Positions 1-64,000 of a stretch of 64,000 nt of DNA are shown piece by piece. Source of the stretch: Owenia fusiformis (Eukaryota; Annelida; Polychaeta; Sabellida; Oweniidae). A program made the translations under genes and the position numbers. The DNA is taken from contig CAIIXF020000012.1 of assembly GCA_903813345.2 (NCBI GenBank), positions 434,001-498,000 of the forward strand, given 5' to 3'. Positions within the stretch are counted from its first letter, which is position 1. Each line of letters opens with the position of its first letter. Below the pieces are notes generated by a model. That model was not told where the DNA came from. It ran no database searches and worked only from the letters and a program-made list of their open reading frames with translations.

Positions 1-3000
1 TAGGAGTATTGAATGCTTCAGACATGAGTTCTCATTTAGAAATGTTAGTTTATTTATTTTCCAAGTGAGGTATAGCGATAAAAATATTGCGTGCGATCTG
101 GAAAATTTTGATTCGCTGAATTTCACATGGTAGCTTGAAGCTAGATCATGTGATATTACCACACGATTGTCCATTACTTAGTTTATTAAATCTGAATGCG
201 AAGGTTTCATGAAAATCGGGATTATCTGTTTTAAGAGCATCTGGACGACGTTAGCTTCAGTGAATCAGTTTTCTATTAATAGCTTAAAAGTAACATCCAT
301 TGTCGGATTTAACATATTTTCTGTGTTATCTCATCGCGGAATCATTTGTAGTATACCTGTATAAACTACCACATGGTCATATTTAAGCCTCTTTGTAAAT
401 ATGTTTACATGTTGAACCAAATCTGTTCCAAATCCTTAGTTTAGTTTCATTTAATTTATGGAGTATATCTATTTAAGAAAAGGTACAGGACTATCAAATA
501 TGTGCATGCAAATGTAATGTTTGAGTTAAATGTCAGGCTCTGTAGTTAAGTTGGTTATTTAGTTGTATCTTTATGGACAATAAAACTAAGATCGACTGCA
601 AATTCAGGTTCCTAATGGAGATATTTTAAGTGAAATGATGAACCAAAAATGTAAAACGGCCAAACTCACTACATGAAAAGTACGAAAATTGTATATTTCT
701 TTTTTCCTAATTTTCAGGAGATTTTGACCCGAATGACACTAGGAGCTATACTGTATAATATCGCGGGTTTTAGATGAATTGCTTTGCCTTTGCAATACTC
801 TTGTCTAGTCACCTTGTTACCAACATGCTATGGTTTAAGTACAAAAACAATAGACGTCCTGTCCATTTTATGTCCACTAATTAAAGGTTTTACCTACATC
901 TTTAAGCAAAACAATTTAAATTAACACTGCGATGACAGGTCGCATAATTATAAACTTCACCTGAGTAGGAATACACTGTGGAATAGGCCATGTGAATAGC
1001 GAGTACTAGTACCACTAATTCAAGATGGTCTATACTTTTTCTTCATCCCAGGTGAGACGAACAAAAGTACACCCAAAACATAATATTTTATCATTGCATT
1101 GTAGTCTTGCAGCAAGCCCCTTCGACTCCTCCACTGCACTTCATATCCACAAAGAGTGTAGTGGAGATGGGCCTTGCATAGTAAAAGAGAAAGGTAATAA
1201 AAGTATATTAATATATACAGTCAGTCATTAGGAGTTGCGTCCAGTGATTCCAGAAAGGGGGGGGGGTGCGTCAGTTGAGGCAAGCATAAGGTGCATGCAA
1301 TATGATCTCCCCTTCTACAATCTGTAAGGATGCCTGATGTATAAATACACATGCACAGTTGCAATCATGTTTTGTCGGGGACGAGAACAGAACCCCTGGA
1401 TAATATAGTCCCTCCATAAATTCGTTCTCTACAATATGAACGGAAAATCTAATTTTCTGCATATTCCATATTTCGAAACATAAACTCCATCGTGTCTGAC
1501 TCTTATATACAGCCCTCTTTGTCAGACATTTAAAGTGAAGAGAAAACGAGGAACGGTTGTGTAGAATGTTTCCACGAGTAAGGCAGCTATTTTTAAAGCT
1601 GTCTGAAGCAGCTTATCACAAGTCACCCTAACAAGCAAACTGAAATTGCAGCAACCGCTGGATGCCGAAGGAGGCACTTGGCTCACTATAATATATTGTG
1701 AGGGGAACGGGAAATAGAAGCAAATGAAAACACCAGTGTGAAAAGCAAACATGGGATGAATTTCTAAATTTGATAGACTGATATCAGGTACCATTCATGT
1801 AAATCCAAAAGAAAATGAATTGTTTTGACCCGACCAGGATAATATCGTTGAAACAAGATAAGCCTAACAGGCTTTCCTTTATGTAAGACTCATCTTTCAT
1901 CTTGGGATTAGTCAGACGCCGTACACTAAATAACCTTACATTGTTAGAAACGAGATAGCGTTCGGAATTACGCAGCATTATTTTCCAAACATAGTATAAC
2001 GAATAGCCTTGCCCAAGTCACTTTTACTTATCTTGATTTCTATTATGACCGGCGGTAATAATTCAAGATCAGATAAGTAAAAAATACCGACTTGGGCAAG
2101 GCTATATAACGAATAGTATATGTGATAGAAAACATCGTTTCTGTTCCTTATTTTTTGGCACAAACTTAACAAAATTTGCAAAATTCTTCTTCTACTTGTC
2201 AATCGTGTTAAGTTTTGAATTTAGTGTAATGAGTTTAATGTAAATATGTAAGCGTAGGTGCCAAAAATGAGAAATGATCTGATGATAAACCAAACCAAGA
2301 AAGAGAAACAACTAAAACTGTACAACCAGTTATATAGATATATGGATGACAAGGATAACAATATCCCAAACCATGATCTAACTCACATACCCCAAAATAG
2401 AGAATGGTTCGTTGTAATGACATATAGGACTACAATAAATGATTCAAGAGGGTGACTGACAAGTTCATATTGGATTAATCCAACAAAATATGATTGGCCA
2501 ACTTCATTGGAATTGACGAGTGATTTTTTAAATATTCATTATTATATCAGTACAAACAAACACAGAAACACATATTTCACCTAATAAATATGTTCGCAAT
2601 ATGTAAACACGATTGCTGTATTCAGACGTAATATAATGGTTCCCATCAAGTACGTCAGTCTTTGTTGACTTTATTTGTTAGAGTTAAGAATAAGTTGTTG
2701 AGTCAACTTAGACATTTATAGAAATGCAGAGATTATACCATTCAAATACATGGCATTGCAATCCACATGTACTACATGTATCACTGTCCGTTAATGTGTA
2801 AACTGAAGAGATCACCGAGGTTAAGTTGACTTTAACGTCTCGACATTAACCAGCAATTAAAAAAGAAATAAAGGTGGTATCTAGGAGACCAAGGGTTAAT
2901 CTCACTTATCCGTTGCCTTGAACACTGTTGTAAGTGAACATTTTAAGTGCTGGTCCAACCACCGGAGCTCAACCGACAACTTTAAAAATTTCATCAAACT

Positions 3001-4289
3001 ATTGTGTTTAAGGCTACCTGAAAACAGGTACACAATAATATGAAAATTAAATGTATTTTACTTTTAATTAAAATACCCCAACTTTTGTGTACCATATGTA
3101 CCTTGGACCATTCGCCATGTTCATGTAACTTACTGTAATTAATCGTAGACAAACTTGGCTACACACAGCAAGTACTAGTTAGTCTAGATAACGTACTCCA
3201 TCTGCAGGTATATGTACATCATGTGTATAAACCTGGTGAGAACGTCCATATTGATGTTTGCTACCTTCAGTTAGTATGATGAATGTAAGCTTTAGGCTAT
3301 CAGATGACCATAGGGTGTCCGTGCCGTCCATCCCTAAGGGACCCTAACCTTAGTAATCATGATCAGTAATAAGGGTAACCCCTTATTCTTTTTCAGTGTA
3401 TTTCAAGAATAAACCAAATTCCCATAAAGCTGTAACATACCCATGAATTACTGATTATAAGGGGGGGGGGGGGTGAATATTAACGAAAATCCACTTTCAA
3501 TAAAATCATACAGTTGTAGCTGTCCGAAATAGTTTAATAATATAAAACTCTAATGAATTGAGATAAACGAAATGATCTCATTCTCAACCGTTATTCATAA
3601 ATCATTTCATATCAATATCTAGACACTATATCTCAAAATACTGAGTATGTACTCTAAGTTCATGTACTTACTTTAAATGATAAGTAGTAACATGTAAACT
3701 GTATTATAAACTTTGTAAGATTGAATGAAAGTTAAAAACAGACTTACCTGAACTCAGCCGCTATGTTCCCGTATTCCTTACTGCAACAACCCTGTAGATG
3801 ATGATGCTCTGTGCTAACACACTGTAACCTCCTGGTTTATTTTGGGCATCAAAATACCACGAAGTTAAGGTATAGATAACACCTTCACTTAAACTTAGAC
3901 GTTAATTTATCTCACGCATGCGCATTTGACACCTAGATATATTTACTTACAGTTCAATTTAAGTGGCCTCTATTGAAGGCATTCAGAAATAAGTACATAT
4001 ACTCAAGTGGATTTAGGAATACGCTTTGTTTAGAAATATTATGTTTTATATTTAGAGAATATTAAATGTTATTGACTTTATGACCGACAAAAGCTAGATA
4101 TTTGCAAAGATAAAATGGAATGTCTTTTGTTCGGCCTACAGCGCATTTCTTGTATCAGCTTTACATCAAAGTAACGTATTGAAAATGTACTCATGAGTTT
4201 TTAATTCAAGGAAAATATATAGTAATTTTAAATCATAGCAAAACAGTTATCTTTTCTATAACGATAAAATGCATTTATTAATATTTAAA
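1..4289. other. Non-coding, AT-rich intergenic DNA
   Basis: No protein with recognisable domains and no RNA gene is visible. Open frames are short (under 95 codons) and look random. The stretch holds one hairpin near 2.0-2.1 kb, listed separately, and a run of 13 G near 3.46 kb. I see nothing else that can be supported. Confidence 0.6.
1995..2116. repeat. Hairpin insertion flanked by 12-bp direct repeats
   Basis: Arms at about 2005-2037 and 2069-2103 are reverse complements over about 33 bases (left arm begins AGCCTTGCCCAAGTC, right arm ends GACTTGGGCAAGGCT). TATAACGAATAG occurs just outside each arm (1995-2006 and 2105-2116). This resembles a very small MITE-like insertion with a target duplication, but the direct repeat overlaps the palindrome edge, so the boundary is uncertain. 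Confidence 0.5.
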
Positions 4290-6340
4290 TAACAGACGTG
4301 CTAGTGGTATGGACGGTGTATCATCTGAGCATCTTAAATATGGTGGAATGGCACTTATTAATATTTTAACTGCGATTTTTGATGCTATTTTTAAGTATGA
4401 ACATGTACCAAGTAGTTTAAAAGTAGGAGTTATGATAACACTGTATAAAGGTGGTAACAAGGATGTTCTTGATAAAGATAACCACCGGGGAATAACTCTA
4501 ATGAGTACATATAGTAAGATATTAGATAGGTTGATTTTAAACCGTAGCAAATGTTGTGATCATTTTAATAGGTCAAAACTTCAATATGCAGCACAGTCAG
4601 GGTCATCTTGTATTGACACCTCCCTTGTCCTTAGGGAAACAGTTGCCCATCAACTTGAAAATGGCTCAGATGCCTATGTTTTGGCAATTGACGTGAAAAA
4701 GGCATTTGATACGGTTTTTACAAATGGCTTGATGTTTTTGTTATATAATCAGGGTATCAACGGAAAATTGTGGAAAATTATCTATGAGACATATGTAGGA
4801 TATCGTTGCTGTGTTAAGGTCAATGGTATATTAAGTAATTTATTTTATGTTCAACAAGGGGTCCACCAAGGTGGGGTCCTTTCTATGGAATTGTATGTAA
4901 GATTCATGAACCCTTTGTTATTAGAATTAGAGAGCTCTGGACATGGATGTCAGGTACGGGGGATAAACTGTGTTGCTCCATCGTACGCAGATGACACCAT
5001 ACTGGTATCAATGTTCAGACATAGCATGCAAGAAATGCTGCACATTCTTTATAATTATGCAAATAGATGGAGATTTGAGATCCATCCAGGGAAATGTGCA
5101 GCAGTTCACTTTACTAGAAGTAGTTTTAAAGATGTCCAACCTTTTGATTTCGGATCCGCTAAGATTCCGATAAACAAAGACCTTGTTCATCTTGGGTTAC
5201 CAGTTACACAGCGGGATATAGCCTATCACTTAGACAATGTAACATCTAGGGCAAGGCGCAATTTCTATGCCACTGTAGACTGTGTCACCCCCGAAAAGTG
5301 TAGCGTAAATCCCCTACCTGCTTCTAATTTATATTGGACTGTTTCAATTCCTACCATGCTATATGGTGTCGAGGTATTAAATTATAATGTATCAAATATT
5401 AAAACTTTAGAAAAGGTGCATGCCAATTCGGCCAGGTCAATTCAATCTCTTCCAAAGAACACAACTGATTGTGCCGCGATTGCTCAACTTGGTTGGACAG
5501 GTATAAGCGAAACTATTGCAATCAGGAAGCTCATGTATTTCTGGCACATCTTTAATACTAGTGTTGGTATTTGTAAGAAGTTAAGCATCTTTAGATGGTA
5601 TGCTATACTATATAGCTTCTTCGTAGATAAATGTGCTGTAACAGTTTCATCACCAATTAGGGAAATTATACAACTTGGAATGCAATATGATCTTATAGGA
5701 AGAATGGATAGCTATATTTCTAATAACACATTTCCATCCAAGTGGCACTGGAAAAAGATAGTGAAAAGTTCTGTTCTTACAAAGTCTCTGCAAAGATGGC
5801 GTTTTCAATGTATGACATATAATAAAATCAAACATTATAGAGAAGTAGTAACTACTCGTACTCCAATAGTCTGGTACCAGCTATGTAAATACAAACCTGA
5901 AATGATATTCAAATGTAAACTTATGGTGAGACTACTGGTTGGTGAAGGTGTTGGTCGTCATACCGAGCCAAATGTGAATAGGGTATGCCCAATGTGTAAT
6001 TCGCATGAATCTTTGTTACATTTTATTAAGTTTTGTGATGTGCTGGAAACAATTAGAGATCCTATACGACCTTACTTAGGCGGAAGTGACATAAATGTAA
6101 TTGAAAATATTTTTGCCCCAAATGAATATGATGATTGTATTATAATAGCCAGGACAGTGTATCATATGTACCAACTGAGAACTAGATTTCTCAATTCTCT
6201 AAACGTCCTGCACTAAACAACTACTGTATATTTTGTTATATTTTTGTATGTTTTTTCTTCATAACCTTTTATAACCTTTTATGTTAAACTATATGTATAT
6301 GATCAGAATTGGTCGCAATAAAGAAATATATATATATATA
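4290..6340 (+). mobile_element. 5'-truncated non-LTR retrotransposon (LINE)
   Basis: The element starts inside the reverse transcriptase domain, runs through the end of the ORF at 6216, and ends with a short 3' UTR, an AATAAA-type signal near 6318 and an AT-rich microsatellite tail near 6325-6342. No endonuclease domain is present, consistent with 5' truncation on integration. It is related to the second LINE at 21.3-24.6 kb: both share the unusual GVHQGG...SMELY stretch in the catalytic core. No clear target-site duplication was found. Confidence 0.85.
4309..6216 (+). CDS. LINE reverse transcriptase fragment (635 aa)
   Basis: This is the C-terminal part of a LINE ORF2-type protein, which copies LINE RNA into DNA at a nicked target. 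In order: fingers/palm motif NHRGITLMSTYSKI (about residues 62-75), AIDVKKAFDTVF (RT motif A, catalytic Asp), QQGVHQGGVLSMELY (template-grip region), SYADDTILV (YADD catalytic pair near residue 227), a long C-terminal domain, and CPMCN...HFIKFC, a CCHC-type zinc-knuckle near residues 565-583. The first Met is not the native start: the frame stays open upstream and the sequence aligns internally with the 992-aa LINE protein at 21.6-24.6 kb. The RT frame has no stops, so the insertion may be young. The clade was not assigned. Confidence 0.85.
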   Translation: MDGVSSEHLKYGGMALINILTAIFDAIFKYEHVPSSLKVGVMITLYKGGNKDVLDKDNHRGITLMSTYSKILDRLILNRSKCCDHFNRSKLQYAAQSGSSCIDTSLVLRETVAHQLENGSDAYVLAIDVKKAFDTVFTNGLMFLLYNQGINGKLWKIIYETYVGYRCCVKVNGILSNLFYVQQGVHQGGVLSMELYVRFMNPLLLELESSGHGCQVRGINCVAPSYADDTILVSMFRHSMQEMLHILYNYANRWRFEIHPGKCAAVHFTRSSFKDVQPFDFGSAKIPINKDLVHLGLPVTQRDIAYHLDNVTSRARRNFYATVDCVTPEKCSVNPLPASNLYWTVSIPTMLYGVEVLNYNVSNIKTLEKVHANSARSIQSLPKNTTDCAAIAQLGWTGISETIAIRKLMYFWHIFNTSVGICKKLSIFRWYAILYSFFVDKCAVTVSSPIREIIQLGMQYDLIGRMDSYISNNTFPSKWHWKKIVKSSVLTKSLQRWRFQCMTYNKIKHYREVVTTRTPIVWYQLCKYKPEMIFKCKLMVRLLVGEGVGRHTEPNVNRVCPMCNSHESLLHFIKFCDVLETIRDPIRPYLGGSDINVIENIFAPNEYDDCIIIARTVYHMYQLRTRFLNSLNVLH

Positions 6341-6688
6341 AAACATGATGAACATATCTAGCTTTATTTTGAAAGTTTAGCATATTTATAAAATATTCGT
6401 TCGATTTTTAAAATATATTTCTATCTGATTGACATTACAGCGTATCCTCATGTCTTCACACACTTTTTAAAATGCTTTAAAAGTTTATATATAATAAATC
6501 ATTAATTTAAAATGGTTGAAATAATTCTAGCCGTGCCCGATCTCGGGCATGATCTATCCAATAAAATAAAGAAAACAATGTGTTTCACAGTTTCTAAACC
6601 TTCGTTTCAAAAATGGCGGGAAATTCAAATATTTGAAATTATAAGATGAATTATAAACCTTTAGGTAGTTGTATACCTGTGATCGTAG

Positions 6689-7735
6689 GTACACTCCCCT
6701 CCATAAGTTTGGCAACCTTAGCTCCCCCATTGAACTACATGTTAAAGCCTCTTTACCTTTGAATTTTTATTTACTTAACCGGCGATGAAAAAGTTTATAA
6801 TATTGATGGAATTCGTAACTTGACTTTATTTCCAATACCTCCAAATTTTCTCCATTTTTTCCTCAAATACAATAGGTCGAAAATTGATGATGAATTTGAT
6901 GAATTTTAGAAAATCGTCATTCCCATGTAATCCAATGGGAAATGGAGGGTTCGGGGCAAATCAGAAATCGGGATATCTTTTCAGTAAAAGATTCAGCAAA
7001 AGATTCAGAGAATTGAATTGTCTAACTTTTATCATCCTCCTAAGCAGGTGTCTAGAATCCGTACCTCCTTCTTCCCCCTGCTATAAGCAGTTAGCATTTC
7101 CCCGATTAAGAACTCGCAATTTGATTGGCTGTCGCAACACTGCGACAGATATCATGTATACGTCATCGGCGCATAATAAGATCACGTGATTCAGTTTCAA
7201 TCGGGCGCGTCCAACTTGGTTATAGCAGGGGGTAAAAAGAAAGAAGATATTCTGGATTTTGAAGCCCTGTGATCGGAGGATGAACTTTTATGTACACTAA
7301 GTGTTTAGTTTATTTGATGAATACTAAAGTTACAGCGCTTCAAAGTCATTTTTGAAAATAATTTTTCGCCTCCTGTGTTATTTCAATGGGAGAGGTTTTT
7401 TGAAAAACAATTTTGACTTTAAAGCCCTATAACTTTGTAAAACCTGAAGAAACATATTAATCTTTTGTTAAATAAAGTTAGCAAATTCAATTGCCTGCCT
7501 AACTCGTATTTTTGCAAGGACTCTGGTGGATGGATATTCTGTCATATGATTTGCGGCAAACCTACCATTTCCCATTGGTTAACATGGGAATGTCGATTTT
7601 CAAAAATTAATCATCAATTTTCGACTTATTGTAATTGAGGAAAAAATTGAATAACAAAAATGCAACGGTAAAGGGGCTTTAACAAGTAGTTCAATGGGGG
7701 AGCTAAGGTTGCCAAAATTATGGAGGGGAGTGTAC
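6689..7735. mobile_element. Long-terminal-inverted-repeat (foldback-like) element, non-autonomous
   Basis: The left end (GTACACTCCCCTCCATAA, then GGCAACCTTAGCTCCCCC) reappears reverse-complemented at the right end (GGGGGAGCTAAGGTTGCC, then GGAGGGGAGTGTAC). Similarity between arms continues well inside: the left-arm segment around 6900-6960 (CCCATGTAATCCAATGGGAA) matches the right arm around 7560-7600 in inverted orientation. Arms are therefore a few hundred bases long. No transposase is encoded; the 101-codon frame at 6884 lies in an arm. A related piece (AGGTGTCCAGAATCCGTACC) occurs near 32.54 kb in the transporter 3' region. Confidence 0.75.
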
Positions 7736-8155
7736 ACTGTAACGTAGTATGCCTTGTTGAACCAAAACTTTCGTATGCGTTGTAAACTCTTATATCTTAC
7801 AATATAAGATATATTTGATATTTCTTAAAGGACGCCAATACGCCTCGTCTTCCTCAAAGGCTATTAAATCTTTTTGGGCAGACTTTAACAAAGGCAAGAC
7901 TTATATACCTCAAACACATTATATTGAATACGTTCACAATGAATGAAGCTTGATTTGTAATACACCAGCGTTGACTCACTGTTTTGTGGACATAGGGGAT
8001 TTTATATTTATTTTTATTTATTTATTTTTTAATAGTTGGGACGGTATTTTCAATATTACTCATTCATCTTTCCATAAGAGTAGACTGAGTTACTGTTTTG
8101 AATTGGACATCTTTAAGAGTATGCAGTTAGTTCATGGATTCATTGACTTTATAAT
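7736..8155. other. Intergenic, nothing recognised
   Basis: AT-rich sequence between the inverted-repeat element and the 39-bp array. The short frame at 7950-8177 runs into the array and has no recognisable motif. Confidence 0.5.
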
Positions 8156-9246
8156 ATCACATTTAGTGCTAAAATAGAATGAAGAGTACTAAATATTAAA
8201 TATCACATTTAGTGCTAAAATAGAATGAAGAGTACTAAATATCACATTTAGTGCTAAAATAGAATGAAGAGTACTAAATATCACAATTAGTGCTAAAATA
8301 GAATGAAGAGTACTAAATATCACATTTAGTGCTAAAATAGAATGAAGAGTACTAAATATCACATTTAGTGCTAAAATAGAATGAAGAGTACTAAATATCA
8401 CATCTAGTGCTAAAATAGAATGAAGAGTACTAAATATTAAATATCACATCTAGTGCTAAAATAGAATGAAGAGCACTAAATATCACATTTAGTGCTAAAA
8501 TGGAATGAAGAGTACTAAATATCACATTTAGTGCTAAAATAGAATGAAGAGTACTAAATATCACATCTAGTGCTAAAATAGAATGAAGAGTACTAAATAT
8601 CACATTTAGTGCTAAAATAGAATGAAGAGTATTAAATATTAAATATCACATCTAGTGCTAAAATAGAATGAAGAGTACTAAATATCACATTTAGTGCTAA
8701 AATAGAATGAAGAGTACTAAATATTAAATATCACATTTAGTGCTAAAATAGAATGAAGAGTACTAAATATCACATTTAGTGCTAAAATAGAATGAAGAGT
8801 ACTAAATATCACATCTAGTGCTAAAATAGAATGAAGAGTACTAAATATCACATCTAGTGCTAAAATAGAATGAAGAGTATTGAATATCACATCTAGTGCT
8901 AAAATAGAATGAAGAGTACTAAATATCACATCTAGTGCTAAAATAGAATGAAGAGTATTAAATATTAAATATCACATCTAGTGCTAAAATAGAATGAAGA
9001 GTACTAAATATCACATCTAGTGCTAAAATAGAATGAAGAGTACTAAATATCACATTTAGTGCTAAAATAGAATGAAGAGTACTAAATATCACATCTAGTG
9101 CTAAAATAGAATGAAGAGTACTAAATATCACATCTAGTGCTAAAATAGAATGAAGAGTATTGAATATCACATTTAGTGCTAAAATAGAATGAAGAGTACT
9201 AAATATCACATTTAGTGCTAAAATAGAATGAAGAGTACTAAATATC
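8156..9246. repeat. 39-bp tandem array, about 28 units
   Basis: The unit begins ATCACATTTAGTGCTAAAAT, continues AGAATGAAGAGTACTAAAT and repeats every 39 bases with few substitutions (ATTTAG or ATCTAG, TACT or TATT). A 7-base ATTAAAT insertion appears in several units and marks a higher-order period. Because 39 is a multiple of three, the minus strand stays open as a 13-residue repeat (IFSTLHSILALNV); there is no sign that it is coding. Confidence 0.95.
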
Positions 9247-9990
9247 AGGGTGAGCCAAAACATTATCAAAACATTATCAAAACATTATCTTGCCATTTGT
9301 ATTCCATCAAATCATTACTCTGTCAATGAAAATCTTTTCATGCAATAAAAATCAGAAAAGAAGATCCCTTTTGTTTTCAGGTTAACATTTTGAATAATTA
9401 TTCAAAGAATAAGCATGTTAAAGCAATTGCAAAAAACAATTACAGCACAGTTACATGGTAAACATACATTTTACAATTTTACAACACAGTATTGGTTAAA
9501 AGTTAGTCTTTAAGAGACGTTATACCATTGGCATTTTTTTATTTACAGGAAAGAATCATCAGTTTCATACAGGAAAAATATATTAAATATATATTGAATA
9601 AAATGTTGACATGGTTCCTATCCATGATTTTTCGAATTATTCGATTGATATTTTTTTATTATCCTTAATGATTTACTTGAAAGATAACATATTGTGTTAA
9701 TGAGAAATGTCATATTTTTAGAAAAGTACTCATAATAAAAGATATGACCGTCTAAAATCGTTTGCCATATTATAACTGGTCATTTGAAGCTATATTTTGG
9801 AACTCATTTTGCACTCATACATCTATATCATAACGTTTTTGGAATCCATGGCTTATTAAAATATAGTTTATGAAGGTTTTGGCCCATTTTGTATTTGTTT
9901 CATTTCCAAAATCGATGAATCATTACTACAATACAATATAATATTGTATTACATACCTAGCGAAGCATTTGTATGGATGTCAATGGAGCT
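9247..9990. other. Intergenic; three direct AAAACATTATC copies at left edge
   Basis: Starts CAGGGTGAGCC directly after the array, then AAAACATTATC three times in tandem (about 9257-9290). The rest is AT-rich with no gene that can be supported. Confidence 0.5.
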
Positions 9991-9994
9991 GAAG

Positions 9995-10025
<31 letters not shown>

Positions 10026-10388
10026 TACTGGTCAAACTTTTGTACAGGGGGTGCCGCTGAGACTCAAAATATCTACCCACATCTAGGGATTTCTTTCTCT
10101 AAAATGGACCCACATCTAAGGTTTTTCTTTCAAAAATAGACCCACTTCAAGGTAATTTAAAAAAAACAAGACCCACTTTCGGCGATTTTTTTCAAAAACA
10201 GTACCCAGTTTTGGGATTTTTTCAAAAAGTAGACCCAGTTCTAGGGATTTTTTCATCAAAATGGGACCCATATCTAGGGGTTTTCCTTCAAAATGGGACC
10301 CACATCTAGGGATTTTTCGGTGAAAAAGTGACCCACTTTAGCGGCACGTCCCCATATAGCCAATAAATGGGAGTACCCCCCGAGCTTA
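9991..10388. mobile_element. Small inverted-repeat element with a 29-G run and internal tandem repeats
   Basis: The left end (GAAGCC, 29 consecutive G at 9997-10025, GTACT, ..., GGGGGTGCCGCT) is mirrored at the right end (AGCGGCACGTCCCC ... GGGAGTACCCCCCGAGCTT). Between them are about eight degenerate copies of a unit containing GACCCACATCTAGGGATTT followed by a T-rich stretch. No protein is encoded. The G-run length may be unreliable in an assembly. Confidence 0.65.
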
Positions 10389-10393
10389 ATGTT

Positions 10394-10509
10394 ATTATGT
10401 CCGTATCATTGAATATATAAATGCCCTCAGTCTATCGTAATATAGCCTTCGCAAGCTCGGGCTACATTAATGAAAGACCTCAGGCATATATTCAATGATA
10501 GGGACATAA
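10394..10509. repeat. Hairpin MITE, copy 1
   Basis: TTATGTCC(G)TATCATTGAATATAT on the left is mirrored by ATATTCAATGATAGGGACATAA on the right, with a central AGCC...GGCT hairpin. A related copy lies at 33.71-33.78 kb with the same CATTGAATATAT...ATAT(A)ATCAATGA...GACATAATG arrangement. Confidence 0.6.
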
Positions 10510-11231
10510 CTGCTAAATATTATACTATATGATTCATCGATTTTTATCGATATATTATATTAAATTTACATTTATATCATATATTTCTATGCAGGGATAA
10601 AAGTGTTTCCAAGTCTGTTTGCGAGGGTAAAGTGTTATCCCTTTAATCCTCGAGAGACACTAGTCTAATAGGCAGGACTAGGGAGCATTTATTTTATCAT
10701 CAGTTCCTAAAAATGCATCCTAATTATGCAAGCAATCAAGAATCAGGATTATACATAAATGGCAGACTTAGCAAATAATTTGAGTTTGATCGGTGATGCC
10801 ACAGCACGTATATCTTCCCAGTAAACTAGATACTTTTGTGTCAACCAGTTGCAAGAAATGATATATTTTGAATGCTGGGAAATATCCTTTCTTCCTTTCC
10901 CGGACTTAGTCAGGGGCGCTGACAAGGAATGTCCCGGTGGGCAGAGCGATGAAAGCACTTGGAAGGTAAGGAGCAGGAAGGAGCGCGATGGATGCGTTGG
11001 TGTTAGATGGCGCTACAAACTTCATGCGCTAGTATCAAGCATTCAATACCGCCTAGTGGGATCAGCAGACACAGAAGGAGTGACACTTCGGCTTTCGGGC
11101 CGCCAGCTCGGCCTTTTCGCCGGCAGGGAAGCGAGCCATTTGGATTGAAGAGAGAGACGCAACAGTTGAACAAAAGCCCCGTGCTAGAACGTCAAGTTGC
11201 ATCACTACCCCCGCCATATGACGTCGGGACA
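10510..11231 (+). promoter_or_regulatory. Probable upstream/5' leader region of the transporter gene
   Basis: This is the stretch before the proposed transporter start codon. From about 10.9 kb base composition is visibly richer in G and C than its surroundings (e.g. CGGGCCGCCAGC near 11.1 kb). A potential donor, GGAAG|GTAAGG, lies near 10.96 kb, so a 5' untranslated exon is possible. No TATA box or other site was identified with confidence. The frame upstream of the ATG is open back to 11007, but that part resembles no SLC6 N-terminus. Confidence 0.3.
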
Positions 11232-11312
11232 ATGGCACCGGAAGTGATAATAAAAGATGGAAAGCCACATTTAACGGATTCTGAAGCGCCCCTTGCAGAA
11301 ACAGATGCTCAG
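11232..11312 (+). CDS. SLC6A4: SLC6A4-like exon 1: start codon and N-terminal tail
   Basis: The ATG at 11232 has a G at +4 and an A at -3 (ACAATGG). It encodes 27 residues, [13 protein letters not shown]... to ...ETDAQ, and ends in phase 0 at CAG|GTAAAT. The next coding exon starts in phase 0, giving ...[13 protein letters not shown], which fits the HQ-GERETW region just before TM1 of human SERT. No homology identifies the first 20 residues; assignment rests on phase, position and the donor. The last bases plus the donor resemble the 36-bp unit that fills the following intron. Confidence 0.6.
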
Positions 11313-14300
11313 GTAAATGAAGTTATCTATGTTTATGCTAAAACAAAGGTAAATGAAGTCACCTATGCTGATGCTAAAACAAAGGTAGATGAAGTTACCT
11401 ATGTTGATGTTAAAACACAGGTAAATGAAGTTACCTATGTTGATGTTAAAACACAGGTAGATAAAGTTACCTATGTTGATGTTAAAACACAAGTAGGTGA
11501 AGTTACCTATGTTGATGTTAAAACACAGGTAAATGAAGTTACCTATGTTGATGTTAAAACACAAGTAGATGAAGTTACCTATGTTGATGTTAAAACACAG
11601 GTAAATGAAGTTACCTATGTTGATGTTAAAACACAAGTAAATGAAGTTACCTATGTTGATGTTAAAACACACGTAGATGAAGTCACCTATGTTGATGTTA
11701 AAACACAGGTAAATGAAGTTACCTATGTTGATGTTAAAACACAGGTAGATGAAGTTACCTATGTTGATGTTAAAACACAGGTATATGAAGTTACCTATGT
11801 TGATGTTAAAACACAGGTATATGAAGTTACCAATGTTTATGCTAAAACACAGGTAAATGAAGTTACCTATGTTAAAGTTAAAACACAGGTAAATGAAGTA
11901 ATCTATGTTGATGTTAAAACACAGGTATATGAAGTTACCTATGTTGATGTTAAAACACAGGTAAATGAAGTTACCTATGTTGATGTTAAAACACACGTAG
12001 ATGAAGTCACCTATGTTGATGTTAAAACACAGGTAAATGAAGTTACCTATGTTGATGTTAAAACACAGGTAGATGAAGTTACCTATGTTGATGTTAAAAC
12101 ACAGGTATATGAAGTTACCTATGTTGATGTTAAAACACAGGTATATGAAGTTACCTATGTTTATGCTAAAACACAGGTAAATGAAGTTACCTATGTTGAA
12201 GTTAAAACACAGGTAAATGAAGTTACCTATGTTGATGTTAAAACACAGGTAAATGAAGTTACCTATGTTGATGCTGAAACACAGGTAGATGAAGTTACCT
12301 ATGTTGATGGTAAAACACAGGTAAATGAAGTTACCTATGTTGATGCTGAAACACAGGTTAATGAAGTTACCTATGTTGATGTTAAAACACAGGTAAATGA
12401 AGTCACCTATGCTGATGCTAAAACACAGGTGAATGAAGTTATCTATGTTGATGTTAAAACACAAGTAGATGAAGTTACCTATGCTGATGCTGAAACACAG
12501 GTAGATGAAGTTACCTATGTTGATGGTAAAACACAGGTAAATGAAGTTACCTATGTTGATGCTGAAACACAGGTAAATGAAGTTACCTATGTTGATGGTA
12601 AAACACAAGTAGATGAAGTTACCTATGCTGATGTTAAAACACAGGTAAATGAAGTTACCTATGTTGATGTTAAAACACAGGTAAATGAAGTTACCTATGT
12701 TGATGTTAAAACACAAGTAAATGAAGTTACCTATGTTGATGTTAAAACACAGGTAAATGAAGTTACCTATGTTTATGCTAAAACACAGGTAAATGAAGTT
12801 ACCTATGTTGATGTTAAAACACAGGTAAATGAAGTTACCTATGTTTATGCTAAAACACAGGTAAATGAAGTTACCTATGTTGATGTTAAAACACAGGTAA
12901 ATGAAGTTACCTATGTTGATGTTAAAACACAGGTAAATGAAGTTACCTATGTTGATGTTAAAACACAGGTAAATGAAGTTACCTATGTTGATGTTAAAAC
13001 ACAGGTAAATGAAGTTACCTATGTAGATGTTAAAACACAGGTAAATGAAGTTACCTATGTTGATGTTAAAACACAGGTAAATGAAGTTACCTATGTTGAT
13101 GTTAAAACACAGGTAAATGAAGTTACCTATGTTTATGTTAAAACACAGGTATATGAAGTTACCTATGTTTATGCTAAAACACAGGTAAATGAAGGTACCT
13201 ATGTTGATGTTAAAACACAGGTAAATGAAGTTACCTATGTTGATGTTAAAACACAGGTAAATGAAGTTACCTATGTTGATGTTAAAACACAGGTAAATGA
13301 AGTTACCTATGTTGATGTTAAAACACAGGTAAATGAAGTTACCTATGTTGATGTTAAAACACAGGTAGATGAAGTTACCTATGTTGATGTTTAAACACAG
13401 GTAAATGATCGTAATCTATGTTTATGCTAAAGCACAGGTAAATGAAGTCACCTATGCTGATGCTAAAACACAGGTAAATGAAGTTACCTATGTTGATGTT
13501 AAAACACGGGTAAATGAAGTTACCTATGTTGATGCTAAAACACAGGTAAATGAAGTTACCTATGTTGATGCTGAAACACAGGTAGATGAAGTTACCTATG
13601 TTGATGGTAAAACACAGGTAAATGAAGTTACCTATGTTGATGCTGAAACACAGGTAAATGAAGTTACCTATGTTGATGTTAAAACACAAGTAGATGAAGT
13701 TACCTATGTTGATGGTAAAACACAAGTAGATGAAGTAGTCTATGTTGATGTTAAAACACAGGTAAATGATCGTAATCTATGTTTATGCTAAAGCACAGGT
13801 AAATGAAGTTACCTATGTTGATGGTAAAACACAAGTAGATGAAGTTACCTATGCTGATGCTGAAACACAGGTAAATGAAGTTACCTATGTTGATGGTAAA
13901 ACACAAGTAGATGAAGTTACTTATGCTGCTGCTGAAACACAGGTTAATGAAGTTACCTATGTTGATGGTAAAACACAGGTAAATGAAGTTACCTATGTTG
14001 ATGTTAAAACACAGGTAAATGAAGTTACCTATGTTGATGTTAAAACACAGATAAATGAAGTTACCTATGTTGATGTTAAAACACAGGTAGATGAAGTTAC
14101 CTATGTTGATGTTAAAACACATGTAAATGATCGTAATCTATGTTTATGCTAAAGCACAGGTAAATGAAGTTACCTATGTTGATGTTAAAACACAAGTAGA
14201 TGAAGTTACCTATGTTGATGTTAAAACACAAGTAGATGAAGTTACCTATGTTGAAGTTAAAACACAGGTTAATGAAGTTACCTATGTTGATGTTAAAACA

Positions 14301-17300
14301 CAGGTATATGAAGTTACCTATGTTGATGTTAAAACACAAGTAGATGAAGTTACCTATGTTGATGTTAAAACACAGGTAAATGAAGTTACCTATGTTGATG
14401 TTAAAACACAGGTAAATGAAGTTACCTATGTTGATGTTAAAACACAAGTAGATGAAGTTACCTATGTTGATGTTAAAACACAAGTAGATGAAGTTACCTA
14501 TGTTGATGTTAAAACACAGGTAAATGAAGTTACCTATGTTGATGTTAAAACACAGGTAAATGAAGTTACCTATGTTGATGTTAAAACACAAGTAGATAAA
14601 GTTACCTATGCTGATGCTGAAACACAGGTAAATGATCGTAATATATGTTTATGCTAAAACAAAGGTAAATGAAGTTACCTATGTTGATGTTAAAACACAG
14701 GTAAATGAAGTTACCTATGTTGAAGTTAAGACACAGGTAAATGAAGTTACCTATGTTGATGTTAAAACACACGTTAATGAAGTTACCTATGTTGATGCTA
14801 AAACACAGGTAAATGAAGTAATCTATGTTGATGTTAAAACACAGGTAAATGAAGTCACCTATGCTGATACTGGAACACAGGTAGATGAAGTTACCTATGT
14901 TGATGTTAAAACACAGGTAGATGAAGTTACCTAAGTTGATGTTTAAACACAGGTAAATGAAGTTACCTATGTTGATGTTAAAACACAGGTAAATGAAGTT
15001 ACCTATGTTGATGTTAAAACACAGGTAAATGAAGTTACCTATGTTGATGTTAAAACACAGGTAGATAAAGTTACCTATGTTGATGTTAAAACACAAGTAG
15101 ATGAAGTTACCTATGTTGATGTTAAAACACAAGTTGATGAAGTTACCTATGTTGATGTTAAAACACAGGTAGATGAAGTTATCTATGATGATGTTAAAAC
15201 ACAGGTAAATGAAGTTACCTATGTTGATGTTAAAACACAGGTAGATAAAGTTACCTATGTTGATGTTAAAACACAAGTAGATGAAGTTACCTATGTTGAT
15301 GTTAAAACACATGTAGATGAAGTTACCTATGTTGATGCTAAAACACAGGTAGATGAAGTTACCTATGTTGATGTTAAAACACAGATAGATGAAGTTACCT
15401 ATGTTGATGTTAAAACACAGGTAGATGAAGTTACCTATGTTGATGGTAAAACACAAGTAGATGAAGTAGTCTATGTTGATGTTAAAACACAGGTATATGA
15501 AGTAGTCTATGTTGATGTTAAAACACAAGTAGATGAAGTTACCTATGTTGATGTTAAAACACAAGTAGATGAAGTTACCTATGTTGATGGTAAAATACAA
15601 GTAGATGAAGTAGTCTATGTTGATGTTAAAACACAAGTAGATGAAGTTACCTATGTTGATGTTAAAACACAAGTAGATGAAGTTACCTATGTTGATGCTA
15701 AAGCACAGGTAGATGAAGTTACCTATGTTGATGTTAAAACACAGGTAGATGAAGTTACCTATGTTGATGTTAAAACACAAGTAGATGAAGTTACCTATGC
15801 TGATGCTGAATCACAGGTAGATGGAGCTACCTATGTTGATGTTAAAACACAGGTAGATGAAGTTACCTATGTTGATGTTAAAACACAGGTAGATAAAGTT
15901 ACCTATGTTGATGTTAAAACACAAGTAGATGAAGTTACCTATGTTGATGCTAAAACACAGGTAGATGAAGTTACCCATGTTGATGTTAAAACACAGGTAG
16001 ATGAAGGTACCTATGTTGATGTTAAAACACAGGTATATGAAGTAGTCTATGTTGATGTTAAAACACAAGTAGATGAAGTTACCTATGTTGATGTTAAAAC
16101 ACAAGTAGATGAAGTTACCTATGTTGATGGTAAAACACAAGTAGATGAAGTAGTCTCTGTTGATGTTAAAACACAAGTAGATGAAGTTACCTATGTTGAT
16201 GTTAAAACACAGGTAGATGAAGTTACCTATGTTGATGTTAAAACACAAGTAGATGAAGTTACCTATGTTGATGTTAAAACACAAGTAGATGAAGTTACCT
16301 ATATTGATGTTAAAACACAGGTATATGAAGTTACCTATGTTTATGCTAAAACAAAGGTAAATGAAGTTACCTATGTTGATGTTAAAACACAGGTAAATGA
16401 AGTTACCTATGTTGAAGTTAAAACACAGGTAAATGAAGTTACCTATGTTGATGTTAAAACACAGGTAGATGAAGTTACCTATGTTGAAGTTAAAACACAG
16501 GTAGATGAAGTTATCTATGTTGATGTTAAAACACAGGTAAATTATGTTACCTATGCTGATCCTAAAACACAGGTAGATGAAGTTATCTGTGTTGATAGAT
16601 ACTGCCAAGTTCCTTTCCCGACATTTTTTTAAAATCAGTATATTTTTGTATTTTCGTTTCGCTACTCTTGAACGCTACTACCTCCTTCCCAAATAAATAT
16701 ATTGTTCGAAAGGGCTTATCTATGCATTTTAGAATTCAACAGTCGTAAGATCAATTCTAGAACATTTGAAGGGAATTAGGTTACAACAGTATTAATTTAG
16801 ACGAAAGGAATGAGGTAAACAAGCGAATTATCTTCATGTCGGGGCTACTAATATGTCAAGGTTTGTCTAGAAACTGTTTAATCTATTTTTCAGTTGAAAT
16901 GACTTCAAAATGAAAAGGTTATAAGTAACTCTATATGTAAGAATAGGTACAGTGCTATTACAGAATTTTCCCCCCCGAGGGCTTATGATATGGGTTCACT
17001 TAGCCAAACCACAATATTTGCTCATCCACAGGAGATCAGTCCTGAAAATGATTGAGGGTTACGTATAACCGGACAACATGTTACCAGTTACAATTACTTA
17101 AACTAAAAGGGGGTAAACAGAGAGATCGGGTGATGGGGTACTGACAGATAGTTTTATAGAGTGATACGAAGTGATCGATTGGGCGCATAGCTTAGGATGA
17201 GTCTGTTGTAAATATTACAGGAAGAAGAGAGAGAAACATGGAGCAAGAAACTCGACTTCCTTCTCTCCGTCATCGGATTCGCTGTGGACCTTGGGAACGT

Positions 17301-20300
17301 CTGGCGGTTTCCCTATATCTGCTACAAGAACGGCGGAGGTTGGTTTCACTTTCTTAGTCATCTTAATAATTGAATGGCCACCGTTGTCTTCAGATAGGGG
17401 CATTCCCTTAACGTATTGTGTGAGGTTGATGTATGTTGTATTTTCCAGGGGCGTTCCTCATTCCGTACCTCGTAATGCTGATTTTTGGAGGCCTTCCATT
17501 GTTCTACCTTGAGTTGGCAATGGGGCAATTCCAGAGAACTGGCTGCATCACCGTATGGACAAGAATATGCCCAATGTTTAAAGGTAATTCAAAGGGAATT
17601 CCAAAAGTAATTTACCAGCTATATGTGTTTATATCAGAATATATTCTAGGTAATTTTCAATGGAAAATGTGTGCTACATCTACGCTAACTGCAAACTACA
17701 AATAGCTGTCTGGGTGTTTAATGATGCATATAATACTCTATATTTGTGTATATGTATCCGACCACTACAGAGCATCAGCACATTTTTACGTAGAGTGATC
17801 ACACGGTAAAATTGTCTCATCAACTTTCATCCGACTTAATCCAAGTTAAACGAAAACAAGATTTGCGGCGACGTTTGAATTTATCGCCGAAATCACACCG
17901 ATGAATAATAACAGATTGATCTAGAATTTATGTCTTTATGATAGCATAAATACTGAATATTAGATTCTTTGTCATATTTCCTACGTTACTGTCTATTTCG
18001 ATGATTGTCTTATTGACGTTGGTAGAAATGGATCGAAATAACTATTGCAATGACCGATGTTTAATATCCAAATGATAAAAGTTGTAGGAAATAATTTTTA
18101 AGAACCTAAAACTAATCTTAAAAAATATCATTTATTTCTTTAAATTATTTTGATTAGCTAATATGCCAATATCAGTGTAAAATTGTTGTTTTGAATAACA
18201 TTCTGATATTTTTGATTTTTCAAATAGACCCCAGGTGTCATTTCACATTTGTTTCCCAAAGCCCTAAAGATTCAATTGTAAAATTGATTTCTCCGAAGAT
18301 TTATTGGAATCCATGCATTTTCAAAAACGTTATATTGAAATAAAAATATGGACGTTTTGCCCACCCTGTACATATATGTTTTGTCTCACTATAGGTATAG
18401 GGTACGGCATCTGTATATGTGCTTTCTACGTGGCAATCTATTACAACACTATCATCGCTTGGGCCGTCTTTTATCTGGGGTCTTGCTTTCAAGCACAGGT
18501 AATACTACATCATCCATTGAATTCATATTCGCTATATGGACTAAACGACAGATCACAAAAGCTTCGCCGGCGTACCTGATCTATTCTCCATAATTGAAAT
18601 CTTATGTAACAAAACAGTAATTATAACTTGTCTGAAATCACAACCAATGTTACAGTATTACTATTTAGTACTTTGTTCATTAATTGAAATCGTTAACTAA
18701 ACAATAGGTTCCCTGGGCGACGTGCAATAACGAGTGGAACACTGAAAACTGCACCTCCCTAGCATTCCCTGATGAAAACTCAACTGTTCACAGTAACTTC
18801 TCTGAATCATCAGCAGAAGAATTTTTCAGGTAAAAATAACGGAATATTTCAACTTGAATATGGTCACGACCTGAAACGTACGGCGTACGGTGTCTGGTAA
18901 AATTCAAACAATGTGTATGCGTTTCAGGCGGAGGGTACTTCAAATAAATTTGTCTACTGGTATAAATGACATAGGCGGCATACGGTGGCCTATAATGTTA
19001 TGTTTGATGGCAGTATTTCTGGTAGTCTACTTCGCTCTATGGAAAGGAATCAAAAGTGTCGGAAAAGTAAGTCGGACTATGAATAAGAACAAGTAAGTTT
19101 TGCATCATTTCCCAACATACCATATGTAGCCATGTTTATACTATTCTATTATGGTGACATAACACCAAAAGGTAGCTCGGCAGTTTGGGTTACTATCTAG
19201 TATAGCTACTAGTCCTGTTAATACTATCCTCTATTTGTGACGTGGATAGTTTGGATGACCACTTCTTCGTATCATTCTCTCTTCATGACTTAAGCAGTTT
19301 GAGTGACCGATACTTTGCCATATATACAGGGTGTCTGGAAAGGATGGGACCCCCTAGCAGACATATACCAATGTCTCCATAGTATATTCCATATATTATT
19401 TTAAAGGTTATCCAAAGATACATTGATACAAGTATCATGGTTCAACTTACTAAATGGGAAAAAGTTACTGGTACAATGTATTTCAAAACTTAAGTGATTT
19501 GGCTAAAATTCAAATTCAGATCAGTATCCTGTTAACAGCTCTGACCTGAATGTGAACGGAAATATGCTAGGTAGAATGGATATTGAGTTGGAAAAGGGAC
19601 GGCGAGGGCAGATATATCGGACCCTCCCTCTCTGCGATTTTAATATTGTCGTAAGCCTTTATCAATTACCTCTTACCGTTTTTGAAAAAAGTAGGACCTA
19701 GGGGGTGCACACTTTTATATTTTGTGATAAATTGTCAATGTTCTTTCACAATAAATCTTTTGGTGACAAAAACAATTCGCTGACTTAATGAATAATCTAT
19801 TATCTTTCAAATTAAGCTAAAATCATGGTAAAAGGTTTTATAGAACTAAAGTTTTACACTTTCAAAGATAGCACGCATTGAAATCCAATTGAAACCAATG
19901 TAACATGAAATTTAAAAGTCAGTAATTCAACTTGTTTTTGTCTTCATCATTCATATTTCAAGATGTACAACAAATGCCAATCAGTAATTTAGTATGCAGT
20001 TGTATGAATGTATGACTTCGTATTGTTCCTTGATTTATACCCATAAAAGTGTCTTATATCTGTGGCTCACGCAAAAGAATTTGCAAAAAGGACTCTTGAA
20101 AAATCGAGAGGGGGGGGGGGGGGTCGGATTGACATTAAGGTTAATGTCATATCTGAAAAGAATGGCTGCTGTTAACATGGCCTAGGGCGACACACCGACT
20201 ATTAATCTGGTGTAAAGTTGAATTTTAATTTTGGCCAAACACCAAATTTGAAATGCCTGTAACTTTTCCCATTTAAGAGTTGATGTTAACCAATGTAATT

Positions 20301-23300
20301 CTGGATTAACTTTAAAATGATATATGCCATACTATGTAGACATTTGAATATGTCTGCCTGGGGGGGGGGGGGGGGGGTCCATACTTTCTGGATCCTGTAG
20401 TCATGTTCATACTATTCGTAGGCAGTTTGGGTGACCGCTACGTTACCATATATAGTCTTGTTCATAGTATTCTCTTTGTGACGTAGGCAGTTTGGGTGAC
20501 CGCTACGTTACCATATATAGTCTTGTTCATAGTATTCTCTTTGTGACGTAGGCAGTTTGGGTGACCGCTACTTTACCATATATAGTCCTGTTTATACTCC
20601 TAATCCGGGGAGTTACCCTGCCTGGATCTGCTGATGGCATCCTCTACTATATCACTCCGCAGTGGGATAAACTCCAAAATAGACAGGTAATGATTTTCAC
20701 TCATTAGAACCTCTTTATAAATCAAATAGCACTTTTCCGTAACGTGAACCTAACCTAATAACTAACTCTCTCACAACAGTGTGAATCTGCTTATATTGTA
20801 ACATTGGATTATATGACAATTGTAAAACATTTCTATCACATGGAAGGTCTGGACGGCTGCAGCTTCACAAATCTTTTTCTCCCTGGGCCCTGGTTTCGGC
20901 GTACTTCTAGCACTCTCTAGTTACAATAAGTTTCACAATAACTGCTACAGGTATAGCCATTTTGTATGTTGTGTGTTCATATAATATTATATGCACAGAG
21001 AATATGCAAGGGTTACATCAAGAACAAAGTATACATTTATTATTGTAATGTTAACACAAGCAGTGACTCAGTCAAATGTAAAATTCAATGAAAGACGAGA
21101 TGAGATGAATCATCCCGATTGAATATTTGTTGATCCAATTTTTATGTTTTCGTTTTCAGGGATGCCCTTATAACAAGCAGCATAAATTGCCTTACCAGCT
21201 TCCTTGCAGGGTTTGTTGTATTTTCTGTACTTGGATACATGGCTTTCAAACAGGGCAAAGACATCGAGAAAGTGGCAGAGCCTGGTTATTATTATTATTA
21301 TATTTATTGCCCCTCCAATCATGGAGATAATATATCATTACAGTATATAATAAATGTAATAAAAATAAAGATTTATAAAAATACAAAGACAAGTGGAAAG
21401 CATTGATACAGCAGAACCCTCCTGGTTAGCCCATGTTCTCCCCTGGGGGTCCCACTGCACCACTGTGCGAACCATTACGATTTCAAAATGAGAAGGAAAT
21501 TATATACAAAAGCAGTTGTCTAGGACATCACCAGGAGTGCCAATCACGCCTCTTTGTTGACATCCTGATTGGTGCTTCGTGTTACAGTATCACTCCATCC
21601 TTAGAATGTACATATTTTGCACAGCTGTTGAGATGCATTTAAGATCTTCGTTTGTTAGAGTCTCATCTCCTCCAAATATGCACCGTAGCTTCAGTATGTT
21701 AGTCATGTGTCTCCCATTGGGTATCCCATGTAATATATTTGTTATATTTGTTCTTAATGAGCAGTATCTGGGGCATTCCAAGATGAAGTGCTCCAGAGTT
21801 TCAATGCGTTGCATGTCACACATTCCACATATGCGATCATACACCGGAATATTTTCCCATTCACCGGTAATAGCTCGGAGTTTTCCTTGACCCGTGAGCA
21901 GTCGTACCATCAGGGTGCATCTCTTAATGTATCCACAGTCCTGCCTAGCTATTTCCCACCAGGCAATCGGTTTTGTACCAGTGACTACAGTTCGGTATAA
22001 TGTTAATTTATCATATGTAATAAGTTCTCTTCTCCACATGTTGCATTCAAAAGTCCTTACTATATTCCTAATATATCGTTTCCAGGTAGATTTTGGGGGA
22101 ACTTCACCACTGTCCATCATTTCATATATCACGTTTGATATGCCAAACCGTGATGCGAGTGTCATTATGTCACCAATAGGTGACATTTTGTGTAGCGGGT
22201 TACTGTCATATCTGAACTTCGTGATACGCTTTATTGCTATGGTACGGAAGATCGAACCTGATACCTGAGATAGAAGTTGTAGCAGGAACATCATTTTAGC
22301 CACTACTATAGTCGCCGTCATAGTATGCCAGCCTAGTTGGGGTAGGACAGCTGGGTCAGATGTGCTTACTGGCAGGCCTTGTAGTTGTTTGCATATACTT
22401 CTATGTCCCTGCTCGAGCATCTTATAATCGGTTTCACTGAGGGGGACAAGTTCCATTCCATACGTCATAGAAGGCATACTGACAGACCAATATAACTTAG
22501 ACGCAGTGAGGGGGTTGGTTGGGTTCTGGGTGTGTGTTGTTGTCCCAACATATGCATTCATTGCTCTCTTTCCTTTTGATAGTGCAGACTCTATCAGTTC
22601 TCTATTACTGTTGTAGTTCGACATTGGAAGGCCGACATGTTGTGTTGTTTGGACTACATCTATTGTACGACCTCCAAGTTGTAAGTCTATTCCTGCCTGT
22701 TGAGTGGCACGACTATTACTAAATATGATGGCCTTACATTTGTCCGGATGATAATTGAAGCGCCATTTAATGCTATACTGATGCATCATGTTTAAGATGT
22801 CTTGCATTGTCTTTTTATGATAGGCAATAATGACAGTATCATCAGCATAGGATGGACATGTACATAGTACATCACCCACAGAGCACCCTTTACCAGAGTC
22901 AATCACATCTAAGAGAAGCCTATTCATATACTCCCCGTATAGCTCCATGGAGTACAATCCTCCCTGATGAACTCCCTGAGAGATCGGGAACTTATCTGAG
23001 AGTGTGACGTCATTACCACACCTTACTGCGCACTGGTAGTCACTGTAGCATAGTCGCAACATCCTCCATATCTTCCCATGTATCCCAAGATTAAAAAGCT
23101 TGTAGAAGAGGCCATTGTGCCACACCGTGTCGAAGGCCTTGCTAATGTCCATTGTGACCATTATGACGTCATTACCACTTTCAAGGCCATTACATATGGC
23201 TTCTCTTGTCAGAAGCGATGTGTGGAGACATGACGTCATGGTCTTGTTTGCGGCCTGCATCTCTGACTTCGGCTCAATCCTATGGCACCTCCTGCTCCGC

Positions 23301-26300
23301 GTTACCATAATCTTTTCCCATAACTTCATGAAGGTCGTCATCAGCGTCAGGCCCCTATGGTTGTCCTTCTCCAAAATATCCTTGTTTCCTCCTTTAAAGA
23401 TGGGGATTAGTACACCAAGTTTAAAGCTATCTGGGATGTGCTCCAGTCTTATTATATGGTTGTACAATGCTACAAGTATATTGGCAAGTGCGTCTCCACC
23501 AAAGCGTAAATGTTCAGTGCTGATTTCATCCCACCCTGTAGCCTTGTTTCGAGAGAGGTTGTTAATTAAAGTAGTCATCTCTTTGTAGTTTATAGGATCA
23601 TTTAACGCTTCATCATCATTGTTAAAACTGTCCTGCAGCATTTCTACTATTCTTGTGTTAATCACATGTTCATGATTACTGTCAAAATTATCATTTGGCT
23701 TTATTGACATTAATGTTTTAAAATAATTCATCCATTCACTCCGGATCTCATCAGTCTGTGTTAAGATTATTCCGTCCTTATTACGTATAGAATAGCTACT
23801 ATTACTCCGATTCCTCCGTCTCTTAACAATAAACCAAAATTGCTTCAAGCTTATCTCTCCCGCTCTGTCGATTTCCTCCTGACATTCCATCTCATACTTG
23901 TACTCAGCACGACGGATTTCCCGCCTGAATTGGCGCTTTGCAGTCTTATAGCGAATCCAGTGCTCATTCTCTTTGTTCCTTGGTCTTCCATTCAACTTCC
24001 ACATCTTGAATGCTGACTTCTTGTCTGTAGATAACTGGCTCAGTGTATCAGACCAGTATGGCTTTAAGTGCTTCTTGAAAGACCTTCTAGGTATAGCATC
24101 AGCTGACACAGACTTTAAAACATCAGTCAGTTCATCAAACAGGGAATCAAGTAGTTCAGGCGTTACCTCAGACTTACTATTAATTAGCTTATCAGAGAGG
24201 GGTTTAAGAGATAGTGTCAAGGGAGCTGTATACCTCTCATAAAGCGCATTTGCATCAAGCTTATCCCATGCTAGCTTCACTGGGTTACAATTGTCAGAGG
24301 AGGGTGTGATTGGCACTAAGGTAGATGTTTCTAGTACGACCTGCAAGGGTAAATGGTCAGAATTATTTATCAATTCATCATCAATCACTTTTACAGTTTT
24401 AACTTTCTGAGCATATTCTTCTGAAACAAGGCAGTGATCAATATAAGATCTTCCTACATTTTCTCTATAATATGTATACTCTGGGCCAGAACCCTTATCT
24501 GTTAAGTCAATCACATTTAAACTACATCGAATACACATATCATTTAACAATACACCGTTACTGTTCATCTTACCAGCACCTCGACAAATAGGTACAAGAT
24601 ATATTTGTTGTATTTTCTGTACTCGGATACATATCCTTTAAACAGGGCAAAGCCATAAAGACTGTGGTAGAGTCTGGTAATATATTTGTTGTATTTTCTG
24701 AACTCGGATACATGGCCTTCTAACAGGGCAAAGGCGTCAAGACTGTGGCAGAGTCTGGTACGATATATTTGTTGTATTTTCTGTACTCGGATACATAGCC
24801 TTCAAACAGGGCAAGGCCATAAAGACTCTGGTAGAGTCTGGTAAATTATTTTTGTCGTATTTATGTTCTTTGATAAATGGCCTTCAGACCGGACAGAGCC
24901 ATAAAGACTGTGGGAGAGTCTGGTAAGTTATATTTGTTGTATTTTCTGTACTCGGATACATAGCCTCCAAACAGGGCAAGGCTATAAAGACTGTGGGAGA
25001 GTCTGGTAAGTTATATTTGTCATATTTTCTGTGCTTGGATACATAGCCTTCAGACAGGACAGAGCCATAAAGACTGTGGTAAAGTCTGGTAAGATGTATT
25101 TGTTGTATTTTATGTTCTTTGATAAATGGCCTCCAGACTGGGCAAAGTCATCAAGACTGTGGCAGATCCTGGTAAGATATATAATTTGCTGTTATACATT
25201 CCAAGTGTAGAAGGCACAGAGAGATTAACATACATATATACACAACATAAGGTTTGAAAGACTCCGATTTTCCATGACCGCGATCAAGGTGTCTTTGTTT
25301 ATGTTTTGGTAACAGAGTGACAACTTTAATGGTAAACAAGTGACCATTGTTCATATTGTCGCTGGGATATCACTTTTATTTTCTGATTGATAGGTCCTGG
25401 ACTTGTCTTCATAGCATACCCGGAAGCTCTTGCAACTTTAGATGGCGCTGTATTCTGGTCGTTCATATTCTTTACTATGCTTATTATGCTCGGGCTTGAC
25501 ACAACCGTAAGTGTTATGTTAACTTATTTTGCCAGGTACTAAAGCCATCGCAAAGTTGTATTAACTTATTTCCAATTTTGGAAAAAGCATACATTTTTAT
25601 TTGCACATAATATAGTTTTCTAGAATTGCAGCCAAAGCGACCACCGAAAGCAAAATATGGCAGGACCTATTATTATTTAATGTTTTAGTTTGGTGGGTTG
25701 GAAGCAATAATTACAGCCGTCCATGACGAGTACCCAGCTACTCTGAAGAGACGAGAACTGTTTGTTGCTGTCTTGATCGTGTTCATTTTCTTTGGTGCAC
25801 TTCCTACAACAACATATGTAAGTATAACCACCACAATATGACTTAAGATTAACACGCAGTGAGTCCCATCAAGGACTTGCCAGAAAACCTTCTCTAGTTC
25901 TCTTTCATCTCTATTGCACGGCGGTCACCAGGAAGTTTGGTACATCCGACATGTACAATTTAGTAGGGAATCTGTTCTATTACAGGGAGTCTCATCATGG
26001 ACTTTCTTGTGACTACCATGTAAGTCCCTTTCATCATTTTCCAGGGAGGTAATTATGTCATTCAGCTGCTGGACACACATGGGGCTCCAATTGCTCTTCT
26101 GTTCATCGTCTTTGTTGAGGCAGTTGCAGTTAACTGGTTCTATGGTATGTAGTTTTTTCGTTTTCTTCTGATTAAATCAAATATTCAATGAAAAGTTAAT
26201 AGGCCTAGTTCAGGTTAAAAAGATTTTTGCCGAATTTTCTTTACTTTGAATTGCATGTATTTCTCATTTTTGTTGCTTTTTAATTATCGTTGAATCTCTC

Positions 26301-29300
26301 TCTTTAAAATTGTTAATATCATTTTATACACGAGTTCATTGTACAGTAAAAAGGTTTACCATCTTGTAGATGGTAAATAAAATAACATATAGTACAGGGT
26401 GACACAAAAAGTCATCATAAAAAGTTGCAATCTCTATGAATTTTCTGAAGTAGACCCTTCGATCCACAAAAAATACTAAAGGTATTCCGAAAGTAAAAGA
26501 TGAAATCAGGTCTTTGTGTTACGATGGATGTAATTTAACCAGCTTTTCACATTTTCAAACCATGAATTCAACAGTTTAGACATTTCCAAACCATGAATTC
26601 AACAGTTAAGACATTTCCAAACGATGAATTCAACAGTTTAGACATTTCCAAACCGTGAATTTAACAGTTTAGACATTCCCAAACCATGAATTCAACAGTT
26701 AAGACATTTCCAAACCATGAATTGAACAGTTTAGACATTTTCAAACCATGAATTCAACAGTTTAGACATTTCCAAACCATGAATTCAACAGTTTAGAGAT
26801 TTTCAAACCATGAATTCAACAGTTTAGACATTTCCAAACCATGAATTCAACAGTTTAGACATTTCCAAACGATGAATTCAACAGTTCAGACATTTCAAAA
26901 CGATGAATTCAACAGTTTAGACATTTCCAAACCGTGAATTTAACAGTTTAGACATTCCCAAACCATGAATTCAACAGTTAAGACATTTCCAAACCATGAA
27001 TTCAACAGTTTAGATATTTCCAAACCATGAATTCAACAGTTTAGACATTTCTAAACCATGAATTCAACAGTTAAGACATTTTCTAACCATGAATTCAACA
27101 GTTTAGACATTTCCAAACCATGAATTCAACAGTTTAGACATTTACAAACCATGAATTCAACAATTTAGACATTTCCAAACGATGAATTCAACAGTTTAGA
27201 CATTTCCAAACGATGAATTGAACAGTTTAGACATTTCCAAACCGTGAATTTAACAGTTTAGACATTCCCAAACCATGAATTCAACAGTTTAGACATTCCC
27301 AAACAATGAATTCAACAGTTTACACATTCCCAAACCATGAACTCAACAGTTTAGACATCCCAAAACATGAATTCAACAGTTTAGACATTTCCAAACCATG
27401 AATTCAACAGTTTAGACATTTGCAAACCATGAATTCAACAGTTTAGACATTTCCAAACGATGAATTCAACAGTTTGGACATTTCCAAACCATGAATTCAA
27501 CAGTTTAAACATTTCCAAACGATGAATTCAACAGTTTAGACATTTCCAAACCATGAATTCAACAGTTTAGACATTTCCAAACCATGAATTCAACAGTTTA
27601 GACATTTCCAAACCGTGAATTTAACAGTTTAGACATTTGCAAACCATGAATTCAACAGTTTAGACATTTCCAAACGATGAATTCAACAGTTTAGACATTT
27701 CCAAACCGTGAATTCAACAATTTAGACATTCTCAAACCATGAATTCAACAGTTTAGACATTTCCAAACGATGAATTCAACAGTTTAGACATTTCCAAACC
27801 GTGAATTCAACAGTTTAGACATTTTCAAACAATGAATTCAACAGTTTAGACATTTTCAAACGATGAATTCAACAGTTTAGATATTTCCAAACCATAAATT
27901 CAACAGTTTAGACATTTCCAAACGATGAATTCAACAGTTTAGACATTTCTAAACCATGAATTCAACAGTTTAGACATTTCCAAACCATGAATTCAACAGT
28001 TTAGACATTTCCAAACCGTGAATTTAACAGTTTAGACATTTACAAACCATGAATTCAACAGTTTAGACATTTCCAAACGATGAATTCAACAGTTTAGACA
28101 TTTCCAAACCGTGAATTCAACAGTTTAGACATTCTCAAACCATGAATTCAACAGTTTAGACATTTCCAAACGATGAATTCAACAGTTTAGACATTCTCAA
28201 ACCATGAATTCAACAGTTTAGACATTTCAAATCCATGAATTCAACAGTTTATTCATTTCCAAACCGTGAATTTAACAGTTTAGACATTCTCAAACCATGA
28301 ATTCAACAGTTTAGACATTTCAAAACCATGAATTCAACAGTTTAGACATTTCCAAACCATGAATTCAACAGTTTAGACATTTTCAAACCATGAATTCAAC
28401 AGTTTAGACATTTCCAAACATGAATTCAACAGTTTAGACATTTCCAAACCATGAATTCAACAGTTAAGACATTTCCAAACCATGAATTCAACAGTTTAGA
28501 CATTTCCAAACGATGAATTCAACAGTTTGGACATTTCCAAACCATGAATTCAACAGTTTAGACATTTCCAAACGATGAATTCAACAGTTTAGATATTTCC
28601 AAACCATGAATTCAACAGTTAAGACATTTCCAAACCATGTATTCAACAGTTAAGACATTTCCAAACCATGAATTCAACAGTTTAGACATTTCCAAACGAT
28701 GAATTCAACAGTTTGGACATTTCCAAACCATGAATTCAACAGTTTAGACATTTCCAAACCATGAATTCAACAGTTAAGACATTTTCAAACCATGAATTCA
28801 ACAGTTAAGACATTTCCAAACCATGAATTCAACAGTTTAGACATTTCCAAACGATGAATTCAACAGTTTGGACATTTCCAAACCATGAATTCAACAGTTT
28901 AGACATTTCCAAACCATGAATTCAACAGTTTAGACATTTCCAAACCGTGGATTTAACAGTTTAGACATTTGCAAACCATGAATTCAACAGTTTAGACATT
29001 TCCAAACCATGAATTCAACAGTTTAGACATTTCCAAACATGAATTCAACAGTTTAGACATTTCCAAACCATGAATTCAACAGTTAAGACATTTCCAAACC
29101 ATGAATTCAACAGTTTAGACATTTCCAAACGATGAATTCAACAGTTTGGACATTTCCAAACCATGAATTCAACAGTTTAGACATTTCCAAACGATGAATT
29201 CAACAGTTTAGATATTTCCAAACCATGAATTCAACAGTTAAGACATTTCCAAACCATGTATTCAACAGTTAAGACATTTCCAAACCATGAATTCAACAGT

Positions 29301-32300
29301 TTAGACATTTCCAAACGATGAATTCAACAGTTTGGACATTTCCAAACCATGAATTCAACAGTTTAGACATTTCTAAACCATGAATTCAACAGTTAAGACA
29401 TTTCCAAACCATGAATTCAACAGTTAAGACATTTCCAAACCATGAATTCAACAGTTTAGACATTTCCAAACGATGAATTCAACAGTTTGGACATTTCCAA
29501 ACCATGAATTCAACAGTTTAGACATTTCCAAACCATGAATTCAACAGTTTAGACATTTCCAAACCGTGAATTTAACAGTTTAGACATTTGCAAACCATGA
29601 ATTCAACAGTTTAGACATTTCCAAACGATGAATTCAACAGTTTAGACATTTCCAAACCGTGAATTTAACAATTTAGACATTCTCAAACCATGAATTCAAC
29701 AGTTTAGACATTTCCAAACGATGAATTCAACAGTTTAGACATTCTCAAACCATGAATTCAACAGTTTAGACATTTCAAAACCATGAATTCAACAGTTTAG
29801 ACATTTCAAAACCGTGAATTGAACAGTTTAGACATTCTCAAACCATGAATTTAACAGTTTAGACATTTCAAAACCATGAATCAACAGTTTAGACATTTCC
29901 AAACCATGAATTCAACAGTTTAGACATTTCCAAACCATGAATTCAACAGTTTAGACATTTCCAAACCATGAATTCAACAGTTTAGACATTTCCAAACCAT
30001 GAATTCAACAGTTAAGACATTTCCAAACCATGAATTCAACAGTTTAGACATTTCCAAACGATGAATTCAACAGTTTGGACATTTCCAAACCATGAATTCA
30101 ACAGTTTAGACATTTCCAAACCATGAATTCAACAGTTTAGACATTTCCAAACGATGAATTCAACAGTTTAGATATTTCCAAACCATGAATTCAACAGTTT
30201 AGACATTTCCAAACCATGAATTCAACAGTTTAGACATTTCCAAAACCATGAATTCAACAGTTTGGACATTTCCAAACCATGAATTCAACAGTTTAGACAT
30301 TTCCAAACGATGAATTCAACAGTTTAGATATTTCCAAACCATGAATTCAACAGTTTAGACATTTCCAAACCATGAATTCAACAGGTTAGACATGACTTTA
30401 GTTGTATCAAACCTCAGATTGACGTATCAAAAGTGGAAACGCGTTTATCAATTTGTTGAATTTTTGTATCACTCTATACTAAACTAAACTTTTTGTTAGC
30501 TAAATGTATCAATGTAAGGACATTCTTACTTGATATTTTCTTAATGAGATTTAATCTTACTGGCCATCTCATTTAGGGGTACGTCGGTTTAGTGCTGATA
30601 TCAAAACGATGCTCGGGGCAGGACCAGGAATATTTTGGAAGATATGCTGGGCAGGAATTAGTCCTATATTTCTTTTCGTAAGTATCACATTTATTATGTA
30701 CCTTTTTATAGTGCAACCCAAAATAACAATGACACGTTTTAGAACCGAAGTGTAACCCAAAATAACAATGACACCTTTTAGAACCGAAGTGCAACCCAAA
30801 ATAAGAATGACACGTTTTTAGAACCAAAGTGTAACCCAAAATAACAATGACACGTTTTAGAACCAAAGTGTAACCCAAAATAACAATGACACGTTTTAGA
30901 ACCAAAATGCAACCAAACTAGCAATGACACGTTTTTGAACCAAAGTGTAACCCAAAATAACAATGACACGTTTCAAGAACCAAAGTGCAACCCAAAATAA
31001 CAATGACATGTTTTAGAACCAAAGTGTAACCCAAAATAACAATGACACGTTTTAGAACCAAAATGCAACCGAAAATAAGAATGACATGTTTTAGAACCAA
31101 AATGCAACCGAAATAACAATGGCACATTTAAGAACCGTACCAAATAGTTTGTTTTCATAAAGTCAAGTTAAAAATCAGAAACCCCAATTAATAATTGTTC
31201 ACATTCTCAAAGTAATATTTCAAATGTACATGATACAGGCTTCGGGATGTACACTTATAAATATATGAGCACAAGTGCCAAAGGGAAAGGACCAAAAGTT
31301 GTAATGGAACTTCGCAAGAAAAAGCAAACTCTAAGTGCATACCAGTCAAGAAAAACAAACCCCATATAGCCCAAAACAATGATCTCACGTGAAAAGAAAC
31401 AATGTCTAATACCCCCTTCCCCCCACCATTCAAGAACCAATATCACAATCCAAGACCAGAAGACCAAGGGACATTTCATTCATACTGAAGTCATTCCAAT
31501 ACATGTTGAAGAAAAATTGAAAAATTGATAACCAATACTCAACCTCAAAAATAGTTGTAGATACAAGTACTCGTACAAGATAGAGCATTCAGTCTCAAAT
31601 GATGTGGGATAGATAAAATCCAGTCTCCAAGTCCATAGACGTTTCATCCATTCACAAAAGCCGTCGCCATAATCCATAAAACACAATAATTCACAATGGT
31701 CATCAGGAGAAAACTATGGCTGGTTTCGATCCCTATTTCTCAACCATTAATGCCATAGCCGGGATCCACCTCAAAAGGTGCCAAGTGAAAATATTGTGAG
31801 TTCATTGTATATGTATTTTCAGTTCAGCGTATGTGTATTTTCTGTAATGTTTTCTTATAGATTCTCTTCATAATGTCATGTGTGGACTATAATCCAGATG
31901 AAATGGACAAGAACTATCAGTATCCACGCTGGGCTATAGCAATGGGATGGTTAGTTACGTGTTCTTCGATCATTTGCATACCGATATACCTCATTTACAA
32001 GTTCATAGCAACGGAAGGGTCCATAGCTCGTGTAAGTGTTATTGCAATGCTTAAACATTCCATGTAATTGTATATCTTAAGGTGGCTTATCCCCTTTTTT
32101 ACAAATGATAATTCTTGTGCAAGTTTGGTCAAATCATGGGAGTATGGGACATTTCCCTGTAACAATTTTTGGAAGAAATGTGTATAGTCATAGAGTAATA
32201 ATAATTAAAGTTATTAATTACTTTTCTATATTGATTAAGCAGATCAGCTTTGTATTCTACAGACGTTTTTCTATTAAGATCTAGGAGTACGTATTAATAT

Positions 32301-32410
32301 TTTAGAGAGCATATACGATCATCCAGCCCGAAGCAAGACCTCGTATGCACGACACAGAAGAAACACCAATTCGATTATCCAACATGGTGGAAGATGGCGT
32401 CCAGCTGTAA
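11232..32410 (+). CDS. SLC6A4: Serotonin-transporter-like SLC6 gene (15 coding exons, whole gene span)
   Basis: The reconstructed product (about 593 aa; human SERT 630) is a 12-TM Na+/Cl--coupled plasma-membrane monoamine transporter. The exon chain 11232-11312, 17221-17338, 17449-17583, 18395-18498, 18708-18829, 18928-19066, 20552-20686, 20847-20950, 21160-21284, 25394-25506, 25689-25818, 26045-26144, 30577-30677, 31861-32031, 32306-32410 is GT-AG throughout with matching phases, apart from one extra base in exon 11. TM1 carries [14 protein letters not shown], with the Asp that contacts the amine in monoamine transporters. TM6 SLGPGFG, TM7 INCLTSF and TM8 LGLDTT keep the ion-site Ser, Asn and Asp positions. 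EL2 has NCT, NST and NFS sequons. EL2/TM4 (AEEFF..RVLQI) resembles SERT more than dopamine or noradrenaline transporters. Oddities are the exon-11 frameshift, a LINE at the exon-9 donor, and boundary-derived arrays. A pseudogene is possible. Confidence 0.88.
11313..16597 (+). repeat. 36-bp tandem array (about 147 units) starting exactly at the exon-1 splice donor
   Basis: The consensus unit is GTAAATGAAGTTACCTATGT followed by TGATGTTAAAACACAG. It begins at the first base of intron 1, so units end CAG (or CAA/AAG) and restart GTAAAT or GTAGAT, a donor-like junction at almost every period. The plus strand reads as a 12-residue repeat ([12 protein letters not shown]) continuous with exon 1 until the stop at 13392-13394. 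Four variant 37-bp units (from 13401, 13762, 14123, 14628; GTAAATGATCGTAATCTATG...) each shift the frame, and stops occur elsewhere, so the full array is not one coding region. CAG|GTAAAT dominates the first half; CAA|GTAGAT becomes common after about 15 kb. The minus strand is also largely open ([12 protein letters not shown]), a by-product of the period. Confidence 0.95.
16598..17220 (+). other. 3' part of transporter intron 1
   Basis: Unique intronic sequence after the array, ending at the acceptor AATATTACAG before exon 2. No other feature is seen. Confidence 0.6.
17221..17338 (+). CDS. SLC6A4: SLC6A4-like exon 2: TM1
   Basis: Preceded by ATTACAG. It encodes [20 protein letters not shown] followed by [19 protein letters not shown] and ends in phase 1 at GGAG|GTTGGT. 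It is highly conserved with SLC6 TM1. The Asp in AVDLGN is the monoamine-specific residue; amino-acid transporters of the family have Gly there. Human SERT has Tyr where this protein has Phe (GFAVD versus GYAVD). Confidence 0.93.
17449..17583 (+). CDS. SLC6A4: SLC6A4-like exon 3: TM2 and first intracellular loop
   Basis: Acceptor TTTTCCAG. It encodes [20 protein letters not shown] then [20 protein letters not shown] and CPMFK, ending AAAG|GTAATT in phase 1. It contains the conserved G(A/G)FLIPY and ELxxGQ motifs of SLC6 TM2/IL1. Confidence 0.93.
18395..18498 (+). CDS. SLC6A4: SLC6A4-like exon 4: TM3
   Basis: Acceptor CACTATAG. It encodes [20 protein letters not shown] then [15 protein letters not shown], ending in phase 0 at CAG|GTAATA. 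The AFYxAxYYNTI stretch is the TM3 substrate-site helix of monoamine transporters. Confidence 0.93.
18708..18829 (+). CDS. SLC6A4: SLC6A4-like exon 5: large extracellular loop 2
   Basis: Acceptor AACAATAG. It encodes [20 protein letters not shown] and then a Ser/Asn-rich stretch to SSAEEFF, ending in phase 2 (AG|GTAAAA). Two cysteines match the conserved EL2 disulfide pair, and NCT, NST and NFS are potential N-glycosylation sequons. Confidence 0.9.
18928..19066 (+). CDS. SLC6A4: SLC6A4-like exon 6: end of EL2 and TM4
   Basis: Acceptor GTTTCAG. It encodes [20 protein letters not shown], then TM4 and WKGIKSVGK, ending in phase 0 at AAA|GTAAGT. VLQI and the GG-I-W arrangement are SERT-like. Confidence 0.92.
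19117..19326 (+). repeat. Degenerate partial copies of the exon-7 start
   Basis: Copies of the GCAGTTTGGGTGACCGCTAC-like exon-7 beginning occur at about 19180, 19245 and 19294, with a remnant from about 19117. They are diverged from one another and carry no complete exon. The copy at 19294 is interrupted by the TA-flanked transposon. Confidence 0.75.
19327..20397. mobile_element. Tc1/mariner-type non-autonomous transposon with TA target duplication
   Basis: The left end begins CAGGGTGTCTGGAAAGGATG and the right end reads ATACTTTCTGGATCCTG, its imperfect reverse complement. Inverted similarity extends about 150 bp inward (CAGACATAT...AATGTCT; ACTAAATGGGAAAAAGTTAC against GTAACTTTTCCCATTTAAGA). 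TA flanks both sides (19325-19326 and 20398-20399). Joining the flanks gives CCATATATAGTCATGTTCAT, which matches the adjacent exon-7 partial copies, so the empty site is known from the sequence itself. No transposase frame is present. Contains two G-runs. Confidence 0.88.
20422..20551 (+). repeat. Two 65-bp tandem copies of the exon-7 acceptor and first bases
   Basis: Units start at 20422 and 20487; the third, at 20552, is the real exon 7. Each carries the acceptor-like GACGTAG or TTCGTAG, then about 45 bases of exon 7 (GCAGTTTGGGTGACCGCTAC...), then a T-rich link. The exon edge has thus been tandemly copied with its splice signal. Confidence 0.9.
20552..20686 (+). CDS. SLC6A4: SLC6A4-like exon 7: TM5 and EL3
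   Basis: Acceptor TGACGTAG. It encodes [20 protein letters not shown], then [20 protein letters not shown] and LQNRQ, ending in phase 0 at CAG|GTAATG. VTAT-PYI-L--LL-RG-TLPG is the conserved SLC6 TM5/EL3 signature. The start was chosen from phase and homology: two similar acceptors lie 65 and 130 bp upstream. Confidence 0.92.
20847..20950 (+). CDS. SLC6A4: SLC6A4-like exon 8: TM6
   Basis: Encodes [20 protein letters not shown] then [14 protein letters not shown], ending in phase 2 (AG|GTATAG). SLGPGFG is the unwound TM6 segment that forms part of the substrate and Na+/Cl- sites. Confidence 0.92.
21160..21284 (+). CDS. SLC6A4: SLC6A4-like exon 9: TM7, donor abutted by a LINE
   Basis: Acceptor GTTTTCAG. 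It encodes [20 protein letters not shown] then [20 protein letters not shown] and P, ending in phase 1. The Asn and Ser of INCLTSF match Na1/Cl- ligands. The donor now reads G|GTTATTATT because the (TTA)n tail of a minus-strand LINE starts right after GGT. The likely original donor sequence (GTACAAG) is found 3.3 kb away on the far side of the LINE. Confidence 0.9.
21285..24592 (-). mobile_element. Non-LTR retrotransposon inserted at the exon-9 splice donor
   Basis: A minus-strand LINE whose 3' tail, (TAA)n-like, lies at 21285-21301 and whose 5' end, truncated in the endonuclease domain, is near 24592. Transporter-derived sequence flanks it on both sides: exon 9 ending CCTGGT on the left, and GGTACAAGATATATTTGTTG, the start of the exon-9 partial-copy array, on the right. 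Any target duplication is at most a few bases (GGT). The main ORF is intact. Confidence 0.88.
21590..24568 (-). CDS. LINE endonuclease-reverse transcriptase polyprotein (5'-truncated, 992 aa)
   Basis: Nicks target DNA and reverse-transcribes LINE RNA in the animal nucleus. The first residues are the C-terminal half of an APE-type endonuclease: [22 protein letters not shown] and the catalytic NNSDHLPL near residues 69-76. Then come [42 protein letters not shown] (RT motif A), [27 protein letters not shown] (YADD) and a C-terminal CCHC knuckle (CGMC...HFILEC). The frame is open upstream of the first Met (GRGAGK-like residues at about 24569-24592), so that Met is internal. No in-frame stop is seen over 992 codons, so the copy is young or recently active. 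The clade was not assigned. Confidence 0.9.
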   Translation of the reverse strand: MNSNGVLLNDMCIRCSLNVIDLTDKGSGPEYTYYRENVGRSYIDHCLVSEEYAQKVKTVKVIDDELINNSDHLPLQVVLETSTLVPITPSSDNCNPVKLAWDKLDANALYERYTAPLTLSLKPLSDKLINSKSEVTPELLDSLFDELTDVLKSVSADAIPRRSFKKHLKPYWSDTLSQLSTDKKSAFKMWKLNGRPRNKENEHWIRYKTAKRQFRREIRRAEYKYEMECQEEIDRAGEISLKQFWFIVKRRRNRSNSSYSIRNKDGIILTQTDEIRSEWMNYFKTLMSIKPNDNFDSNHEHVINTRIVEMLQDSFNNDDEALNDPINYKEMTTLINNLSRNKATGWDEISTEHLRFGGDALANILVALYNHIIRLEHIPDSFKLGVLIPIFKGGNKDILEKDNHRGLTLMTTFMKLWEKIMVTRSRRCHRIEPKSEMQAANKTMTSCLHTSLLTREAICNGLESGNDVIMVTMDISKAFDTVWHNGLFYKLFNLGIHGKIWRMLRLCYSDYQCAVRCGNDVTLSDKFPISQGVHQGGLYSMELYGEYMNRLLLDVIDSGKGCSVGDVLCTCPSYADDTVIIAYHKKTMQDILNMMHQYSIKWRFNYHPDKCKAIIFSNSRATQQAGIDLQLGGRTIDVVQTTQHVGLPMSNYNSNRELIESALSKGKRAMNAYVGTTTHTQNPTNPLTASKLYWSVSMPSMTYGMELVPLSETDYKMLEQGHRSICKQLQGLPVSTSDPAVLPQLGWHTMTATIVVAKMMFLLQLLSQVSGSIFRTIAIKRITKFRYDSNPLHKMSPIGDIMTLASRFGISNVIYEMMDSGEVPPKSTWKRYIRNIVRTFECNMWRRELITYDKLTLYRTVVTGTKPIAWWEIARQDCGYIKRCTLMVRLLTGQGKLRAITGEWENIPVYDRICGMCDMQRIETLEHFILECPRYCSLRTNITNILHGIPNGRHMTNILKLRCIFGGDETLTNEDLKCISTAVQNMYILRME
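24593..25181 (+). repeat. Seven tandem partial copies (about 82 bp) of the exon-9 end plus donor
   Basis: Units start at about 24604, 24685, 24768, 24851, 24933, 25016 and 25099. Each matches the last 73 bases of exon 9 (TTTGTTGTATTTTCTGTACT...) and continues through a G|GTAA or G|GTAC donor into a short link before the next copy. Unit 1 reads [20 protein letters not shown]; others are open, frame-shifted or stopped (unit 2 TAA; unit 7 TGA). The last unit ends CCTG|GTAAGATAT, a better donor than the one left at exon 9. Confidence 0.9.
25394..25506 (+). CDS. SLC6A4: SLC6A4-like exon 10: EL4 and TM8
   Basis: Acceptor GATTGATAG. It encodes [20 protein letters not shown] then [18 protein letters not shown], ending in phase 0 at ACC|GTAAGT. 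LGLDTT corresponds to LGLDST of human SERT; the Asp is a Na2 ligand and the following Ser is Thr here. Confidence 0.93.
25689..25818 (+). CDS. SLC6A4: SLC6A4-like exon 11: TM8 end and TM9, with one-base frameshift
   Basis: Acceptor TGTTTTAG; donor TAT|GTAAGT. It encodes [20 protein letters not shown] then [17 protein letters not shown]. After GGTGCA at 25794-25799 an extra C shifts the frame: the conserved continuation (LPTTTY, compare LVTLTF in SERT) is in +1. Exon length is 130, whereas phase 0 at both ends needs 129. Either this is a sequencing or assembly error or the copy is broken. An alternative acceptor 4 bases into exon 12 would restore frame but lose conserved residues. Confidence 0.88.
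26045..26144 (+). CDS. SLC6A4: SLC6A4-like exon 12: TM10
   Basis: Acceptor TTTTCCAG. It encodes [20 protein letters not shown] then [13 protein letters not shown], ending in phase 1 (G|GTATGT). EAVAV-WFYG is the conserved TM10 end in monoamine transporters. Confidence 0.92.
26393..26535. other. Intron-12 segment beginning TA-CAGGGTGACAC
   Basis: Starts TACAGGGTGACACAAAAAG, similar in style to the TA-flanked CAGGGTG end of the transposon at 19.3 kb. A matching right end was not found, so this may be a transposon relic. Confidence 0.25.
26555..30390. repeat. 31-bp satellite-like array (about 124 units) in transporter intron 12
   Basis: The unit is ACATTTCCAAACCATGAATT followed by CAACAGTTTAG. 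Most units contain an EcoRI site (GAATTC). Common variants are CGATGAATTC, CCGTGAATTT, GTTAAG and TTTGGAC. A higher-order repeat is visible: the run starting TTCCAAACATGAATTC at 28412 recurs at 29031 with the same ordered variants for at least about 250 bp (offset 619 = 20 units minus one base). No coding potential. Confidence 0.95.
30577..30677 (+). CDS. SLC6A4: SLC6A4-like exon 13: IL5 and TM11
   Basis: Acceptor CATTTAG. Codon G|GG is completed from exon 12, then [20 protein letters not shown] and [13 protein letters not shown], ending in phase 0 at TTC|GTAAGT. F--D---MLG--PG-FW-ICW--ISP-FL is shared with human SERT. Confidence 0.92.
30708..31140. repeat. 39-bp tandem array (about 11 units) in transporter intron 13
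   Basis: The unit is GTGTAACCCAAAATAACAAT followed by GACACGTTTTAGAACCAAA. It starts about 30 bp after the exon-13 donor but does not include it. Minus-strand frames spell a 13-residue repeat ([13 protein letters not shown]) purely because of the period; one-base indels move it between frames. Confidence 0.92.
31861..32031 (+). CDS. SLC6A4: SLC6A4-like exon 14: TM11 end and TM12
   Basis: Acceptor TTCTTATAG. It encodes [20 protein letters not shown], then [20 protein letters not shown] and [17 protein letters not shown], ending in phase 0 at CGT|GTAAGT. YP-W-I--GW/Y--SSxICIP-Y--Y is the conserved TM12 region. Confidence 0.93.
32306..32410 (+). CDS. SLC6A4: SLC6A4-like exon 15: C-terminal tail and stop
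   Basis: Acceptor ATATTTTAG. It encodes [20 protein letters not shown], then [14 protein letters not shown] and TAA. The I-PE start and the IRL near the end resemble the human SERT tail (SITPETP...IRLNAV). Confidence 0.85.
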   Translation, partial: RAYTIIQPEARPRMHDTEETPIRLSNMVEDGVQL

Positions 32411-33707
32411 CCATAGTGACGACCACTGGCAGGCATCATCCAATAGACACATTGTACGATGAGAGAACAATTTCATACTGGTGTGTGTAGCATCTATGAG
32501 TGAGATCCTTATTGAATCTCAATTCTCACATACTCCTAAGCAGGTGTCCAGAATCCGTACCTCCTTCTTCAAAAAGAAAGAAGGTATTCTGGATGATTTT
32601 AGAGCTCTGCGTACTGAGAATGCTATTCCCCATTTTAATAGGAACCTGTTGATAAGTTAACGGAGCGAACTGTTAGCATAGGTACAAAGCTGTTTCGTAC
32701 CCGTGATATGCATCATTTAAGGATAAGCTCTAGACTCAGGACATTGTGGACTGATCATTCTTCAAAAAGTTACTGTTTCAATCTTCGATCAAGTTGAGGA
32801 GACAACGCCCGAGTGGAATGAATCGGCCACAATGCATTGCCATTGAATCTTGGGCTTAAATTCTTTTCACACATTACAAAGTATTCTCTCCGAAATTACC
32901 TAAAAACGAAATCATTTAATTCAACGAATGACCTTGGGTGGATTACTAGTAATATAATACAGTGCAGATATACGAAATACTTTGTTCAGATTGGCTGGAA
33001 TCGGACACACCTTGCCTAGCTATGTGTGAATGACATTTCTTTGATATGCAATATTATAATAAGAACCTAATGAGGAACCAAAGAGACAACATGTATGTAA
33101 CAAACAAGTATATATACGTATACGTATTAGTAAGGTTATTCATTTTTTCATTTAGAGATTATTTAGAGATGTAGAAATGAATGACAGGTGGTGAGAAATT
33201 GTCCTTTTGACGCCATACGCTGATGGGACTGGGACAGAATATGAATCGAATTTGTGAAATGGGTTTCAGAATAATGACTGAACCAAATATGGTTAATTAA
33301 GACGATTGTCTTTGCAGTGTAGACGACAAGAAGGAAAACTATAATTGACATTTATAACTGTATAATATATATATGGGTATCATAATCCAATCGTCGTCTG
33401 TTAAACAACTCGCTGTAAAACTTTTGTAGAAAACTAATATGTCCGTTAGCTGGAATAGAGGTCCAACACATTTTACATGCCTGGTTTAGATTATATATGA
33501 AACAACAATACGATAACATATTCGTGCTACATTACCCAAACCAAGGACAATACATACGTGGTTATTTACGTCTTTAGTTTACAATACGACATTACTTAAG
33601 TTACGTCCTACGTAATACATTGTACAGCCGTCAAACTTTTTATCATGGAAAGTTTCTTTCCAAATTTCACTCGCACACAGACGTATGACGTCATTGATAT
33701 AACGTAG

Positions 33708-33782
33708 CCATCATTGAATATATGCTTCGACCTGCCATAATGACAGACCCCGGGCATATATAATCAATGAAAAAGACATAAT
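33708..33782. repeat. Hairpin MITE, copy 2
   Basis: CATCATTGAATATATGC and GCATATATAATCAATGA face each other around a short loop, followed by GACATAATGGCTAAATATAC. It matches the arrangement of the element at 10.39-10.51 kb, with divergence. Confidence 0.5.
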
Positions 33783-34643
33783 GGCTAAATATACAATACG
33801 TTTCCAGACGCCGTCGTTCTTGGAAAAATCTTTTCAAAATTATACAACACAAAGTGACATATTTTGATGTTGATTGCCACTTTCTCTGATATTCTTGCAT
33901 GGTTTACTGAATTTACTGAAGTATACTGTATATTGTTTTATATTTGAAATAGACAGGCGCTCGTAGACACCAATAATAAAGATAGTAAAGGGAAATACAA
34001 ATTTATAAGTGCATGCACACTGTTCCACACCTGGATGTTAGTATCATTGGCAAATATTCTTTTCTTCGTTTTTTCGTTTATATTATATTATGAATAATAA
34101 ACCAACGATTTCGGCTCATCTAAGTTGAATCTGGATTCCAAATGTTTCGCCATGCAAACTAAAAAAGTTATAATTGTAAACAGTCACCAAGTTCAGCTAG
34201 AGTCATTCTAAGTGAGGTCGTTTTCACTAAATTTCTCCAATATCTTGTGTGTTTGAACGTTTTTTCATGACTGTTTACAATTATAACTTAATTAGTTTGT
34301 GGAATTCTACACTGCATGCCCATGCCTTTCCACGTAAATGATCAAATAAAAAGAAAATACATGTAAAGCATAAAGTAGCAAATATATTGATCAGCCTTGT
34401 AGTTTAGCTGAAATCGGAGGTTTAGCGAAAACGAAAGAATTTTGGCCACCATGTTGAATGATACTAACTGCAGTTAGAGTCATCCAGCTGTGGAACAGTG
34501 ACGTGCTCATGTTTCTATGATCCAAAATACAAATTGTACTTTATCTACCATGATTTTCTAATTGGGACTGGTCACTGAATTATATCAAATTATTGCTAAA
34601 TCGTTTATTGCCAAGATTTTGGATATTTTTGTGAAGATGACGG

Positions 34644-34957
34644 CACATTGTGTCTGATAACATTGCAAGAATATGTAAAATACAACAATAACGTTAAACA
34701 GATACTATATCTAGTATATACACATTGTGTCTGATAACATTGCAAGAATATGTAAAATACAACAATAACGTTAAACAGATACTATATCTATAGTATATAC
34801 ATATTGTGTCTGATAACATTGCAAGAATATGTAAAATACAACAATAACGTTAAACAGATACTATATCTAGTATATACACATTGTGTCTGATAACATTGCA
34901 AGAATATGTAAAATACAACAATAACGTTAAACAGATACTATATCTATAGTATATGTT
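34644..34957. repeat. Four-copy tandem repeat, 77/79 bp alternating
   Basis: Units start at 34644, 34721, 34800 and 34877 with CA(C/T)ATTGTGTCTGATAACA. Units 1 and 3 end CTAGTATATAC, units 2 and 4 end CTATAGTATA, so the array is two near-identical 156-bp dimers, i.e. a recent duplication of a dimer. Confidence 0.9.
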
Positions 34958-35637
34958 TGGTAAAAGCGAAGATACTCGTTGCTCGTTTATCAATATTAGC
35001 TTTTTGATTATGTTACCATTGTCACAGAAACGTCGTCTAGTTAAGAATTCCCAAATAAATTGTCACGTTGTAGCCATTAATATAATGAAATTGTAAGAAC
35101 TAACTAAAGAATTCTTATCCTCTACGAAGTTTCTATTATGCCCCCTGCTGGGACTTATTCCGATACATGTAATTATGATATTGACCAAATACACTAATTA
35201 AAACAGGGATATTAATATTTTGTTATAATATATTTTTTGTATTTAAGTTTTCTGACGTTACAGTACACTAATATTACAGCAATATCATGGAGTACCGGTA
35301 TATATGGCATAACGTCGGAATACTATTTTCAACTTCTGTCGAACAAACAAGGCGTCGAATGTAGAGAAATAAATGCATGTAATATTATATTATTAGGAGG
35401 CCGATCAATTAAATTGGTCCATACCAGTCAGAAGAATGATCCAAAAGAATGCTGGGAGCTCAGTTCCTCTTTGCAATAAACATCTACGTTGTCATTAAAA
35501 AAAATCGTAATTAAAGAATTCATCAATCAGTAACCATGGATATAATGACGACATAGTAAAAGAAAATGGGAGTTGTTTATGAACCCAGTCAACCTTAATT
35601 ATTCGATGATATATGTTATATTGTGGAAATACCAGGT

Positions 35638-35910
35638 CTAGGGTGTAGTGTTACCATGTCTATATATTTGTCCTGTTCTTGCATTATGGATGACAATTGG
35701 TCCTTCATATTGGAAGTTGATAAATCGGCCTGAGAATATTCTTACTGAGTAACTCAACGCTTTGTCAAAACGAATATGTTTATTTTGCCTGATCCTTGGG
35801 GATTTCTCCTCTGTTTGTTTGACGTGATACAATAGTCCACTCATAAGCAACCAGACCGTGACGAACAACGTCATCTTGGAATTTGAAACTGCCGGAGAAA
35901 ATGATGGCAT
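35638..35910 (-). CDS. Possible exon with signal peptide, unidentified
   Basis: An open frame of 90 codons. From the second Met (35874) it reads MTLFVTVWLLMSGLLYHVKQ, a plausible signal peptide, followed by a basic, mostly hydrophilic stretch containing YSVRIFSGRFINFQYEGPIV and HNARTGQIYRH. The frame ends at a stop at 35638, but CATG|GTAACA just before it could act as a donor, so this may be a first exon. I do not recognise the family. Evidence is limited to composition; it may be chance. Confidence 0.25.
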   Translation of the reverse strand: MPSFSPAVSNSKMTLFVTVWLLMSGLLYHVKQTEEKSPRIRQNKHIRFDKALSYSVRIFSGRFINFQYEGPIVIHNARTGQIYRHGNTTP

Positions 35911-38267
35911 GTCGCAATTGCAGTTCGTAGAATCATATAGTTATTAAGACTAATCCTCTAGGAGACTGGGGAGACGTTGTGTTGTTGATTGGCGTAACTA
36001 CACTCTCTGGTGGCTGAGAGCATTAGCATTCTTCGGAATTGTATCAGTCGCCTTCAAAAGAAAATCATCTTCAAAAAGAAACAACAATGATTATCATGTA
36101 CAATCACAAATTAAACTTAAACTATACCAAATGAAACTATTCATATTTTGCCAAAATTAAATCTAAATCGCTGACATTTCATTAACAATAAATGAAATAA
36201 TTTTACCTCTGTGTCTTTATTCCAGTCCACGGGTTGTTTTGTCGAAAATAACTAGATGTTGTGAATATAAAGAATGGCGGAAGATAAGTTCTTTGTTAAA
36301 TGATAAAACAATCTCGTTGACAAACTCGAAGGCTATTTACACTCATAAGGACACTCATATTTTGATACTTGGTGATAATATATATTTATTTATGTCGGGT
36401 CATAGACGTTATCTATATTGTACATACAATGATACAGGGTAGCCAAAAAGGCATACCAAACAAATCATAATAACTGAGTCATTCAGCATGGGTTTGGTAC
36501 TTAGGGACCGGGTCAATACTTAACTGTCCGTAAAAACTTGATGAATTACCTTAGGGTAGGGGGTTAAAAGGCTATTCAATTAGGTGTCCGAAATTGATTT
36601 TTAGTTTCCAGGGTTTTGACTCATTTTTGGGTTTGACAGGCATGGTATGATCATTAGATATACTGAAAGGATATGTATAATGAAAATTTGAAATGTGTTG
36701 TTTGTAGCAATAGCAGATATTATATACTGTGGGTTGTACTTGAACACCGTACGCATATCAACATTTGACTCGTTTACACCACGCAGGGAATAATAAACTT
36801 CAAAATAAATATTTTATGATGTATTTTATTTCTTTGGCTGATCTACACCCTTATACAGGTATACGAAGCTACAGAGACTGGTCGGGATCATAAGCGTCCA
36901 CATTTTTATAGCTACTCATAAAATATACATTGTTTTTTTTTTCTTTTTACTAAAAAATACAAAATTTTGGGGAGCTTCCAAACATTCCATGATATCATAG
37001 TTTTCATATCCCACACTAGAAGCAAGAGATTAAGCAGTCAATTTACTTAAAATAACCATTGTACCTTTCTAGTCACGCTGTTGTACCCGACTGGTCATTA
37101 AAGTGGCTGAGTATACCAAGGGTGATTTATAATCTTAACAAAATGATGAACGTGTGTAGAATTCAAATCTAAATCTGGATAACACTTAATACTCCATTCA
37201 TTGGCAATCAAATATTAACAAACATTCATGTCACACTACAATGGACAATGTGATCCTCATATTTACAACCCCTCATTATATGATGACGTTTTCTGAGAAA
37301 CCACAATTTGAACATTAAATTCATCAAATAACATATTTCTACAAAATATAAATTAATTAATTTTATTTGTTCCGTTGACCTTAATTTAATATGTAGTATA
37401 CTACTACATAGTGTCGCCAATGTTCTTAAGTACACAATACAATATACAAGAGAGAAATGCATATTATAAGGGTTCCCTCTTAATTTAAATATTTAAAATA
37501 GTGCAAACACTTAATAAAATCCTTGCACATTAATCATTACAATTGCAATAGTAAATATAAACAGCAAAAATAGATACATATACTTCTGAGTAATATGCTA
37601 AACTTGTGCATGGATATTTCATCGTCGCCAATAAAGCTGAACATTGTTCCAGTGCAAAAATGGTCCCTAATAAAAATGGTCAATCATAAATTTAAGTAAA
37701 TAATCCTCATTTTAAATCATTGTTCAAAATTTGTTACACCAGTTGGCAAAAATATTCAGATCATGTGATTAATTTAGTTTTGGTCAACGTGTTGACTAAA
37801 TATGCCACCTTTTCATTTGAAAGTAAGTACTAAAAACACAGCAATGAAAATAGTGCTTTCTGTCTGTTGTTTAATATTAACACAAAAGAAGCACTGAACT
37901 TAATGGAATGTGTGAGTACCATATTTCAACAATATTTTGATCTTTTTTCTTCTTAAATTTGCCCATTTAAAATTATTTTCTCAAAAGCACAATTTCACTT
38001 ATTCAGTAATTAATTAATGGTACTCAGTTCTGACTTCAAAGAATAATTTTGTTAAAATGGCATATTAAAAAATCAGCAATATACATGTGCGACCTTTTAT
38101 ATAGAAATCTCCTGTCATATTTAGTAAATCTATCATGTTATTTGGACACCGTTTAGACTTTAATCTGAGGAATTGACATATTACGGTTATCATTGTTGAC
38201 ATAGTCAACTTACTGCCCACTTTTAAGTTATAATTCTGCTAAGAATGAATCAAACTATTTACTGCAA
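35911..38267. other. Intergenic region including probable CCDC92 3' UTR
   Basis: AT-rich. TACAGGGTAGCCAAAAAGGC at 36432 looks like the left end of a TA-flanked element, but no right end was found. On the minus strand an AATAAA near 36.83 kb is one of several possible polyadenylation signals for the CCDC92-like gene. No other gene is supported. Confidence 0.4.
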
Positions 38268-39010
38268 TTAATTATAGTCAAAACTTTGAGAGTTTTCTTC
38301 CCTCCATTTATGTTTTGAAGTCTGATCTACAGCTAATGTTTCAACTTCCTGGGAGTCACTGGAAGATAGTCCATTTATGGGGGAGATATTCTTTTGCTGT
38401 GTGTTTGACTTGTGACGCACAAATGTTTGACTGTACGCCTGCCTGGGGGTCAAATATTCCTCCTCTATATTCCTGATTGGGGGCAAGACTTGGGGTGAGG
38501 GACGGAGCTCAACTTTCACTTCAGGTTTTGGATGATGTAGAAATGGTGACGGATCTGGAGGGACTGGTAACTTACGCCCAGAAGACACCCTCCCTGCAGA
38601 GATATCCTGAATATCTAACCCTGCAGGAGTGGTTGAACTTTTCCGGAGACTACTTCTCCGTCTTGATGGAGCGCCATCTTTAGGCGGTGCAGGACTATGT
38701 GAGAATCGTTCTTGTTGGTCTTTGCTATGTGACTCGTTATATCTCATTTGGACAACCTTCATCTGATGTAACTGGTGAGTTATTGCTACAATATTATCTG
38801 TCTTCATCTCAAGTTCTCTGTTGAGTTTCTGAACAGTTATATCTTTCTCTTTGAGCTTATCACACAGTCTCTTCTCCTGTGCTTTAAGTTGCTGTTCTAA
38901 CATGGCAATTTTTCTATCCTTTTTCTCAATTTGTTTTTCAAGGTCAGCTTTGTTGGTATCCCTTTGTACAAGAGATTCCTCCAATGATTTTACACGTCTG
39001 ATGTAGTGGT
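38268..39010 (-). CDS. CCDC92: CCDC92-like exon 3: coiled coil and C-terminal tail
   Basis: Acceptor TTGTTTCAG. It encodes DHYIRRVKSLEESLVQRDTN, a heptad-rich helix to about residue 145 of the full protein, then a Ser/Pro-rich basic tail ending QSFDYN and a stop. The frame extends past 39010 as far as 39176 but that part lacks homology, and the acceptor fixes the boundary. Confidence 0.92.
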
Positions 39011-41572
39011 CTGAAACAAAGCAGGGGAACACATTAAAAAGGCAATTACCGTATTTGCCGTAATAAGCACCCAGGGCGCTTTTGAAATTGAAATTCCCAT
39101 TGTAACCCATTACAAAGAGTGCCCATTTATGAGAAAAGTCAAAAATCCCCGGGAATTTCATGTATTTTCTTGCCAAAAATCCCTTATTTGGGACGAAAGT
39201 GACAGCATATTTTTACAATAATGATATGTATCGTTGTTGGAGAGAATACGGTAAAGATCGCTAAAATAAAGCAAGTCTAACTGTATTGACAGTGATTGCA
39301 GAACTCCCCAGCAGAGCCCCTCGAGGTGAAGGAAGAGGTAGTTGACAAGAACACATACCTTCATTAAATTCAACCCATAACATTAGAAAGACCCAAGAGA
39401 CAAGAACACAAACCTTTATTAAATTCAACCCATAACATTAGAAAGACCCAAGAGACAAGAACACAAACCTTTATTAAATTCAACGCAAAACATAAGAAAG
39501 ACCCAAGAGACAAGAACACAAACCTTCATTAAATTCAACCCATAACATTAGAAAGACCCAAGAGACAAGAACACAAACCTTCATTAAATTCAACGCATAA
39601 CATAAGAAAGACATAAGAGACAAGAACACAAACCTTCATTAAATTCAACGCATAACATAAGAAAGACATAAGAGACAAGAACACAAACCTTCATTAAAAT
39701 CAACTCATAACATAAGAAAGACATAAAAGACAAGAACACAAACCTTCATTAAAATCAACCCATAACATTAGAAAGACCCAAGAGACAAGAACACAAACCT
39801 TCATTAAATTCAACGCATAACATAAGAAAGACATAAGAGACAAGAACACAAACCTTCATTAAAATCAACCCATAACATAAGAAAGGCATAAGAGGCAAGA
39901 ACACAAACCTTCATTAAAATCAACCCATAACATTAGAAAGACCCAAGAGACAAGAACACAAACCTTCATTAAATTCAACGCATAACATAAGAAAGACATA
40001 AGAGACAAAAACACAAACCTTCATTAAATTCAACCCATAACATAAGAAAGACATAAGAGACAAGAACACAAACCTTCATTAAAATCAACCCATAACATTA
40101 GAAAGACCCAAGAGACAAGAACACAAACCTTCATTAAATTCAACGCATAACATAAGAAAGACATAAGAGACAAAAACACAAACCTTCATTAAATTCAACC
40201 CATAACATAAGAAAGACATAAGAGACAAGAACACAAACCTTCATTAAAATCAACCCATAACATTAGAAAGACCCAAGAGACAAGAACACAAACCTTCATT
40301 AAATTCAACCCATAACATAAGAAAGACATAAGAGACAAAAACACAAACCTTCATTAAATTCAACCCATAACATAAGAAAGACATAAGAGACAAGAACACA
40401 AACCTTCATTAAAATCAACCCATAACATTAGAAAGACCCAAGAGACAAGAACACAAACCTTCATTAAATTCAACCCATAACATAAGAAAGACATAAGAGA
40501 CAAGAACACAAACCTTCATTAAATTCAACCCATAACATAAGAAAGACATAAGAGACAAGAACACAAACCTTCATTAAAATCAACCCATAACAGAAAGACC
40601 CAAGAGACAAAAACACAAACCTTCATTAAAATCAACCCATAACATTAGAAAGACCCAAGAGACAAGAACACAAACCTTCATGAAATTCAATGCATAACAT
40701 AAGAAAGACATAAGAGACAAAAACACAAACCTTCATTAAATTCAACCCATAACATAAGAAAGACATAAGAGACAAGAACACAAACCTTCATTAAAATCAA
40801 CCCATAACATTAGAAAGACCCAAGAGACAAGAACACAAACCTTCATTAAATTCAACGCATAACATAAGAAAGACATAAGAGACAAGAACACAAACCTTCA
40901 TTAAATTCAACCCATAACATAAGAAAGACATAAGAGACAAGAACACAAACCTTCATTAAATTCAACCCATAACATAAGAAAGACATAAAAGACAAGAACA
41001 CAAACCTTCATTAAATTCAACCCACAAGAAAGACCCAAGAGACAAGAACACATAGGATTCATTATATTCAAGCCATGATGTAAGAGACATGAGAGACCAT
41101 AACACATAACAACACATACCTTCATTAAACTCAGTTGAGGAAGTTGTTTGCATTGCAATCTGGAATGTGTACTCTGAAACGAAAAACATAAAATTAGCAT
41201 GTTAATGTGGAGAACAAAAATATTATTTTTTTTAGAAATCAAAGCTGAAAATCTAGATTAGTATCTACTTGTACTTTTCCTTGCAATCTGCAACTTGGCA
41301 TTTTGGTTTATATATAGTTTCAAAATGGCATGCAGTGATTTGAAAGAATCCTCTAATCTATTGTGTAATTGAATTTTTCAAAGCATTTTATTAGGATGTA
41401 AATATGAACTTTCATTATATACTTGCATACCAGAGCATTTCTTCTGAAGCTTTTGTATCTCTGCGTGCAGACCCTTTAATGTTATTGCATGATCAGACTG
41501 CATGAACAGGATAGAACTTTCCAAATTACGGATCTTTGTGTCAGCCGTTGCAACCGCCATTTTAGTTGTCAA
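38268..41572 (-). CDS. CCDC92: CCDC92-like coiled-coil protein gene (three coding exons, whole span)
   Basis: Exons 41572-41431, 41173-41120 and 39010-38268 join with matching phases to give 312 aa (human CCDC92 is 331 aa). The N-terminus, SSILFMQSDHAITLKGLHAE then IQKLQKKCS, matches the conserved CCDC92 start (NLLFLQREHASTLKGLHSEI). A long coiled coil follows (EKKDRKIAMLEQQLKAQEKR), then PAPPKDG, PDPSPFLHHPKPEV, LPPI and ETLAVDQ, all with counterparts in the human protein (PAPPKD, PDPTPFL, VIPPI, KTLAVDQ). Human CCDC92 is described as a coiled-coil interactor linked to centrosome and cilium proteins; no enzymatic role is implied. The gene is convergent with the transporter. Intron 2 is filled by a 55-bp array that includes the exon-2 donor. 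Confidence 0.9.
39345..41060 (-). repeat. 55-bp tandem array (about 31 units) containing the CCDC92 exon-2 donor
   Basis: On the minus strand each unit contains GAATTTAATGAAG|GTTTGTG followed by TTCTTGTCTCTTATGTCTTT and CTTATGTTATGGGTT. The first part matches the exon-2 end GAGTTTAATGAAG|GTATGTG. Between exon 2 and the regular array lie two diverged copies (about 41000-41100). Variants alternate (ACCCAAGAG or ACATAAGAG; AAATTCAACG or AAAATCAACCC on the plus strand), giving a higher-order pattern. Confidence 0.93.
41120..41173 (-). CDS. CCDC92: CCDC92-like exon 2
   Basis: 54 bases between acceptor GTTTCAG and donor GAAG|GTATGT. It encodes EYTFQIAMQTTSSTEFNE across split codons (phase 1 at both ends). 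It aligns with the segment after the conserved Cys in human CCDC92 (CTDLTYELTVKSSEQ). Confidence 0.85.
41431..41572 (-). CDS. CCDC92: CCDC92-like exon 1: start and conserved N-terminal helix
   Basis: Starts MTTKMAVATADTKIRNLESS; either Met (41572 or 41560) could be used, and the second, AAAATGG, has the better context. It ends in phase 1 at TCTG|GTATGC. TLKGLHAEIQKLQKKC is the family signature. Upstream, TTTATTTTCAG near 41.67 kb could bound a 5' untranslated exon. Confidence 0.88.
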
Positions 41573-41730
41573 ATGTCTTATAATCTAAAGTTTGTGGTGG
41601 TAAAAGGTGTAAATTGAGATACAGTTAATCCAACATTGTATCTGCTACTGTCTGCTAATGATCATCTGAAAATAAAAGTAAATCGGCCTAAAGCAAAGAC
41701 GAACAGCTGCTAAATGACTGATCATCAATC

Positions 41731-42530
41731 AGGCCCATTTGAGACCTCATGATGATAAGATGGTATAGCATTTTGCCTGTATAGAGTGTGTATATCTGAT
41801 GTACACATCAGGCCCATTTGAGACCTCATGATGATAAGATGGTATAGCATTTTGCCTGTATAGAGTGTGTATATCTGATGTACACATCAGGCCCATTTGA
41901 GACCTCATGATGATAAGATGGTATAGCATTTTGCCTTTATAGAGTGTGTATATCTGATGTACACATCAGGCCCATTTGAGAGCTCATGATGATAAGATGG
42001 TATAGCATTTTGCCTTTATAGAGTGTGTATATCTGATGTACACATCAGGCCCATTTGAGACCTCATGATGATAAGATGGTATAGCATTTTGCCTGTATAT
42101 GGTGTGTATATCTGATGTACACATCAGGCCCATTTGAGAGCTCATGATGATAAGATGGTATAGCATTTTGCCTTTATAGAGTGTGTATATCTGATACACA
42201 TCAGGTCATATTTGAGAGCTCATGATGATAAGATGGTATAGCATTTTGCCTTTATAGAGTGTGTATATCTGATGTACACATCAGGCCCATTTGAGACCTC
42301 ATGATGATAAGATGGTATAGCATTTTGCCTTTATAGAGTGTGTATATCTGATGTACACATCAGGCCCATTTGAGACCTCATGATGATAAGATGGTATAGC
42401 ATTTTGCCTGTATATGGTGTGTATATCTGATGTACACATCAGGCCCATTTGAGACCTCATGATGATAAGATGGTATAGCATTTTGCCTGTATAGAGTGTG
42501 TATATCTGATGTACACATCAGGTCACATTT
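41731..42530. repeat. 79-bp tandem array (10 units) upstream of CCDC92
   Basis: The unit begins AGGCCCATTTGAGACCTCAT and ends ATATCTGATGTACACATC; it repeats at 41731, 41810, 41889 and so on. Units differ at few sites (GAGACC or GAGAGC; TGTATAGAG, TTTATAGAG or TGTATATGG). It lies 5' of the CCDC92-like coding start. Minus-strand frames here are repeat artefacts. Confidence 0.93.
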
Positions 42531-45500
42531 GGACAGAATTTAGTATTTGTATTTTATGTTCACAGCCTAGTTTAAGTGGGTGGTTCTACTAGCAATGCAC
42601 AATGTATAGATGGCTCATTTTGCGGGATATTTTGTTCCCTAAAAATTTGAATCCCTTTTTGTGCAATTTTTTTCACTCATTTCAACCACGTAAAGAGGTT
42701 ATTCGCTATTATTTTTAATTAAATCTGTCAGCCTTGAAAGAGGTTTAGTATATGGGTTTGGGTTAATTTGAAAAATCAGTTGTCCATTGCTAAGCTTGTA
42801 GGAAGTGGAATGTCACTTGATGTTTTGGTGATTTTGAAGTCATGTTTGCAATTCAAGTTCAAAATCAACTTCTATAATTGGCCCCACACTCTCATTTGCC
42901 TCACTGACCTTTCATTGTTTCACAAAAATCAGGAAATAAGGGTGATGAGCAGGGAAATTTTGTGAGGAATCTCAGTCACAAAAATAATGAGTGACAACTT
43001 CCACTTCCTCCAAGTGTTGTTGTATCATCACAACAATATTACGTAAGTGACAGTCTCATTCTTTAGCTATGGAGATAGGATCATGCTCCTCATCAGTCCA
43101 AAATTGACTTATTTCTCAATTTTTGCCATATTCTTCTATTTATTCTTCATAAAAATTAAGTTTGGCCATCACAGCGTTATATCCTGCCAACCTTTCCGTC
43201 AAATTATATACATCAAGATTTAACCCTTTTTTCTTCCTTAATTTGACGAGCCAAACAATTCTTACAATGTGACGTCGCCAGAACAGAATGGAATCATCCA
43301 TTCGTAGGGAGACAAGGTAGGTCTAACACAGCTGCCATCTTTCAATTAAATGGTGAGTTCAGATATTTTCATCCCTATTAGATAAACTTGTCCAATTCAA
43401 TTCACCTTTCCCCAAAGTCAGCTCATGAATATTATAATTAGCAAACCTGAAATCTCTGACGTCAGAGTAGGGCAGATTTTCACGGGAAAATCTTAACACA
43501 TTGTGAATCGTGACAGAAACAGGTTAATTTTATTGTCAAATTATGTTGCATAGTAATAATTTTTATGATAAATGTCATGGAGTTTAATATTTATACTCAC
43601 GTCTATATTCCCCATTCTTTATATTGTTCTGGGGAATCAAATGAATAGAGAAATATTGATGTGAAGAGTCCAATGTTTCCTGTACATTTTCAAATTACGC
43701 CGACTGTACAAAACCCCATGTTTAGTTCTTGACCGTCAAAATGTCAACATCCCATGGTAATCTTAAGTTCGTGTAATATTTTCTCATGGGGTGAAGAAGG
43801 GGGTATGGCTTAACCTTGAAGAAAAAGTATTTGACTCTCAAATCTGGGCCAATGGTGCGTTACTTTCACTTACATTCAGCCACCTATTATACCACATGAC
43901 AATGTTACTTTTATGTCTGCCAAAGAATTTGACAATGGTTACGTGAGTGATGACTCATTTCATTGAACAATGTTAAGGCCTTTTATGTATGCTTTGAGAC
44001 TATGTACCAGAGTTGCTTGTTTTACCCACGATCATCAATTTGAAGAGATTAATCTCTTGAAAAGCCCATGGGCGTTCTTTTAAATATCGAACTTTCAGGG
44101 CTTTTTTGGACATAGACCTACAAGAGAGAAACTCCAGCAATTCAAGCCTGTAGTCAGGATTTACCTAGGGGAGCTTTTTGACAGTTTTGGCAAAAAATCA
44201 TGCGAAGTGCTCAGACCTCACACCCCCCCCCCTTAGCTACGGGCCTGTAATTAAGCTTAGAATTGCAATTAAAATGCAAACTACTACAGTATGATGAATA
44301 TTAGTTACTTCAATATATAAATTGCAAAAATACATGACCAATCGCAAATTATTTGGGCAATCCGATGAGAAAAATGCAAGTGGACTCTAACATTTAAAAC
44401 TGTTCTTCATATATTTTTTATTAGAAACATAATGAACTATTTAATTGAATAATCATGATAAATGTATATTCCTAATCCATACAGTCTTATTGTTTGAATG
44501 ATTGTCAATCTTTGGTTTGCGTAATTGGATTCACTTTGTTAAAAGCACTCGTATGACAATTATTTCTATGGTTTGATTTACCAGATGGTGTATTTAAGAC
44601 ACAGCTAAAGGCATTTTTATATTTCACTTAACTTTTTTTATCATTTTATAATGAGATCTATTTCACTCATTCGGCGATCTAATAGTAATTGAATTTTGGC
44701 ACGAAATGTGCCCTGCTTTGACGTCATTGATTTTCATCGACCAATCAGTGCAGCGGTCAAATGAGTACACTTTGAACTTTGGGAAAGGTGAATACTTGTA
44801 ACTAATTGGAATTAACTTTTTCTGACTGCCGAGGAGCCATGATCGGAACAATTTAGAACTAGATCTAGAATCTAGTCATTAATGCTACCAATGTAGTCAG
44901 ACTATTGCATGGTTGGTAAAATCATGGGCCTTCAACTAGCCCATGGTAAAATACTAAGTCGAATGCCCAGGGTCGAATGAGCACAGGCCCAGGAAGAAGA
45001 TTTAACCCCCCCCACTCACTGTATAATGTAAACTTCCCAAAATCTTTGAACCTGGCATCATAGAGAAGATTAAAAATCTATTAATAATTCTAATAAAATA
45101 TAAAAATTGCCGGAATTGCTGTAAAAATTTCTCACCTAACTTATTGCTTTTAACAGTCATAGAATCCAACCAAAGTCCACATTGCCATATCCAAGACGTG
45201 GATACGTTACTCTTGATAACGACTATGTATGTTAAGTTTTGGTAGAATGAAAAGAATTGATTTTATAAGCTAAATATCAACGTCGAATTTTATTTTAGAT
45301 TGTTAGTCACCTGGGTCACCAGAAAATATTGCAATGCATCCTGGGAGAATCCGAACAAAACAAAATTATTAATTAACGCTCTGACACCCAATATAGGCTT
45401 TCTATTTCAGTTAACACGGCCATAATGGTAATTTGGTGGTAGAATAAGATATTGATTATTTTTATTAATTGACAATAGTCAACATTTGATGCATGATGGT

Positions 45501-46731
45501 TAATTGATTTTGACTTTCACAAGAATTAGACATAGACAAGAATTTAAGAATTTGGGTACTTATACTAATTTATTTCGTTTAGTGCAAATAGAGAAAAGTG
45601 GGCTCCCGGGAGTGGGCTATTCGGGAAGAACGCTATATTCTAATATTTATCAGAGACATAAAATGAATTATTTAGAGGTTATGTCACTATCGTTGCATAT
45701 ATGCCCAAGGGTTTCAGTGATATATGACCCGACCTTGGGAGGGACATCGATCACTGAGAACCGAGGGCCTATGCATTTTTTAAATTTTTCAATGTTAAGG
45801 CGACGCTATATTAAATAAAAAGTACAAAAAATGACTGCCATATTTTTTTGATAAAGACACATGTTTTTAAAATCTGTTTACCTTGTATATGAATTGTGTA
45901 TCTTGACTAATGAAACATGTCAAAGTTAACATCACACATAAACGCATTTTTCCAAACTATGAATTGGAGGTGCATGGATCCCCAAAGCTAGCATGAAGAG
46001 TGCGAAGTGAGGCTAATTTTTGAAAGTTTCAAGGAGTAGCCTTGCAACAGTCACACATTTGCAAGAGTCTAAAATTTCCATAAATCATCTTACCTTACCA
46101 AGGAACAACGAAGGAGCACGAAAATGTGTACTTCTTGCATTGTTAGAGTATAATAAAGCTCAAACCATTGTGAATTCTAAATATTTCATGTCCACCATTT
46201 TTGGAACTATTTTTTAGTCCAGAGTTATCTTCATTCATGTTTCCATTGTTTATCATTCATAAAGCCTCTATCATGTATCTATCATGATAATTACACTGTA
46301 ATAGATAAATTAGGGGGTAGGTACGAAAAATTTCGAACGGAATGCGTGACATATACGTAATTCGCGTGAAAAGTCCGAACGAAATGCGTACGTTTTTTTT
46401 CGGCGTTCGTATTTTTGCTGTGTAGACGAACTTTTTTAGAAATTTTTCTACAGAAAAATAACTTGCGTGACTTCAAATTCTTCAGCAAATGCGTGACAAA
46501 TACGCAAATTGCGGGACAGTTGACAGGCCTGGAGAGTACCGTTAACTTATCTAATTGTCTAGCAATGGTTCGGAAATGATGATTTATTCCCATGTTTGTA
46601 TCTTACGAATGTACGACTACGAGTCAATTTGACCTGGGCCGAATGTATATATGTATACCTATATACTATATGTAGTCGCAGCGCTTGACCAATCAGAAAG
46701 TTAGCGGGCGCGGGCTTTTCAAAAGTTATAT
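42531..46731. other. Intergenic, no gene recognised
   Basis: AT-rich. Contains a dispersed-repeat fragment near 44.17-44.24 kb (TTTTTGACAGTTTTGGCAAA, then CATGCGAA and a C-run) that recurs near 58.69-58.73 kb. Short frames at 45504, 46020 and 46291 show no motif. Nothing else can be supported. Confidence 0.5.
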
Positions 46732-48031
46732 TGTAACATTCCCTCAACTCATTGTGGTAGCGTGGTTAAAAGAGAGGGAGATGTTATTGGTTAAAATTAT
46801 GAGCTTTATTCTAAGTTAATTATGGAGGGTGTAAAACATCGTCTTTACAATGAGTCTTATAGGAAATAAACTTTTATGTCGAAAGAAAGATGGCGCTCTG
46901 GCAAAAATCTCTACATCTTGATTATACTTGGAATTGTCTCATGAAGGGGGGAATAATATCACCTTAAGAAATATAACACGACAAAAGTTTTAAAGAAACA
47001 TATTTACAGGTGTATATATTTTTAAGATATTAAAGATAACAATGACAACAGTACAGTAAAAATTAGTTATGAATAATCAAACTGTGTTCTGGGAGAAGTT
47101 TCTGTATATAAAGTGACTAACATGGACTAACAATGACTAGCACGAATTATAACAAGTGACTAACACGAGCTAACAAGTGACTAGCAAGTGACTAGAAAGT
47201 GACTAACAAGTGACTATCAAGTGACTAGCACGTGACTAACACGAGCTACATGGTTGGAAATTTGCCCGGAAATTTGCAATATGACTGCCGGAATTTCCAG
47301 AGACTGGGAAAGCTGGACTGTGGGGTACTTTGGGAAGGGGAAATACATCTCTCTAATAGGATACATGGTCCTGGGACTAGAGTAGATGTAAAGGGGATCC
47401 TGGGCAACTTTTGGGCCGGAGCATTATATACATTTCAAGGTAACTTTCACTGTCAAATCTCGTAACAGAATGTCATAAAACATATATCAATTTGTTGATC
47501 ATCATTTGATTAATACAAATATATATTTACCTAACACCAATAGAGTCGGAATACTGCAAAATCGATCGAAACGTAGGAGATATATCCATTGGCATCCTTA
47601 CAGTTAAAATCTAAACAGAACACAAACCAAACTTCTCAACTGAGGAAAACCTTACGCCGAATACTAACTTAACAAACAAAAGTATTTCATACCTAATACT
47701 GATATCAAAATATGATGAACATAAATAAACATGTTTAAGAAGCTGTAATTAAAGTAAATTGCTTATAATTAATGCTAATTACTGGATCAAGTCTTGGGGC
47801 TATATTCTGCACTATTTGCAGTTAAATATTAATACGCCATCACTGAAAAGTATGTATTTGGAGATTGGCATTCTTCTTGAGAGTGAATATCAGCTGAATG
47901 CATATAAACGTACAACTTATAAACGATTAAAGTTAAAATCTGATTAAATATAGAGATAAATACAGTAACAGCACACCAAATAATAAGAGAAATTATGCTA
48001 TAAGTGTATCTGAATTTGGTGGGTTGTTACA
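46732..48031 (-). repeat. LTR (3' LTR in element orientation)
   Basis: 1300 bp, TGTAACATTCCCTCA...GGTGGGTTGTTACA on the plus strand. It contains a short tandem stretch of the motif AAGTGACTA(G/A)C (about 47110-47250). The 77- and 62-codon frames inside occur in both LTRs and are not supported as genes. Confidence 0.93.
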
Positions 48032-49199
48032 CAGCTTCCCTCTTTAATAAGTGTTCGACCCGAACACGCTTTAAAAATAAAAAAAATGGAAGTCCTTAAT
48101 TTGATAAACATGTAATGTCAGCACCTAAAATTATAGTAATTTCACACTGTCATTATTCTATCATATATCGCTACATTCTTCTCTGGAGCTGCAATATCAA
48201 AGTTCAACAGTTCATTCACTGCAGTTTATTATCTGACATCAATCTTGTCAATGCACCAAATGTTCAAACTTCATGCATTTGAGATTATTTCTCAGTGTTC
48301 TTTAATGGTCGGTAGATTCCCGTAAAAAATATATGAGAGGTTGACAGGTCTGTAAATTGTGTTGAATCTTCAGCTTGCATCTGGTTAAGTTGACATCTTC
48401 TGTTCTGCATCCCTGAAACATTGCTACACAGACATCCTATCGTGAAATAGCAATACACCAGAAAGTAAACCAATAACGGGCCAGGGTCACACCATCGGTA
48501 CATAAGTCAATTTTTCATATTCTCACAAATAAGGGACATGGGACACATCTCCTCATCTACAGGGGCAATTTGAATGATCAACTCATTTCTACGGGGATTA
48601 GGATACCTTAACAGGTCATCAATCTTGGATAATTCGTAACATTGAAATAAATACAATAGCATTCGTTTCCAGGTATCTCAGGACATTGGGATTTTCCTAT
48701 GGGACATCCATTCTTATCGGGTCTAACTTGGACTTTTGGACTAATAATGACATACGGTTTCATAGAAACAATATGTATTCAAGTTTCATAAAAACCTTCC
48801 AATTTGAATTCTATTTGAATTCGTTCACCGCGGGACCAATGGCTCCATCTTTTGGAACTATATGGAATAATGGGACAGCTTGGGACTATCAAGCACTAAT
48901 TCAGTCTTTATTAAAACACTACTTGTCTGTAGTTGGTCTACTTGAACAACATCCACCTTGTTAATTCAATAAGAACAATGTCTGACTGTTCCGGGACTAT
49001 TTATATTCTATAAGAATATAATATTTACATTATGTACACTGTCTAAGGGGCTATTCTAACCAGTCTCCAGCTGGCTGTACCTTAATCACTACTTTGAATT
49101 CTTTACCCAAGGCAGCAAAAGTTTTGGGAAAAGTATCCTTTCTACATCGTTGAAATTGCTGATTTGTAGAGAGACAATGGAATCTGACGGATTTGTTAT

Positions 49200-49700
49200 T
49201 TACAAAAGGGCTACAGCAATACATTCAATACTTGGGGCGAACTTGGATTTCCACTGTTTCAGGACATTCAACCCAGGCGGGGGCAATAACAATGCTTTAA
49301 CGAAGTATGCTGGTCTTTTCTTTAAAGACAACAAGCTAGCTTTCACATCAACCACAGTCTCATGACTTTTCAGGAAGTCGCGACCCAGAATGCATGGAAA
49401 TTGAATTTCAGCAACATACATAGACTGTTGGAAATTAACCCCCTACTCAACAGATATTTAATAATCAATTTTCCGTGGGTGGGTAACTGACTACCACTGG
49501 CGACAGTTATGGCCGTAACTGCCTCGCTATCTGAAGGGACCTTATAAGACCACTTGGCCTTACTTATATGTACATGACTCTTTGCCAATACACTTACTTT
49601 AACCCCTATTTTCAAACCAAACAGTGGAGAACACTGCCTAATCATATAGACAATACTACCTAAACTTATAGGCAATAACACACCTGAATTTCGTATCATC
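49200..49700 (-). pseudogene. Ty3/gypsy-type aspartic protease remnant
   Basis: Two overlapping minus-strand frames carry parts of one retroelement protease. The upstream frame (to about 49450) includes TVASGSQLPTHGKLI, and the downstream frame includes YVAEIQFPCILGRDFL, then SHETVVDV. ILGRDFL is the ILGxDF(L/M) motif typical of the C-terminal half of Ty3/gypsy proteases. The two parts are in different frames and an in-frame stop lies just upstream of the second, so the gene is broken. The catalytic D(S/T)G was not identified. Confidence 0.6.
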
Positions 49701-50461
49701 GGCCCCTTGACTATTTACAAAGATCTCATGTGGGCTAGTATGAGATCTTACTTACTGGGATATACATTATATTTATTATCTTAATAAGAGCACCTGAATA
49801 CTCAACTTATCGGGTCGGTCTGGTGTACGCACTGTGGTTAGGACATGTGCCATGTTCTGTTGGTGGAGAGACAACAGAATAAGATATAATTGATGCCAGG
49901 GGTATTGACATCATGGACTATTGGAGATTTGGATACAGTGTGGAATATATCACATTTTATGACTGATATTATTGGACACAGTCTGTGACGTACTTGGACT
50001 TTAGGTAACATTTACAGGGACGTTCATTGCTTCGTATGGGTGTGCGCGTACCCAAGCTATCTCTCAAATGCTCATCATGTCCAGCATGACAAACAAAAAA
50101 AAGAGAAACTCACAAACAAGGGATGGACGGGGATATTAATATATCATGATAATTTGTTACAAGGGCCTTTATGGGCATCGTTCAAGTATCAATGGTTTCA
50201 CTGTAATGGAATAAAATGGTATGCAAGGTGGGGAAAACATACCACAAAGGTGTATAATGGAGGTGGCCACTATAACAGGAAGTAGATTTAGGGAAAACTA
50301 CTTCATCAATCAAAAGGGGCAGTCCCTATGGTAGGCTATGGGGACTGGGTGGTCTGAATAGTTTCACTGTAGGTAACTAAAAACGGACATGTGATCCGGA
50401 CATGGAAAAATGTGGGTCTTGATAGGGCGGGACCTATCAAAATTCCACCGCTGCCAGCCAG

Positions 50462-51761
50462 TGTAACATTCCCTCAACTCATTGTGGTAGCGTGGTTAAA
50501 AGAGAGGGAGATGTTATTGGTTAAAATTATAAGCTTTATTCTAAGTTAATTATGGAGGGTGTAAAACATCGTCTTTACAATGAGTCTTATAGGAAATAAA
50601 CTTTTATGTCGAAAGAAAGATGGCGCTCTGGCAAAAATCTCTACATCTTGATTATACTTGGAATTGTCTCATGAAGGGGGGAATAATATCACCTTAAGAA
50701 ATATAACACGACAAAAGTTTTAAAGAAACATATTTACAGGTGTATATATTTTTAAGATATTAAAGATAACAATGACAACAGTACAGTAAAAATTAGTTAT
50801 GAATAATCAAACTGTGTTCTGGGAGAAGTTTCTGTATATAAAGTGACTAACATGGACTAACAATGACTAGCACGAATTATAACAAGTGACTAACACGAGC
50901 TAACAAGTGACTAGCAAGTGACTAGAAAGTGACTAACAAGTGACTATCAAGTGACTAGCACGTGACTAACACGAGCTACATGGTTGGAAATTTGCCCGGA
51001 AATTTGCAATATGACTGCCGGAATTTCCAGAGACTGGGAAAGCTGGACTGTGGGGTACTTTGGGAAGGGGAAATACATCTCTCTAATAGGATACATGGTC
51101 CTGGGACTAGAGTAGATGTAAAGGGGATCCTGGGCAACTTTTGGGCCGGAGCATTATATACATTTCAAGGTAACTTTCACTGTCAAATCTCGTAACAGAA
51201 TGTCATAAAACATATATCAATTTGTTGATCATCATTTGATTAATACAAATATATATTTACCTAACACCAATAGAGTCGGAATACTGCAAAATCGATCGAA
51301 ACGTAGGAGATATATCCATTGGCATCCTTACAGTTAAAATCTAAACAGAACACAAACCAAACTTCTCAACTGAGGAAAACCTTACGCCGAATACTAACTT
51401 AACAAACAAAAGTATTTCATACCTAATACTGATATCAAAATATGATGAACATAAATAAACATGTTTAAGAAGCTGTAATTAAAGTAAATTGCTTATAATT
51501 AATGCTAATTACTGGATCAAGTCTTGGGGCTATATTCTGCACTATTTGCAGTTAAATATTAATACGCCATCACTGAAAAGTATGTATTTGGAGATTGGCA
51601 TTCTTCTTGAGAGTGAATATCAGCTGAATGCATATAAACGTACAACTTATAAACGATTAAAGTTAAAATCTGATTAAATATAGAGATAAATACAGTAACA
51701 GCACACCAAATAATAAGAGAAATTATGCTATAAGTGTATCTGAATTTGGTGGGTTGTTACA
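50462..51761 (-). repeat. LTR (5' LTR in element orientation)
   Basis: Same 1300 bp as the LTR at 46732, offset exactly 3730 bases without indels. On the minus strand it begins TGTAACAACCCACC. Confidence 0.93.
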
Positions 51762-51765
51762 ATAT

Positions 51766-53029
51766 TGGCCCGCTGTCTTGTGAACAGTTTACACTATACA
51801 TCATCATAGGTATGTTATAATATATTATATTACGTTTACAGTTATTATATGTCTCTGTATTTATTAAGTACGAACCCAGATTAACTCGGATACACCTTTC
51901 TTTGCCATGAAGGAGAAAGATAAAAATTACTGAAGTGAATTTCAAGTTTGAAGCCGTGCTACAAATTCTGATTTGCAGTAAGCTTACATGACCATGGGCT
52001 TTCATTGAATGCCCATGCATATACGTTGATGAAGAATTTCGCAATAGAGGCAATTGGAAAAAATACATTCCAGGTGTCACCAACCTACAGTTGGAGTGAA
52101 TAGGGGATGCATGCTTCCCAACTATTTTGAAAAGATGATTCACCAAAGACTTAACACCGGGGCTAAACAAGCACGACCATGAAATACTAAAGATGGCGCA
52201 GTGCAACCAATCTGTTTTACATAAGACACTGATGCCATCTTTTAATAACATTTTAGATCATTTATGTATAGACTAAGAATAAATGACTGGTGGAGAGAAG
52301 GCATATCCGCGTTTTTAAAACATTTTTTATGCATCTAAGCCATGAGCGAGATCTTTAATGTAAGGATAGTCCAAATAGCGTACCGAGAATAGATCCGTTG
52401 AGGGAATCCGAATACCTGTATTGATGCAATTTCGCGTTCTAGACTGAAGCGCGACTTATAGTCTGTAGGCAGGTCTGGGAAAAGGCTTCATAAAATTGTT
52501 GATTATGGCATTAAGAGTAGAGTTTAGCCACCTATGCCACACTGTTGGCATATTCAAAGGCTGTAACGTGTAGCTGCTGAGGGTCTGGCAGTGGTGGAGG
52601 GGCCAAGATATTGGTTGTAATGTTATAGCAACCAATTGTCCATGCAAGTAAACCAAATATCAGTTAAACCTCAATGTTGTTAAAACGTTCAAAAATGGAA
52701 TACTCGGGGTGGAATATTTTCTAAGAGGCTCCGTTAAGGAAAAAATGACTTTTTGAGCTGGATGGAATTTCTGTGTATTTTTTATTCTATTAGGGTGTCC
52801 TGCATAAGGGATTTCGCCTGCGAAGCATATAACTCTTGCGAACATATCTAAATACTGTTCCGAAGAAGACATACCTTGTATATTTTAGAAAATAATTGGC
52901 TAAAAATGGAAACTACAAAAAGTCAAAATGTTCAACTCAACAAAGTTGTAGCTATTCTATATCAATATTATGTGTTATGTAAGGTTTCTCAGATGTTTCA
53001 GGACCTTCATTACACCCCCAATCCGCATC
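51766..53029. other. Intergenic, no gene recognised
   Basis: A 164-codon minus-strand frame at 51757-52251 overlaps the LTR edge and has no recognisable motif. A sequence shared with the right end of the window (CAAAGTTGTAGCTATTCTAT and on to TGTGTTAT) lies at 52941-52978 and recurs at 63958-63997. Confidence 0.45.
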
Positions 53030-53210
53030 ATCATCTAACAACGCTGTACAACGTTGTTAACAACGTTGTACAACGTCGTTTGAACAACGTTGACAAGTGT
53101 CGTTCGAGTACAGTGTTGTACAACGTTGTTTGACCAACAACGTTGTTCAACGTTGTTTGAACAGTATTGTACAACGTTGTTTCTTGAACGGTACCGTACA
53201 GCGCCGTTTT
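53030..53210. repeat. Palindromic ACAACGTTGT array, copy 1
   Basis: Repeated AACAACGTTGTACAACGTTG-type motifs. Each 10-mer ACAACGTTGT is its own reverse complement, so the array can fold on itself at many registers. A similar array lies at 63.42-63.65 kb, and both have the shared CAAAGTTGTAGC segment nearby, suggesting one repeat family. Confidence 0.85.
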
Positions 53211-53784
53211 ATAGGATCAGGGTAATTTAGGATTTCATCCAGTTTATAATTATAATTATGCTTTTAAAAGTTTCACTTTTACACCCCAAATCATTAAGCA
53301 TATTTCCCTTTTAATCTTATAACTTGCACATTCGAATTTATATTAGAGGCTGTAAAAATTAAATCATGTTTTGAATCATTTTATTCTACGTTTTACCATT
53401 TCTATGACAACTGACAAAGATATACCTATGTTATGAGCTACTGCTACTATTGGTTCGTGTACCTTCATTTTGTTTCAACTGTTTTGTCATTTTGTTCATA
53501 CATATTTGTGCATCACAATGCCAACTCTTATAAATCCAATGCTTGTCTTGTCAGGACTCAATGTACGTTAACTGTTAATATTCGAGAGAGTTTTTATTTG
53601 TATTTTCTGTAGTGTTATTTTGATAATCAGAACATCTATGAAATGAAAGAAACACACGAGTGTAACATTTTTTAAGCATAAAATATATTACAATATTGTA
53701 AAATACATTTGAAAATGATTATTAACTATATAAAAAAAGTTGCATCAATTGTCCATGTTATTTATACAGCTTCATCAGAGGAAG
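53211..53784. other. Intergenic or 3' UTR-like AT-rich sequence
   Basis: No feature beyond AT-rich DNA; it would be the 3' UTR side of the candidate minus-strand gene to the right. Confidence 0.35.
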
Positions 53785-55324
53785 TCACCGTTTGTTGTGC
53801 AGGATTTCCTGAAATGATAAAAATATAAATTAAGTATGTGTTCATATTATCATTATGCATCTTTCAAAGGTTTGCGCAAGAAGCTATCCGATAAAAAGAC
53901 GTTCAACGTCTTGATTGGCGTTTAATAAACACCAGTTCTTAAGATTCAAGAAAACTTCATTTAACCTCGAAGCTAATAATATGGGAATTATGTGAAATAA
54001 CTTTCTTAAAATTAGAATTGGCTTGGTGATGATAAAACCTGCAAATACTAGTATATTCACTGACAACTCACCTGCTCTCTAGCCTTCCTTGCTGCCAGTA
54101 GATTATCCGACTGTGCTCTTGGATATGTTGGAGTACCTGGAATTTAAACATTGAATCTTCAAAATATACTCAAATAAGATCGCTATCAAAACTTGGAACA
54201 ATGAATATAGACTTATTTAAGAATAAAGACCGAGATTCTATGATTCTGGCCAGATGGCGCAATGTACTTTGTTCACCAAGTATAATTTATAACGTTATTT
54301 TTCATTAATATACGCGCGAACCTTCGGAATGTTTCCTCTGCTTTCCTAAACAAGTCGATTCACTTCTTAGCCAAAGCCCAAGGGTCATTTTGGTCAGATC
54401 TATTCTATCTCTCCCCTAACATGTCTGTTCTGTCTCCCAAGAAGTTCCTCTGAAGATCAACTGCAACATAAAAATAGAATACTGTGAAACTCACAAATAC
54501 CGTACTTATTCAGTTATTTACATGGATATAAAAGATCTAGCATGTACGTACGCCAATAACATGCATTGTACTGGATTTTCAATTACGGTAAAAACACCGA
54601 ACATGAGCTCACATTATTGAATCAAATGAGTAAGTGTACGTGTAAGAGCTGACTGGTTTGATTAAAGTAACGTCAGTTATTTGCAGCAGGATAATGCAAC
54701 GCAGTATCTTTAACTATTTACTATAAATATAATAATTGTTGACGTGACTTGAAAGATATTCAATATTACAAGTATAGCCTATAGGCCTACTTACCGATTT
54801 CATTGGAGATAATCTCTCTACTCGGCCTTCACCTGCACCAAAGTCCTAGCTCTGAAATGGCGTCTGCCAAGTCTTCATGTAACAGCTGTCTACAGAAATA
54901 AAGAAATATGTGTAAGCCTAAGCTTATGCATAGCCTACATGCTGAATGCAGAGAATAGTTTTTATTTACAAGTTTGTTTAGGTTTAATGTCCATTGGATG
55001 TGAATGGCGCATCTATGATCCATGATGTCAAAGACGTCTCTTTGGAACACAGGTCTTGCATGAAATCATTCCATCCTTGGTAAATGTTGTTGCATTGTAG
55101 GCTTAAACAAATTGCGAGAGACCCACTGAGCTTTTCCATAATCAGGTGCCTGAATTTGTATGGACCCTTGGTTGAAATATTTTAGATTTACGATGATTTT
55201 ACAAATAACTTCAAAGTCAAACATTCAAAGGTATTTATTGATAAAGAAATAGATAATAAGTGACAAGGACCACTATAAATAGATCAAAATCTTAACTTAC
55301 GTCTTGTCCTTGATGTTCCGCCAT
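53785..55324 (-). CDS. Candidate small spliced gene, unidentified
   Basis: Putative pieces on the minus strand: a first exon 55324-55301 (MAEHQGQD, donor GAC|GTAAGT); 54885-54833 (LLHEDLADAISELGLWC, acceptor GTAGACAG, donor CAG|GTGAAG), in phase with the first; 54136-54072 (TPTYPRAQSDNLLAARKARE, acceptor AATTCCAG, donor CAG|GTGAGT); and 53808-53785 (EILHNKR, stop, acceptor CATTTCAG), in phase with the third. The second and third pieces do not share phase, so an exon is missing or one boundary is wrong. ATGGCGG start context and two CRE palindromes upstream support a real promoter. I do not recognise the protein. Confidence 0.4.
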
Positions 55325-55348
55325 TTTCCACTTCAGTAGTTTTGCGTG

Positions 55349-55416
55349 TGACGTCATCAGATCATTATAACAATGACGTCATTCGATTGACATATCCAAA
55401 TTGGACAATGACGTAA
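55349..55416 (-). promoter_or_regulatory. Two full CRE palindromes and a half-site-like variant
   Basis: TGACGTCA occurs at 55349-55356 and 55374-55381 (25 bp apart), with TGACGTAA at 55409-55416. They lie about 25-92 bp upstream of the candidate ATG at 55324 on the minus strand. CREB/ATF factors bind TGACGTCA; proximal clusters are typical of promoters. Confidence 0.55.
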
Positions 55417-57198
55417 TAAATATACTATATGCACTCTTGAGGTTCAATTAATTAACCTTGTTAGATTGATTTCCCCGTTTCAATCATAGGACAATAATTA
55501 TTGTCGCGTCCGGGCTTTCCCGAATACCCTGTATGTCAACTCAAAGGAAGGCCAGGGGCAAGTAATAAGGGATATTTGAGGTGTTTATACTGGTGCCGAT
55601 CGAGTATAATGCATCGATAGAGACAGATATTAAAGAGGCTCTATGCCATAGGATAGCACAATCAAGACCCCTCTGGACTTTTTTGCATATTGAGTTTCAC
55701 CACATATATACCCATCTACTTATCAAAGATGAAGTCCCGAATCCCCCTCTTTCAGTGTTAATTTTGCGATTGTGCTGGCCAATCTAATTATTTTCGAGGA
55801 AATTAATTCAATCTGAAGTTTGAATATACCGGGAAAGTCCTCCTGTTATCTGATTGGTCGTTGAATTTGTGTAATGCAATGATACATTTCTATATTCTTT
55901 TCAGATCAAACAGAAATATACGAAAATATAATTTTTTCACTTCAAACATTATGTTTAAGTCCACATAATAATGAAATAGCCTAATCTAATAATTTTAATA
56001 TACCCGTCCCATATTAATAGCCTGCATGCCCCATCTTATATAATTTTGAGCAAGTCCAATGTTTAACTCCGGCCCGTGGTTGAAACATTTGATGTCTCAG
56101 TAACCGTTTGATATCTCATCTGCTAAATATTATTTTCTTTTTTACAGGTTCTTTCTATGAATGGAATGCTGCAGACATGCGGAACATGTGAATTTTGGGG
56201 TTATACATGGACACATGCGAGGAAGGCACAACGTAAAGAAGGGCGGGGGTCTTCACTCGAGGAAAGGTGTAAAACGCATCATGGGCTTAAGCAGCAACAG
56301 TTCAGAAATAATTTTCAGAACTAAGGTTGCATTCATGAATTTAGTTGCCGGCTGGTGGTTTAAACTTCTTTTTATCAGTGGTAAACTCAATTACTTATAG
56401 TGGCAGGTACTACTCATGAGATAAATGAGTTGAATTCACCTGCCGGATGACGGCTGGTGGTTTAACCTACTTTTTAAGCCATTTAAACATAAATGAAGGA
56501 ATCTCCACTCACTATTCATAATTAAATGAGTTGGACATGAATTAGCCTAGTTGGTGAATATGTCAGCCGTCAGTTGAATTGACGAATGCTACCTCGGCGA
56601 CCAACAATGCGTTTATACCCGGGTGTTTATACTTCATGTTATGCATGCAGTTTCTTGTTTTATTGTTAACACTTAAAAGTTAAATAATTAAGGGTTTAAT
56701 TTATCTTCCAGGTATTCATAAATAGTTGGCGTAGGTCTGTTGACGGTGATGATGGCAATTTTGATGGCGAGCTCCACATTCATTTCGAATAATTAATCTT
56801 TAGATAGGCATTTTGCGTACTGTATTTAAGTTTATACATTTTAAATTCATTAGAGCTAGCATTCTGATTTATCAGAGCCATGCACTAGAATGCTTTCAAG
56901 AGAGAGTCTTCATATTCCAAAAATAGTAAAGGCTCTTGATTCCACGATGTAAAGCTAGCTTTACATTTCCTTTGCTTTGTTTAATAAGAAGGTTAAGTTA
57001 CACGTTTCTAAAAGAACTTGTACCCGAGCGTGTACTATTTCGTTCCCGGGGAATACTGTTCCACTCTCATATTCACTTGGGACTGTTTTCCGTATGTCTT
57101 TATACTCAACCGGCCAAGTAAACAGTACAAATAGGAGAAATAATTATTTAAAGAACTACGTTCACGTGCAAGTCTTTTTTAAGAAACGTGTGCCTTAA
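55417..57198. other. Intergenic, no gene recognised
   Basis: AT-rich. The frame at 56161-56400 has no motif. Nothing else can be supported. Confidence 0.5.
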
Positions 57199-57896
57199 CC
57201 CTATTTCTTGGATTTACACTAGTATGCTAAGACGTCTTGGCCAAAACGTTTTAGCGTTAAAACATTTTACAAATGTAATGTAAATCCAGATTTTCTCAAG
57301 AACTCTCGGCTAAGAGTGCTTAGCTAAAACGTTTTAGGACCCTAGTCATAGCCAAAACGTCTTAGCGTTAAAACGTTTTACAAGGGAGTGTAAATCCATC
57401 GGTTTTAGCTAAGACCTCCTAGCCCGGTTTTATATGCGTTGCGCTGAAGGAAAAATTTGAAACTTCCTGATTACATGTGTAGCATGGTCCCTTTTCTTGT
57501 CTCATCCCTTTGTTACCAATATAACCAAAGAATATCGAGAAGGACTAATTCGCCTAGCGTTCTATCATAATCCTAATATATTTACAAAATCTTCCTGCCC
57601 TCTTTCATGCTTTTAACAATGCTCTCTTTAGGACATATTTTTTGAAACCGATGCATTCTTTAGCAGAAAGTATAGAAGCGGGAAGCTATGTTGACTGAAC
57701 CATCCTTCAACCAGTGTTGAACTGCTTTTTTAAGTTTACAATGCCTACATATCTCCAAGACGTTTTAGAAAAACAGGTGTAAACTCAATCATATTTCATA
57801 AGACGTCTTGAAAATGGTGGTGTAAACTCAACATGGTTTTACTAAAACGTTTTAGTTAAGACGTCTTGAAATGTCGCGTGTATTGTAAATAGGGCT
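57199..57896. mobile_element. Inverted-repeat element rich in AAAACGTTTTAG / AAGACGTCTT motifs
   Basis: The left end reads ACCCTATTTCTTGGATTTACACT and the right end TGTATTGTAAATAGGGCT, imperfect reverse complements. Inside, self-complementary AAAACGTTTTAG and AAGACGTCTTA motifs recur (57230, 57330, 57355, 57380, 57760, 57810, 57850), separated by TGTAAA(T/C)(C/T)CA links. No protein is encoded. Confidence 0.5.
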
Positions 57897-58338
57897 CACC
57901 TTAGCAGACGGGGACAAACTCTTGCAAAAATACATGCAGATTATTAAAGCACGATTATAGATAAAACTGATTATTTTAATTAAGCTAATTACTTTTTGTG
58001 CTTCTTTAATCAATGACGTTTTCAACGTTTTATTGTGTTGCTTTTTTGTTAAAATATATTTTTAATTTTTGACTTATAGTTGCTTTCAAAAATTCTTGTT
58101 TTCATTTCTTGTGACAGTTATTTTTTCATACCTGTGTGCATGGCTTATATATCTGCATGTAGCATGATGATTGACCAGGAATAATCTGACCGGGAGGATA
58201 AAGTCAAATGAAAAATTATTAATATGCCTCTGATTATTATGAGACTGGATATAAAACTGCTCGTATATCCATGGGAGGATGTAAGGGTTATTATTATGTC
58301 ATCGCCAGAATCGGTGACACAGATGACATATTGTTATA
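57897..58338. other. Intergenic, nothing recognised
   Basis: AT-rich spacer between two inverted-repeat elements; no gene, repeat or site that can be supported. Confidence 0.45.
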
Positions 58339-59404
58339 GTCTCCAACTTTTTGTTGACGGTGTTCGATGTTTTGTGTTCGGAGTTCGGCGGTTGGTATTT
58401 TAAAAACTGGGCTGAACGGTCATTATTTGCATGATTCCTACAATTTGACATCTTTGATCGGTAACTATACGAAACAAATACTAATTAACCGCCTCTTTCT
58501 GGCACAGACAGGGTATTTGAATTCTTAAAAGTGTTTTCTTAATCTTTTTTCTTCATCGGCTGCAAATATGCATTAAAATTAAGCCAGGGTACCCCGATGA
58601 ATGTACTGCATGTGTCGTGCATGTACTGTATGTACTGTCTTGCCCGTAGCCAGCTTTTTCCAAGGAGGGGGGGGGGGCTATTACCAAGGAGAGTAACTTT
58701 TGACAGTTTTGGCAAAAAAACATGCGAAAAGTGATCAAAATGGTGAAAAATGCATGATTTGAACGGATTGTAGGCCGGGGGGGGGGGGAGCGGGGCAACC
58801 GCTCTCAACGTTTTTGCAAGTTGCTTCAAATTGACCAAAAAATCTACAAGTTCCCAGAATGAGATCAAACTTTAAATTATCAGTTCCAACTGGACATTGT
58901 ACATGTACATGTACGATGCATTACACTCTCTGACCAGATAATGATTCGATTTCTCAATTTTCAAATTAAAATAGCTCAGACGCTCTTCCCAGCAAAAAGT
59001 CGTGAGTTATTTACACAGCAGGGGCGTAGGCAGCTTTCAGTCAGGTTACCCGGGAGGGGGCGATCGTGGCATAAGCAAGGCAAAAACATTTTTTAAAGAT
59101 TTGTTTTGAATTTTACAAAAACTGATGCAACTGCCTTCAAAATTGAGCTAGACGCTTTCAATAAAGAGCATTTTAAAGCTATATTCTGCTTCTATCCAAT
59201 GGTTCTATTTTTATTGGTTATCGGGGTCGCACCCATCTCCCTAAATACGCCTATGCATACTCTCAGATGACACAACATGCATAACCTATAATAATCATTA
59301 AACAAAGTACTATTAATCCGCCTATATGCTTACTTTTTGTTGCAGATGCCGAACGCCGAACACCAACCGCCAAATCATCGATTGTTCACAAAAAAGTTGG
59401 AGAC
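58339..59404. mobile_element. About 1.07-kb inverted-repeat element, composite
   Basis: The left end GTCTCCAACTTTTTGTTGAC, followed by a GTGTTCGG...GGCGGTTGGT stretch, is mirrored at the right by ACCAACCGCC... and GTTCACAAAAAAGTTGGAGA-C. The inside holds G-runs (58669, 58777), the TTTTGACAGTTTTGGCAAAA piece shared with 44.2 kb, and a GGGGCGTAGG...CTATGC segment (59.03-59.26 kb), so other repeats are probably nested. No transposase was seen. Confidence 0.5.
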
Positions 59405-59519
59405 AAATGTCTCTACTTGTGGTGGTAACATAGATATAAGACCCCCCCCCTCCATCCCAAACATTTCCTAGATTATTAAGATTTAATATACTTCATGGTT
59501 CTTGCATTTGTCTATAATG

Positions 59520-60400
59520 GGAATAAAACCTTCGTTAATTAATTAATAAGTTTATTGGTCTCTTGAACATGTAATGTACATCGAGATAAGTCCAATAAAG
59601 CAAATAAAAAATAAAACATTCATGTACATGCATGGCAAAACAATTCTTACAATCTAATTTTAACAATCACTAAGTACTTTACTAAACAGCATAAAATGAT
59701 TTCACATCAGTTTTGTTTAATAACTCTTTGGTAATATTGTGAACTCTCGTAAAATAATCACCAATTATTTCATTAATTGCATCATCGTGCGCTAACAGGG
59801 AGTATAAAAATAAACTACTTGTATTAAAATGAGAAAAACTATTGTTTATACTTTTTATTTTACTGAGATATTGAGATCGAGCTAGTTTTAGTTCTGATTG
59901 AGAACAACAAAAAAGAACGTGTTCTTCATCACCTATTGTATTTTTTGAATTACAAAAGAAACAAAATCGTTTCGATTTTTCTACTTTGAAGTATCGACCT
60001 CGTTCAATTGGGAAGTTATGCATCGATAACCGTACCTTAGAGATAGATTGTCTATAGGTGTAGTTCTGTTAATTTAGATAACTTTCTCTTTTATGTGCAT
60101 GTTTTATTTATAACTTGTGAATTTGCCTGGAGCATCATTTGGTCTATTTGATGTCTTGCATAAATGTACTTTGTATTCTTTTTCTGAATTTGTCATTGTA
60201 GATTTAATTAAATTATCAATTTTGACTTGATCACATGTATTGATTTTTTGGATATCGATATTTTTATTGGATATTGACAAAATCCGAGTGATAAATGAAA
60301 AGAAGCTCCAATGCCCTGATTCATGTGAGTCTTCCTCATGTTTACTAAAAATAAATGAATATGAATCAGTTGGTGACTTTTTCAAGTGAAACCAAAATTT
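59520..60400 (-). pseudogene. LINE C-terminal fragment (zinc-knuckle region), decayed
   Basis: The frame 60023-59682 contains IERGRYFKVEKSKRFCFFCN, then IGDEEHVLFCC, the GRY...C--C...(E)DE-H-LF-C pattern found at the C-terminus of many CR1/Jockey-like LINE proteins. A second frame (60385-60104) upstream on the same strand, rich in Lys and Ser, is probably the preceding part, separated by stops. AATAAA-like and A-rich sequence near 59.53-59.62 kb on the minus strand would be the 3' tail. It belongs to a different family from the two long LINE proteins. Confidence 0.6.
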
Positions 60401-63400
60401 TATAATACTAACTAATATATTAATGAGCAGCGGGTATCTGCAAGATGCGATTAAGAAATAATCTTGATTTGCGTCATTAAATATTCAAATTGAACACAGT
60501 GGCCATGCTATCTGACCCGAACGAGCTACCTGGTGGTGAAAATGTCACCTACCTAATTGCATTTGCGTTATTGAAAACATGCGATCCCTTATTGAAGTTT
60601 CACAAGATCATGAAGCCTGAGTTGATTTCACTTCATCAAAAGTCACGAATGATTGATGTTGGATAGGAATGAAATGAATAAAAAACTAGCCTATTGAATG
60701 TCTGTGCGAATGGTATCAAATAATTTCGATTTCTCAAAAGTTGCTTTTCCTCTCACTTTAATCTATCACATATTAATTGGATCAATACAGACTCATTTCA
60801 TCTGCCCACCATACCTTTGTAATGTAATGACGGGAAACGGTCGCTGGATTAAGCAATCAGACGTCTCAATTTGGTTGAGCGTTTGTTTTTGTTGAATGTT
60901 ACAAGAAAACAAGGCGTAATTCTGATCTTGATATTGTTGCAATGCACATAATGCAGTTTTCAGCATTTCAAGTCATGAGGAATCTACATGCAAAGTTCAT
61001 TTGATAAAAGGAAGGGGTGGCGTAAACAATTTTTGACTGCCAAGTTCCCCCCAAGAAGCCCCATTATACCAAACCCTTCACCCACGCAGATACGCAGTCC
61101 ATATTGGGTAGGGAAATAGAAACGGATCAGGCCCTAGGGGGGGGGGGTAAACCGCACCACCTTGAAGAAAAGTTTCTGACGGGGCTGACGCCCCCCCCCC
61201 CCCGGCAAAAGCAGGCTATGAATAATGTAGCCAGTCCATGTTAGTTTCTCGAAGATATCTTTGAAGAATTCTCAACTTATCAGGACAGATAAATTGAGAA
61301 AATAAACCCATCATGCATGTATAACAAGTCAAATAAGAAATAATAAGAAATAAAAACAAAAAATTAAACATAAAAACCTGCTCATTAATTAAGGGAAAAA
61401 TCAGATCTAGCAAGCAAATAGCTCCGAGACTTATTACTGGGAGTTGTCTCTGAAGAAGTCTCAACATATCAAGATAACAGCTGATAACATAAAAATGTAG
61501 ATGGCAAAATAAAACGGCATGCACCTCTAAACATATGGTCATAATTAATATGGTTACAAGCAACAAAAGGATAATCTTTAAATGGTTGCAATGCATTATC
61601 TATTTTAGCTGAAATCAAGTTATTTCTAAATAACTCATGCGACAAAACGGAAAATGATTTAGAAAATAAATCAATAAGATCAACGTTATACAATGATGGA
61701 AACAAAACAGATAGTAAAAAATCTTATTCTAATTGAATTCCTGAATCAAGTCTCAACCCTCCAGACACTGGTGACATTTGAAGGACTGTATCTAATTTAA
61801 ACAATCAAATAAAATTAAAAGTAAAACATGCAAACAGATGTAACTGCTTATTTGAGAATATCCGACGAAATGTGCGTCCGGGGTCAGGGGGTGTGTGGCG
61901 CTAATTTCCAGCCCTACATCGCCGCTGAACACTCTGGAAAGAAATCTGCTTATGATAAGTTATTCTTTTTATACCATGGTCAGAGCAATATCTCAGTATA
62001 TAATAGCAAGTGATAAATCATATATTTGGGATATGGATGATATTTGGATTAGAGGGATGATATGGATATCACCCCGGGTATTATTAAAAAAATTCATTTT
62101 TCAAAAACATTTTCTCTCATTCAAAAGAGGATTTTAGATATATGTTGCTCTTGACCATGGTATAAGGTCGTTATTCACATGTCGGGATGATATTGAGAAT
62201 ATCCCTCGGATGATATCAATATTTCCCTCTGTCACTGCGTTCCCTCGGAAATATTAATATCATGTGATATTCCCCATATCAAATCCCTCCTGGTGAATAA
62301 CTTCTTTGTATATACTTTCAACAAATTTAACAATGAAACAGAAACACAATGCATGCCAAACATTATCTATTGTTATATTATGGTTATTTCATAGTTTGCA
62401 CTTGTATTCAGCAACTGTGTTTGTCAAACCCAATATGGGATAAACCTTTTTAGGGTTAACACGTCAGACTTAACGCGTCGCTTGAGGCAAAATGCATAAA
62501 CTATATAATTCCACGGCTATAACTCGAAGAACGCCGCTGTTGTGTCTGTGCCCCTTTGGGGTGGGCCGTATATTGTTCTTGTGTGTATCTTACCCACGGG
62601 AACCTACAAAACAGAAACATATATAATTACATTATGAAAAGGGGAAGTCCCGTCTATATAAATCCCTAGATTCAAGTCGTGGAAACATCCCCATATTTGC
62701 AACAAAACAATGATTAACCAAAGTCAGTAAGTAGTAGTTGTACCATTATGCATGAATTGTAGCTTTTGGGAAAGATGATAAAACGCAAAATGTAAATTAA
62801 ATACTTGGTGAAGTCTGGCATTCATGATCTGACAGGAAATTTAGGGAAGGCGTTGATTATAATTTTGTAAAAGCAAAAGTTGATCATTGCATCTTGGTGG
62901 TTATCATGCCAAATAAATGCTCATTCGAAGACGACCACTGAATCCAAATCCAGTTCACTAAAACAACGTTTTATAAACAAATAAACTAAATCACTATTAC
63001 TATTATAAATTAATAAATAGATAACGTGTTTTATATCCTATCATTGACATTAACTACCGCGTTCCAACAATACTCTTGATTTCAAATGATCAAAGACGGT
63101 AGCCCCGTTCCCAGGATTTACCGAAGGGGGTTCAATTTGGCAAATTTGGCCCAAAATCACATCAAAAATGTTTTTTTGCTCATATCATTTCAATTATTTC
63201 AAGAATAACAAGAATGAAAATGTTATTTTCTTTAGATTATATTATCTATCAAGTGCTGGGCATTTGCTTCACACCGGGAAGGCTAATTTAAATTTTAGAT
63301 TATCAAGATCAAAATGGTTTAGGTCCTATTGCATGTATTGACGACTTTTGAACGGATTACTGCAATCGGCCGGGCTAATAATATAATATAATACTATAAA

Positions 63401-63419
63401 TATATAAGTATAATATTGT
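60401..63419. other. Intergenic, no gene recognised
   Basis: Contains long G and C runs near 61.14 and 61.19 kb and two overlapping minus-strand frames at 61216-61705 without recognisable domains. From 62.0 to 62.3 kb the GATGATAT(T)TGG-like and ATATCATC-like words recur on both strands, suggesting a further inverted-repeat element whose ends I could not set. Confidence 0.4.
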
Positions 63420-63650
63420 TTCTGAAACAGTGTTGTACAGTGTTGTTTAAACGGTGTTGTACAACGTTGTTTCAGAAACGGTGTTGTACAACGTTGTTTA
63501 AACAACGCTGTACAACACTCTTTTGAACAGCGTTAAACGGTATTGATTAAACAACGTTGAACAACGCCGTTTCTGAAACAACGTTGTACAACGCCGTTTA
63601 AACAACACTGTACAATACCGTTTCAGAAACAACGTTGTACAGTGTTGTTG
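63420..63650. repeat. Palindromic ACAACGTTGT array, copy 2
   Basis: Alternating GTTGTACAACGTTGT and TTTCAGAAAC / TTTAAAC spacers, e.g. ACAACGTTGTTTAAACAACG. Every segment is close to self-complementary. It is longer and more regular than the copy at 53.0 kb. Confidence 0.88.
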
Positions 63651-64000
63651 GAGATTGGCTGTGTAGTGTACTTGTGTCTAGAAATGTGACATTTAAGGAC
63701 AAAATTTGGCATTTTTTAATCATTTTCGCTTTCAGCATTAACATATAGTTCCTTATATCTTGAGTTTAATGCTGACTGGTTGTTGCATTTTTGATTAAAT
63801 CTGTGCTTGTACATGTGTTCTTCCATTTAAGGTATAGAAAATGTATAGTGGACAACCAATGTTCATATGAGATTGTTCAGATCTCCCCTACCCCATTTAT
63901 TATACAAAATTACCCAAAAATATGAAAAAATAAAATAACTTGACATCATAAACTTTAACAAAGTTGTAGCTATTCTATATCAATATTATGTGTTATTTAA
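63651..64000. other. Sequence flanking the palindromic array
   Basis: Includes the 40-bp segment AAAGTTGTAGCTATTCTATA and on to TGTGTTAT at the window edge, shared with 52.94-52.98 kb. Presumably part of the same repeat family; cut by the window end. Confidence 0.5.

Follow-up and report, generated by a model that had tools for sequence, protein, structure and literature searches.

The window analysed here, a 64,000-nucleotide stretch of the Owenia fusiformis genome, contains two neighbouring genes in which tandem arrays lie at exon-intron boundaries. Are splice junctions hot spots for tandem duplication, or are duplications that cover a splice site simply tolerated? The first-pass annotation had offered both possibilities. 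Our analysis argues for the second, and the arrays are quite probably minisatellites of the type called mirages, which would arise by random tandem duplication and be tolerated at exon edges since one complete exon with its splice site stays.

The plus-strand gene encodes a serotonin transporter-like SLC6 protein. Using the contiguous exon copies, we obtained a 15-exon model of 593 residues with no internal stops, which matched the SNF profile with an E-value of 2.5e-226 (positions 1-523 of 524 aligned). The best solved-structure matches of exons 1-10 were serotonin transporter chains (PDB), and the exon 7 and exon 9 edges are fixed by homology and reading frame. On the minus strand lies a gene that matches CCDC92 over residues 8-56 (PF14916, E-value 6.6e-18). 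The features of both genes and examples from other loci are listed in the table. Elsewhere in the window, an open stretch of 644 codons on the plus strand (4282-6213) looks reverse transcriptase-like by eye.

Table. Exons, arrays and insertions in the window, and edge arrays or copies at other loci (TRF, Tandem Repeats Finder; L numbers denote loci, with positions in brackets)
Feature	Position	Strand	Basis or remark
Transporter exon 1, predicted coding part, donor CAG/GTAAAT	11232..11312	+	Open frame from ATG 11232, phase 0 match to exon 2; edge without homologue support
36-bp array, x146.8 (147 copies)	11310-16596	+	TRF
Older decayed copies of exon 7 start	19181..19326	+	Alignment/pattern: one aligned, two as pattern matches
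TE-like insertion (~1.07 kb) inside exon 7 array	19327..20399	+	Similar terminal stretches by eye
65-bp array, x2.8, last copy = start of authentic exon 7	20417-20596	+	TRF, alignment
Transporter exon 7	20552..20686	+	Homology
Transporter exon 9, donor CTG/GTTATT	21160..21284	+	Homology
LINE-like insertion separating exon 9 from its array	~21288-24590	-	Sequence read; approximate boundaries
83-bp array, x7.1, each unit with donor	24596-25182	+	TRF, alignment
55-bp array, x32.2	39344-41106	-	TRF
CCDC92-like exon 2, donor AAG/GTATGT (donor 41120)	41120..41173	-	Splice signal and frame
Edge arrays or copies at donors	L007 (5020), L008 (4479), L003 (6507), L021 (2851), L041 (3656)		
Edge arrays or copies at acceptors	L038 (42-bp unit), L028 (6431)		
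L036 acceptor array, 159-bp unit, x17.9, 97%	G000:C2:23266000-23270500		Start of kinesin motor exon; last copy continues into exon

Four arrays had been described as repeating an exon edge together with its splice signal. Alignment and TRF bear this out for the arrays of 65, 83 and 55 bp, but not for the 36-bp array, in which CAG alone can be exonic. At exon 7, which begins at 20552 (GTAG/GCAGTTTGG), alignment assigns about 42 bases of the 65-bp unit to the exon and 23 to the intron, the acceptor included. Older copies of the exon start sit upstream, on the far side of the TE-like insertion, and stop codons result if one or the other of two upstream copies is used for exon 7. At exon 9, the 83-bp unit consists of about 69 bp of the exon end and 14 bp of intron, and 78 ungapped columns match when the first array copy is aligned with the end of the exon. 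The exon is parted from this array by an insertion, which we take to be LINE-like. In the CCDC92-like gene, the aligned 55-bp unit holds 14 exonic bases of exon 2 and the donor.

The 36-bp array starts exactly at the predicted exon 1 donor (11312), and the exonic part of its unit is CAG at most. Exon 1 and the unit share no real similarity (local alignment score 7), so that the array abuts the exon 1 edge but, judged by sequence, is not clearly derived from it. The unit is highly regular in length, with 142 of the 147 copies being exactly 36 bp. A 37-bp variant copy occurs at 13398, 13759 and 14120, that is, every 361 bp within the array, pointing to a recent block duplication of ten copies.

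The list of other arrays in the window was incomplete, and TRF adds those at 34644-34954, 10075-10317, 53037-53209 and 63416-63649. Two 11-bp arrays (47111-47241 and 50841-50971), which have identical TRF scores and lie 3.7 kb apart, are perhaps a local duplication. With regard to the edges, the four cases had been judged hard to put down to chance, which does not hold firmly. For a null expectation we placed one unit in a gene with its arrays and insertions collapsed; the introns are inflated by the arrays themselves, and the collapsed gene is therefore the fair null. Collapsed, the transporter gene measures ~6.9 kb with 28 edges and the CCDC92-like gene 1.6 kb with 4 edges, the exon bounds used for the latter being within 40 bases of those established afterwards. 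In the collapsed transporter gene, a randomly placed unit of 22-83 bp has a 9-36% chance of overlapping an edge. Among the gene arrays of the window, 4/7 lie at an edge compared with 1.47 expected (P=0.035, post hoc), and 3 firm cases compared with 1.12 expected are left when 8 bp are demanded on both sides of the edge (P 0.08). The four arrays at edges are thus mildly unusual. Since the window had been chosen for its edge arrays, the test was made elsewhere.

We sampled 47 loci outside the window, 35 of the SLC6/myosin families (254.5 kb) and 12 of the kinesin family, with ~295 kb tested or ~0.06% of the genome. Edges were predicted from profile matches and splice-signal scores. The SLC6 and myosin searches gave 107 + 92 matches, of which 138 were entered and 135 were in sampled pieces, and 249 of the 270 possible edges had a predicted signal. 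For kinesin, 49 of 144 matches were entered and 90 of 98 possible edges tested. The AMP-binding family was unusable for edges (14 matches, each one long stretch), and locus L036, which had been picked for its array, stands outside all counts. Because TRF misses imperfect copies, we added an alignment test, in which an edge was counted if a same-strand copy within 1.5 kb crossed it by at least 8 bp. Outside the sampled pieces, the myosin search also gave a run of 12 matches (G000:C9:37986009-37994334, minus strand) that all fall on roughly positions 18-84 of the myosin head profile, and these may represent alternative exons arrayed in a muscle myosin gene.

Mirages are also present outside the window, at SLC6, myosin and kinesin loci. 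At the 35 SLC6/myosin loci, a copy crosses 9/249 edges, compared with 8.6% of intron points in the raw and 4.3% in the collapsed sequence, and with 1.3% (raw) and 0.8% (collapsed) of exon interiors. By TRF, 5/91 arrays have an edge inside (4.65 expected), while 0/91 are wholly exonic (7.6 expected). At the 12 kinesin loci, 4/90 edges are crossed, compared with an intron rate of 2.9% collapsed and 4.4% raw; 3/8 arrays are at edges (1.0 expected), one of them (L047) doubtful as the edge looks misplaced, and 1/8 is wholly exonic (1.4 expected). Here the exon interior is hardly depleted by alignment, with 2.4% compared with 2.9% for introns, both collapsed. Two further edge arrays are also doubtful: L021 concerns 17 bp and a weakly scored donor, and L022 counts only with the second of two equal donors.

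When the 47 loci are pooled, 13/339 edges (3.8%) have a crossing copy, compared with 4.2% of intron points collapsed and 8.2% raw; the exon interior stands at 1.3% collapsed. The edge/intron ratio is 0.9, with a 95% interval of 0.5-1.5 if the background is treated as fixed. Five of the 13 edge matches, at 19.5-22, score no higher than block-shuffled queries can (280 queries, maximum 22), and we therefore recounted at higher thresholds. A stricter score leaves 8/339 edges (2.4%) compared with 3.5% for introns and 1.3% for exon interiors, and the strictest score leaves 7/339 (2.1%) compared with 3.1% and 1.1%, respectively. The edge duplication rate may even lie between those of intron and exon interior. 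Of the pooled TRF arrays, 8/99 hold an edge (5.66 expected, P 0.21) and 1/99 is wholly exonic (~9 expected). Adding the window to the pool gives 12 edge arrays compared with 7.1 expected (P 0.06), and L036 would make one more. The comparison of arrays with splice sites that the first-pass annotation had proposed, run here on sampled loci with predicted edges, yields no excess, though a modest enrichment at exon edges may exist.

How could such arrays come about? We infer a mutational step followed by splicing through the contiguous copy. Tandem duplication, by slippage or unequal exchange, would seed a repeat at a position blind to splice sites. Where the unit straddles an edge, the exon would remain whole, splice signal included, in the copy that adjoins its remainder, and splicing would treat all other copies as intron. 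With the extra copies intronic and the contiguous exon complete, the change would therefore be nearly neutral, and the array might later expand or decay as any intronic minisatellite does. Duplications wholly within an exon would alter the protein and be mostly purged. Edges at or below the collapsed intron rate and the depletion of wholly exonic arrays both support the earlier suggestion that duplications over splice sites are tolerated.

The competing proposal is that tandem duplication is genuinely favoured at splice junctions, which would act as hot spots owing, for instance, to R-loops or to breakpoints that prefer AGGT. It draws on the proportions of edge arrays in the window and at the kinesin loci. 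We consider it unlikely, because at none of the three thresholds do the pooled edges rise above the intron rate, and the pooled count of edge arrays is not significantly above its expectation. We give very little credence to the idea that selection maintains the arrays as splice-site decoys or as regulators of splicing. The GT is kept in 140/142 full-length copies of the 36-bp array, where the mean over dinucleotide positions is 128, but this high retention is also compatible with homogenisation. The authentic exon 9 donor (21284) scores -1.3 and is outscored by 7/7 array donors (1.1 to 6.6); this weakness is accounted for by the LINE-like insertion that adjoins the exon. In the CCDC92 array the situation is reversed, with 29/30 donors scoring 1.5 compared with 5.3 for the authentic donor. 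Overall, our sequence analysis found no clear sign of function in the arrays.

A separate proposal concerns the 36-bp array, which could be partly coding if dozens of in-frame donors could each serve to splice exon 1, lengthening the N-terminus by multiples of 12 residues as in the human 6-16 (IFI6) minisatellite. The latter was reportedly described by Turri in 1995 as having multiple splice donor sites, and the 36-bp array resembles it in offering many donors, here as predictions. Several features speak for this: the unit equals 12 codons, exons 1 and 2 are both phase 0, the exon 1 frame runs open through the array up to a stop at 13392 with 56 donors upstream of it, 62/139 donors match or exceed the score of the first one, and only 2/142 full-length copies bear a stop. 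However, a stop-free, homogenised 36-bp unit yields an open frame by itself, and the 37-bp copies throw the array out of frame further on. Synonymous changes are not in excess; distinct non-synonymous and synonymous changes number 16:6 where the copies are in frame and 31:6 elsewhere in the array, compared with 79:24 opportunities, and these substitutions carry no sign of coding constraint. When every change is counted, stops make up 4/258 changes compared with 5/108 opportunities, a shortage that gives a weak hint of coding constraint from copies that are non-independent. We regard the proposal as improbable. A coding array had also been considered as the main reading of the locus and was dropped, as distinct synonymous and non-synonymous changes track opportunity and stops occur in the two copies mentioned. 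Still less probable is a combined reading: that mirages burden a non-chordate genome throughout, with ~2-4% of exon edges affected, and that the dozens of in-frame donors in the 36-bp array serve as ladder-like alternatives, each further copy adding 12 residues to the N-terminus of the serotonin transporter.

Contrary to what had been stated, a named class exists for such arrays. Mirages of amphioxus are minisatellite-like tandem repeats spanning exon-intron boundaries in Adh3, the globins BflGb6 and BflGb9, and troponin C, with similar repeats in PGBD5; their units measure 10-160 bp, they occur at donors and acceptors, many copies have AG/GT signals, and the repeats are variable in length and unstable, with splicing reportedly undisturbed (PMC3087553, PMC3902484). 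The arrays in O. fusiformis are alike in that the unit spans the boundary, clearly in three arrays and by 3 bp in the 36-bp array, and in that many copies carry AG/GT signals. Both boundary types are found, with donors at transporter exon 9 and CCDC92 exon 2, an acceptor at exon 7, and further cases at L007, L008, L038 and L036. They differ in that the host is an annelid and not a cephalochordate, and that one array reaches 147 copies; the amphioxus mirages were studied for length and splicing, whereas those described here are known from one genome assembly alone. Searches of this genome gave no match to GFP, in a run whose controls likewise gave none, and no match to COX1.

Our findings suggest that mirages are not a cephalochordate peculiarity. 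They also provide a sampled background rate, according to which tandem duplications are no more frequent at edges than in introns, and less frequent in exon interiors. Models in which introns are gained through tandem duplication presuppose such edge duplications as their raw material, and they become testable, since one may ask how frequently a copy goes on to serve as a splice site. A literature search, to which subscription papers were mostly closed, did not find the name mirage used for such arrays outside amphioxus, and human boundary repeats came nearest. These are internal tandem repeats in duplicated genes, in which a minisatellite has expanded at an exon-intron boundary and can change splicing (PMC2812944). 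They were studied in recent segmental duplications, whereas the arrays studied here lie in ordinary conserved genes. There is also a likeness to tandem duplications of exonic sequence, including a potato case that crosses an intron-exon boundary. Unlike in these, no new intron is seen here, and the copies lengthen an existing one. Hence, the kind of array is already known; its breadth in an annelid may be new, as may the absence of enrichment at exon edges.

Follow-up and report, generated by a model that had tools for sequence, protein, structure and literature searches.

A donor-repeating minisatellite in the first coding intron of a predicted annelid serotonin transporter gene, probably spliced out from its first copy

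A predicted serotonin-transporter (SERT) gene of the annelid Owenia fusiformis carries, at the 5' splice site of its exon 1, a 36-bp minisatellite of 147 units in which the splice donor recurs with nearly every unit. We consider it likely that this minisatellite was seeded at the splice site and that the donor at 11312 is joined to the acceptor at 17221, the array being spliced out together with intron 1. Both the origin of the array and the choice of its first donor are what we infer from the array, its donors and a gene model built on homology. Coordinates refer to the window, that is, the whole stretch of 64,000 nucleotides that was analysed.

Gene model and first exon

The SERT gene lies on the + strand at 11232-32410 and comprises 15 exons and 593 codons with no internal stops, the coding sequence being intact across the exons. 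Exon borders were placed by hand on splice motifs and homology, and the model is a predicted one.

11232..11312, + strand: coding portion of exon 1 (27 codons) with a phase-0 donor, CAG|GTAAAT, supported by N-tail homology
17221..17338, + strand: exon 2, acceptor in phase 0
17449-17583, 18395-18498, 18708-18829 and 18928-19066, + strand: exons 3-6, from splice motifs and homology
20552-20686, 20847-20950 and 21160-21284, + strand: exons 7-9, from splice motifs and homology
25394-25506, 25689-25817 and 26045-26144, + strand: exons 10-12, from splice motifs and homology
30577-30677, 31861-32031 and 32306-32410, + strand: exons 13-15, from splice motifs and homology

A search with the predicted protein returned 7739 relatives in total. 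Among the 120 listed, the named ones are mostly SERTs; identity reaches at most 69% (an unnamed sequence), with 66% for the annelids Capitella and Owenia, 65% for a brachiopod, 64% for a nemertean and molluscs close behind, and the best E-value belongs to a hypothetical protein of Sousa chinensis that is 47% identical. Among solved structures, serotonin transporter chains give the top score at 730 bits, and transporters of noradrenaline (672) and dopamine (662) follow. A tree built on 33 SERT rows gave no clear phylum for the sequence; a lophotrochozoan source is likely. Judged by its sequence, the gene is SERT (SLC6A4), a full-length member of the SNF family nearer to SERT than to other SLC6 proteins. 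The original prediction, which had called it a serotonin transporter, holds in this respect, since the listed relatives and the structure scores put SERT first.

The same prediction had placed exon 1 here, with a phase-0 donor at 11312 and a phase-0 acceptor of exon 2 at 17221, and the gene model bears this out. Independent support for the placement comes from the N-tail that native splicing would produce: joining 11312 to 17221 gives 30 residues (by the cut used for the relatives) that match the short N-termini of molluscan SERTs. In an alignment with 16 relatives of our choosing, 10, mostly molluscs, share the N-terminal pattern MTP or similar (M-x-P) ... DG ... ERE-T/S/K-W, among them octopus, abalone, limpet, Gigantopelta and Aplysia, and the annelid, chiton and brachiopod rows give no clear N-tail alignment at the M-x-P ... 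DG stretch. As far as homology can tell, exon 1 is correctly placed. The true start of SERT could lie 5' of 11232, because many relatives have longer N-termini.

The array and its donors

The minisatellite opens with the three bases that end exon 1 and falls into two parts with respect to the frame of that exon.

11310..16596, + strand: 36-bp minisatellite of 147 units, defined by TRF and unit alignment, each unit opening with CAG|GTAAAT or a variant of it
11313..13394, + strand: stretch of the array that keeps the exon 1 frame, with 57 full units and a terminal TAA at 13392
13395..16596, + strand: part of the array past that stop, 89 units (59-147)

The consensus unit is CAGGTAAATGAAGTTACCTATGTTGATGTTAAAACA. 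TRF counts 146.8 copies over 11310-16596, of which 146 units align free of gaps and the last is partial; 137 matches to a 22-mer (at most 3 mismatches) were found in the real sequence, compared with 0 in every one of 100 shuffles. The figure of about 57 units given originally is right for the units in phase up to the stop, and the coordinates that went with it, ending at the first in-frame stop, take in some 40% of the full 147-unit array. Four post-stop units carry an extra base (13398, 13759, 14120 and 14625) that shifts the frame, and unit 101, also past the stop at 13392, contains a further in-unit stop. For exact 100-mers the commonest spacing between copies is 9 units, followed by 1 and 10. 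The array starts at the donor, because exon 1 upstream of the CAG has no similarity to the unit, 636 of 1000 shuffles scoring equally well; the same comparison lends no support to exon 1 as the source of the unit. In the window as a whole, nothing reaches the gathering scores of Rfam.

That the donor recurs in phase after exon 1, as had been noted from the outset, is confirmed by the counts: up to the stop at 13392, GT is present in all 57 units (2-58), in identical phase, and AG|GT in 49. Past the stop GT persists in 87 of 89 units, and over all gap-free units GT is found in 144 and AGGT in 105 of 146. On a donor score matrix, 33 of the 57 decoys in frame equal or exceed the native CAG|GTAAAT, as do 62 of all 147 array sites, the native one included. 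The best donors do not cluster near exon 1: on average, units 41-58 score highest and units 101-120 lowest.

Within the 36 columns of the unit alignment there is no sign of selection on the donors, whose columns vary more than the remainder: mean variability is 0.094 in the nine donor columns and 0.070 in the four columns of AGGT, against 0.041 in the other 27. Ranked by conservation, the donor segment comes 32nd of 36; columns -1 and +4 are among the three most variable in the unit, and positions +1/+2 are nearly fixed, like several columns outside the donor. These properties bear on a proposal that the array serves as a regulatory sink, whose dense U1 sites would act on transcription, on premature polyadenylation or through non-productive splicing, the last meaning retention of the array, termination at 13392 and decay. 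Donors at least as strong as the native one do occur at 11.7 per kb in the array compared with 0.22 per kb on the + strand of the window outside it, and AATAAA and ATTAAA, which elsewhere on that strand occur at 1.24 and 1.62 per kb, are absent from it. Both features, however, follow from the repetition of a single unit, and conservation of the donor columns does not exceed that of the others; we therefore regard a sink of this kind as improbable.

Masking of the decoys by RNA hairpins was considered and rejected. Among five stretches that were folded, the consensus unit pairs AGGUAA (-8.6 kcal/mol, z -2.4), and the values for the native donor, which does not stand out, are -4.2 kcal/mol and z 0; the closure of the consensus is ordinary, 17% of 400 shuffles being equally closed, and the native donor, folded with its surroundings, shows no greater openness than the decoys, ranking 85th of 147 in accessibility and 35th of the 62 sites with an identical 9-mer. 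Nor are the units likely to act as acceptors or recursive splice sites, since the sequence leading to the CAG is poor in pyrimidines (mean 0.41, maximum 0.47, compared with 0.41-0.88 for the 14 acceptors of the gene), although the acceptor of exon 5 is equally poor (0.41).

Sister arrays in the same gene

Two further arrays of the SERT gene are built on copies of exon borders, and a retroelement stands beside one of them; two other arrays lie within introns.

19179-19326, + strand: older, decayed copies of the exon 7 acceptor, followed by about 1 kb of other sequence before the younger copies
20417..20596, + strand: 65-bp array repeating the exon 7 acceptor together with the initial ~45 coding bases, the last copy being exon 7 itself
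21285..24590 (right edge approximate), - strand: retroelement at the exon 9 donor, with an ORF at 21590-24568 matching RVT_1
24604..25173, + strand: 83-bp array repeating the 3'-terminal ~73 bases of exon 9 with the donor, 6 BLAST matches and 7 donors
26549-30393, intron 12: 31-bp array of ~124 copies, with no exon border inside by coordinates
30710-31136, intron 13: 39-bp array, with no exon border inside by coordinates

Of three acceptors from which exon 7 was read, 20422 and 20487 lead to stops and 20552 to an open frame; the protein is evidently made from the exon-proximal acceptor, which by analogy would point to the exon-proximal donor at exon 1. At exon 9, the retroelement, which would be of the non-LTR type, separates the exon from its 83-bp copies. 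The donor left beside it, CTG|GTTATT, scores 1.6 bits with the same matrix, the weakest of 14 donors, and the exon-9-like copies past the element have stronger ones (4.8 to 10.7 bits). A haplotype with CTG|GTTATT may splice exon 9 poorly, and because this donor is weak, expression of SERT is not certain.

Three of the five main arrays of the gene span a splice site, that of exon 1 by three exonic bases. When unit-length segments are placed at random, at least three arrays fall across splice sites in ~0.27% of cases. This figure is post hoc and takes no account of the short 22-bp array at 31792-31842, which would be the sixth, or of the TRF rows that duplicate the same arrays.

Origin of the array and choice of donor

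The explanation we prefer starts from a tandem duplication of the beginning of intron 1, exon-1 donor included. Such a duplication would have been tolerated, since splicing from the first copy still discards everything downstream, and the array could then have expanded to 147 units by slippage or unequal exchange. The functional transcript would most likely join the exon-proximal donor at 11312 to exon 2 at 17221, and one or a few neighbouring donors might be used occasionally, adding 12-residue repeats as a by-product. The open frame would stem from a stop-free unit with a length that is a multiple of three, homogenised by copying, rather than from selection. In favour of the first donor stand the N-tail of the short molluscan kind, the lack of any sign of constraint on coding sequence or donors, and the behaviour of the sister arrays; such a donor might win by being close to the cap or through first-exon definition.

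Several observations argue the other way. As many as 33 of the 57 in-frame decoys read CAG|GTAAAT like the native donor, RNA accessibility fails to single the latter out, and the first third of the array is open in phase with the ATG, as is the case in few permuted arrays (see below). Nor would a longer tail be strange, as SERT tails in other animals are often longer: of the 120 listed hits (7739 in total) all but 2 contain the anchor, and the N-tails of these 118 measure 10 to 268 residues with a median of 72, a span suggesting that the length as such is not tightly constrained. The main argument against the first donor comes from the treatment of competing donors in PMC5585400, where SRSF1 favours the intron-proximal donor in some contexts and hnRNP A1 the intron-distal one; the SRSF1 preference would draw splicing into the array.

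The 118 anchored tails also bear on a second explanation, possible in our opinion yet doubtful, in which the first few donors compete in the manner of human IFI6 and yield stable isoforms with 0, 1, 2 and so on 12-residue repeats, the rest of the array being inert. It overlaps with the preferred explanation and draws on the in-phase repetition of donors and on the human case itself, for which PMC4526556 reports that two downstream minisatellite units serve as donors, giving three mRNAs. Against it, the donors nearest to exon 1, AAG|GTAAAT in unit 2 and AAG|GTAGAT in unit 3, differ from the native 9-mer, and the 12-residue repeat of the array occurs in none of the 118 anchored tails (of 120 listed among 7739). 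The closest 12-residue window in these tails, over all rotations of the unit, agrees at 7 of 12 positions and belongs to an insect; other repeated four-residue words appear in 3 of the 118.

Reading frame of the array

From the ATG at 11232 the frame runs uninterrupted for 720 codons to the TAA at 13392-13394 (27 of exon 1, 57 x 12 and 9 more), exactly as had been claimed. Upstream of this ATG it is also open, back to another ATG at 11007 (11007-11231), for an ORF of 795 aa in total. Openness of this kind is weak evidence for coding, because tandemised 36-mers are so often open by chance: in 20000 draws from the window outside the array, a given frame was open in 45% and at least one of the six frames in 97%. 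On the minus strand an ORF of 481 aa covers 11271-12716, and in-unit stops affect 1 of 146 units in the minus frame compared with 2 of 146 in the plus frame.

The pattern of substitution was examined in the same units, with counts by codon position and synonymy that are small. Units 1-57 contain 16 distinct non-synonymous and 6 synonymous single-base variants, out of 79 and 24 possible ones plus 5 that would create stops, and units 58-146 contain 32 and 7, with 3 stops. Codon positions 1, 2 and 3 of units 1-57 hold 8, 6 and 8 distinct variants and 34, 24 and 18 variant cells; the third position is thus not the freest. Neither the synonymous excess nor the non-synonymous depletion expected of a protein-coding VNTR is seen, at 16:6 compared with 79:24 and on small numbers. 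When columns were permuted in 500 arrays, the first 57 units stayed open in 12%, and units with an in-unit stop averaged 4.4 compared with 2 in the real array, which leans toward coding constraint, though permutation also breaks the linkage between columns.

The original prediction had proposed that choice among the in-frame donors sets the length of the SERT N-terminus. The persistence of frame and phase through 57 units speaks for an N-terminus selected to be tunable in this way. We nevertheless judge it very unlikely and the claim unsupported, as neither the coding sequence nor the donors show any sign of constraint, 89 units (87 of them retaining GT) come after the in-frame stop, the repeat is missing from the 118 anchored SERT tails, and no relative of the repeat ORF was found among 8000 candidates scored; the exon 7 array, where only the exon-proximal of the three acceptors read keeps the frame, weakens it further. 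The corresponding family of SERT isoforms, with 0-57 repeats by choice among 58 donors and an array length that varies between individuals, deserves equally little credence.

That the array ORF is itself expressed as a repeat protein, of 795 aa from 11007 or 720 aa from 11232, is extremely improbable: beyond its length it can claim a nominal hit to the Pfam family FAM47 (30.9 bits against a cut-off of 27; E 2.6e-07), in which no single stretch passes and which is probably a repeat artefact, and against it stand the 8000 candidates without a relative, the lack of a coding signature and the similarly open minus-strand frame.

Comparison with known systems

The human IFI6 gene (6-16, G1P3) contains a minisatellite reportedly described by Turri, Cuin and Porter in 1995 as providing multiple splice donors. 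Its 12-bp unit is present in about 26 copies starting at the donor of exon 2, and in an array of this type the unit length is a multiple of three and the downstream donors are in frame; minisatellites in general are polymorphic in length. The SERT array is alike in beginning at an exon donor and repeating it unit by unit, with a unit that is a multiple of three and donors in frame up to the stop, though not for the 89 units beyond. It differs in its 36-bp unit and 147 copies, in its position within the first coding intron of a transporter gene, in the location of most units past a stop, and in that use of its downstream donors is putative. We see in human IFI6 the closest precedent for the SERT arrangement, which has a longer unit and many more copies and resides in another gene and animal group.

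A second parallel is the gain of introns by tandem duplication of segments containing AGGT (the Rogers model), a motif that the SERT units share in 105 of 146 cases. In fission yeast, as PMC4974935 describes it, 24-bp AGGT repeats supply splice sites and the introns span several duplicates. The SERT array, unlike that model, holds donors only, and the acceptor at 17221 is unique and lies 625 bp beyond the array.

Tandem repeats also occur in the early non-coding part of the human SERT gene, namely 5-HTTLPR and the 17-bp STin2 VNTR in intron 2 of SLC6A4. In PMC11311659, STin2 is described as creating transcription-factor sites; the array reported here, in contrast, repeats donors. Our literature search found no array of this type in a serotonin transporter, which is no proof of absence.

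With dozens of native-identical nine-base donors within one intron, the array amounts to a natural competition test of 5' splice-site choice, and the identity of the donor used would inform first-exon definition. The position of three of five main arrays across splice sites suggests that such duplications may be tolerated, exon-proximal splicing removing the rest, and tolerated duplications of this sort would be a possible route for the growth of minisatellites at exon borders.

Other elements of the window

The window is rich in tandem arrays outside the SERT gene as well.

4309-6216, + strand: long, open reverse-transcriptase ORF matching RVT_1
39344-41106: minisatellite, 55 bp x 32
41728-42531: minisatellite, 79 bp x 10

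The RVT_1 ORFs at 4309-6216 (+) and 21590-24568 (-) are both probably of the non-LTR type. Two 11-bp arrays, at 47111-47241 and 50841-50971, are identical in unit, copy number and score and lie 3730 bp apart, pointing to duplication of a segment or to two copies of one element. On the minus strand, 38268-39176 holds an ORF of 302 aa that gives no Pfam match and has, by eye, a coiled-coil-like stretch; it possibly belongs to a second gene. Palindromic repeats of the ACAACGTTGT type form clusters at 53037-53182 and 63416-63649.
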